This document shows, in pieces, positions 1 through 64,000 of a DNA stretch of 64,000 nt. The stretch spans positions 1,178,001-1,242,000 of the forward strand of contig CAWUCO010000291.1 of assembly GCA_963920705.1 (NCBI GenBank), in the 5' to 3' direction. The DNA comes from Odiellus spinosus (Eukaryota > Arthropoda > Arachnida > Opiliones > Phalangiidae). Each line of letters begins with the position of its first letter. Positions within the stretch are counted from its first letter, which is position 1. The notes under the pieces are model-generated. The model saw only the letters and a program-made list of their open reading frames with translations, ran no database searches and was not told the origin of the DNA. Both the position numbers and the translations under genes were made by a program.

Positions 1-475
1 CTTAGCTTGGGAAATTTGTGAATCTCTACTAGGGAAATTTGTGGATCTATACTTGGGAAATTTGTGGATCTATACTTGGTAAATATATGGATCTATGCTT
101 GGAAAGTTTTTGGATCTTTACTTGGGAAATTTGTGGATATATTCTTGGGAAATTTGTGGATATATTCTTGGGAAGTTTGTGAATATATTCTTGGGAAATT
201 TGTGGATATTCTTGGGTATTTTGTGGATCTTAACTTGGGAAATTTGTAGATCTATACTTGTTAAATTTGTGGATCTATACTTGTGATATTTGTGGATCTA
301 TACTTGGGAAATTTGTGGATCTATACATGTTAAATTTGAGGATCTATGCTTGGGAAATTTGTGGATCTATACTTGGGAAGTTTGTGGATCTATACATGTT
401 AAATTTGAGGATCTATACTTTGGAAATCTGTGGATCTATACTTGGTAAATAAGGATCTATACTTGGGAAATTTTT
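1..475 (+). repeat. Left-edge satellite segment, family A
   Basis: Diverged 23-bp monomers, mostly of the TATACTTGGGAAATTT kind, with several TACATGTTAAATTTGAGG variants near 325-410. It lies before the first AGATATATTCTTGGCAATTT marker at 476. Around 130-220 there is a run of GGATATATTC variants that I did not find in this density elsewhere, so this may be the end of another higher-order unit lying mainly outside the window. No gene is present. Confidence 0.8.
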
Positions 476-2925
476 AGATATATTCTTGGCAATTTGTCGA
501 TCTATGCTTGGGAAATTTGTGGATCTATACTTGAGAAAAGTGTGGATTTATACTTGGATATTTGTGGATCTATACTTGGGAAATTTTTGGATATATACTT
601 GGGAAATTAGTGGATGTATGCTTGGGAAATTCGTGGATCTACACTTGGGAAATTTTGAGATATATTCTTGGTAATTTGTGGATCTACACTTGGTAAATTT
701 TTGGATCTATGCTTGAGAAAAATGTGGATCTATACTTCGTTAATTTGTGGATCTATGCTTGGGAAATTTGTGGATCTATGCTTGGCAAATTTGTGGATCT
801 ATACTTGGGAAATTTGAGAATGTATGCTGGGGAAATTTGTGGATCTATGCTTGGGAAATTTGTGGATCTATGCTTGTGAAATTTGTGGATCTATGCTTGG
901 GAAATTTGTGGATCTATGCTTGGGAAATTTGTGGATCTATACTTCGTTAATTTGTGGATCTATGCTTGGGAAATTTGTGGATCTATGCTTGGGAAATTAG
1001 TGGAACTATACTTGGGAAATTTGTGGATCTATACTTGGGAAATAAGTGGATCTATACATGTTAAATTTGAGGATCTATGCTTGGGAAATGTGTGGATATA
1101 TGCTTGGGACATTTTTGGATCTATACTTGGTAAATATGTGGATCTATACTTGGGAAATCTGTGGATCTATACTTGGTAAATATGTGGATCTATACCAGAG
1201 AAATTTTTAGATATATTCTTGGCAATTTGTCGATCTATGCTTGGAAAATTTGTGGATCTATGCTTGGGAATTTTGTGGATCTATACTTGAGAAAAGTGTG
1301 GATTTATGCTTGGATATTTGTGGATCTATTATTGGGATATTTTTAGATATATACTTGGGAAATTAGTGGATGTATGCTTGGGAAATTTGTGGATCTACAC
1401 TTGGGAAATTTTGAGATATATTCTTGGTAATTTGTGGATCTACACTTTTTAAATTTTTGGATCTATGCTTGAGAAAAATGTGGATCTGTACTTCGTTAAT
1501 TTGTGGATCTATGCTTGGGAAATTTGTGGATTATTGCTTGGCAAATTTGTGGATCTATACTTGGGAAATTTGAGGATGTATGCTGGGGAAATTTGTGGAT
1601 CTATGCTTGGGAAATTTGTGGATCTATGCTTGTGAAATTTGTGGATCTATGCTTGGGAAATTTGTGGATCTATGCTTGGAAAATTTGTGGATCTATGCTT
1701 GGAAATTTGTGGATCTATACTTCGTTAATTTGTGGATCTATGCTTGGGAAATTTGTGGATCTATGCTTGGGAAATTAGTGGATCTATACATGGTAAATTT
1801 GAGGATCTATGCTTGGGAAATTTGTGGAACTATACTTGGGAAATTTGTGGAACTATACTTGGGAAATTTGTGGATCTATACTTGGGAAATAAGTGGATCT
1901 ATACATGTTAAATTTGAGGATCTATGCTTGGGAAATGTGTGGATATATGCTTGGGACATTTTTGGATCTATACTTGGTAAATATGTGGATCTATACTTGG
2001 GAAATCTGTGGATCTATACTTGGTAAATATGTGGATCTATACTAGAGAAATTTTTAGATATATTCTTGGCAATTTGTCGATCTATGCTTGGAAAATTTGT
2101 GGATCTATGCTTGGGAATTTTGTGGATCTATACTTGAGAAAAGTGTGGATTTATGCTTGGATATTTGTGGATCTATGCTTGGGAAATTTTTGGATATATA
2201 CTTGGGAAATTAGTGGATGTATGCTTGGGAAATTTGTGGATCTACACTTGGGAAATTTTGAGATATATTCTTGGTAATTTGTGGATCTACACTTGGTAAA
2301 TTTTTGGATCTATGCTTGAGAAAATGTGGATCTATACTTCGTTAATTTGTGGATCTATGCTTGGGAAATTTGTGGATCTATGCTTGGCAAATTTGTGGAT
2401 CTATACTTGGGAAATTTGAGGATGTATGCTGGGGAAATTTGTGGATCTATGCTTGGGAAATTTGTGGATCTATGCTTGTGAAATTTGTGGATCTATGCTT
2501 GGGAAATTTGTGGATCTATGCTTGGGAAATTTGTGGATCTATGCTTGGGAAATTTGTGGATCTATACTTCGTTAATTTGTGGATCTATGCTTGGGAAATT
2601 TGTGGATCTATGCTTGGGAAATTAGTGGATCTATACATGGAAAATTTGAGGATCTATGCTTGGGAAATTTGTGGAACTATACTTGGGAAATTTGTGGAAC
2701 TATACTTGGGAAATTTGTGGAACTATACTTGGGAAATTTGTGGATCTATACTTGGGAAATAAGTGGATCTATACATGCTAAATTTGAGGATCTATACTTG
2801 GGAAATTTGTGGATATATGCTTGGGACATTTTTGGATCTATACTTGGTAAATATGTTGATCTATACTTGGGAAATCTGTGGATCTATACTTGGAAAATAT
2901 GTGGATCTATACTAGGGAAATTTTT
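476..2925 (+). repeat. Family A higher-order repeat, three units of 0.73-0.87 kb
   Basis: The marker AGATATATTCTTGGCAATTT starts at 476, 1209, 2056 and 2926, giving units of 733, 847 and 870 bp. The differences are close to multiples of 23. Each unit carries the same order of rare monomers: the GTCGATC variant, CTTGAGAAAAGTGTGG (near 530, 1288, 2131), GAGATATATTCTTGG (near 657, 1411, 2250), a CTTCGTTAATTT variant, GATGTATGCTGGGG, then the ATAAGTGG and TACATGTTAAATTTGAGG pair. The fixed order of variants marks a true higher-order repeat, not a simple run of monomers. The span from about 1,015 is present again from 11,281. Confidence 0.88.
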
Positions 2926-5900
2926 AGATATATTCTTGGCAATTTGTCGATCTATGCTTGGAAAATTTGTGGATCTATGCTTGGGAAATTTGTGGATCTA
3001 TACTTGAGAAAAGTGTGGATTTATACTTGGATATTTGTGGATCTATACTTGGGAAATTTTTGGATATATACTTGGGAAATTAGTGGATGTATGCTTGGGA
3101 AATTTGTGGATCTACACTTGGGAAATTTTGAGATATATTCTTGGTAATTTGTGGATCTACACTTGGTAAATTTTTGGATCTATGCTTAAGAAAAATGTGG
3201 ATCTATACTTCGTTAATTTGTGGATCTATGCTTGGGAAATTTGTGGATCTATGCTTGGCAAATTTGTGGATCTATACTTGGGAAATTTGAGGATGTATGC
3301 TGGGGAAATTTGTGGATCTATGCTTGTGAAATTTTTGGATCTATGCTTGGGAAATTTGTGGATCTATGCTTGGGAAATTTGTGGATCTATGCTTGGGAAA
3401 TTTGTGGATCTATGCTTCGTTAATTTGTGGATCTAAGCTTGGGAAATTTGTGGATCTATGCTTGGGAAATTAGTGGATCTGTACATGGTAAATTTGAGGA
3501 TCTATGCTTGGGAAATTTGTGGATCTATGCTTTAGAAATTAGTGGATCTATACATGTTAAATTTGAGGATCTATTCTGGGGAAATTTGTGGATCTATGCT
3601 TGGGAAATTAGTGGATCTGTACATTTTAAATTTGAGGATCTATGCTTGGGAAATTTGTGGATCTATATTTGGTAAATTTGTGGATCTATACTTGGTAAAT
3701 TTGTGGATCTATGCTTTAGAAATTAGTGGATCTATACATGTTAAATTTGAGGATCTATTCTGGGGAAATTTGTGGATCTATGCTTGGGAAATTTGTGGTT
3801 CTATGCTTGAGAAATTTGTGGATCTTTGCTTGGGAAATTTGTGGATCTATGCTTGGGAAATTTTTGGATCTATGCTTATTAAATATGTGGATCCATACTT
3901 GGTAAATTTGTCGATCTATGCTTGGAAAATTTGGGGATCTATGCTTGAGAAAAATGTGGATCTATACTTAGAAATTTGTGGATATATACTTGGAAAAATT
4001 TGTGGATCTATACTTGGAACATTTTTGGATATATACTTCGTAAATTTGTGGATCTATGCTTGGGAAATTTGTGGATCTATACTTCGTTAATTTGTGGATC
4101 TATGCTTGGGAGATTTATGGATCTATGCTTGGGAAATTTTTGGATCTATGCATGGGGAATTTGTGGATCTATACTTGGTAAATTTGTGGATCTATGCTTG
4201 GGAAATTTGTGGATCTATACATGTTAAATTTGAGGATCTATGCTTGGGAAATTAGTGGATCTATACTTGGTAAATTTGTGGATCTACGCTTGGAAAATTT
4301 GTGGATCTATACTTGGGAAATTTGTGGAACTATACTTGGGAAATTTGTGGAACTATACTTGGGAAATTTGTGGATCTATACTTGGGAAATAAGTGGATCT
4401 ATACATGTTAAATTTGAGGATCTTTGCTTGGCAAATTTGTGGATATATGCTCGGGAAATTTTTGGATCTATACTTGGGAAATCTGTGGATCTATACTTCG
4501 TAAATATGTGGATCTATACTTGGGAAATTTTTAGATATATTCTTGGCAATTTGTCGATCTATGCTTGGAAAATTTGTGGATCTATGCTTGGGAAATTATT
4601 GGATTTAGCCTGGGATATTTGTGGAACTAAACTTGGGAAATTTGTGGAACTATACTTGGGAAATTTGTGGATCTATACTTGGGAAATAAGTGGATCTATA
4701 CATGGTAAATATGTGGATCTATACTTGGAAATTTTTAGATATATTCTTGGCAATTTGTCGATGTATGCTTGGAAAATTTGTGGATCTATGCTTGGGAAAT
4801 TTGTGGATCTATGCTTGGGAAATTTGTGGATCTATACTTGAGAAAAGTGTGGATTTATACTTGGATATTTGTGGATCTATACTTGGGAAATTAGTGGATG
4901 TATGCTTGGGAAATTTGTGGATCTACACTTGGGAAATTTTGAGATATATTCTTGGTAATTTGTGGATCTATACTTGGTAAATTTTTGGATCTATGCTTGA
5001 GAAAAATATGGATCTATGCTTGGGAAAAATGTGGATCTATACTTGGATATTTGTGGATCTATACTTGGGAAATTATTGGATTTTGCCTGGGATATTTGTG
5101 AATCTATACTTGGGAAATTTGTGGATCTATACTTGGGAAATTAGTGGATATATACATGGTAAATTTGAGGATCTAGCTTGGGAAATTTGTGGATCTATGC
5201 TTGGAAAATTTGTGGATCTATACTTGGGAAATTTGAGGATCTATGCTGGGGAAATTTGTGGATCTATGCTTGGGAAATTTGTGGATCTATGCTTGGGAAA
5301 TTTGTGGATCTAGGCTTGGGAAATTTGTGGATCTATGCTTTAGAAATTTGTGGATCTATACTTCGTTAATTTGTGGATCTATGCTTGGGAAATTAGTGGA
5401 TCTATACATGGTAAATTTGAGGATCTATGCTTGGGAAATTTCTGGATCTATACTTGGGAAATTAGTGGATCTATACATGGTAAATTTGAGGATCTATGCT
5501 TGGGAAATTTGTGGATCTATACTTGGTAAATTTGTGGATCTATACTTGGAACATTTGTGGATATATACTTCGTAAAATTGTGGATCTATGCTTGGGAAAT
5601 TTGTGGATCTATGCTTGGGAAATTTGTGGATCTATACTTCGTTAATTTGTGGATCTATGCTTGGGAAATTTGTTGATCTATGCATGGGGAATTTGTGGAT
5701 CTATACTTGGTAAATTTGTGAATCTATGCTTGGGAAATTTGTGGATCTATACTTGGGAAATTTGTGGAACTATACTTGGGAAATTTGTGGATCTATACTT
5801 GGGAAATTGGTGGATCTATACATGTTAAATTTGAGGATCTATGCTTGGGAAATTAGTGGATCTATACTTGGTAAATTTGTGGATCAACGCTTGGAAAATT

Positions 5901-6040
5901 TGTGGATCTATACTTGGGAAATTTGTGGAACTATCTTTGGAAATTTGTGGATATATGCTTGGGAAATTTTTGGATCTATACTTGGGAAATCTGTGGATCT
6001 ATACTTGGTAAATATGTTTATCTATACTTGGGAAATTTTT
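2926..6040 (+). repeat. 3.1-kb family A duplication unit, copy 1
   Basis: From the marker at 2926 to the same marker at 6041 the period is 3,115 bp. Distinctive internal monomers recur in copies 2 and 3. They include the GGGGATC variant near 3,930, GGATCCATAC near 3,890, the ATTGGATTTAGCCTGGG monomer near 4,600 and ATTGGATTTTGCCTGGG near 5,080. A second, 0.2-kb-spaced pair of AGATATATTCTTGG markers lies near 4,533 and 4,735. All of it is satellite, with no gene. Confidence 0.87.
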
Positions 6041-9000
6041 AGATATATTCTTGGCAATTTGTCGATCTATGCTTGGAAAATTTGTGGATCTATGCTCGGG
6101 AAATTTGTGGATCTATACTTGAGAAAAGTGTGGATTTATACTTGGATATTTGTGGATCTATACTTGGGAAATTTTTGGATATATACTTGGGAAATTAGTG
6201 GATGTATGCTTGGGAAATTTGTGGATCTACACTTGGGAAATTTTGAGATATATTCTTGGTAATTTGTGGATCTACACTTGGTAAATTTTTGGATCTATGC
6301 TTAAGAAAAATGTGGATCTATACTTCGTTAATTTGTGGATCTATGCTTGGGAAATTTGTGGATCTATGCTTGGCAAATTTGTGGATCTATACTTGGGAAA
6401 TTTGAGGATGTATGCTGGGGAAATTTGTGGATCTATGCTTGTGAAATTTGTGGATCTATGCTTGTGAAATTTGTGGATCTATGCTTGGGAAATTTGTGGA
6501 TCTATGCTTGGGAAATTTGTGGATCTATGCTTCGTTAATTTGTGGATCTAAGCTTGGGAAATTTGTGGATCTATGCTTGGGAAATTAGTGGATCTGTACA
6601 TGGTAAATTTGAGGATCTATTCTGGGGAAATTTGTGGATCTATGCTTGGGAAATTAGTGGATCTGTACATGGTAAATTTGAGGATCTATGCTTGGGAAAT
6701 TTGTGGATCTATATTTGGTAAATTTGTGGATCTATACTTGGTAAATTTGTGGATCTATGCTTTAGAAATTAGTGGATCTATACATGTTAAATTTGAGGAT
6801 CTATTCTGGGGAAATTTGTGGATCTATGCTTGGGAAATTTGTGGTTCTATGCTTGAGAAATTTGTGGATCTTTGCTTGGGAAATTTGTGGATCTATGCTT
6901 GGGAAATTTTTGGATCTATGCTTATTAAATATGTGGATCCATACTTGGTAAATTAGTCGATCTATGCTTGGAAAATTTGGGGATCTATGCTTGAGAAAAA
7001 TGTGGATCTATACTTAGAAATTTGTGGATATATACTTGGAAAAATTTGTGGATCTATACTTGGAACATTTTTGGATATATACTTCGTAAATTTGTGGATC
7101 TATGCTTGGGAAATTTGTGGATATATACTTCGTTAATTTGTGGATCTATGCTTGGGAGATTTATGGATCTATGCTTGGGAAATTTTTGGATCTATGCATG
7201 GGGAATTTGTGGATCTATACTTGGTAAATTTGTGGATCTATGCTTGGGAAATTTGTGGATCTATACTTGGGAAATTTGTGGATCTATACTTGGGAAATTA
7301 GTGGATCTATACATGTTAAATTTGAGGATCTATGCTTGGGAAATTAGTGGATCTATACTTGGTAAATTTGTGGATCTACGCTTGGAAAATTTGTGGATCT
7401 ATACTTGGGAAATTTGTGGAACTATACTTGGGAAATTTGTGGATCTATACTTGGGAAATAAGTGGATCTATACATGTTAAATTTGAGGACCTTTGCTTGG
7501 AAAATTTGTGGATATATGCTCGGGAAATTTTTGGATCTATACTTGGGAAATCTGTGGATCTATACTTGGGAAATCTGTGGATCTATACTTCGTAAATATG
7601 TGGATCTATACTTGGGAAATTTTTAGATATATTCTTGGCAATTTGTCGATCTATGCTTGGAAAATTTGTGGATCTATGCTTGGGAAATTATTGGATTTTG
7701 CCTGGGATATTTGTGGAACTAAACTTGGGAAATTTGTGGAATTATACTTGGGAAATTTGTGGATCTATACTTGGGAAATAAGTGGATCTATACATGGTAA
7801 ATATGTGGATCTATACTTGGAAATTTTTAGATATATTCTTGGCAATTTGTCGATGTATGCTTGGAAAATTTGTGGATCTATGCTTGGGAAATTTGTGGAT
7901 CTATGCTTGGGAAATTTGTGGATCTATACTTGAGAAAAGTGTGGATTTATACTTGGATATTTGTGGATCTATACTTGGGAAATTAGTGGATGTATGCTTG
8001 GGAAATTTGTGGATCTACACTTGGGAAATTTTGAGATATATTCTTGGTAATTTGTGGATCTATACTTGGTAAATTTTTGGATCTATGCTTGAGAAATATA
8101 TGGATCTATGCTTGGGAAAAATGTGGATCTATACTTGGATATTTGTGGATCTATACTTGGGAAATTATTGGATTTTGCCTGGGATATTTGTGAATCTATA
8201 CTTGGGAAATTTGTGGATCTATACTTGGGAAATTAGTGGATATATACATGGTAAATTTGAGGATCTAGCTTGGGAAATTTGTGGATCTATGCTTGGAAAA
8301 TTTGTGGATCTATACTTGGGAAATTTGAGGATCTATGCTGGGGAAATTTGTGGATCTATGCTTGGGAAATTTGTGGATCTATGCTTGGGAAATTTGTGGA
8401 TCTAGGCTTGGGAAATTTGTGGATCTATGCTTTAGAAATTTGTGGATCTATACTTCGTTAATTTGTGGATCTATGCTTGGGAAATTAGTGGATCTATACA
8501 TGGTAAATTTGAGGATCTATGCTTGGGAAATTTCTGGATCTATACTTGGGAAATTAGTGGATCTATACATGGTAAATTTGAGGATCTATGCTTGGGAAAT
8601 TTGTGGATCTATACTTGGTAAATTTGTGGATCTATACTTGGAACATTTGTGGATATATACTTCGTAAATTTGTGGATCTATGCTTGGGAAATTTGTGGAT
8701 CTATACTTCGTTAATTTGTGGATCTATGCTTTGGAAATTTGTTGATCTATGCATGGGGAATTTGTGGATCTATACTTCGTAAATTTGTGAATCTATGCTT
8801 GGGAAATTTGTGGATCTATACTTGGGAAATTTGTGGAACTATACTTGGGAAATTTGTGGATCTATACTTGGGAAATTGGTGGATCTATACATGTTAAATT
8901 TGAGGATCTATGCTTGGGAAATTAGTGGATCTATACTTGGTAAATTTGTGGATCAACGCTTGGAAAATTTGTGGATCTATACTTGGGAAATTTGTGGAAC

Positions 9001-9109
9001 TATCTTTGGAAATTTGTGGATATATGCTTGGGAAATTTTTGGATCTATACTTGGGAAATCTGTGGATCTATACTTGGTAAATATGTTTATCTATACTTGG
9101 GAAATTTTT
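6041..9109 (+). repeat. 3.1-kb family A duplication unit, copy 2
   Basis: Tandem copy of the preceding unit, 3,069 bp long. Matching markers lie at offsets of 3,115, then 3,046, then 3,092, then 3,069 bp as monomers are gained or lost. Examples are the GCCTGGG monomers near 7,697 and 8,178, and the GTCGATGTATGC variant near 7,850 matching the one near 4,758. Compared with copy 1 it has one extra CTTGGGAAATCTGTGG monomer near 7,560, and GAGAAATATATGG where copy 1 reads GAGAAAAATATGG. Confidence 0.87.
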
Positions 9110-10147
9110 AGATATATTCTTGGCAATTTGTCGATCTATGCTTGGAAAATTTGTGGATCTATGCTCGGGAAATTTGTGGATCTATACTTGAGAAATTAGT
9201 GGATGTATGCTTGGGAAATTTGTGGATCTACGCTTGGGAAATTTTGAGATATATTCTTGGTAATTTGTGGATCTATACTTGGGAAATTTGAGGATCTATG
9301 CTGCGGAAATTTGTGGATCTATGCTTGGCAAAATTGGTGGATCTATGCTTGGGAAATTTGTGGATCTATGCTTGGGAAATTTGTGGATCTATGCTTTAGA
9401 AATTTGTGGATCTATGCTTGGGTAATTTGTGGATCTATGCTTGGGAAATTTGTGGATCTATGCTTGGGAAATTAGTGGATCTATACATGGTAAATTTGAG
9501 GATCTATGCTTGGGAAATTTGTGGATCTATACTTGGTAAATTTGTGGATCTATGCTTGGGAAATTTATGGATCTATGCTTGGAAAATTTGTGGATCTATA
9601 CTTGGGAAATTTGAGGATCTATGCTGCGGAAATTTGTGGATCTATGCTTGGGAAATTTTTGGATCTATGCTTGGGAAGTTTGTGGATCTATGCTTGGGAA
9701 ATTTGTGGATCTATGCTTTAGAAATTTGTGGATCTATGCTTTAGAAATTTGTGGATCTATACTTCGTTAATTTGTGGATCTTTGCTTGGGAAATTTGTGG
9801 ATCTATGCTTGGGAAATTAGTGGATCTATACATGGTAAATTTGAGGATCTATGCTTGGGAAATTTGTGGATCTATGCTTGGAAAATTTGTGGATCTATGC
9901 TTAGAAAATTTGTGGATCTATACTTTGGAAATTTGAGGATCTATGCTGCGGAAATTTGTGGATCTATGCTTGGGAAATTTGTGGATCTATGCTTGGGAAA
10001 TTTGTGGATCTATGCTTGGGAAATTTGTGGATCTATGCTTGGGTAATTTGTGGATCTATGCTTGGGAAATTTGTGGATCTATGCTTGGGAAATTAGTGGA
10101 TCTATACATGGTAAATTTGAGGATCTATGCTTGGGAAATTTGTGGAT
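9110..10147 (+). repeat. A-to-B transition segment, first copy
   Basis: Begins with family A markers (AGATATATTCTTGG at 9,110; GAGATATATTCTTGG near 9,246) and passes into family B monomers, with the first ATGCTGCGGAAATTT variants near 9,299, 9,620 and 9,950. At about 9,187 the text CTTGAGAAATTAGTGG fuses the start of the CTTGAGAAAAGTGTGG monomer to a later one, a deletion of about three monomers relative to copy 1 near 6,117. The whole segment recurs at 16,261-17,275 with the same fusion. Confidence 0.85.
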
Positions 10148-11280
10148 ATATGCTTGGGAAATTTTTGGATCTATACTTGGTAAATATGTGGATCTATACT
10201 TGGGAAATCTGTGGATCTATACTTGGGAAATTTTTAGATATATTCTTGGCAATTTGTCGATCTATGCTTGGGAAATTTGTGGATCTATACTTGAGAAAAG
10301 TGTGGATCTATACTTGGATATTTGTGGATCTATACTTGGGAAATTTTTGGATCTATACTTGGGAAATTATTGGATTTTGCCTGGGATATTTGTGAATCTA
10401 TGCTTGGGAAATTTGTGGATCTATACTTGGGAAATTAGTGGATCTATATATGGTAAATTTGAGGATCAATGCTTGGGAAATTTGTGGATCTATGCTTGGA
10501 AAATTTGTGGATCTATGCTTGGGAAATTTGTGGATCTATGCTTGGGAAGTTTGTGGATCTATGCTTGGGAAATTTGTGGATCTATACTTTAAAAATTTGT
10601 GGATCTATACTTCGTTAATTTGTGGATCTATGCTTGGGAAATTTGTGGATCTATGCTTGGGAAATTAGTGGATCTATACTTGGTAAATTTGTGGATCTAT
10701 GCTTGGGAAATTTGTGGATCTATGCTTGGAAAATTTGTGGATCTATACTTGGGAAATTTGAGGATCTATGCTGCGGAAATTTGTGGATCTATGCTTGGAA
10801 AATTTGTGGATCTATACTTGGGAAATTTGAGGATCTATGCTGCGGAAATTTGTGGATCTATGCTTGGGAAATTTGTGGATCTATGCTTGGGAAATTTGTG
10901 GATCTATGCTTGGGACGTTTGTGGATCTATGCTTGGGAAGTTTGTGGATCTATGCTTTGGAAATTTGTGGATCTATGCTTTAGAAATTTGTGGATCTATA
11001 CATGTTAAATTTGAGGAACTATGCTTGGGAAATTAGTGGATCTATACTTGGTAAATTTGTGGATCTACGCTTGGAAAATTTGTGGATCTATACTTGGGAA
11101 ATTTGTGGAACTATGCTTGGTAAATTTGTGGAACTATACTTGGGAAATTTGTGGATCTATACTTGGGAAATAAGTGGATCTATACATGTTAAATTTGAGG
11201 ATCTATGCTTGGGAAATTTGTGGATATATGCTTGGGAAATTTTTGGATCTATACTTGGTAAATATGTGGATCTATACTTG
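10148..11280 (+). repeat. Mixed A/B satellite segment between large copies
   Basis: About 10,148-10,400 is family A (CTTGAGAAAAGTGTGG near 10,292, the GCCTGGG monomer near 10,379). About 10,400-10,990 is family B, with two ATGCTGCGGAAATTT variants near 10,780 and 10,840. About 10,990-11,280 is family A with TACATGTTAAATTTGAGG. The segment breaks the homology between 9,110-10,147 and 16,261-17,275, which ends at about 10,147/17,275. It contains only satellite monomers. Confidence 0.75.
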
Positions 11281-13168
11281 GGAAATTTGTGGATCTATAC
11301 TTGGGAAATAAGTGGATCTATACATGTTAAATTTGAGGATCTATGCTTGGGAAATGTGTGGATATATGCTTGGGACATTTTTGGATCTATACTTGGTAAA
11401 TATGTGGATCTATACTTGGGAAATCTGTGGATCTATACTTGGTAAATATGTGGATCTATACCAGAGAAATTTTTAGATATATTCTTGGCAATTTGTCGAT
11501 CTATGCTTGGAAAATTTGTGGATCTATGCTTGGGAATTTTGTGGATCTATATTTGAGAAAAGTGTGGATTTATGCTTGGATATTTGTGGATCTATTATTG
11601 GGAAATTTTTAGATATATACTTGGGAAATTAGTGGATGTATGCTTGGGAAATTTGTGGATCTACACTTGGGAAATTTTGAGATATATTCTTGGTAATTTG
11701 TGGATCTACACTTTTTAAATTTTTGGATCTATGCTTGAGAAAAATGTGGATCTATACTTCGTTAATTTGTGGATCTATGCTTGGGAAATTTGTGGATTAT
11801 TGCTTGGCAAATTTGTGGATCTATACTTGGGAAATTTGAGGATGTATGCTGTGGAAATTTGTGGATCTATGCTTGGGAAATTTGTGGATCTATGCTTGTG
11901 AAATTTGTGGATCTATGCTTGGGAAATTTGTGGATCTATGCTTGGAAAATTTGTGGATCTATGCTTGGAAATTTGTGGATCTATACTTCGTTAATTTGTG
12001 GATCTATGCTTGGGAAATTTGTGGATCTATGCTTGGGAAATTAGTGGATCTATACATGGTAAATTTGAGGATCTATGCTTGGGAAATTTGTGGAACTATA
12101 CTTGGGAAATTTGTGGAACTATACTTGGGAAATTTATGGATCTATACTTGGGAAATAAGTGGATCTATACATGTTAAATTTGAGGATCTATGCTTGGGAA
12201 ATGTGTGGATATATGCTTGGGACATTTTTGGATCTATACTTGGTAAATATGTGGATCTATACTTGGGAAATCTGTGGATCTATTCTTGGTAAATATGTGG
12301 ATCTATACTAGAGAAATTTTTAGATATATTCTTGGCAATTTGTCGATCTATGCTTGGAAAATTTGTGGATCTATGCTTGGGAATTTTGTGGATCTATACT
12401 TGAGAAAAGTGTGGATTTATGCTTGGATATTTGTGGATCTATACTTGGGAAATTTTTGGATATATACTTGGGAAATTAGTGGATGTATGCTTGGGAAATT
12501 TGTGGATCTACACTTGGGAAATTTTGAGATATATTCTTGGTAATTTGTGGATCTACACTTGGTAAATTTTTGGATCTATGCTTGAGAAAATGTGGATCTA
12601 TACTTCGTTAATTTGTGGATCTATGCTTGGGAAATTTGTGGATCTATACTTGGGAAATTTGAGGATGTATGCTGGGGAAAGTTGTGGATCTATGCTTGGG
12701 AAATTTGTGGATCTATGCTTGTGAAATTTGTGGATCTATGCTTGGGAAATTTGTGGATCTATGCTTGGGAAATTTGTGGATCTATGCTTGGGAAATTTGT
12801 GGATCTATACTTCGTTAATTTGTGGATCTATGCTTGGGAAATTTGTGGATCTATGCTTGGGAAATTAGTGAATCTATACATGGTAAATTTGAGGATCTAT
12901 GCTTGGGAAATTCGTGGAACTATACTTGGGAAATTTGTGGAACTATACTTGGGAAATTTGTGGAACTATACTTGGGAAATTTGTGGATCTATACTTGGGA
13001 AATAAGTGGATCTATACATGCTAAATTTGAGGATCTATACTTGGGAAATTTGTGGATATATGCTTGGGACATTTTTGGATCTATACTTGGTAAATATGTT
13101 GATCTATACTTGGGAAATCTGTGGATCTATACTTGGAAAATATGTGGATCTATACTAGGGAAATTTTT
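11281..13168 (+). repeat. Second copy of family A units from 1,015-2,925
   Basis: Matches the window start at an offset of 10,266 bp, changing to 10,243 bp (one monomer fewer) near 12,640. The strongest marker is the rare CCAGAGAAATTT monomer, at 1195 and again at 11461. The higher-order marker AGATATATTCTTGG at 1209, 2056 and 2926 recurs at 11475, 12322 and 13169. Upstream of about 11,281 the match stops (GTGGATC here, GTGGAAC near 1,008). Confidence 0.88.
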
Positions 13169-16100
13169 AGATATATTCTTGGCAATTTGTCGATCTATGC
13201 TTGGAAAATTTGTGGATCTATGCTTGGGAAATTTGTGGATCTATACTTGAGAAAAGTGTGGATTTATACTTGGATATTTGTGGATCTATACTTGGGAAAT
13301 TTTTGGATATATACTTGGGAAATTAGTGGATGTATGCTTGGGAAATTTGTGGATCTACACTTGGGAAATTTTGAGATATATTCTTGGTAATTTGTGGATC
13401 TACACTTGGTAAATTTTTGGATCTATGCTTGAGAAAAATGTGGATCTATACTTCGTTAATTTGTGGATCTATGCTTGGGAAATTTGTGGATCTATGCTTG
13501 GCAAATTTGTGGAACTATACTTGGGAAATTTGATGATGTATGCTGGGGAAATTTGTGGATCTATGCTTGTGAAATTTGTGGATTTATGCTTGTGAAATTT
13601 GTGGATCTATGCTTGGGAAATTTGTGGATCTATGCTTGGGAAATTTGTGGATCTATGCTTCGTTAATTTGTGGATCTAAGCTTGGGAAATTTGTGGATCT
13701 ATGCTTGGGAAATTAGTGGATCTGTACATGGTAAATTTGAGGATCTATGCTTGGGAAATTTGTGGATCTATGCTTTAGAAATTAGTGGATCTATACATGT
13801 TAAATTTGAGGATCTATTCTGGGGAAATTTGTGGATCTATGCTTGGGAAATTAGTGGATCTGTACATTGTAAATTTGAGGATCTATGCTTGGGAAATTTG
13901 TGGATCTATATTTGGTAAATTTGTGGATCTATACTTGGTAAATTTGTGGATCTATGCTTTAGAAATTAGTGGATCTATACATGTTAAATTTGAGGATCTA
14001 TTCTGGGGAAATTTGTGGATCTATGCTTGGGAAATTTGTGGTTCTATGCTTGAGAAATTTGTGGATCTTTGCTTGGGAAATTTGTGGATCTATGCTTGGG
14101 AAATTTTTGGATCTATGCTTATTAAATATGTGGATCCATACTTGGTAAATTTGTCGATCTATGCTTGGAAAATTTGGGGATCTATGCTTGAGAAAAATGT
14201 GGATCTATACTTAGAAATTTGTGGATATATACTTGGAAAAATTTGTGGATCTATACTTGGAACATTTGTGGATATATACTTCGTAAATTTGTGGATCTAT
14301 GCTTGGGAAATTTGTGGATCTATACTTCGTTAATTTGTGGATCTATGCTTGGGAGATTTATGGATCTATGCTTGGGAAATTTTTGGATCTATGCATGGGG
14401 AATTTGTGGATCTATACTTGGTAAATTTGTGGATCTATGCTTGGGAAATTTGTTGATCTATACTTGGGAAATTTGTGGATCTATACTTGGGAAATTAGTG
14501 GATCTATACATGTTAAATTTGAGGATCTATGCTTGGGAAATTAGTGGATCTATACTTGGTAAATTTGTGGATCTACGCTTGGAAAATTTGTGGATCTATA
14601 CTTGGGAAATTTGTGGAACTATACTTGGGAAATTTGTGGATCTATACTTGGGAAATAAGTGGATCTATACATGTTAAATTTGAGGATCTATGCTTGGCAA
14701 ATTTGTGGATATATGCTCGGGAAATTTTTGGATCTATACTTGGGAAATCTGTGGATCTATACTTCGTAAATATGTGGATCTATACTTGGGAAATTTTTAG
14801 ATATATTCTTGGCAATTTGTCGATCTATGCTTGGAAAATTTGTGGATCTATGCTTGGGAAATTATTGGATTTTGCCTGGGATATTTGTGGAACTAAACTT
14901 GGGAAATTTGTGGAACTATACTTGGGAAATTTGTGGATCTATACTTGGGAAATAAGTGGATCTATACATGGTAAATATGTGGATCTATACTTTGAAATTT
15001 TTAGATATATTCTTGGCAATTTGTCGATGTATGCTTGGAAAATTTGTGGATCTATGCTTGGGAAATTTGTGGATCTATGCTTGGGAAATTTGTGGATCTA
15101 TACTTGAGAAAAGTGTGGATTTATACTTGGATATTTGTGGATCTATACTTGGGAAATTAGTGGATGTATGCTTGGGAAATTTGTGGATCTACACTTGGGA
15201 AATTTTGAGATATATTCTTGGTAATTTGTGGATCTATGCTTGAGAAAAATATGGATCTATGCTTGGAAAAAATGTGGATCTATACTTGGATATTTGTGGA
15301 TCTATACTTGGGAAATTATTGGATTTTTCCTGGGATATTTGTGAATCTATGCTTGGGAAATTTGTGGATCTATACTTGGGAAATTAGTGGATCTATACAT
15401 GGTAAATTTGAGGATCTAGCTTGGGAAATTTGTGGATCTATGCTTGGAAAATTTGTGGATCTATACTTGGGAAATTTGAGGATCTATGCTGGGGAAATTT
15501 GTGGATCTATGCTTGGGAAATTTGTGGATCTATGCTTGGGAAATTTGTGGATCTAGGCTTGGGAAATTTGTGGATCTATGCTTTAGAAATTTGTGGATCT
15601 ATACTTCGTTAATTTGTGGATCTATGCTTGGGAAATTAGTGGATCTATACATGGTAAATTTGAGGATCTATGCTTGGGAAATTTCTGGATCTATACTTGG
15701 GAAATTAGTGGATCTATACATGGTAAATTTGAGGATCTATGCTTGGGAAATTTGTGGATCTATACTTGGTAAATTTGTGGATCTATACTTGGAACATTTG
15801 TGGATATATACTTCGTAAATTTGTGGATCTATGCTTGGGAAATTTGTGGATCTATACTTCGTTAATTTGTGGATCTATGCTTGGGAAATTTGTTGATCTA
15901 TGCATGGGGAATTTGTGGATCTATACTTGGTAAATTTGTGAATCTATGCTTGGGAAATTTGTGGATCTATACTTGGGAAATTTGTGGAACTATACTTGGG
16001 AAATTTGTGGATCTATACTTGGGAAATTGGTGGATCTATACATGTTAAATTTGAGGATCTATGCTTGGGAAATTAGTGGATCTATACTTGGTAAATTTGT

Positions 16101-16260
16101 GGATCAACGCTTGGAAAATTTGTGGATCTATACTTGGGAAATTTGTGGAACTATCTTTGGAAATTTGTGGATATATGCTTGGGAAATTTTTGGATCTATA
16201 CTTGGGAAATCTGTGGATCTATACTTGGTAAATATGTTTATCTATACTTGGGAAATTTTT
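13169..16260 (+). repeat. 3.1-kb family A duplication unit, copy 3
   Basis: Unit of 3,092 bp between AGATATATTCTTGG markers. It matches copy 1 at 10,243-10,266 bp and copy 2 at 7,128-7,197 bp. The GCCTGGG monomers lie near 14,875 and as TTTCCTGGG near 15,328. Near 14,684-14,760 it resembles copy 1 (GGCAAATTT and a single CTTGGGAAATCTGTGG). At 14,870 it shares the TTTTGCC of copy 2. This suggests exchange among the copies. It has lost one monomer near 15,240 relative to both others. Confidence 0.85.
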
Positions 16261-17275
16261 AGATATATTCTTGGCAATTTGTCGATCTATGCTCGGGAAA
16301 TTTGTGGATCTATACTTGAGAAATTAGTGGATGTATGCTTGGGAAATTTGTGGATCTACGCTTGGGAAATTTTGAGATATATTCTTGGTAATTTGTGGAT
16401 CTATACTTGGGAAATTTGAGGATCTATGCTGCGGAAATTTGTGGATCTATGCTTGGCAAAATTGGTGGATCTATGCTTGGGAAATTTGTGGATCTATGCT
16501 TGGGAAATTTGTGGATCTATGCTTTAGAAATTTGTGGATCTATGCTTGGGTAATTTGTGGATCTATGCTTTTGAAATTTGTGGATCTATGCTTGGGAAAT
16601 TAGTGGATCTATACATGGTAAATTTGAGGATCTATGCTTGGGAAATTTGTGGATCTATACTTGGTAAATTTGTGGATCTATGCTTGGGAAATTTATGGAT
16701 CTATGCTTGGAAAATTTGTGGATCTATACTTGGGAAATTTGAGGATCTATGCTGCGGAAATTTGTGGATCTATGCTTGGGAAATTTGTGGATCTATGCTT
16801 GGGAAGTTTGTGGATCTATGCTTGGGAAATTTGTGGATCTATGCTTTAGAAATTTGTGGATCTATGCTTTAGAAATTTGTGGATCTATACTTCGTTAATT
16901 TGTGGATCTTTGCTTGGGAAATTTGTGGATCTATGCTTGGGAAATTAGTGGATCTATACATGGTAAATTTGAGGATCTATGCTTGGGAAATTTGTGGATC
17001 TATGCTTGGAAAATTTGTGGATCTATGCTTAGAAAATTTGTGGATCTATACTTTGGAAATTTGAGGATCTATGCTGCGGAAATTTGTGGATCTATGCTTG
17101 GGAAATTTGTGGATCTATGCTTGGGAAATTTGTGGATCTATGCTTGGGAAATTTGTGGATCTATGCTTGGGTAATTTGTGGATCTATGCTTGGGAAATTT
17201 GTGGATCTATGCTTGGGAAATTAGTGGATCTATACATGGTAAATTTGAGGATCTATGCTTGGGAAATTTGTGGTT
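16261..17275 (+). repeat. A-to-B transition segment, second copy
   Basis: Matches 9,110-10,147 at an offset of 7,151 bp, becoming 7,128 bp after loss of one monomer near 16,290. It carries the same CTTGAGAAATTAGTGG fusion, at about 16,316. The match ends near 17,275, where this copy reads GTGGTTC and the first reads GTGGATATATG. After this point the array is family B for about 20 kb. Confidence 0.86.
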
Positions 17276-18248
17276 CTATACTTGGTAAATTTGTGGATCT
17301 ATGCTTGGAAAATTTGTGGATCTATACTTAGGAAATTTGTGGATCTATGCTGCGGAAATTTGTGGATCTATGCTTGGGAAATTTGTGGATCTATGCTTGG
17401 GAAATTTGTAAATCTATGCTTGGGAAATTTGAGGATCTATGCTTGGGAAATTAGTGGATCTATACATGGTAAATTTGAGGATCTATGCTTGGGAAATTTG
17501 TGGATCTATACTTGGTAAATTTGTGGATCTATGCTTGGGAAATTTGTGGATCTATGCTTGGAAAATTTGTGGATCTATGCTTAGGAAATTTGAGGATCTA
17601 TGCTGCGGAAATTTGTTGATCTATGCTTTAGACATTTGTGGATATATGCTTGGGAAATTTGTGGATCTATATTTGGGAAATTAGTGGATCTATACATGCT
17701 AATTTGAGGATCTATGCTTGGGAAATTTGTGGATCTATGCTTGGAAAATTTGTGGATCTATGCTTGGGAAATTAGTGGATCTATACATGGTAAATTATAG
17801 GATCTATGCTTGGGAAATTTGTGGATCTATACTTGGTAAATTTGTGGATCTATGCTTGGGAAATATGTGGATCTATGCTTGGAAAATTTGTGGATCTATA
17901 CTTAGGACATTTGAGGATCTATGCTGCGGAAATTTTTGGATCTATGCTTGGGAAATTTGTGGATCTATGCTTGGAAAATTTGTGGATCTATACTTGGGAA
18001 ATTTGAGGATCTATGCTTGGGAAATTTAAGGATCTATGCTTGGGAAATTAGTGGATCTATACATGGTAAATTTGAGGATCTATGCTTGGGAAATTTGTGG
18101 ATCTATACTTGGTAAATTTGTGGATCTATGCTTGGGAAATTTGTGGATCTATGCTTGGAAAATTTGTGGATCTATACTTAGGAAATTTGAGGATCTATGC
18201 TGCGGAAATTTGTGGATCTATGCTTGGGACATTTGTGGATATATGCTT

Positions 18249-18272
18249 GGGAAATGTTGTGGATCTATATTT
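18249..18272 (+). repeat. 24-bp monomer with one inserted base
   Basis: GGGAAATGTTGTGG replaces GGGAAATTTGTGG, adding one base to the 23-bp unit. The same monomer starts at 18,249, 21,768, 23,400, 26,389, 50,152, 51,692, 55,326 and 56,958, always followed by TATATTTGGGAAATTAG and then a 22-bp monomer ATGCTAATTTGAGG. The inserted and deleted base nearly cancel, so the register is restored. In Q1 and Q2 the same block lacks the inserted base. It is a good tracer of block ancestry. Confidence 0.88.
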
Positions 18273-19660
18273 GGGAAATTAGTGGATCTATACATGCTAA
18301 TTTGAGGATCTATGCTTGGGAAATTTGTGGATCTATGCTTGGAAAATTTGAGGATCTATGCTTGGGAAATTTGTGGATCTATGCTTGGGAAATTTGTGGA
18401 TCTATGCTTTAGAAATTTGTGGATCTATACTTCGTTAATTTGTGGATCTATGCTTGGGAAATTAGTGGATCTATACTTGGTAAATTTGTGGATCTATACT
18501 TTGGAAATTTGAGGATCTATGCTGCGGAAATTTGTGGATCTATGCTTGGGAAATTTGTGGATCTATGCTTGGGAAATTTGTGGGTCTATGCTTGGGGAAT
18601 TTGTGGATCTATGCTTGGGAAATTTGTGGATCTATGCTTGGGTAATTTGTGGATCTATGCTTGGGAAATTTGTGGATCTATGCTTGGGAAATTAGTGGAT
18701 CTATACATGGTAAATTTGAGGATCTATGCTTGGGAAATTTGTGGATCTATACTTGGTAAATTTGTGGATCTATGCTTGGGAAATTTGTGGATCTATGCTT
18801 GGAAAATTTGTGGATCTATACTTAGGACATTTGAGGATCTATGCTGCGGAAATTTTTGGATCTATACTTGGTAAATTTGTGGATCTATGCTTGGGAAGTT
18901 TATGGATCTATGCTTGGGAAGTTTGTGGATCTATGCTTGGGAAATTTGTGGATCTATGCTTTAGAAATTTGTGGATCTATACTTCGTTAATTTGTGGATC
19001 TATGCTTGGGAAATTAGTGGATCTATACTTGGTAAATTTGTGGATCTATGCTTGGGAAATTTGTGGATCTATGCTTGGAAAATTTGTGGATCTATACTTT
19101 GGAAATTTGAGGATCTATGCTGCGGAAATTTGTGGATCTATGCTTGGGAAATTTGTGGACCTATGCTTGGGAAATTTGTGGATCTATGCTTGGGAAATTT
19201 GTGGATCTATGCTTGGGTAATTTGTGGATCTATGCTTGGGAAATTTGTGGATCTATGCTTCGGAAATTAGTGGATCTATACATGGTAAATTTTAGGATCT
19301 ATGCTTGGGAAATTTGTGGATCTATACTTGGTAAATTTGTGGATCTATGCTTGGGAAATTTGTGGATCTATGCTTGGGAAATTTGTGGATCTATGCTTGG
19401 TAAATTTGTGGATCTATGCTTGGGAAATTTGTGGATCTATGCTTGGGAAATTTGTGGATCTATGCTTGGGTAATTTGTGGATCTATGCTTGGGAAATTTG
19501 TAAATCTATGCTTGGGAAATTTGAGGATCTATGCTTGGGAAATTAGTGGATCTGTACATGGTAAATTTGAGGATCTATGCTTGGGAAATTTGTTTATCTA
19601 TGCTTGGGAAGTTTGTGGATCTATGCTTGGGAAATTTGTGGATCTATGCTTTAGAAATTT

Positions 19661-20830
19661 GTGGATCTATACTTCGTTAATTTGTGGATCTATGCTTGGG
19701 AAATTTGTGGATCTATGCTTGGGAAATTAGTGGATCTATACATGGTAAATTTGAGGATCTATGCTTGGCAAATTTATGGATCTATACTTGGGAAATTAGT
19801 GGATCTATACATGGTAAATTTGAGGATCTATGCTAGGGAAATTTGTGGATCTATACTTGGTAAATTTGTGGATCTATGCTTGGGAAATTTGTGGATCTAT
19901 GCTTGGAAAATTTGTGGATCTATACTTGGGAAATTTGAGGATCTATGCTGCGGAAATTTGTGGATCTATGCTTGGAAAATTTGTGGATCTATACTTGGGA
20001 AATTTGAGGATCTCTGCTGCGGAAATTTGTGGATCTATGCTTGGGAAATTTGTGGATCTATGCTTGGGAAATTTGTGGATCTATGCTTGGGAAGTTTGTG
20101 GATCTATGCTTGGGAAGTTTGTGGATCTATGCTTGGGAAATTTGTGGATCTATGCTTTAGAAATTTGTGGATCTATACTTCGTTAATTTGTGGATCTATG
20201 CTTGGGAAATTAGTGGATCTATACTTGGTAAATTTGTGGATCTATGCTTGGGAAATTTGTGGATCTATGCTTGGAAAATTTGTGGATCTATACTTTGGAA
20301 ATTTGAGGATCTATGCTGCGGAAATTTGTGGATCTATGCTTGGAAAATTTGTGGATCTATGCTTGGGAAATTTGTGGACCTATGCTTGGGAAATTTGTGG
20401 ATCTATGCTTGGGAAATTTGTGGATCTATGCTTGGGTAATTTGTGGATCTATGCTTGGGAAATTTGTGGATCTATGCTTGGGAAATTAGTGGATCTATAC
20501 ATGGTAAATTTGAGGATCTATGCTTGGGAAATTTGTGGATCTATACTTGGTAAATTTGTGGATATATGCTTGGGAAATTTGTGGATCTATGCTTGGAAAA
20601 TTTGTGGATCTATACTTAGGACATTTGAGGATCTATGCTGCGGAAATTTTTGGATCTATGCTTGGGAAATTTGTGGATCTATGCTTGGAAAATTTGTGGA
20701 TCTATACTTGGGAAATTTGAGGATCTATGCTGCGGAAATTTGTGGATCTATGCTTGGTAAATTTGTGGATCTATGCTTGGGAAATTTGTTGATCTATGCT
20801 TGGGAAATTTTTGGATCTATGCTTGGGTAA
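19661..20830 (+). other. Longest incidental open frame; not a gene
   Basis: An ATG-started frame of 389 codons runs through B monomers. The translation is a 23-residue repeat (MLGKFVDLCLGN, then LWIYAWEICGS and variants). That is the expected product of a 69-base frame cycle, because 23 is not divisible by 3. The copy in P2, starting at 27,893, is cut to 242 codons by one G-to-A change at 28,621 that makes TGA, while the DNA around it stays near-identical. I see no signal peptide, known domain, codon bias or promoter. Other frames over the same bases are also open. I judge it non-coding. Confidence 0.85.
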
Positions 20831-23800
20831 TTTGTGGATCTATGCTTGGGAAATTTGTAAATCTATGCTTGAGAAATTTGAGGATCTATGCTTGGGAAAT
20901 TAGTGGATCTGTACATGGTAAATTTGAGGATCTATGCTTGGGAAATTTGTGGATTTATACTTGGTAAATTTTTGGATCTATGCTTGGTAAATTTGTGGAT
21001 CTATGCTTGGGAAATTTGAGGATCTACGCTGCGGAAATTTGTGGATCTATGCTTGGGAAATTTGTGGACCTATGCTTGGGAAATTTGTGGATCTATGCTT
21101 GGGAAATTTGTGGATCTATGCTTGGGTAATTTGTGGATCTATGCTTGGGAAATTTGTGGATCTATGCTTGGGAATTTAGTGGATCTATACATGGTAAATT
21201 TGAGGATCTATGCTTGGGAAATTTGTGGATCTATACTTGGTAAATTTGTGGATCTATGCTTGGGAAATATGTGGATCTATGCTTGGAAAATTTGTGGATC
21301 TATACTAAGGACATTTGAGGATCTATGCTGCGGAAATTTTTGGATCTATGCTTGGGAAATTTGTGGATCTATGCTTGGAAAATTTGTGGATCTATACTTG
21401 GGAAATTTGAGGATCTATGCTGCGGAAATTTGTGGATCTATGCTTGGTAAATTTGTGGATCTATGCTTGGGAAATTTGTGGATCTATGCTTGGGAAATTT
21501 GTGGATCTATGCTTGGGTAATTTGTGGATCTATGCTTGGGAAATTTGTAAATCTATGCTTGGGAAATTTGAGGATCTATGCTTGGGAAATTAGTGGATCT
21601 ATACATGGTAAATTTGAGGATCTATGCTTGGGAAATTTGTGGATCTATACTTGGTAAATTTGTGGATCTATGCTTGGGAAATTTGTGGATCTATACTTAG
21701 GAAATTTGAGGATCTATGCTGCGGAAATTTGTGGATCTATGCTTGGGACATTTGTGGATATATGCTTGGGAAATGTTGTGGATCTATATTTGGGAAATTA
21801 GTGGATCTATACATGATAATTTGAGGATCTATGCTTGGGAAATTTGTGGATCTATGCTTGGAAAATTTGTGGATCTATGCTTGGGAAATTTGTGGATCTA
21901 TGCTTGGAAAATTTGTGGATCTATACTTTGGAAATTTGAGGATCTATGCTGCGGAAATTTGTGGATCTATGCTTGGGAAATTTATGGATCTATGCTTGGA
22001 AAATTTGTGGACCTATGCTTGGGAAATTTGTGGATCTATGCTTGGGAAATTTGTGGATCTATGCTTGGGTAATTTGTGGATCTATGCTTGGGAAATTTGT
22101 GGATCTATGCTTGGGAAATTAGTGGATCTGTACATGGTAAATTTGAGGATCTATGCTTGGGAAATTTGTGGATCTATACTTGGTAAATTTGTGGATCTAT
22201 GCTTGGGAAATATGTGGATCTATGCTTGGAAAATTTGTGGATCTATACTTAGGACATTTGAGGATCTATGCTGCGGAAATTTGTGGATCTATGCTTGGGA
22301 AATTTGTGGATCTATGCTTGGTAAATTTGTGGATCTATGCTTGGGAAATTTGTGGATCTATGCTTGGGAAATTTGTGGATCTATGCTTGGGTAATTTGTG
22401 GATCTATGCTTGGGAAATTTGTAAATATATGCTTGGGAAATTTGAGGATCTATGCTTGGGAAATTAGTGGACCTATACATGGTAAATTTGAGGATCTATG
22501 CTTGGGAAATTTGTGGATCTATACTTGGTAAATTTGTGGATCTATGCTTGGGAAATTTGTGGATCTATGCTTGGAAAATTTGTGGATCTATACTTAGGAA
22601 ATTTGAGGATCTATGCTTGGGACATTTGTGGATATATGCTTGGGAAATTTGTGGATCTATATTTGGGAAATTAGTGGATCTATACATGCTAATTTGAGGA
22701 TCTATGCTTGGGAAATTTGTGGATCTATGCTTGGAAAATTTGTGGATCTATGCTTGGAAAATTAGTGGATCTATACATGGTAAATTTGAGGATCTATGCT
22801 TGGGAAATTTGTGGATCTATACTTGGTAAATTTGTGGATCTATGCTTGGGAAATATGTGGATCTATGCTTGGAAAATTTGTGGATCTATACTTAGGACAT
22901 TTGAGGATCTATGCTGCGGAAATTTTTGGATCTATGCTTGGGAAATTTGTGGATCTATGCTTGGAAAATTTGTGGATCTATACTTGGGAAATTTGAGGAT
23001 CTATGCTGCGGAAATCTGTGGATCTATGCTTGGGAAATTTGTGGATCTATGCTTGGTAAATTTGTGGATCTATGCTTGGGAAATTTGTGGATCTATGCTT
23101 GGGAAATTTGTGGATCTATGCTTGGGTAATTTGTGGATCTATGCTTGGGAAATTTGTAAATCTATGCTTGGGAAATTTGAGGATCTATGCTTGGGAAATT
23201 AGTGGATCTATACATGGTAAATTTGAGGATCTATGCTTGGGAAATTTGTTGATCTATACTTGGTAAATTTGTGGATCTATGCTTGGGAAATTTGTGGATC
23301 TATGCTTGGAAAATTTGTGGATCTATACTTAGGAAATTTGAGGATCTATGCTGCGGAAATTTGTGGATCTATGCTTGGGACATTTGTGGATATATGCTTG
23401 GGAAATGTTGTGGATCTATATTTGGGAAATTAGTGGATCTATACATGCTAATTTGAGGATCTATGCTTGGGAAATTTGTGGATCTATGCTTGGAAAATTT
23501 GAGGATCTATGCTTGGGAAATTTGTGGATCTATGCTTGGGAAATTTGTGGATCTATGCTTTAGAAATTTGTGGATCTATACTTCGTTAATTTGTGGATCT
23601 ATGCTTGGGAAATTAGTGGATCTATATTTGGTAAATTTGTGGATCTATACTTTGGAAATTTGAGGATCTATGCTGCGGAAATTTGTGGATCTATGCTTGG
23701 GAAATTTGTGGATCTATGCTTGGGAAATTTGTGGGTCTATGCTTGGGGAATTTGTGGATCTATGCTTGGGAAATTTGTGGATCTATGCTTGGGTAATTTG

Positions 23801-25524
23801 TGGATCTATGCTTGGGAAATTTGTGGATCTATGCTTGGGAAATTAGTGGATCTATACATGGTAAATTTGAGGATCTATGCTTGGGAAATTTGTGGATCTA
23901 TACTTGGTAAATTTGTGGATCTATGCTTGGGAAATTTGTGGATCTATGCTTGGAAAATTTGTGGATCTATACTTAGGACATTTGAGGATCTATGCTGCGG
24001 AAATTTTTGGATCTATACTTGGTAAATTTGTGGATCTATACTTTGGAAATTTGAGGATCTATGCTGCGGAAATTTGTGGATCTATGCTTGGGAAATTTGT
24101 GGATCTATGCTTGGGAAATTTGTGGATCTATGCTTGGGGAATTTGTGGATCTATGCTTGGGAAATTTGTGGATCTATGCTTGGGTAATTTGTGGATCTAT
24201 GCTTGGGAAATTTGTGGATCTATGGTTGGGAAATTAGTGGATCTATACATGGTAAATTTGAGGATCTATGCTTGGGAAATTTGTGGATCTATTCTTGGTA
24301 AATTTGTGGATCTATGCTTGGGAAATTTGTGGATCTATGCTTGGGAAATTTGTGGATCTATGCTTGGAAAATTTGTGGATCTATACTTAGGACATTTGAG
24401 GATCTATGCTGCGGAAATTTTTGGATCTATGCTTGGGAAATTTGTGGATCTATGCTTGGAAAATTTGTGGATCTATACTTGGGAAATTTGAGGTTCTATG
24501 CTGCGGAAATTTGTGGATCTATGATTGGGAAATTTGTGGATCTATGCTTGGTAAATTTGTGGATCTATGCTTGGGAAATTTGTGGATCTATGCTTGGGAA
24601 ATTTGTGGATCTATGCTTGGGTAATTTGTGGATCTATGCTTTAGAAATTTGTGGATCTATACTTCGTTAATTTGTGGATCTATGCTTGGGAAATTAGTGG
24701 ATCTATACTTGGTAAATTTGTGGATCTATACTTTGGAAATTTGAGCATCTATGCTGCGGAAATTTGTGGATCTATGCTTGGGAAATTTGTGGATCTATGC
24801 TTGGGAAATTTGTGCATCTATGCTTGGGGAATTTGTGGATCTATGCTTGGGAAATTTGTGGATCTATGCTTTTGTAATTTGTGGATCTATGCTTGGGAAA
24901 TTTGTGGATCTATGCTTGGAAAATTTGTGGATCTATGCTTGGGAAATTTGTGGATCTATGCTTGGAAAATTTGTGGATCTATACTTTGGAAATTTGAGGA
25001 TCTATGCTGCGGAAATTTGTGGATCTATGCTTGGGAAATTTATGGATCTATGCTTGGAAAATTTGTGGACCTATGCTTGGGAAATTTGTGGATCTATGCT
25101 TGGGAAATTTGTGGATCTATGCTTGGGTAATTTGTGGATCTATGCTTGGGAAATTTGTGGATCTATGCTTGGGAAATTAGTGGATCTGTACATGGTAAAT
25201 TTGAGGATCTATGCTTGGGAAATTTGTGGATCTATACTTGGTAAATTTGTGGATCTATGCTTGGGAAATATGTGGATCTATGCTTGGAAAATTTGTGGAT
25301 CTATACTTAGGACATTTGAGGATCTATGCTGCGGAAATTTTTGGATCTATGCTTGGGAAATTTGTGGATCTATGCTTGGCAAATTTGTGGATCTATACTT
25401 GGGAAATTTGAGGATCTATGCTGCGGAAATTTGTGGATCTATGCTTGGGAAATTTGTGGATCTATGCTTGGTAAATTTGTGGATCTATGCTTGGGAAATT
25501 TGTGGATCTATGCTTGGGAAATTT

Positions 25525-28500
25525 GTGGATCTATGCTTGGGAAATTTGTAAATCTATGCTTGGGAAATTTGAGGATCTATGCTTGGGAAATTAGTGGATC
25601 TATACATGGTAAATTTGAGGATCTATGCTTGGGAAATTTGTGGATCTATACTTGGTAAATTTGTGGATCTATGCTTGGGAAATTTGTGGATCTATGCTTG
25701 GAAAATTTGTGGATCTATGCTTAGGAAATTTGAGGATCTATGCTGCGGAAATTTGTTGATCTATGCTTTAGACATTTGTGGATATATGCTTGGGAAATTT
25801 GTGGATCTATATTTGGGAAATTAGTGGATCTATACATGCTAATTTGAGGATCTATGCTTGGGAAATTTGTGGATCTATGCTTGGAAAATTTGTGGATCTA
25901 TGCTTGGGAAATTAGTGGATCTATACATGGTAAATTATAGGATCTATGCTTGGGAAATTTGTGGATCTATACTTGGTAAATTTGTGGATCTATGCTTGGG
26001 AAATATGTGGATCTATGCTTGGAAAATTTGTGGATCTATACTTAGGACATTTGAGGATCTATGCTGCGGAAATTTTTGGATCTATGCTTGGGAAATTTGT
26101 GGATCTATGCTTGGAAAATTTGTGGATCTATACTTGGGAAATTTGAGGATCTATGCTTGGGAAATTTAAGGATCTATGCTTGGGAAATTAGTGGATCTAT
26201 ACATGGTAAATTTGAGGATCTATGCTTGGGAAATTTGTGGATCTATACTTGGTAAATTTGTGGATCTATGCTTGGGAAATTTGTGGATCTATGCTTGGAA
26301 AATTTGTGGATCTATACTTAGGAAATTTGAGGATCTATGCTGCGGAAATTTGTGGATCTATGCTTGGGACATTTGTGGATATATGCTTGGGAAATGTTGT
26401 GGATCTATATTTGGGAAATTAGTGGATCTATACATGCTAATTTGAGGATCTATGCTTGGGAAATTTGTGGATCTATGCTTGGAAAATTTGAGGATCTATG
26501 CTTGGGAAATTTGTGGATCTATGCTTGGGAAATTTGTGGATCTATGCTTTAGAAATTTGTGGATCTATACTTCGTTAATTTGTGGATCTATGCTTGGGAA
26601 ATTAGTGGATCTATACTTGGTAAATTTGTGGATCTATACTTTGGAAATTTGAGGATCTATGCTGCGGAAATTTGTGGATCTATGCTTGGGAAATTTGTGG
26701 ATCTATGCTTGGGAAATTTGTGGGTCTATGCTTGGGGAATTTGTGGATCTATGCTTGGGAAATTTGTGGATCTATGCTTGGGTAATTTGTGGATCTATGC
26801 TTGGGAAATTTGTGGATCTATGCTTGGGAAATTAGTGGATCTATACATGGTAAATTTGAGGATCTATGCTTGGGAAATTTGTGGATCTATACTTGGTAAA
26901 TTTGTGGATCTATGCTTGGGAAATTTGTGGATCTATGCTTGGAAAATTTGTGGATCTATACTTAGGACATTTGAGGATCTATGCTGCGGAAATTTTTGGA
27001 TCTATACTTGGTAAATTTGTGGATCTATGCTTGGGAAGTTTATGGATCTATGCTTTGGAAGTTTGTGGATCTATGCTTGGGAAATTTGTGGATCTATGCT
27101 TTAGAAATTTGTGGATCTATACTTCGTTAATTTGTGGATCTATGCTTGGGAAATTAGTGGATCTATACTTGGTAAATTTGTGGATCTATGCTTGGGAAAT
27201 TTGTGGATCTATGCTTGGAAAATTTGTGGATCTATACTTTGGAAATTTGAGGATCTATGCTGCGGAAATTTGTGGATCTATGCTTGGGAAATTTGTGGAC
27301 CTATGCTTGGGAAATTTGTGGATCTATGCTTGGGAAATTTGTGGATCTATGCTTGGGTAATTTGTGGATCTATGCTTGGGAAATTTGTGGATCTATGCTT
27401 CGGAAATTAGTGGATCTATACATGGTAAATTTTAGGATCTATGCTTGGGAAATTTGTGGATCTATACTTGGTAAATTTGTGGATCTATGCTTGGGAAATT
27501 TGTGGATCTATGCTTGGAAAATTTGTGGATCTATGCTTGGAAAATTTGTGGATCCATACTTGGGAAATTTGAGGATCTATGCTGCGGAAATTTGTGGATC
27601 TATGCTTGGGAAATTTGTGGATCTATGCTTGGTAAATTTGTGGATCTATGCTTGGGAAATTTGTGGATCTATGCTTGGGAAATTTGTGGATCTATGCTTG
27701 GGTAATTTGTGGATCTATGCTTGTGAAATTTGTAAATCTATGCTTGGGAAATTTGAGGATCTATGCTTGGGAAATTAGTGGATCTGTACATGGTAAATTT
27801 GAGGATCTATGCTTGGGAAATTTGTTTATCTATGCTTGGGAAGTTTGTGGATCTATGCTTGGGAAATTTGTGGATCTATGCTTTAGAAATTTGTGGATCT
27901 ATACTTCGTTAATTTGTGGATCTATGCTTGGGAAATTTGTGGATCTATGCTTGGGAAATTAGTGGATCTATACATGGTAAATTTGAGGATCTATGCTTGG
28001 CAAATTTATGGATCTATACTTGGGAAATTAGTGGATCTATACATGGTAAATTTGAGGATCTATGCTAGGGAAATTTGTGGATCTATACTTGGTAAATTTG
28101 TGGATCTATGCTTGGGAAATTTGTGGATCTATGCTTGGAAAATTTGTGGATCTATACTTGGGAAATTTGAGGATCTATGCTGCGGAAATTTGTGGATCTA
28201 TGCTTGGAAAATTTGTGGATCTATACTTGGGAAATTTGAGGATCTCTGCTGCGGAAATTTGTGGATCTATGCTTGGGAAATTTGTGGATCTATGCTTGGG
28301 AAATTTGTGGATCTATGCTTGGGAAGTTTGTGGATCTATGCTTGGGAAGTTTGTGGATCTATGCTTGGGAAATTTGTGGATCTATGCTTTAGAAATTTGT
28401 GGATCTATACTTCGTTAATTTGTGGATCTATGCTTGGGAAATTAGTGGATCTATACTTGGTAAATTTGTGGATCTATGCTTGGGAAATTTGTGGATCTAT

Positions 28501-29145
28501 GCTTGGAAAATTTGTGGATCTATACTTTGGAAATTTGAGGATCTATGCTGCGGAAATTTGTGGATCTATGCTTGGAAAATTTGTGGATCTATGCTTGGGA
28601 AATTTGTGGACCTATGCTTGAGAAATTTGTGGATCTATGCTTGGGAAATTTGTGGATCTATGCTTGGGTAATTTGTGGATCTATGCTTGGGAAATTTGTG
28701 GATCTATGCTTGGGAAATTAGTGGATCTATACATGGTAAATTTGAGGATCTATGCTTGGGAAATTTGTGGATCTATACTTGGTAAATTTGTGGATATATG
28801 CTTGGGAAATTTGTGGATCTATGCTTGGAAAATTTGTGGATCTATACTTAGGACATTTGAGGATCTATGCTGCGGAAATTTTTGGATCTATGCTTGGGAA
28901 ATTTGTGGATCTATGCTTGGAAAATTTGTGGATCTATACTTGGGAAATTTGAGGATCTATGCTGCGGAAATTTGTGGATCTATGCTTGGTAAATTTGTGG
29001 ATCTATGCTTGGGAAATTTGTTGATCTATGCTTGGGAAATTTTTGGATCTATGCTTGGGTAATTTGTGGATCTATGCTTGGGAAATTTGTAAATCTATGC
29101 TTGAGAAATTTGAGGATCTATGCTTGGGAAATTAGTGGATCTATA
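25525..29145 (+). repeat. Family B block P2, shortened copy of P1
   Basis: Follows P1 at +8,140 bp up to about 27,480, then at +8,232 bp, because four monomers (92 bp) are present near 27,500-27,590 that P1 lacks near 19,360. It ends near 29,145, where P1 (about 20,913) and P3 (about 54,448) continue. It instead joins sequence equivalent to about 58,541 in P3. Relative to P3 this is a gap of 4,093 bp. Satellite only. Confidence 0.86.
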
Positions 29146-29759
29146 CATGGTAAATTTGAGGATCTATGCTTGGGAAATTTGTGGATCTATGCTTGGAAAA
29201 TTTGTGGATCTATACTAAGGACATTTGAGGATCTATGCTGCGGAAATTTTTGGATCTATACTTGGTAAATTTGTGGATCTATACTTTGGAAATTTGAGGA
29301 TCTATGCTGCGGAAATTTGTGGATCTATGCTTGGGAAATTTGTGGATCTATGCTCGGGAAATTTGTGGATCTATGCTTGGGGAATTTGTGGATCTATGCT
29401 TGGGAAATTTGTGGATCTATGCTTGGGTAATTTGTGGATCTATGCTTGGGAAATTAGTGGATCTATACATGGTAAATTTGAGGATCTATGCTTGGGAAAT
29501 TTGTGGATCTATTCTTGGTAAATTTGTGGATCTATGCTTGGGAAATTTGTGGATCTATGCTTGGAAAATTTGTGGATCTATACTTAGGACATTTGAGGAT
29601 CTATGCTGCGGAAATTTTTGGATCTATGCTTGGGAAATTTGTGGATCTATGCTTGGAAAATTTGTGGATCTATACTTGGGAAATTTGAGGATCTATGCTG
29701 CGGAAATTTGTGGATCTATGCTTGGTAAATTTGTGGATCTATGCTTGGGAAATTTGTGG

Positions 29760-31965
29760 ATCTATGCTTGGGAAATTTGTTGATCTATGCTTGGGTAATT
29801 TTTGGATCTATGCTTGGGAAATTTGTAAATCTATGCTTGGGAAATTTGAGGATCTATGCTTGGGAAATTAGTGGATCTATACATGGTAAATTTGAGGATC
29901 TATGCTTGGGAAATTAGTGGATCTATACATGGTAAATTTGAGGATCTATGCTGCGGAAATTTGTGGATCTATGCTTGGGACATTTGTGGATATATGCTTG
30001 GGAAATTTGTGGATCTATATTTGGGAAATTAGTGGATCTATACATGCTAATTTGAGGATCTATGCTTGGGAAATTTGTGGATCTATGCTTGGAAAATTTG
30101 TGGATCTATACTTGGGAAATTTGAGGATCTATGCTTGGGAAATTTGTGGATCTATGCTTGGTAAGTTTGTGGATCTATGCTTGGGAAATTTGTGGATCTA
30201 TGCTTTAGAAATTTGTAGATCTATACTTCGTTAATTTGTGGATCTATGCTTACGATATTTGTGGATCTATGCTTGGGAAATTGGTGGATCTATACATGGT
30301 AAATTTGAGGATCTATGCTTGGGAAATTTGTGGATCTATACTTGGTAAATTTGTGGATCTATGCTTGGGAAATTTGTAGATCTATGCTTGGAAAATTTGT
30401 GGATCTATACTTGGGAAATTTGAGGATCTATGCTGCGGAAATTTGTGGATCTATGCTTGGGTAATTTGTGGATCTATGCTTGGGAAATTTGTGGATCTAT
30501 GCTTGGGAAATTTGTGGATCTATGCTTGGGAAATTTGTGGATCTATGCTAGGGAAATTTGTGTATCTATGCTTGGGAAATTTATGGATCTATGCTTGGGT
30601 AATTTGTGGATCTATGCTTGGGAAATTTGTGGATCTATGCTTGGGAAATTTGTGGATCTATGCTTGGGGAATTAGTGGATCTATACATGGTAAGTTTGTG
30701 GATCTATGCTTGGGAAATTTGTGGATCTATGCTTTAGAAATTTGTAGATCTATACTTCGTTAATTTGTGGATCTATGCTTAGGATATTTGTGGATCTATG
30801 CTTGGGAAATTAGTGGATCTATACATGGTAAATTTGTGGATCTATGCTTGGGAAATTTGTGGATCTATGCTTGGGAAATTTGTTGATCTATGCTTGGGTA
30901 ATTTTTGGATCTATGCTTGGGAAATTTGTAAATCTATGCTTGGGAAATTTGAGGATCTATGCTTGGGAAATTAGTGGATCTATACATGGTAAATTTGAGG
31001 ATCTATGCTTGGGAAATTAGTGGATCTATACATGGTAAATTTGAGGATCTATGCTGCGGAAATTTGTGGATCTATGCTTGGGACATTTGTGGATATATGC
31101 TTGGGAAATTTGTGGATCTATATTTGGGAAATTAGTGGATCTATACATGCTAATTTGAGGATCTATGCTTGGGAAATTTGTGGATCTATGCTTGGAAAAT
31201 TTGTGGATCTATACTTGGGAAATTTGAGGATCTATGCTTGGGAAATTTGTGGATCTATGCTTGGTAAGTTTGTGGATCTATGCTTGGGAAATTTGTGGAT
31301 CTATGCTTTAGAAATTTGTAGATCTATACTTCGTTAATTTGTGGATCTATGCTTAGGATATTTGTGGATCTATGCTTGGGAAATTAGTGGATCTATACAT
31401 GGTAAATTTGAGGATCTATGCTTGGGAAATTTGTGGATCTATACTTGGTAAATTTGTGGATCTATGCTTGGGAAATTTGTGGATCTATGCTTGGAAAATT
31501 TGTGGATCTATGCTTGGGAAATTTGTGGATCTATGCTTCGGAAATTTGTGGATCTATGCTTGGGTAATTTGTGGATCTATGCTTGGGAAATTTGTGGATC
31601 TATGCTTGGGAAATTTGTGGATCTATGCTTGGGAAATTTGTGGATCTATGCTAGGGAAATTTGTGTATCTATGCTTGGGAAATTTATGGATCTATGCTTG
31701 GGTAATTTGTGGATCTATGCTTGGGAAATTTGTGGATCTATGCTTGGGAAATTTGTGGATCTATGCTTGGGGAATTAGTGGATCTATACATGGTAAGTTT
31801 GTGGATCTATGCTTGGGAAATTTGTGGATCTATGCTTTAGAAATTTGTAGATCTATACTTCGTTAATTTGTGGATCTATGCTTAGGATATTTGTGGATCT
31901 ATGCTTGGGAAATTAGTGGATCTATACATGGTAAATTTGTGGATCTATGCTTGGGAAATTTGTGG
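29760..31965 (+). repeat. Two tandem 1,103-bp higher-order units in Q1
   Basis: The GTTGATC variant at 29,779 recurs at 30,882, and the CTAGGGAAATTTGTGTATC monomer near 30,548 recurs near 31,651, an offset of 1,103 bp (48 monomers minus one base). The missing base is the 22-bp ATGCTAATTTGAGG monomer carried once per unit. Differences are few: CTTACGATATTT near 30,250 against CTTAGGATATTT near 31,353, and ATGCTGCGG near 30,430 against ATGCTTCGG near 31,533. Confidence 0.85.
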
Positions 31966-34510
31966 ATCTATGCTTGGAAAATTTGTGGATCTATACTAAG
32001 GACATTTGAGGATCTATGCTGCGGAAATTTTTGGATCTATACTTGGTAAATTTGTGGATCTATACTTTGGAAATTTGAGGATCTATGCTGCGGAAATTTG
32101 TGGATCTATGCTTGGGAAATTTGTGGATCTATGCTCGGGAAATTTGTGGATCTATGCTTGGGGAATTTGTGGATCTATGCTTGGGAAATTTGTGGATCTA
32201 TGCTTGGGTAATTTGTGGATCTATGCTTGGGAAATTTGTGGATCTATGCTTGGGAAATTAGTGGATCTATACATGGTAAATTTGAGGATCTATGCTTGGG
32301 AAATTTGTGGATCTATTCTTGGTAAATTTGTGGATCTATGCTTGGGAAATTTGTGGATCTATGCTTGGAAAATTTGTGGATCTATACTTAGGACATTTGA
32401 GGATCTATGCTGCGGAAATTTTTGGATCTATGCTTGGGAAATTTGTGGATCTATGCTTGGAAAATTTGTGGATCTATACTTGGGAAATTTGAGGATCTAT
32501 GCTGCGGAAATTTGTGGATCTATGCTTGGTAAATTTGTGGATCTATGCTTGGGAAATTTGTGGATCTATGCTTGGGAAATTTGTTGATCTATGCTTGGGT
32601 AATTTTTGGATCTATGCTTGGGAAATTTGTAAATCTATGCTTGGGAAATTTGAGGATCTATGCTTGGGAAATTAGTGGATCTATACATGGTAAATTTGAG
32701 GATCTATGCTTGGGAAATTAGTGGATCTATACATGGTAAATTTGAGGATCTATGCTGCGGAAATTTGTGGATCTATGCTTGGGACATTTGTGGATATATG
32801 CTTGGGAAATTTGTGGATCTATATTTGGGAAATTAGTGGATCTATACATGCTAATTTGAGGATGTATGCTTGGGAAATTTGTGGATCTATGCTTGGAAAA
32901 TTTGTGGATCTATACTTGGGAAATTTAGGATCTATGCTTGGGAAATTTGTGGATCTATGCTTGGTAAGTTTGTGGATCTATGCTTGGGAAATTTGTGGAT
33001 CTATGCTTTAGAAATTTGTAGATCTATACTTCGTTAATTTGTGGATCTATGCTTAGGATATTTGTGGATCTATGCTTGGGAAATTAGTGGATCTATACAT
33101 GGTAAATTTGTGGATCTATGCTTGGGAAATTTGTGGATCTATGCTTGGGAAATTTGTGCATCTATGCTTGGGGAATTTGTGGATCTATGCTTGGGAAATT
33201 TGTGGATCTATGCTTTTGTAATTTGTGGATCTATGCTTGGGAAATTTGTGGATCTATGCTTGGGAAATTAGTGGATCTATACATAATAAATTTGAGGATC
33301 TATGCTTGGGAAATTTGTGGATCTATACTTGGTAAATTTGTGGATCTATGCTTGGGAAATTTGTGGATCTATGCTTGGAAAATTTGTGGATCTATACTAA
33401 GGACATTTGAGGATCTATGCTGCGGAAATTTTTGGATCTATACTTGGTAAATTTGTGGATCTATACTTTGGAAATTTGAGGATCTATGCTGCGGAAATTT
33501 GTGGATCTATGCTTGGGAAATTTGTGGATCTATGCTCGGGAAATTTGTGGATCTATGCTTGGGGAATTTGTGGATCTATGCTTGGGAAATTTGTGGATCT
33601 ATGCTTGGGTAATTTGTGGATCTATGCTTGGGAAATTTGTGGATCTATGCTTGGGAAATTAGTGGATCTATACATGGTAAATTTGAGGATCTATGCTTGG
33701 GAAATTTGTGGATCTATTCTTGGTAAATTTGTGGATCTATGCTTGGGAAATTTGTGGATCTATGCTTGGAAAATTTGTGGATCTATACTTAGGACATTTG
33801 AGGATCTATGCTGCGGAAATTTTTGGATCTATGCTTGGGAAATTTGTGGATCTATGCTTGGAAAATTTGTGGATCTATACTTGGGAAATTTGAGGATCTA
33901 TGCTGCGGAAATTTGTGGATCTATGCTTGGTAAATTTGTGGATCTATGCTTGGGAAATTTGTGGATCTATGCTTGGGAAATTTGTTGATCTATGCTTGGG
34001 TAATTTTTGGATCTATGCTTGGGAAATTTGTAAATCTATGCTTGGGAAATTTGAGGATCTATGCTTGGGAAATTAGTGGATCTATACATGGTAAATTTGA
34101 GGATCTATGCTTGGGAAATTAGTGGATCTATACATGGTAAATTTGAGGATCTATGCTGCGGAAATTTGTGGATCTATGCTTGGGACATTTGTGGATATAT
34201 GCTTGGGAAATTTGTGGATCTATATTTGGGAAATTAGTGGATCTATACATGCTAATTTGAGGATCTATGCTTGGGAAATTTGTGGATCTATGCTTGGAAA
34301 ATTTGTGGATCTATACTTGGGAAATTTGAGGATCTATGCTTGGGAAATTTGTGGATCTATGCTTGGTAAGTTTGTGGATCTATGCTTGGGAAATTTGTGG
34401 ATCTATGCTTTAGAAATTTGTAGATCTATACTTCGTTAATTTGTTGATCTATGCTTAGGATATTTGTGGATCTATGCTTGGGAAATTAGTGGATCTATAC
34501 ATGGTAAATT
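31940..34510 (+). repeat. 1,401-bp higher-order unit and partial second copy in Q1
   Basis: The CTAAGG marker at 31,996 recurs at 33,397, and the paired TACATGGTAAATTTGAGG stretch near 32,706 recurs near 34,107. The period is 1,401 bp, or 61 monomers minus two bases. The two missing bases are the ATGCTAATTTGAGG monomer and a one-base-short GGGAAATTTAGGATC monomer near 32,927. The second copy has the full-length GGGAAATTTGAGGATC at that point. Homology ends near 34,510. Confidence 0.83.
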
Positions 34511-34880
34511 TGAGGATCTATGCTTGGGAAATTTGTGGATCTATACTTGGTAAATTTGTGGATCTATGCTTGGGAAATTTGTGGATCTATGCTTGGAAAA
34601 TTTGTGGATCTATACTTGGGAAATTTGAGGATCTATGCTGCGGAAATTTGTGGATCTATGCTTGGGTAATTTGTGGATCTATGCTTGGGAAATTTGTGGA
34701 TCTATGCTTGGGAAATTTGTGGATCTATGCTTGGGAAATTTGTGGATCTATGCTAGGGAAATTTGTGTATCTATGCTTGGGAAATTTATGGATCTATGCT
34801 TGGGTAATTTGTGGATCTATGCTTGGGAAATTTGTGGATCTATGCTTGGGAAATTTGTGGATCTATGCGTGGGGAATTAG

Positions 34881-37600
34881 TGGATCTATACATGGTAAAT
34901 TTGAGGATCTATGCTTGGGAAATTTGTGTATCTCTACTTGGTAAATTTGTGGATCTATGCTTGGGAAATTTGTGGATCTATGCTTGGAAAATTTGTGGAT
35001 CTATACTTAGGAAATTTGAGGATCTATGCTGCGGAAATTTGTGGATCTATGCTTGGAAAATTTGTGGATCTATACTTGGGAAATTTGAGGATCTATGCTT
35101 GGGAAATTTGTGGATCTATGCTTGGGAAATTTGTGGATCTATGCTTGGTAAGTTTGTGGATCTATGCTTGGGAAATTTGTGGATCTATGCTTTAGAAATT
35201 TGTAGATCTATACTTCGTTAATTTGTGGATCTATGCTTGGGAAATTTGTGGATCTATGCTTGGGAAATTAGTGGATCTATACATGGTAAATTTGAGGATC
35301 TATGCTTGGGAAATTTGTGGATCTATACTTGGTAAATTTGTGGATCTATGCTTGGGAAATTTGTGGATCTATGCTTGGAAAATTTGTGGATCTATACTTG
35401 GGAAATTTGAGGATCTATGCTGCGGAAATTTGTGGATCTATGCTTGGGAAATTTGTGGATCTATGCTTGGGAAATTTGTGGATCTATGCTTGGGAAATTT
35501 GTGGATCTATGCTAGGGAAATTTGTGGATCTATGCTTGGGAAATTTATGGATCTATGCTTGGGTAATTTGTGGATCTATGCTTGGGAAATTTGTGGATCT
35601 ATGCTTGGGGAATTAGTGGATCTATGCTTGGGAAATTAGTGGATCTATACATGGTAAATTTGAGGATCTATGCTTGGGAAATTTGTGGATCTATACTTGG
35701 TAAATTTGTGGATCTATGCTTGGGTAATTTGTGGATCTATGCTTGGAAAATTTGTGGATCTATACTTGGGAAATTTGAGGATCTATGCTGCGGAAATTTG
35801 TGGATCTATGCTTGGGAAATTTGTGGATCTATGCTTGGGAAATTTGTGGATCTATGCTTGGGAAATTTGTGGATCTATGCTTGGGAAATTTGTGGATCTA
35901 TGCTTGGGAAATTTGTGGATCTATGCTAGGGAAATTTGTGGATCTATGCTTGGGAAATTTATGGATCTATGCTTGGGAAATTTGTGGATCTATGCTTGGG
36001 AAATTTGTGGATCTATGCTTGGGAAATTTGGTGATCTATGCTTGGGAAATTTGTGGATCTATGCTTGGGAAATTAGTGGATCTATGCTTGGGTAATTTGT
36101 GGATCTATGCTTGGGAAATTAATGGATCTATACATGGTAAATTTGAGGATCTATGCTTGGGAAATTTGTGGATCTATACTTGGTAAATTTGTGGATCTAT
36201 GCTTGGAAAATTTGAGGATCTATGCTGCGGAAATTTGTGGATCTATGCTCGGGAAATTGGTGGATATATGCTTGGGAAATTTGTGGATCTATACTTGGGA
36301 AATTAGTGGATCTATACATGGTAAATTTGAGGATCTATGCTTGGGAAATTTGTGGATCTATGCTTGGAAAATTTGTGGATCTATACTTGGGAAATTTGAG
36401 GATCTATGCTTTTGAAATTTGTGGATCTATGCTTGGGAAATTTGTGGATCTATGCTTGGGAAGTTTGTGGATCTATGCTTGGGAAATTTGTGGATCTATG
36501 CTTGGGAAATTTGTGGATCTATGCTTGGGAAATTTTTGGATCTATGCTTGGGAAATTTTTGGATCTATGCTTGGGAAATTTGTGGATCTATACATGGTAA
36601 ATTTGAGGATCTATGCTTGGGAAATTTGTGGATCTATACTTGGGAAATTAGTGGATCTATACATTGTAAATTTTAGGATCTATGCTTGGGAAATTTGTGG
36701 ATCTATGCTTGGAAAATTTGTTGATCTATACTTGGGAAATTTGAGGATCTATGCTGCGGAAATTTGTGGATCTATGCTTGGGAAATTTGTGGATCTATGC
36801 TTGTGAAATTTGTGGATCTATGCTTGGGAAATTTGTGGATCTATGCTTGGGAAGTTTGTGGATCTATGCTTGGGAAATTTGTGGATCTATGCTTTAGAAA
36901 TTTGAGGATCTATACTTCGTTAATTTGTGGATCTATGCTTGGGAAATTTGTGGATCTATGCTTGGGAAATTAGTGGATCTATACATGGTAAATTTGAGGA
37001 TCTATGCTTGGGAAATTTGTGGATCTATACTTGGGAAATTAGTAGACCTATACATGGTAAATTTGAGGATCTATGCTTGGAAAATTTGTGGATCTATACT
37101 TTGGAAATTTGAGGATCTATGCTGCGGAAATTTGTGGATCTATGCTTGGGAAATTTGTGGATCTATGCTTGGGAAATTTGTGGATCTATGCTTGGGAAAT
37201 TTGTGGATCTATGCTTGGGAAATTTGTGGATCTATGCTTGGGAAATTTGTGGATCTATGCTTGGGAAATTTGTGGATCTATGCTTGGGTAATTTGTGGAT
37301 CTATGCTTGGGAAATTTGTGGATCTATGCTTGGGAAATTAGTGGATCTATACATGGTAAATTTGAGGATCTATGCTTGGGAAATTTGTGGATCAATACTT
37401 GGTAAATTTGTTGATCTATGCTTGGGAAATTTGTGGATCTATGCTTGGGAAATTTGTGGATCTATGCTTGGAAAATTTGTGGATCTATACTTAGGAAATT
37501 TGAGGATCTATACTGCGGAAATTTGTGGATCTATGCTTGGGAAATTTGTGGATCTATGCTTGGAAAATTTGTGGATCTATACTTGGGAAATTTGTGGATC
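34881..37600 (+). repeat. Near-consensus family B segment
   Basis: The most homogeneous part of the window. Long stretches are runs of the exact consensus monomer, for example about six to seven in a row at 37,131-37,286, and again near 35,820-35,930. Scattered ATGCTGCGG, CTTAGGAAATTT and TACATGGTAAATTTGAGG monomers give weak 370-450-bp spacing, but I could not define a stable higher-order period here. No gene is present. Confidence 0.82.
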
Positions 37601-39755
37601 TATGCTTGGGAAATTTGTGGATCTATACTTGGGAAATTTGTGGAACTATACTTGGGAAATTTGTGGAACTATACTTGGGAAATTTTTGGATCTATACTTG
37701 GGAAATTAGTGGATCTATACATGTTAAATTTGAGGATCTATGCTTGGGAAATTAGTGGATCAATGCTTGGGAAATTAGTGGATCTATACTTGGGAAATTT
37801 ATGGAACTATACTTGGGAAATTTGTGGATCTATACTTGGGAAATTTGAGGATCTATGCTGGGGAAATTTGTGGATCTATGCTTGGGAAATTTGTGGATCT
37901 ATGCTTGGAAAATTTGTGGATCCATTCTTGGGAAATTTGTGGATCTATGCTTGGGAAATTTGTGGATCTAGGCTTGGGAAATTTGTGGATCTACGCTTTA
38001 GAATTTTGTGGATCTATACTTCGTTAATTTGTGGATCTATGCTTGGGAAATTAGTGGATCTATACATGGTAAATTTGAGGATCTATGCTTGGGAAATTTG
38101 TGGATCTATACTTGGTAAATTTGTGGATCTATACTTGGAACATTTGTGGATATATACTTCGTAAAGTTGTGGATCTATGCTTGGGAAATTTGTGGATCTA
38201 TGCTTGGGAAATTTGTGGATCTATGCATGGGGAATTTGTGGATCTATGCTTGGGTAATTTGTGGATCTATGCTTGGGAAATTTATGGATCTATGCTTGGG
38301 AAATTTGTGGACCTATGCTTGGGAAATTTGTGGACCTATGCTTGGGAAATTTGTGGATCTAAGCTTGGGAAATTTGTGGATCTATGCTTGGGTAATTTGT
38401 GGATCTATGCTTGGGAAATTTGTGGATCTACGCTTGGGAAATTAGTGGATCTATACATGGTAAATTTGAGGATCTATGCTTGGGAAATTTGTGGATCTAT
38501 ACTTGGTAAATTTGTGGATCTATGCTTGGGAAATATGTGGATCTATGCTTGGAAAATTTGTGGATCTATACTTAGGACATTTGAGGATCTATGCTGCGGA
38601 AATTTTTGGATCTATGCTTGGGAAATTTGTGGATCTATGCTTGGAAAATTTGTGGATCTATACTTGGGAAATTTGAGGATCTATGCTGCGGAAATTTGTG
38701 GATCTATGCTTGGGAAATTAGTGGATCTATACTTGGTAAATTTGTGGATCTACGCTTGGAAAATTTGTGGATCTATACTTGGGAAATTTGTGGAACTATA
38801 CTTGGGAAATTTATGGAACTATACTTGGGAAATTTGTGGATCTATACTTAGGAAATTTGAGGATCTATGCTGGGGAAATTTGTGGATCTATGCTTAGGAA
38901 ATTTGTGAATCTATGCTTGGAAAATTTGTGGATCCATTCTTGGGAAATTTGTGGATCTATGCTTGGGAAATTTGTGGATCTAGGTTTGGGAAATTTGTGG
39001 ATCTACGCTTTAGAATTTTGTGGATCTATACTTCGTTAATTTGTGGATCTATGCTTGGGAAATTAGTGGATCTATACATGGTAAATTTGAGGATCTATGC
39101 TTGGGAAATTTGTGGATCTATACTTGGGAAATTAGTGGATCTATACATGGTAAATTTGAGGATCTATGCTTGGGAAATTTGTGGATCTATACTTGGTAAA
39201 TTTGTGGATCTATACTTGGAACATTTGTGGATATATACTTCGTAAAGTTGTGGATCTATGCTTGGGAAATTTGTGGATCTATGCTTGGGAAATTTGTGGA
39301 TCTATGCATGGGGAATTTGTGGATCTATGCTTGGGTAATTTGTGGATCTATGCTTGGGAAATTTGTGGATCTATGCTTGGGAAATTAGTGGATCTATACA
39401 TGGTAAATTTGAGGATCTATGCTTGGGAAATTTGTGGATCTATACTTGGGAAATTTGTGGATCTATACTGGGGAAATTTGTGGATCTATGCTTGGAAAAT
39501 TTGTGGATCTATACTTGGGAAATTTGTGGATCTATGCTTGGGAAATTTGTGGTTTTATGCTTGGGAAATTTGTGGATCTATACTTGGGAAATTTGTGGAA
39601 CTACACTTGGGAAATTTTTGGATCTATACTTGGGAAATTAGTGGATCTATTCATGTTAAATTTGAGGATCTATGCTTGGGAAATTAGTGGATATATACTT
39701 GGTAAATTTGTGGATCTACGCTTGGAAAATTTGTGGATCTATACTTGGGAAATAA
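37601..39755 (+). repeat. Mosaic segment with about 1.0-1.1-kb duplication
   Basis: Mixture of GTGGAACTATAC monomers (family A) and family B monomers. The stretch with GGATCCATTCTTGGG near 37,920 and TACGCTTTAGAATTT near 37,992 recurs near 38,932 and 39,004 (offset 1,012). After three additional monomers the offset becomes 1,081 (38,085 against 39,166). The middle, about 38,400-38,700, carries the CTTAGGACATTT/ATGCTGCGG pair typical of block P, so a P-type fragment sits inside A-type sequence. Confidence 0.78.
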
Positions 39756-42700
39756 GTGGATCTATACATGTTAAATTTGAGGATCTATGATTGGGAAATT
39801 TGTGAATATATGCTTGGGAAATTTTTGGATCTATACTTGGTAAATATGTGGATATATACTTGGGAAATTTTTAGATATATTCTTTGCAATTTGTCGATCT
39901 ATGCTTGGAAAATTTGTGGATCTATGCTTGGGAAATTTGTGGATCTAAGCTTGGGAAATTTGTGGATCTATACTTGAGAAAAGTGTGGATCTATACTTGG
40001 ATATTTGTGGATCTATACTTGGGAATTTTTGGATCTATACTTGGGAAATTAGTGGATGTATGCTTGGGAAATTTGTGGATCTACACTTGGGAAATTTTGA
40101 GATATATTCTTGGTAATTTGAGGATCTATACTTGGTAAATTTTTGGATCTATGCTTGAGAAAAATGTAGATCTATACTTGGAAATTTGTGGATCTATACT
40201 TGGGAAATTATTGGATTTTGCCTGGGATATTTGTGAATCTATACTTGGGAAATTAGTGGATCTATACATGGTAAATTTGAGGATCTATGCTTGGGAAATT
40301 TGTGGATCTATGCTTGGAAAATTTGTGGATCTATACTTGGGAAATTTGAGGATCTATGCTGGGGAAATTTGTGGATCTATGCTTGGGAAATTTGTGGATC
40401 TATGCTTGGGAAATTTGTGGATCTATGCTTTAGAAATTTGTGGATCTATACTTCGTTAATTTGTTGATCTATGCTTGGGAAATTTGTGGATCTATGCTTG
40501 GGAAATTAGTGGATCTATACATGGTAAATTTGAGGATCTATGCTTGGGAAATTTGTGGATCTATTCTTGGTAAATTTGTGGATCTATACCTGGAACATTT
40601 GTGGATATATACTTCGTAAAGTTGTGGATCTATGCTTGGGAAATTTGTGGATCTATGCTTGGGAAATTTGTGGATCTATGCATGGGGAATTTGTGGATCT
40701 ATGCTTGGGTAATTTGTGGATCTATGCTTGGGAAATTTGTGGATTTATGCTTGGGAAATTAGTGGATCTATACATGGTAAATTTGAGGATCTATGCTTGG
40801 GAAATTTGTGGATCTATACTTGGGAAATTTGTGGATCTATGCTTGGGAAATTTGTGGATCTATGCTTGGGAAATTTGTGGATCTATGCTTGGAAAATTTG
40901 TGGATCTATACTTAGGAAATTTGAGGATCTATGCTTCGGAAATTTGTGGATCTATGCTTGGAAAATTTTGTGGATCTATACTTGGGAAATTTGTGGATCT
41001 ATGCTTGGGAAATTTGTGGATCTATGCTTGGGAAATTTGTGGATCTATTCTTGGGAAATTTGTGGAACTACACTTGGGAAATTTTTGGATCTATACTTGG
41101 GAAATTAGTGGATCTATTCATGTTAAATTTGAGGATCTATGCTTGGGAAATTAGTGGATATATACTTGGTAAATTTGTGGATCTACGCTTGGAAAATTTG
41201 TGGATCTATACTTAGGAAATAAGTGGATCTATACATGTTAAATTTGAGGATCTATGATTGGGAAATTTGTGAATATATGCTTGGGAAATTTTTGGATCTA
41301 TACTTGGTAAATATGTGGATATATACTTGGGAAATTTTTAGATATATTCTTTGCAATTTGTCGATCTATGCTTGGAAAATTTGTGGATCTATGCTTGGGA
41401 AATTTGTGGATCTATGCTTGGGAAATTTGTGGATCTATACTTGAGAAAAGTGTGGATGTATGCTTTTGAAATTTGTGGATCTACACTTGGGAAATTTTGA
41501 GATATATTCTTGGTAATTTGAGGATCTATACTTGGTAAATTTTTGGATCTATGCTTGAGAAAAATGTAGATCTATACTTGGAAATTTGTGGATCTATACT
41601 TGGGAAATTATTGGATTTTGCCTGGGATATTTGTGAATCTATACTTGGGAAATTAGTGGATCTATACATGGTAAATTTGAGGATCTATGCTTGGGAAATT
41701 TGTGGATCTATGCTTGGAAAATTTGTGGATCTATACTTGGGAAATTTGAGGATCTATGCTGGGGAAATTTGTGGATCTATGCTTGGGAAATTTGTGGATC
41801 TATGCTTGGGAAATTTGTGGATCTATGCTTTAGAAATTTGTGGATCTATGCTTTAGAAATTTGTGGATCTATACTTCGTTAATTTGTGGATCTATGCTTG
41901 GGAAATTTGTGGATCTATGCTTGGGAAATTAGTAAATCTATACATGGTAAATTTGAGGATCTATGCTTGGGAAATTTGTGGATCTATACTTGGGAAATTA
42001 GTGGATCTATACATGGTAAATTTGAGGATCTATGCTTGGGAAATTTGTGGATCTATACTTGGTAAATTTGTGGATCTATGCTTGGGAAATTTGTGGATCT
42101 ATGCTTGGAAAATTTGTGGATCTATACTTGGGAAATTAGTGGATCTATACATGTTAAATTTGAGGATCTATGCTTGGGAAATTAGTGGATCTATACTTGG
42201 TAAATTTGTGGATCTACGCTTGGAAAATTTGTGGAACTATACTTGGGAAATTTGTGGATCTATACTTGGGAAATAAGTGGATCTATACATGTTAAATTTG
42301 AGGATTTATGCTTGGGAAATTTGTGGATATATGCTTGGGAAATTTTTGGATCTATACTTGGTAAATATGTGGATCTATACTTGGGAAATCGGTGGATCTA
42401 TACTTGGTAAATATGTAATCTATACTTGGGAAATCTGTGGATCTATACTTTGTAAATATGTGGATCTATACTTGGGAAATTTTTCGATATATTCTTTGCA
42501 ATTTGTTGATTTATGCTTGGAAAATTTGTGGATCTATGCTTGTGAAATTTGTGGTTCTATACTTGAGAAAAGTGTGGATCTATACTTGGATATTTGTGGA
42601 TCTATACTTGGGAAATTTTTGGATCTATACTTGGGTAATTAGTGGATCTATGCTTGGGAAATTTGTGGATCTATACTTGGGAAATTAGTGGATCTATACA

Positions 42701-43349
42701 TGGTAAATTTGAGGATCTATGCTTGGGAAATTTGTGGATCTATACTTGGTAAATTTGTGGATCTATGCTTGGGAAATTTGTGGATCTATGCTTGGAAAAT
42801 TTGTGGATCTATACTTGGGAAATTAGTGGATCTATACATGATAAATTTGAGGATCTATGCTTGGGAAATTAGTGGATCTATACTTGGTAAATTTGTGGAT
42901 CTACGCTTGGGAAATAAGTGGATCAATACATGTTAAATTTGAGGATTTATGCTTGGGAAATTTGTGGATATATGCTTGGGAAATTTTTGGATCTATACTT
43001 GGTAAATATGTGGATCTATACTTGGGAAATCGGTGGATCTATACTTGGTAAATATGTAATCTATACTTGGGAAATCTGTGGATCTATACTTGGTAAATAT
43101 GTGGATCTATACTTGGGAAATTTTTAGATATATTCTTTGCAATTTATTGATTTATGCTTGGAAAATTTGTGGATCTATGCTTGGGAAATTTTTGGTTCTA
43201 TACTTGAGAAAAGTGTGGATCTATACTTGGATATTTGTGGATCTATACTTGGGAAATTTTTGGATCTATACTTGGGTAATTAGTGGATGTATGCTTGGGA
43301 AATTTGTGGATCTACACTTGGGAAATTTTGAGATATATTCTTGGTAATT
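39756..43349 (+). repeat. Family A segment with 1.4-kb and 641-bp duplications
   Basis: CTTGAGAAAAGTGTGG lies near 39,975, 41,440, 42,564 and 43,206; GAGATATATTCTTGG near 40,098, 41,496 and 43,330. The ATTGGATTTTGCCTGGG monomers near 40,212 and 41,612 are 1,400 bp apart, and the stretch starting near 39,756 recurs at 41,223 (1,467 bp). At the right, a one-base-short monomer ATATGTAATC at 42,411 recurs at 43,052, giving a 641-bp tandem copy. This repeats the family A composition of 1-9 kb, but I found no long collinear match to it. Confidence 0.8.
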
Positions 43350-46190
43350 TGTGGATCTATACTTGGTAAATTTTTGGATCTATATTTGAGAAAAATGTGG
43401 ATCTATACTTGGAAATTTGTGGATCTATACTTGGAAATTTGTGGATCTATACTTGGGAAATTATTGGACCTATACATGGGAAATTTGAGGATCTATGCTT
43501 GGGAAATTTGTGGATCTATGCATGGGGAATTTGTGGATCTATACTTGGTAAATTTGTGGATCTATACTTGGGAAAATTGTGGAACTATACTTGGGAAATT
43601 TGTGGATCTATACTTGGGAAATTAGTGGATCTATACATGTTAAATTTGAGGATCTATGCTTGGGAAATTAGTGGATCTATACTTGGTAAATTTGTGGATC
43701 TACGCTTGGAAAATTTGTGGATCTATACTTGGGAAATTTGTTTTACTATACTTGGGAAATTTGTGGAACTATACTTGGGAAATTTGTGGATCTATACTTG
43801 GGAAATAAGTGGATCTATACATGTTAAATTTGAGGATCTATGCTTGGGAAATTTGTGGATATATGCTTGGGAAATTTTTGGATCTATACTTGGGAAATCT
43901 GTGGATCTATACTTGGTAAATTTGTGGATCTATACTTGGGAAATTTTTAGATATATTCTTGGCAATTTGTCGTTCTATGCTTGGAAAATTTGTGGATCTA
44001 TACTTTGGAAATTTGAGGATCTATGCTGCGGAAATTTGTGGATCTATGCTTGGGAAATTTGTGGATCTATGCTTGGGAAATTTGTGGATCTATGCTTGGG
44101 AAATTTGTGGATCTATGCTTGGGTAATTTGTGGATCTATGCTTTTGAAATTTGTGGATCTATGCTTGGGAAATTAGTGGATCTATACTTGGAAATTTGAG
44201 GATCTATGCTTTAGAAATTTGTGGATCTATACTTCGTAAATTTGTGGATCTATGCTTGGGAAATTTGTGGATCTATGCTTGGGAAATTAATGGATCTATA
44301 CATTTTAAATTTGTGGATCTATGCTTGGGAAATTTGTGGATCTATACTTGGGAAATTTGTGGATCTATACTTGGGAAATTAGTGGATCTATACATGTTAA
44401 ATTTGAGGATCTATGCTTGGGAAATTAGTGGATCTATACTTGGTAAATTTGTGGATCTACGCTTGGAAAATTTGTGGATCTATACTTGGGAAATTTGAGG
44501 ATCTATGCTGCGGAAATTTGTGGATCTATGCTTGGGTAATTTGTGGATCTATGCTTGGGAAATTAGTGGATCTATACATGGTAAATTTGAGGATCTATGC
44601 TTGGGAAATTTGTGGATATTTACTTGGTAAATTTGTGGATTTATGCTTGGAAAATTTGAGGATCTATACTTAGGAAATTTGAGGATCTATGCTTGGGAAA
44701 TTTTTGGATCTATACTTGGGAAATTAGTGGATCTATACATGTTACAATTTGATGATATATGCTTGGGAAATTAGTGGATCTATACTTGGTAAATTTGTGG
44801 ATCTACGCTTGGAAAATTTGTGGATCTATATTTGGGAAATTTGTGGAACAATACTTGGGAAATTTGTGGAACTATACATGGTAAATTTGAGGATCTATGC
44901 TGGGGAGATTTGTGGATATATGCTTGAGAAATTTGTGGATCTAAGCTTTGGAAATTTGTGGATCTATGCTTGGGAAGTTTGTGGATCTATGCTTGGGAAA
45001 TTTGTGGATCTATGCTTTAGAAATTTGTGGATCTATACTTCGTTAATTTGTGGATCTATGCTTGGGAAATTTGTGGATCTATGATTGGGAAATTAGTGGA
45101 TCTATACATGGTAAATTTGAGGATCTATGCTTGGGAAATTTGTGGATCTATACTTGGGAAATTAGTGGACCTATACATGGTAAATTTGAGGATCTATGCT
45201 TGGGAAATTTGTGGATCTATACTTGGTAAATTTGTGGATCTCTGCTTGGGAAATTTGTGGATCTATGCTTTTAAAATTTGTGGATCTATACTTTGGAAAT
45301 TTGTGGATCTATGCTTGGGAAATTTGTGGATCTATGCTTGGGAAATTTGTGGATCTAAGCTTGGGAAATTTGTGGATCTATGCTTGGGAAATATGTGGAT
45401 CTATGCTTGTTAAATTTGTGGATCTACGCTTGGAAAATTTATGGATCTATACTTTGGAAATTTGTGGAACTATACTTGGGAAATTTGTGGATCTATACTT
45501 GGGAAATAAGTGGATCTATACATGTTAAATTTGAGGATCTATTCTTTGGAAATTTTTGGATATATGCTTGGGAAATTTTTGGATCTATACTTGGTAAATA
45601 TGTGGATCTATACTTGGTAAATATGTGGATCTATACTTGGGAAATTTTTAGATATATTCTTGGCAATTTGTCGATCTATGCTTGGAAAATTTGTGGATCT
45701 ATGCTTGGGTAATTTGTGGATCTATACTTGGGAAATTTGTGGATCTATACTTGGGAAATTTGTGGATCTATGCTTGGGAAATTTGTGGATCTATGCTTGG
45801 AAAATTTGTGGATCTATACTTAGGAAATTTGAGGATCTATGCTGCGGAAATTTGTGGATCTATGCTTGGGAAATTTGTGGATCTATGCTTGGAAAATTTG
45901 TGGATCTATACTTGGGAAATTTGTGGATCTATGCTTGGGAAATTTGTGGATCTATACTTGGGAAATTTGTGGAACTATACTTGGGAAATTTTTGGATCTA
46001 TACTTGGGAAATAAGTGGATCTATACATGTTAAATTTGAGGATCTATGCTTGGGAAATTTGTGGATATATGCTTGGGAAATTTTTGGATCTATACTTGGT
46101 AAATATGTGGATCTATACTTGGGAAATCTGTGGATCTATACTTGGTAAATATGTGGATCTATACTTGGGAAATTTTTAGATATATTCTTG
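43350..46190 (+). repeat. Mosaic A/B satellite segment
   Basis: Alternates GTGGAACTATAC and TACATGTTAAATTTGAGG monomers (family A) with ATGCTGCGG monomers near 44,023, 44,507 and 45,840 (family B). Unusual monomers include GTTACAATTTGATG near 44,742, which carries an extra base, and TTTTACTATAC near 43,741. No large collinear duplication was found for this segment, so it may be among the older parts of the array. Confidence 0.75.
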
Positions 46191-49100
46191 GCAATTTGTC
46201 GATCTATGCTTGGAAAATTTGTGGATCTATGCTTAGGAAATTTGTGGATCTATACTTGAGAAAAGTGTGGATCTATACTTGGATATTTGTGGATTTATAC
46301 TTGTGAAATTTTTGGATCTATACTTGGGAAATTAATGGATGTATGCTTGGGAAATTTGTGGATCTACACTTGGGAAATTTTGAGATATATTCTTGGTAAT
46401 TTGGATCTATGCTTGAGAAAAATGTGGATCTATACTTGGAAATTTGTGGATCTATACTTGGGAAATTAGTGGATCTATACATGGTTAATTTGAGGATCTA
46501 TGCTTGGGAAATTTTTGGATCTATACTTGGGAAATTTGAGGATCTATGCTGGGGAAATTCGTGGATCTATGCTTGGGTAATTTGTGGATCTATGCTTGGG
46601 AAATTTGTGGATCTATGCTTGGGAAGTTTGTGGATCTATGCTTGGGAAATCTGTGGATCTATGCTTTAGAAATTTGTGGATCTATACTTCGTTAATTTGT
46701 GGATCTATGCTTGGGAAATTTGTGGATCTATGCTTGGGAAATTAGTGGATCTATACATGGTAAATTTGAGGATCTATGCATGGGAAATTTGTGAATCTAT
46801 ACTTGGGAAATTAGTGGATCTATACATGGTAAATTTGAGGATCTATGCTTGGGAAATTTGTGGATCTATACTTGGTAAATATGTGATTTATGCTTGGGAA
46901 ATTTGTGGATCTATGCTTGGAAAATTTGTGGATCTATACTTGGGAAATTTGAGGATCTATGCTGCGGAAATTTGTGGATCTATGCTTGGGAAATTTGTGG
47001 ATCTAAGCTTGGGAAATTTGTGGATCTATGCTTGGGTAATTTGTGGATCTATGCTTGGGAAATTTGTGGATCTATGCTTGGGAAATTTGTGGATCTATGC
47101 TTGGGAAATTTGTGGATCTATGCTTGGCAAATTTGTGGATCTATACTTAGGAAATTTGAGGATCTATGCCGCGGAAATTTGTGGATCTATGCTTGGGAAA
47201 TTTGTGGATATATGCTTGGGAAATTTGTGGGTCTATATTTGGGAAATTAGTGGATTTATACATGCTAATTTGAGGATCTATGCTTGGGAAATTTGTGGAT
47301 CTATGGTTGGAAAATTTGTGTATCTATACTTGGGAAATTTGAGGATCTATGCTTGGGAAATTTGTGGATCTATGCTTGGGAAATTTGTGGATCTATGCTT
47401 GGTAACTTTGTGGATCTATGCTTGGGAAATTTGTGGATCTATGCTTTAGAAATTTGTGGATCTATACTTCGTTAATTTGTGGATCTATACTTCGTTAATT
47501 TGTGGATCTATGCTTGGGAAATTTGTGGATCTATGCTTGGGAAATTAGTGGATCTATACATGGTAAATTTGAGGATCTTTGCTTGGGAAATTTGTGGATC
47601 TATGCCTGGAAAATTTGTGGATCTATACATGCTAATTTGAGGATCTATACTTGGGAAATTTGTGGATCTATGCTTGGGAAATTTGTGGATCTATGCTTGG
47701 GAAATTTGTGGATCTAAGCTTGGGAAATTTGTGGATCTATGCTTGGGAAATATGTGGATCTACGCTTGGTAAATTTGTGGATCTACGATTGGAATATTTG
47801 TGGATCTATACTTGGGAAATTTGTGGAACTATACTTGGGAAATTTGTGGAACTATACTTGGGAAATTTGTGGATCTATACTTGGGAAATAAGTGGATCTA
47901 TACATGTTAAATTTGAGGATCTATGCTTGGGAAATTTGTGGATATATGCTTGGGAAATTTTTGGATCTATACTTGGTAAATATGTGGATCTATACTTGGG
48001 AAATCTGTGGATCTATACTTGGTAAATATGTGGATCTATACTTGGAAAATTTTTAGATATATTCTTGGCAATTTGTCGATCTATGCTTGGAAAATTTGTG
48101 GATCTATGCTTGGGAAATTTGTGGATCTATACTTGAGAAAAGTGTGGATCTATACTTGGATATTTTTGGATCTATACTTGGGAAATTAGTGGATGTATGC
48201 TTGGGAAATTTGTGGATCTACGCTTGGGAAATTTTGAGATATATTCTTGGTAATTTGTGGATCTATACTTGGTAAATTTTTGGATCTATGCTTGAGAAAA
48301 ATGTGGATCTATACTTGGAAATTTGTGGATCTATACTTGGGAAATTATTGGATTTTGCCCGGGATATTTGTGAATCTATGCTTGGGAAATTTGTGGATCT
48401 ATACTTGGGAAATTAGTGGATCTATACATGGTAAATTTGAGGATCTATGCTCTGGAAATTTGTGGATCTATGCTTGGGAAATTTGAGGATCTATGCTGGG
48501 GAAATTCGTGGATCTATGCTTGGGTAATTTGTGGATCTATGCTTGGGAAATTTGTGGATCTATGCTTGGGAAGTTTGTGGATCTATGCTTGGGAAATCTG
48601 TGGATCTATGCTTTAGAAATTTGTGGATCTATACTTCGTTAATTTGTGGATCTATGCTTGGGAAATTTGTGGATCTATGCTTGGGAAATTAGTGGATCTA
48701 TACATGGTAAATTTGAGGATCTATGCTTGGGAAATTTGTGAATCTATACTTGGGAAATTAGTGGATCTATACATGGTAAATTTGAGGATCTATGCTTGGG
48801 AAATTTGTGGATCTATACTTGGTAAATTTGTGATTTATGCTTGGGAAATTTGTGGATCTATACTTGGGAAATTTGAGGATCTATGCTGCGGAAATTTGTG
48901 GATCTATGCTTGGGAAATTTGTGGATCTAAGCTTGGGAAATTTGTGGATCTATGCTTGGGTAATTTGTGGATCTATGCTTGGGAAATTTGTGGATCTATG
49001 CTTGGGAAATTTGTGGATCTATGCTTGGGAAATTTGTGGATCTATGCTTGGCAAATTTGTGGATCTATACTTAGGAAATTTGAGGATCTATGCCGCGGAA

Positions 49101-49206
49101 ATTTGTGGATCTATGCTTGGGAAATTTGTGGATATATGCTTGGGAAATTTGTGGGTCTATATTTGGGAAATTAGTGGATTTATACATGCTAATTTGAGGA
49201 TCTATG
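46191..49206 (+). repeat. Family A/B segment with 1.95-kb duplication
   Basis: The rare GGGGAAATTCGTGG monomer at 46,551 recurs at 48,498 (offset 1,947), and ATGCCGCGGAAATTT, the only CCGCGG seen, at 47,169 recurs at 49,093 (offset 1,924, one monomer lost). Both are followed by the same GTGGGTCTATATTTGGG monomer. The CTTGAGAAAAGTGTGG monomers near 46,260 and 48,134 are the last family A markers in the window. Homology stops near 49,206, where the second copy joins block P3 through CTTGGCAAATTT. Confidence 0.83.
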
Positions 49207-50677
49207 CTTGGCAAATTTGTGGATCTATACTTGGGAAATTTGAGGATCTATGCTGCGGAAATTTGTGGATCTATGCTTGGGAAATTTGTGGATCTATGCT
49301 TGGTAAATTTGTGGATCTATGCTTGGGAAATTTGTGGATCTATGCTTGGGAAATTTGTGGATCTATGCTTGGGAAATTTGTAAATCTATGCTTGGGAAAT
49401 TTGAGGATCTATGCTTGGGAAATTAGTGGATCTATACATGGTAAATTTGAGGATCTATGCTTGGGAAATTTGTGGATCTATACTTGGTAAATTTGTGGAT
49501 CTATGCTTGGGAAATTTGTGGATCTATGCTTGGAAAATTTGTGGATCTATGCTTAGGAAATTTGAGGATCTATGCTGCGGAAATTTGTTGATCTATGCTT
49601 TAGACATTTGTGGATATATGCTTGGGAAATTTGTGGATCTATATTTGGGAAATTAGTGGATCTATACATGCTAATTTGAGGATCTATGCTAGGGAAATTT
49701 GTGGATCTATGCTTGGAAAATTTGTGGATCTATGCTTGGGAAATTAGTGGATCTATACATGGTAAATTATAGGATCTATGCTTGGGAAATTTGTGGATCT
49801 ATACTTGGTAAATTTGTGGATCTATGCTTGGGAAATATGTGGATCTATGCTTGGAAAATTTGTGGATCTATACTTAGGACATTTGAGGATCTATGCTGCG
49901 GAAATTTTTGGATCTATGCTTGGGAAATTTGTGGATCTATGCTTGGAAAATTTGTGGATCTATACTTGGGAAATTTGAGGATCTATGCTTGGGAAATTTA
50001 AGGATCTATGCTTGGGAAATTAGTGGATCTATGCTTGGGAAATTTGTGGATCTATGCTTGGAAAATTTGTGGATCTATACTTAGGAAATTTGAGGATCTA
50101 TGCTGCGGAAATTTGTGGATCTATGCTTGGGACATTTGTGGATATATGCTTGGGAAATGTTGTGGATCTATATTTGGGAAATTAGTGGATCTATACATGC
50201 TAATTTGAGGATCTATGCTTGGGAAATTTGTGGATCTATGCTTGGAAAATTTGTGGATCTATGCTTGGGAAATTTGTGGATCTATGCTTGGAAAATTTGT
50301 GGATCTATACTTTGGAAATTTGAGGATCTATGCTGCGGAAATTTGTGGATCTATGCTTGGGAAATTTATGGATCTATGCTTGGGAAATTTGTGGATCTAT
50401 GCTTGGGAAATTTGTGGATCTATGCTTGGGTAATTTGTGGATCTATGCTTGGGAAATTTGTGGATCTATGCTTGGGAAATTAGTGGATCTGTACATGGTA
50501 AATTTGAGGATCTATGCTTGGGAAATTTGTGGATCTATACTTGGTAAATTTGTGGATCTATGCTTGGGAAATATGTGGATCTATGCTTGGAAAATTTGTG
50601 GATCTATACTTAGGACATTTGAGGATCTATGCTGCGGAAATTTTTGGATCTATGCTTGGGAAATTTGTGGATCTATG
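49207..50677 (+). repeat. 1,471-bp partial tandem copy preceding block P3
   Basis: The first part matches the start of P3 1,471 bp downstream (64 monomers minus one base): GTAAATTATAGG at 49,762 and 51,233, and the CTTGGCAAATTT start near 49,209 and 50,680. It equals P2 at an offset of 23,832. Near 50,030 it departs from that pattern and from about 50,100 follows sequence like 21,716 in P1 (offset 28,384), so it is a composite of two P-type fragments. Confidence 0.82.
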
Positions 50678-53600
50678 CTTGGCAAATTTGTGGATCTATA
50701 CTTGGGAAATTTGAGGATCTATGCTGCGGAAATTTGTGGATCTATGCTTGGGAAATTTGTGGATCTATGCTTGGTAAATTTGTGGATCTATGCTTGGGAA
50801 ATTTGTGGATCTATGCTTGGGAAATTTGTGGATCTATGCTTGGGAAATTTGTAAATCTATGCTTGGGAAATTTGAGGATCTATGCTTGGGAAATTAGTGG
50901 ATCTATACATGGTAAATTTGAGGATCTATGCTTGGGAAATTTGTGGATCTATACTTGGTAAATTTGTGGATCTATGCTTGGGAAATTTGTGGATCTATGC
51001 TTGGAAAATTTGTGGATCTATGCTTAGGAAATTTGAGGATCTATGCTGCGGAAATTTGTTGATCTATGCTTTAGACATTTGTGGATATATGCTTGGGAAA
51101 TTTGTGGATCTATATTTGGGAAATTAGTGGATCTATACATGCTAATTTGAGGATCTATGCTTGGGAAATTTGTGGATCTATGCTTGGAAAATTTGTGGAT
51201 CTATGCTTGGGAAATTAGTGGATCTATACATGGTAAATTATAGGATCTATGCTTGGGAAATTTGTGGATCTATACTTGGTAAATTTGTGGATCTATGCTT
51301 GGGAAATATGTGGATCTATGCTTGGAAAATTTGTGGATCTAAACTTAGGACATTTGAGGATCTATGCTGCGGAAATTTTTGGATCTATGCTTGGGAAATT
51401 TGTGGATCTATGCTTGGAAAATTTGTGGATCTATACTTGGGAAATTTGAGGATCTATGCTTGGGAAATTTAAGGATCTATGCTTGGGAAATTAGTGGATC
51501 TATACATGGTAAATTTGAGGATCTATGCTTGGGAAATTTGTGGATCTATACTTGGTAAATTTGTGGATCTATGCTTGGGAAATTTGTGGATCTATGCTTG
51601 GAAAATTTGTGGATCTATACTTAGGAAATTTGAGGATCTATGCTGCGGAAATTTGTGGATCTATGCTTGGGACATTTGGGGATATATGCTTGGGAAATGT
51701 TGTGGATCTATATTTGGGAAATTAGTGGATCTATACATGCTAATTTGAGGATCTATGCTTGGGAAATTTGTGGATCTATGCTTGGAAAATTTGAGGATCT
51801 ATGCTTGGGAAATTTGTGGATCTATGCTTGGGAAATTTGTGGATCTATGCTTTAGAAATTTGTGGATCTATACTTCGTTAATTTGTGGATCTATGCTTGG
51901 GAAATTAGTGGATCTATACTTGGTAAATTTGTGGATCTATACTTTGGAAATTTGAGGATCTATGCTGCGGAAATTTGTGGATCTATGCTTGGGAAATTTG
52001 TGGATCTATGCTTGGGAAATTTGTGGGTCTATGCTTGGGGAATTTGTGGATCTATGCTTGGGAAATTTGTGGATCTATGCTTGGGTAATTTGTGGATCTA
52101 TGCTTGGGAAATTTGTGGATCTATGCTTGGGAAATTAGTGGATCTATACATGGTAAATTTGAGGATCTATGCTTGGGAAATTTGTGGATCTATACTTGGT
52201 AAATTTGTGGATCTATGCTTGGGAAATTTGTGGATCTATGCTTGGAAAATTTGTGGATCTATACTTAGGACATTTGAGGATCTATGCTGCGGAAATTTTT
52301 GGATCTATACTTGGTAAATTTGTGGATCTATGCTTGGGAAGTTTATGGATCTATGCTTGGGAAGTTTGTGGATCTATGCTTGGGAAATTTGTGGATCTAT
52401 GCTTTAGAAATTTGTGGATCTATACTTCGTTAATTTGTGGATCTATGCTTGGGAAATTAGTGGATCTATACTTGGTAAATTTGTGGATCTATGCTTGGGA
52501 AATTTGTGGATCTATGCTTGGAAAATTTGTGGATCTATACTTTGGAAATTTGAGGATCTATGCTGCGGAAATTTGTGGATCTATGCTTGGGAAATTTGTG
52601 GACCTATGCTTGGGAAATTTGTGGATCTATGCTTGGGAAATTTGTGGATCTATGCTTGGGTAATTTGTGGATCTATGCTTGGGAAATTTGTGGATCTATG
52701 CTTCGGAAATTAGTGGATCTATACATGGTAAATTTTAGGATCTATGCTTGGGAAATTTGTGGATCTATACTTGGTAAATTTGTGGATCTATGCTTGGGAA
52801 ATTTGTGGATCTATACTTGGTAAATTTGTGGATCTATGCTTGGGAAATTTGTGGATCTATGCTTGGAAAATTTGTGGATCTATGCTTGGAAAATTTGTGG
52901 ATCCATACTTGGGAAATTTGAGGATCTATGCTGCGGAAATTTGTGGATCTATGCTTGGGAAATTTGTGGATCTATGCTTGGTAAATTTGTGGATCTATGC
53001 TTGGGAAATTTGTGGATCTATGCTTGGGAAATTTGTGGATCTATGCTTGGGTAATTTGTGGATCTATGCTTGGGAAATTTGTAAATCTATGCTTGGGAAA
53101 TTTGAGGATCTATGCTTGGGAAATTAGTGGATCTGTACATGGTAAATTTGAGGATCTATGCTTGGGAAATTTGTTTATCTATGCTTGGGAAGTTTGTGGA
53201 TCTATGCTTGGGAAATTTGTGGATCTATGCTTTAGAAATTTGTGGATCTATACTTCGTTAATTTGTGGATCTTAGCTTGGGAAATTTGTGGATCTATGCT
53301 TGGGAAATTAGTGGATCTATACATGGTAAATTTGAGGATCTATGCTTGGCAAATTTATGGATCTATACTTGGGAAATTAGTGGATCTATACATGGTAAAT
53401 TTGAGGATCTATGCTAGGGAAATTTGTGGATCTATACTTGGTAAATTTGTGGATCTATGCTTGGGAAATTTGTGGATCTATGCTTGGAAAATTTGTGGAT
53501 CTATACTTGGGAAATTTGAGGATCTATGCTGCGGAAATTTGTGGATCTATGCTTGGAAAATTTGTGGATCTATACTTGGGAAATTTGAGGATCTCTGCTG

Positions 53601-56600
53601 CGGAAATTTGTGGATCTATGCTTGGGAAATTTGTGGATCTATGCTTGGGAAGTTTGTGGATCTATGCTTGGGAAGTTTGTGGATCTATGCTTGGGAAATT
53701 TGTAGATCTATACTTCGTTAATTTGTGGATCTATGCTTGGGAAATTAGTGGATCTATACTTGGTAAATTTGTGGATCTATGCTTGGGAAATTTGTGGATC
53801 TATGCTTGGAAAATTTGTGGATCTATACTTTGGAAATTTGAGGATCTATGCTGCGGAAATTTGTGGATCTATGCTTGGAAAATTTGTGGATCTATGCTTG
53901 GGAAATTTGTGGACCTATGCTTGGGAAATTTGTGGATCTATGCTTGGGAAATTTGTGGATCTATGCTTGGGTAATTTGTGGATCTATGCTTGGGAAATTT
54001 GTGGATCTATGCTTGGGAAATTAGTGGATCTATACATGGTAAATTTGAGGATCTATGCTTGGGAAATTTGTGGATCTATACTTGGTAAATTTGTGGATAT
54101 ATGCTTGGGAAATTTGTGGATCTATGCTTGGAAAATTTGTGGATCTATACTTAGGACATTTGAGGATCTATGCTGCGGAAATTTTTGGATCTATGCTTGG
54201 GAAATTTGTGGATCTATGCTTGGAAAATTTGTGGATCTATACTTGGGAAATTTGAGGATCTATGCTGCGGAAATTTGTGGATCTATGCTTGGTAAATTTG
54301 TGGATCTATGCTTGGGAAATTTGTTGATCTATGCTTGGGAAATTTTTGGATCTATGCTTGGGTAATTTGTGGATCTATGCTTGGGAAATTTGTAAATCTA
54401 TGCTTGAGAAATTTGAGGATCTATGCTTGGGAAATTAGTGGATCTGTACATGGTAAATTTGAGGATCTATGCTTGGGAAATTTGTGGATTTATACTTGGT
54501 AAATTTTTGGATCTATGCTTGGTAAATTTGTGGATCTATGCTTGGGAAATTTGAGGATCTACGCTGCGGAAATTTGTGGATCTATGCTTGGGAAATTTGT
54601 GGACCTATGCTTGGGAAATTTGTGGATCTATGCTTGGGAAATTTGTGGATCTATGCTTGGGTAATTTGTGGATCTATGCTTGGGAAATTTGTGGATCTAT
54701 GCTTGGGAATTTAGTGGATCTATACATGGTAAATTTGAGGATCTATGCTTGGGAAATTTGTGGATCTATACTTGGTAAATTTGTGGATCTATGCTTGGGA
54801 AATATGTGGATCTATGCTTGGAAAATTTGTGGATCTATACTAAGGACATTTGAGGATCTATGCTGCGGAAATTTTTGGATCTATGCTTGGGAAATTTGTG
54901 GATCTATGCTTGGAAAATTTGTGGATCTATACTTGGGAAATTTGAGGATCTATGCTGCGGAAATTTGTGGATCTATGCTTGGGAAATTTGTGGATCTATG
55001 CTTGGTAAATTTGTGGATCTATGCTTGGGAAATTTGTGGATCTATGCTTGGGAAATTTGTGGATCTATGCTTGGGTAATTTGTGGATCTATGCTTGGGAA
55101 ATTTGTAAATCTATGCTTGGGAAATTTGAGGATCTATGCTTGGGAAATTAGTGGATCTATACATGGTAAATTTGAGGATCTATGCTTGGGAAATTTGTGG
55201 ATCTATACTTGGTAAATTTGTGGATCTATGCTTGGGAAATTTGTGGATCTATACTTAGGAAATTTGAGGATCTATGCTGCGGAAATTTGTGGATCTATGC
55301 TTGGGACATTTGTGGATATATGCTTGGGAAATGTTGTGGATCTATATTTGGGAAATTAGTGGATCTATACATGATAATTTGAGGATCTATGCTTGGGAAA
55401 TTTGTGGATCTATGCTTGGAAAATTTGTGGATCTATGCTTGGGAAATTTGTGGATCTATGCTTGGAAAATTTGTGGATCTATACTTTGGAAATTTGAGGA
55501 TCTATGCTGCGGAAATTTGTGGATCTATGCTTGGGAAATTTATGGATCTATGCTTGGAAAATTTGTGGACCTATGCTTGGGAAATTTGTGGATCTATGCT
55601 TGGGAAATTTGTGGATCTATGCTTGGGTAATTTGTGGATCTATGCTTGGGAAATTTGTGGATCTATGCTTGGGAAATTAGTGGATCTGTACATGGTAAAT
55701 TTGAGGATCTATGCTTGGGAAATTTGTGGATCTATACTTGGTAAATTTGTGGATCTATGCTTGGGAAATATGTGGATCTATGCTTGGAAAATTTGTGGAT
55801 CTATACTTAGGACATTTGAGGATCTATGCTGCGGAAATTTTTGGATCTATGCTTGGGAAATTTGTGGATCTATGCTTGGAAAATTTGTGGATCTATACTT
55901 GGGAAATTTGAGGATCTATGCTGCGGAAATTTGTGGATCTATGCTTGGGAAATTTGTGGATCTATGCTTGGTAAATTTGTGGATCTATGCTTGGGAAATT
56001 TGTGGATCTATGCTTGGGAAATTTGTGGATCTATGCTTGGGTAATTTGTGGATCTATGCTTGGGAAATTTGTAAATCTATGCTTGGGAAATTTGAGGATC
56101 TATGCTTGGGAAATTAGTGGACCTATACATGGTAAATTTGAGGATCTATGCTTGGGAAATTTGTGGATCTATACTTGGTAAATTTGTGGATCTATGCTTG
56201 GGAAATTTGTGGATCTATGCTTGGAAAATTTGTGGATCTATACTTAGGAAATTTGAGGATCTATGCTTGGGACATTTGTGGATATATGCTTGGGAAATTT
56301 GTGGATCTATATTTGGGAAATTAGTGGATCTATACATGCTAATTTGAGGATCTATGCTTGGGAAATTTGTGGATCTATGCTTGGAAAATTTGTGGATCTA
56401 TGCTTGGAAAATTAGTGGATCTATACATGGTAAATTTGAGGATCTATGCTTGGGAAATTTGTGGATCTATACTTGGTAAATTTGTGGATCTATGCTTGGG
56501 AAATATGTGGATCTATGCTTGGAAAATTTGTGGATCTATACTTAGGACATTTGAGGATCTATGCTGCGGAAATTTTTGGATCTATGCTTGGGAAATTTGT

Positions 56601-58570
56601 GGATCTATGCTTGGTAAATTTGTGGATCTATGCTTGGGAAATTTGTGGATCTATGCTTGGGAAATTTGTGGATCTATGCTTGGGTAATTTGTGGATCTAT
56701 GCTTGGGAAATTTGTAAATCTATGCTTGGGAAATTTGAGGATCTATGCTTGGGAAATTAGTGGATCTATACATGGTAAATTTGAGGATCTATGCTTGGGA
56801 AATTTGTGGATCTATACTTGGTAAATTTGTGGATCTATGCTTGGGAAATTTGTGGATCTATGCTTGGAAAATTTGTGGATCTATACTTAGGAAATTTGAG
56901 GATCTATGCTGCGGAAATTTGTGGATCTATGCTTGGGACATTTGTGGATATATGCTTGGGAAATGTTGTGGATCTATATTTGGGAAATTAGTGGATCTAT
57001 ACATGCTAATTTGAGGATCTATGCTTGGGAAATTTGTGGATCTATGCTTGGAAAATTTGAGGATCTATGCTTGGGAAATTTGTGGATCTATGCTTGGGAA
57101 ATTTGTGGATCTATGCTTTAGAAATTTGTGGATCTATACTTCGTTAATTTGTGGATCTATGCTTGGGAAATTAGTGGATCTATACTTGGTAAATTTGTGG
57201 ATCTATACTTTGGAAATTTGAGGATCTATGCTGCGGAAATTTGTGGATCTATGCTTGGGAAATTTGTGGATCTATGCTTGGGAAATTTGTGGGTCTATGC
57301 TTGGGGAATTTGTGGATCTATGCTTGGGAAATTTGTGGATCTATGCTTGGGTAATTTGTGGATCTATGCTTGGGAAATTTGTGGATCTATGCTTGGGAAA
57401 TTAGTGGATCTATACATGGTAAATTTGAGGATCTATGCTTGGGAAATTTGTGGATCTATACTTGGTAAATTTGTGGATCTATGCTTGGGAAATTTGTGGA
57501 TCTATGCTTGGAAAATTTGTGGATCTATACTTAGGACATTTGAGGATCTATGCTGCGGAAATTTTTGGATCTATACTTGGTAAATTTGTGGATCTATACT
57601 TTGGAAATTTGAGGATCTATGCTGCGGAAATTTGTGGATCTATGCTTGGGAAATTTGTGGATCTATGCTTGGGAAATTTGTGGATCTATGCTTGGGGAAT
57701 TTGTGGATCTATGCTTGGGAAATTTGTGGATCTATGCTTGGGTAATTTGTGGATCTATGCTTGGGAAATTTGTGGATCTATGGTTGGGAAATTAGTGGAT
57801 CTATACATGGTAAATTTGAGGATCTATGCTTGGGAAATTTGTGGATCTATTCTTGGTAAATTTGTGGATCTATGCTTGGGAAATTTGTGGATCTATGCTT
57901 GGGAAATTTGTGGATATATGCTTGGAAAATTTGTGGATCTATACTTAGGACATTTGAGGATCTATGCTGCGGAAATTTTTGGATCTATGCTTGGGAAATT
58001 TGTGGATCTATGCTTGGAAAATTTGTGGATCTATACTTGGGAAATTTGAGGTTCTATGCTGCGGAAATTTGTGGATCTATGATTGGGAAATTTGTGGATC
58101 TATGCTTGGTAAATTTGTGGATCTATGCTTGGGAAATTTGTGGATCTATGCTTGGGAAATTTGTGGATCTATGCTTGGGTAATTTGTGGATCTATGCTTT
58201 AGAAATTTGTGGATCTATACTTCGTTAATTTGTGGATCTATGCTTGGGAAATTAGTGGATCTATACTTGGTAAATTTGTGGATCTATACTTTGGAAATTT
58301 GAGCATCTATGCTGCGGAAATTTGTGGATCTATGCTTGGGAAATTTGTGGATCTATGCTTGGGAAATTTGTGCATCTATGCTTGGGGAATTTGTGGATCT
58401 ATGCTTGGGAAATTTGTGGATCTATGCTTTTGTAATTTGTGGATCTATGCTTGGGAAATTTGTGGATCTATGCTTGGGAAATTAGTGGATCTATACATAA
58501 TAAATTTGAGGATCTATGCTTGGGAAATTTGTGGATCTATACTTGGTAAATTTGTGGATCTATGCTTGGG
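50678..58570 (+). repeat. Family B block P3, fuller copy of P
   Basis: From about 50,514 to 54,450 it matches P2 at an offset of 25,303 bp (25,349 between about 52,836 and 53,640). From about 54,055 to 58,450 it matches P1 at 33,535-33,650 bp. The 24-bp monomer markers at 51,692, 55,326 and 56,958 fall exactly where P1 and P2 predict. Near 52,800-52,900 it has two monomers more than P2 and six more than P1. Satellite only. Confidence 0.86.
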
Positions 58571-61500
58571 AAATTTGTGGATCTATGCTTGGAAAATTTG
58601 TGGATCTATACTAAGGACATTTGAGGATCTATGCTGCGGAAATTTTTGGATCTATACTTGGTAAATTTGTGGATCTATACTTTGGAAATTTGAGGATCTA
58701 TGCTGCGGAAATTTGTGGATCTATGCTTGGGAAATTTGTGGATCTATGCTCGGGAAATTTGTGGATCTATGCTTGGGGAATTTGTGGATCTATGCTTGGG
58801 AAATTTGTGGATCTATGCTTGGGTAATTTGTGGATCTATGCTTGGGAAATTTGTGGATCTATGCTTGGGAAATTAGTGGATCTATACATGGTAAATTTGA
58901 GGATCTATGCTTGGGAAATTTGTGGATCTATTCTTGGTAAATTTGTGGATCTATGCTTGGGAAATTTGTGGATCTATGCTTGGAAAATTTGTGGATCTAT
59001 ACTTAGGACATTTGAGGATCTATGCTGCGGAAATTTTTGGATCTATGCTTGGGAAATTTGTGGATCTATGCTTGGAAAATTTGTGGATCTATACTTGGGA
59101 AATTTGAGGATCTATGCTGCGGAAATTTGTGGATCTATGCTTGGTAAATTTGTGGATCTATGCTTGGGAAATTTGTGGATCTATGCTTGGGAAATTTGTT
59201 GATCTATGCTTGGGTAATTTTTGGATCTATGCTTGGGAAATTTGTAAATCTATGCTTGGGAAATTTGAGGATCTATGCTTGGGAAATTAGTGGATCTATA
59301 CATGGTAAATTTGAGGATCTATGCTTGGGAAATTAGTGGATCTATACATGGTAAATTTGAGGATCTATGCTGCGGAAATTTGTGGATCTATGCTTGGGAC
59401 ATTTGTGGATATATGCTTTAGAAATTTGTGGATCTATATTTGGGAAATTAGTGGATCTATACATGCTAATTTGAGGATCTATGCTTGGGAAATTTGTGGA
59501 TCTATGCTTGGAAAATTTGTGGATCTATACTTGGGAAATTTGAGGATCTATGCTTGGGAAATTTGTGGATCTATGCTTGGTAAGTTTGTGGATCTATGCT
59601 TGGGAAATTTGTGGATCTATGCTTTAGAAATTTGTAGATCTATACTTCGTTAATTTGTGGATCTATGCTTAGGATATTTGTGGATCTATGCTTGGGAAAT
59701 TGGTGGATCTATACATGGTAAATTTGAGGATCTATGCTTGGGAAATTTGTGGATCTATACTTGGTAAATTTGTGGATCTATGCTTGGGAAATTTGTAGAT
59801 CTATGCTTGGAAAATTTGTGGATCTATACTTGGGAAATTTGAGGATCTATGCTGCGGAAATTTGTGGATCTATGCTTGGGTAATTTGTGGATCTATGCTT
59901 GGGAAATTTGTGGATCTATGCTTGGGAAATTTGTGGATCTATGCTTGGGAAATTTGTGGATCTATGCTAGGGAAATTTGTGTATCTATGCTTGGGAAATT
60001 TATGGATCTATGCTTGGGTAATTTGTGGATCTATGCTTGGGAAATTTGTGGATCTATGCTTGGGAAATTTGTGGATCTATGCTTGGGGAATTAGTGGATC
60101 TATACATGGTAAGTTTGTGGATCTATGCTTGGGAAATTTGTGGATCTATGCTTTAGAAATTTGTAGATCTATACTTCGTTAATTTGTGGATCTATGCTTA
60201 GGATATTTGTGGATCTATGCTTGGGAAATTAGTGGATCTATACATGGTAAATTTGTGGATCTATGCTTGGGAAATTTGTGGATCTATGCTTGGGAAATTT
60301 GTTGATCTATGCTTGGGTAATTTTTGGATCTATGCTTGGGAAATTTGTAAATCTATGCTTGGGAAATTTGAGGATCTATGCTTGGGAAATTAGTGGATCT
60401 ATACATGGTAAATTTGAGGATCTATGCTTGGGAAATTAGTGGATCTATACATGGTAAATTTGAGGATCTATGCTGCGGAAATTTGTGGATCTATGCTTGG
60501 GACATTTGTGGATATATGCTTGGGAAATTTGTGGATCTATATTTGGGAAATTAGTGGATCTATACATGCTAATTTGAGGATCTATGCTTGGGAAATTTTT
60601 GGATCTATGCTTGGAAAATTTGTGGATCTATACTTGGGAAATTTGAGGATCTATGCTTGGGAAATTTGTGGATCTATGCTTGGTAAGTTTGTGGATCTAT
60701 GCTTGGGAAATTTGTGGATCTATGCTTTAGAAATTTGTAGATCTATACTTCGTTAATTTGTGGATCTATGCTTAGGATATTTGTGGATCTATGCTTGGGA
60801 AATTAGTGGATCTATACATGGTAAATTTGAGGATCTATGCTTGGGAAATTTGTGGATCTATACTTGGTAAATTTGTGGATCTATGCTTGGGAAATTTGTG
60901 GATCTATGCTTGGAAAATTTGTGGATCTATGCTTGGGAAATTTGTGGATCTATGCTTCGGAAATTTGTGGATCTATGCTTGGGTAATTTGTGGATCTATG
61001 CTTGGGAAATTTGTGGATCTATGCTTGGGAAATTTGTGGATCTATGCTTGGGAAATTTGTGGATCTATGCTAGGGAAATTTGTGTATCTATGCTTGGGAA
61101 ATTTATGGATCTATGCTTGGGTAATTTGTGGATCTATGCTTGGGAAATTTGTGGATCTATGCTTGGGAAATTTGTGGATCTATGCTTGGGGAATTAGTGG
61201 ATCTATACATGGTAAGTTTGTGGATCTATGCTTGGGAAATTTGTGGATCTATGCTTTAGAAATTTGTAGATCTATACTTCGTTAATTTGTGGATCTATGC
61301 TTAGGATATTTGTGGATCTATGCTTGGGAAATTAGTGGATCTATACATGGTAAATTTGTGGATCTATGCTTGGGAAATTTGTGGATCTATGCTTGGAAAA
61401 TTTGTGGATCTATACTAAGGACATTTGAGGATCTATGCTGCGGAAATTTTTGGATCTATACTTGGTAAATTTGTGGATCTATACTTTGGAAATTTGAGGA

Positions 61501-64000
61501 TCTATGCTGCGGAAATTTGTGGATCTATGCTTGGGAAATTTGTGGATCTATGCTCGGGAAATTTGTGGATCTATGCTTGGGGAATTTGTGGATCTATGCT
61601 TGGGAAATTTGTGGATCTATGCTTGGGTAATTTGTGGATCTATGCTTGGGAAATTTGTGGATCTATGCTTGGGAAATTAGTGGATCTATACATGGTAAAT
61701 TTGAGGATCTATGCTTGGGAAATTTGTGGATCTATTCTTGGTAAATTTGTGGATCTATGCTTGGGAAATTTGTGGATCTATGCTTGGAAAATTTGTGGAT
61801 CTATACTTAGGACATTTGAGGATCTATGCTGCGGAAATTTTTGGATCTATGCTTGGGAAATTTGTGGATCTATGCTTGGAAAATTTGTGGATCTATACTT
61901 GGGAAATTTGAGGATCTATGCTGCGGAAATTTGTGGATCTATGCTTGGGAAATTTGTGGATCTATGCTTGGGAAATTTGTTGATCTATGCTTGGGTAATT
62001 TTTGGATCTATGCTTGGGAAATTTGTAAATCTATGCTTGGGAAATTTGAGGATCTATGCTTGGGAAATTAGTGGATCTATACATGGTAAATTTGAGGATC
62101 TATGCTTGGGAAATTAGTGGATCTATACATGGTAAATTTGAGGATCTATGCTGCGGAAATTTGTGGATCTATGCTTGGGACATTTGTGGATATATGCTTG
62201 GGAAATTTGTGGATCTATATTTGGGAAATTAGTGGATCTATACATGCTAATTTGAGGATCTATGCTTGGGAAATTTGTGGATCTATGCTTGGAAAATTTG
62301 TGGATCTATACTTGGGAAATTTAGGATCTATGCTTGGGAAATTTGTGGATCTATGCTTGGTAAGTTTGTGGATCTATGCTTGGGAAATTTGTGGATCTAT
62401 GCTTTAGAAATTTGTAGATCTATACTTCGTTAATTTGTGGATCTATGCTTAGGATATTTGTGGATCTATGCTTGGGAAATTAGTGGATCTATACATGGTA
62501 AATTTGTGGATCTATGCTTGGGAAATTTGTGGATCTATGCTTGGGAAATTTGTGCATCTATGCTTGGGGAATTTGTGGATCTATGCTTGGGAAATTTGTG
62601 GATCTATGCTTTTGTAATTTGTGGATCTATGCTTGGGAAATTTGTGGATCTATGCTTGGGAAATTAGTGGATCTATACATAATAAATTTGAGGATCTATG
62701 CTTGGGAAATTTGTGGATCTATACTTGGTAAATTTGTGGATCTATGCTTGGGAAATTTGTGGATCTATGCTTGGAAAATTTGTGGATCTATACTAAGGAC
62801 ATTTGAGGATCTATGCTGCGGAAATTTTTGGATCTATACTTGGTAAATTTGTGGATCTATACTTTGGAAATTTGAGGATCTATGCTGCGGAAATTTGTGG
62901 ATCTATGCTTGGGAAATTTGTGGATCTATGCTCGGGAAATTTGTGGATCTATGCTTGGGGAATTTGTGGATCTATGCTTGGGAAATTTGTGGATCTATGC
63001 TTGGGTAATTTGTGGATCTATGCTTGGGAAATTTGTGGATCTATGCTTGGGAAATTAGTGGATCTATACATGGTAAATTTGAGGATCTATGCTTGGGAAA
63101 TTTGTGGATCTATTCTTGGTAAATTTGTGGATCTATGCTTGGGAAATTTGTGGATCTATGCTTGGAAAATTTGTGGATCTATACTTAGGACATTTGAGGA
63201 TCTATGCTGCGGAAATTTTTGGATCTATGCTTGGGAAATTTGTGGATCTATGCTTGGAAAATTTGTGGATCTATACTTGGGAAATTTGAGGATCTATGCT
63301 GCGGAAATTTGTGGATCTATGCTTGGTAAATTTGTGGATCTATGCTTGGGAAATTTGTGGATCTATGCTTGGGAAATTTGTTGATCTATGCTTGGGTAAT
63401 TTTTGGATCTATGCTTGGGAAATTTGTAAATCTATGCTTGGGAAATTTGAGGATCTATGCTTGGGAAATTAGTGGATCTATACATGGTAAATTTGAGGAT
63501 CTATGCTTGGGAAATTAGTGGATCTATACATGGTAAATTTGAGGATCTATGCTGCGGAAATTTGTGGATCTATGCTTGGGACATTTGTGGATATATGCTT
63601 GGGAAATTTGTGGATCTATATTTGGGAAATTAGTGGATCTATACATGCTAATTTGAGGATCTATGCTTGGGAAATTTGTGGATCTATGCTTGGAAAATTT
63701 GTGGATCTATACTTGGGAAATTTGAGGATCTATGCTTGGGAAATTTGTGGATCTATGCTTGGTAAGTTTGTGGATCTATGCTTGGGAAATTTGTGGATCT
63801 ATGCTTTAGAAATTTGTAGATCTATACTTCGTTAATTTGTTGATCTATGCTTAGGATATTTGTGGATCTATGCTTGGGAAATTAGTGGATCTATACATGG
63901 TAAATTTGAGGATCTATGCTTGGGAAATTTGTGGATCTATACTTGGTAAATTTGTGGATCTATGCTTGGGAAATTTGTGGATCTATGCTTGGAAAATTTG
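58571..64000 (+). repeat. Family B block Q2, second copy of Q1, cut by window end
   Basis: Matches Q1 at 29,396 bp from the CTAAGG marker (29,215/58,611), at 29,419 bp after one monomer missing from Q1 near 29,450, and again at 29,396 bp after one monomer lost here near 61,940. The CTAAGG markers at 61,415 and 62,793 correspond to 31,996 and 33,397. Differences from Q1 are rare: CTTTAGAAATTT near 59,415 for CTTGGGAAATTT, and TTTTTGG near 60,597. The block runs off the window. Confidence 0.87.

What the first reader, a model, noticed from the sequence alone, without database searches (positions are those of the whole stretch)
1..64000. Pure one-orientation 23-bp array of at least 64 kb
Every line of the window is built from one monomer, CTTGGGAAATTT + GTGGATCTATG, with no inversion, transposon, or spacer. 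Satellites this long usually pick up mobile-element insertions, so a 64-kb clean stretch suggests active homogenisation or a young array. I do not recognise the monomer as a named satellite.
Basis: partly seen in the sequence, partly recalled or inferred. Interest (0 to 1): 0.7.

Follow-up and report, generated by a model that had tools for sequence, protein, structure and literature searches.

The report
Harvestman 23-bp satellite DNA array
The window is a slice of a large 23-base satellite repeat in a harvestman's genome that has recently re-copied itself in kilobase pieces; the sequence seems undescribed, but the behaviour is ordinary for satellite DNA.

Summary

The window is contig C282:1,178,001-1,242,000 of a genome whose scaffold lengths match the harvestman Odiellus spinosus, qqOdiSpin1.1. 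C282 is unplaced and is a patchwork of satellites.

The 23-bp family is far larger than 64 kb. Sparse samples are positive over the first 2-3 Mb of chromosomes 8, 10, 13 and 14, over about 0.9 Mb inside chromosome 2, and in two C282 blocks, with array-level variants.

"No inversion, no transposon" is true of the window only. Strand flips and insertions lie elsewhere in the same array, and a clean 64 kb is not statistically surprising.

The window shows recent local amplification: 62.7% lies in duplicated blocks of at least 500 bp at over 95% identity, the longest exact repeat is 2,004 bp, and one 92-bp haplotype occurs 48 times genome-wide, all on C282.

Best reading: a major, probably pericentromeric satellite under ordinary concerted evolution.

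The parts
1..64000 (+). 23-bp satellite array, consensus CTTGGGAAATTTGTGGATCTATG, 2,787 internal monomers plus a partial one at each edge; continues beyond both edges
1006..6073 (+). segment duplicated at 11272-16293 (4,930 aligned columns, 41 mismatches, 99.17%, 230 gap columns)
11272..16293 (+). second copy of 1006-6073
6098..10073 (+). segment duplicated at 13226-17201 (3,723 aligned columns, 22 mismatches, 99.41%, 506 gap columns)
17354..24919 (+). longest chained duplicated segment, repeated at 50797-58477; 98.04% in a gapped alignment with 1,081 gap columns; its ungapped sub-blocks of at least 500 bp are 99.7-100%
29160..34560 (+). most similar large pair, repeated at 58556-63956: 5 mismatches in 5,378 aligned columns, 46 gap columns
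58556..63956 (+). second copy of 29160-34560
32865..34868 (+). longest exact repeat, 2,004 bp; its second copy starts at 62261 and runs 264 bp past the window edge (to C282:1,242,264)
34511..49468 (+). stretch with no duplicated block of at least 500 bp at over 95% ungapped identity

Best explanation
The window is part of a major non-coding, probably pericentromeric, satellite family of the harvestman Odiellus spinosus. Shown: long head-to-tail arrays on at least five chromosomes and on the unplaced scaffold C282; array-level diagnostic variants; kilobase-scale copies at 99-100% identity that keep the 23-bp register; a haplotype private to this scaffold; strand flips and inserted elements elsewhere in the arrays. 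Inferred: arrays turn over by homology-driven, in-register unequal exchange or break-induced replication within one array, so that segments of about 0.5-8 kb are copied and the variants they carry spread locally, while insertions survive mainly in poorly homogenised parts. Also inferred: the DNA is packed as constitutive heterochromatin beside centromeres. No sequence-specific function is needed to explain what is seen.
For: Species by scaffold lengths, 16 of 16 chromosomes and the mitochondrion. Positive samples: chr8 10 of 10 from 0 to 3.0 Mb, chr10 10 of 10 from 0 to 3.0 Mb, chr13 5 of 5 to 2.0 Mb, chr14 6 of 6 to 3.0 Mb. The chr10 and chr13 scaffolds end in TTAGG telomere repeat at the other end, as expected if the satellite marks the hard-to-assemble centromeric side. 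Chr2: satellite from about 27.09 to 27.95 Mb, followed by an 18-bp satellite. Leave-one-out assignment by monomer profile: chr2 6 of 6, chr8 10 of 10, chr10 8 of 9, distal C282 5 of 5, window class 17 of 19, proximal C282 10 of 16. Duplications. Longest exact repeat inside the window 1,740 bp against 113-150 bp in 10 monomer-order shuffles; 58 distinct block ends but 0 of 2,787 internal monomers outside 20-24 bp, which argues for in-register, homology-driven copying. One 92-bp haplotype: 48 of 48 genome-wide copies on C282, all +, 20 of them in the window.
Against: Location beside the centromere is inferred only from scaffold geometry; chr8 and chr14 do not show a telomere at the far end. Weaker homogenisation at array ends is seen on the right edge of the block (own-consensus identity 0.841 at 1,267 kb and 0.860 at 1,272 kb) but hardly on the left (0.888 at 535 kb, close to the 0.90-0.93 of most interior samples). 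Variants are not strictly chromosome-specific: the single chr13 and chr14 samples were assigned to chr10 and chr8, and chr14 carries three variants along its length. Block ends are places where similarity stops, not proven exchange points. No chromatin, read or FISH data were available.
Confidence: 0.8

Rival explanations
1. The 23-bp satellite is itself the functional centromere repeat (it carries the centromeric histone), and its turnover is driven by centromere activity.
For: Multi-megabase positive range at one scaffold end on four chromosomes, two of them with a telomere at the other end; recent local amplification.
Against: Found on 5 chromosomes plus C282; 10 of 14 readable chromosome starts lack it, though other positions on those chromosomes were not sampled. 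Several other satellites share the same regions. No CENP-B-box-like site in the window (motif recalled; 0 matches with up to 1 mismatch, 1.2 expected by chance) and no unusual folding, 4 of 4 pieces within 0.5 SD of shuffles; neither is required of a centromere.
Confidence: 0.15
2. The kilobase blocks come from rolling-circle amplification of excised circles reinserted into the array, rather than from unequal exchange or break-induced replication.
For: Reinsertion by homology would also keep the register (0 of 2,787 internal monomers outside 20-24 bp), and copies are dispersed at offsets of 0.4-34 kb.
Against: Rolling circle predicts several head-to-tail copies of one circle-sized unit; no block of at least 500 bp abuts its own copy (tandem-like list empty) and no period holds through the window (best monomer-lag agreement 0.123 against 0.046 expected; up to 0.27 in 300-monomer sub-windows).
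Confidence: 0.12
3. The long clean stretch or its duplicated blocks are an assembly artefact (collapse, expansion or mis-join).
For: C282 is unplaced and has the round length 2,575,000 bp, which suggests arbitrary cut points at scaffolding; no reads could be examined.
Against: Mean HiFi read about 11.4 kb (larger run) or 9.2 kb (smaller run) against a longest exact repeat of 2,004 bp; window letters are all A, C, G, T; published QV 60.6.
Confidence: 0.05

Closest known systems
Satellite DNA under concerted evolution by unequal exchange (Smith model), as reviewed in PMC8122249 and PMC12692304 (passages read)
   Same: Long head-to-tail arrays, variation balanced by non-reciprocal exchange, array-level diagnostic variants, more divergence toward an array end
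   Different: No difference in kind was found; the monomer sequence has no match in the held papers
Alpha-satellite-type higher-order repeats (PMC8122249 passages)
   Same: Blocks of many monomers are copied together, so blocks are far more alike than neighbouring monomers
   Different: 23-bp unit; blocks are irregular in size and spacing with no fixed higher-order period
Minisatellite (11-60 bp units by the length classes given in PMC12692304, passage read)
   Same: Unit length of 23 bp falls in that class
   Different: Array ranges of hundreds of kilobases to megabases are on the scale of satellite blocks

Membership tests
Satellite DNA | Head-to-tail tandem array of one monomer | tested here: met
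Satellite DNA | Long arrays at several chromosomal places | tested here: met
   chr2, 8, 10, 13, 14 and C282 by sparse sampling
Satellite DNA | Concerted evolution: repeats of one array more alike than repeats of different arrays | tested here: met
   leave-one-out assignment; exceptions: 6 of 16 proximal C282 samples went to the window class, 2 of 19 window-class samples to proximal C282, 1 of 9 chr10 samples to chr14
Satellite DNA | Located in constitutive heterochromatin | not testable with these tools
   needs C-banding, FISH or chromatin data
Higher-order-repeat satellite (alpha type) | Fixed multi-monomer period through the array | tested here: not met
   best monomer-lag agreement 0.123 over the window against 0.046 expected; local maxima up to 0.27 at lag 130
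Centromeric satellite | Carries the centromeric histone | not testable with these tools
   no chromatin data
Centromeric satellite | Present on all chromosomes (usual but not necessary) | tested here: inconclusive
   found on 5 of 16; the other 11 were sampled only at one or both ends or not readably
Minisatellite | Unit of 11-60 bp | tested here: met
   23 bp

The most novel reading that the evidence does not exclude
The 23-bp repeat is the centromere-forming satellite of several harvestman chromosomes, with variants shared by chromosome groups (8 with 14, 10 with 13), turning over by kilobase-scale in-register copying rather than by a fixed higher-order repeat; it would be a first centromere-sequence candidate in Opiliones.
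Probability: 0.15. Interest if true: 0.5.

Novelty: new member of a known kind. Interest (0 to 1): 0.28.

Why it matters
It supplies a probe sequence and a map of array-level variants for an order with little satellite data: only 3 held papers contain both 'Opiliones' and 'satellite DNA' (listing and starts of abstracts seen). It also shows an array in which copying of kilobase segments, without a fixed higher-order period, dominates recent change. It does not alter what is known about how satellites work.

Tried and rejected
Fixed higher-order repeat through the window: rejected. Secondary structure: no excess over shuffles, 4 of 4 pieces. CENP-B-box-like site (motif recalled): 0 matches. RNA gene in the window: no Rfam match at gathering score. 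Protein-coding reading: the 69-bp triple consensus has no stop in the forward frames (read by eye), so long forward frames arise by chance; longest stop-to-stop frame 391 codons on + against 68 on -. Gapped self-BLAST was useless because every offset aligns. A second MAFFT run on the 29160-34560 pair and its continuation slipped register and gave 4-10% mismatches per kb; I rely on the ungapped blocks (1,945 bp at 99.79%, 1,100 bp at 100%, 1,633 bp at 100%) and. In one search one other pair (24883-29142 with 50209-54445) aligned at only 93.08% with 1,037 gap columns, although one search finds 99.7-100% ungapped blocks inside that range. The monomer was absent from viral contigs (0 stretches). 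Genome-wide abundance was not obtained: the abundance pattern was prepared but its search did not complete. Pfam named neither of the two ORFs scanned in L033, so calling that element Polinton-like is by eye and recall.

Rows dropped before counts. One search left out L108 (strand switch inside), L014, L028, L030, L033, L046, L050, L116, and L003 and L005-L008 (samples overlapping one another); the samples came later. One search used the first 1,000 bases of each sample and 16 one-kb pieces of the window. One search used 68 samples and also left out L003 and L005-L008.
Full report
What is in the window. The 64 kb are one tandem array with a 23-bp unit in a single orientation. Wrap-around alignment gave 2,789 monomers including a partial one at each edge; of 2,787 internal monomers 2,642 are 23 bp, 127 are 22 bp, 15 are 24 bp, 2 are 21 bp and 1 is 20 bp. 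Mean identity to the consensus in 500-bp bins is 0.919. TRF agrees. No interruption was found inside the window.

Where it lies. The window is C282:1,178,001-1,242,000 of a 443,074,358-bp genome held in 286 contigs. Scaffold lengths match the Odiellus spinosus assembly qqOdiSpin1.1 (PMC11503004; parts 1 and 2 of 4 of the text read): contig C1 has exactly the published longest length, 35,433,943 bp; 16 of 16 published chromosome lengths agree with contigs C1-C8 and C11-C18; the 16,074-bp C286 agrees with the 16.07-kb mitochondrion. The held copy is slightly smaller than the published one (310 scaffolds, 443,687,896 bp). C282 is unplaced and 2,575,000 bp long, a round length that suggests arbitrary cut points. 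Samples along it show a 22-bp satellite at its start, 31-bp, 52-bp, 23-bp, 27-bp and 14-bp satellites in turn, and again a 23-bp variant to its end, with non-satellite stretches between some of them. The 23-bp block around the window is positive in samples from 535 kb to about 1,290 kb and negative at 520 kb and 1,295 kb.

How large the family is. Chromosome 8: 10 of 10 samples from 0 to 3.0 Mb are 23-bp satellite, 0 of 5 from 3.5 to 8 Mb. Chromosome 10: 10 of 10 from 0 to 3.0 Mb, 0 of 5 from 3.5 to 8 Mb. Chromosome 13: 5 of 5 to 2.0 Mb, not at 3.0 Mb. Chromosome 14: 6 of 6 to 3.0 Mb, far edge not found. Chromosome 2: about 27.09-27.95 Mb, with a non-satellite sample at 27.625 Mb. These are sparse samples, so continuity between them is inferred. 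Of 16 chromosome starts 2 read N; of the 14 readable ones 4 are 23-bp satellite. The exact consensus occurs 3,392 times on + and 649 on -, against 0 for the reversed control (the places listed are only the first 100). Four tandem copies of the A-ending monomer occur 1,925 and 494 times, control 0.

Variants. The majority monomer ends ..GGATCTATA on chr2..GAATCTATA on most of chr8..GGATCTACA on most of chr10..GGATCTATG in most of the window, and ..TTTTTGGATCTATA or ..TTTTTCGATCTATA in the distal C282 block. Leave-one-out assignment was 6 of 6 (chr2), 10 of 10 (chr8), 8 of 9 (chr10), 5 of 5 (distal C282), 17 of 19 (window class) and 10 of 16 (proximal C282, the other 6 going to the window class); the single chr13 and chr14 samples went to chr10 and chr8. 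Later samples show three variants along chr14. Variants are thus array-level and partly shared between chromosomes, not strictly chromosome-specific.

How the array changes. In the window 62.7% of bases lie in blocks of at least 500 bp and over 95% ungapped identity. The pair 29160-34560 and 58556-63956 has 5 mismatches in 5,378 aligned columns. The longest exact repeat inside the window is 1,740 bp, against 113-150 bp in ten monomer-order shuffles, and 2,004 bp with the right flank. No period holds through the window (best lag agreement 0.123, 0.046 expected), though 300-monomer sub-windows reach 0.27. There are 58 distinct block ends but 0 of 2,787 internal monomers outside 20-24 bp, which points to homology-driven, in-register copying; block ends are where similarity stops and need not each be an exchange. 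A 92-bp haplotype seen 20 times in the window occurs 48 times genome-wide, 48 of 48 on C282 and on +, in four clusters near 614-618, 905-963, 1,012-1,037 and 1,195-1,241 kb. With an assumed mutation rate of 3e-9 per site per generation (recalled for arthropods) and one generation a year (PMC11503004), 5 in 5,378 corresponds to very roughly 0.15 million years; conversion would make this a lower bound.

Homogeneity along C282. The window's G-ending core has own-consensus identity 0.93-0.94 with almost no indels, against 0.90-0.93 in most A-ending samples; the right edge falls to 0.841 at 1,267 kb and 0.860 at 1,272 kb, but the left edge at 535 kb is 0.888. The expected pattern of poorer homogenisation at array ends (PMC12692304, passage read) is therefore seen clearly on one side only.

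Purity outside the window. In 68 sampled pieces (124,249 array bases) there are 5 interruptions of at least 100 bp, in 3 pieces: two in L030, two in L033 and one in L050. One of them, at the start of L033, may be an element at the array border, and the one in L050 runs off the sample; an insert of about 100 bp in L146 fell below the threshold. By eye: an element with inverted termini CAGTGGCGGCGGACGG and a likely 8-bp target duplication GTAAATTT at C282:802.75-803.14 kb (hAT-like, recalled), another with inverted termini at 801.3-802.2 kb, a third at 1,287.7-1,288.7 kb, and the end of a multi-gene element near 1,285.0 kb. Expected interruptions in 64 kb are 2.6 (P(0) = 0.08), or 1.5 if affected pieces are counted once (P(0) = 0.21), so the clean window is not remarkable. 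Strand flips occur on C282 near 603.15 kb (minus at 610 kb, plus again by 614 kb), on chr2 between 27.59 and 27.67 Mb, and on chr8, chr10 and chr14.

Mechanism and verdict. The evidence fits ordinary concerted evolution of a satellite by unequal exchange or break-induced replication (both named in PMC8122249, passages read). Constitutive heterochromatin has been reported in harvestmen (PMC11855311, passages read), but I have no cytology for this repeat. A centromere role is possible and untested. I found no earlier description: 0 held papers with the literal monomer; 3 with a 23-bp monomer, satellite or tandem-repeat phrase, none on an arachnid by title; 3 with both Opiliones and satellite DNA, none on harvestmen by title; and nothing fitting among the rows listed in wider searches. 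The library is partial, and Dfam and Repbase were not available. Ordinary in kind, apparently new in sequence.

Noticed in passing
C282 outside the window: L009, L010, L011, L016-L018, L025, L034-L036: C282 is a mosaic of at least five other satellites: 22-bp, 31-bp (50% GC), 52-bp (with a 209-bp period in L025), 27-bp and 14-bp.
   Followed up: partly
L009 (C282 start) and L086 (chr2 at 30.0 Mb): The same 22-bp satellite, in opposite orientation, occurs at the start of C282 and inside chromosome 2.
   Followed up: no
L057, L058, L080, L081 (chr2, 28.05-28.6 Mb): An 18-bp AT-rich satellite follows the 23-bp block on chromosome 2.
   Followed up: no
L062 (C283:1-800): Tandem tRNA-Phe(GAA) genes about 155 bp apart; ARAGORN finds two and Rfam three in 800 bp.
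   Followed up: no
L078 (C200:1-500, contig of 115,584 bp): By eye, sequence like mitochondrial ND5 at the start of a contig much longer than the mitochondrial contig C286; a possible nuclear mitochondrial insertion.
   Followed up: no
L011 (C282:400001-410000) and L033 (C282:1280001-1290000): Several ORFs of mobile-element type. In L011 one matches an integrase core with a chromodomain; another matches an AAA domain below the curated cut-off. Two L033 ORFs match no Pfam family; they look Polinton-like by eye.
   Followed up: partly
L065 (C1:1-800): Mixed TCAGG/TTAGG repeats near the start of chromosome 1, while its other end carries pure TTAGG.
   Followed up: no
L033:6141-6185: A short inverted piece of satellite beside its direct copy forms a palindrome inside the diverged array edge (by eye).
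   Followed up: no
L108 (chr10 at 2.0 Mb): A strand switch of the 23-bp array falls inside this 600-bp sample, with no foreign sequence visible at the junction (by eye).
   Followed up: no
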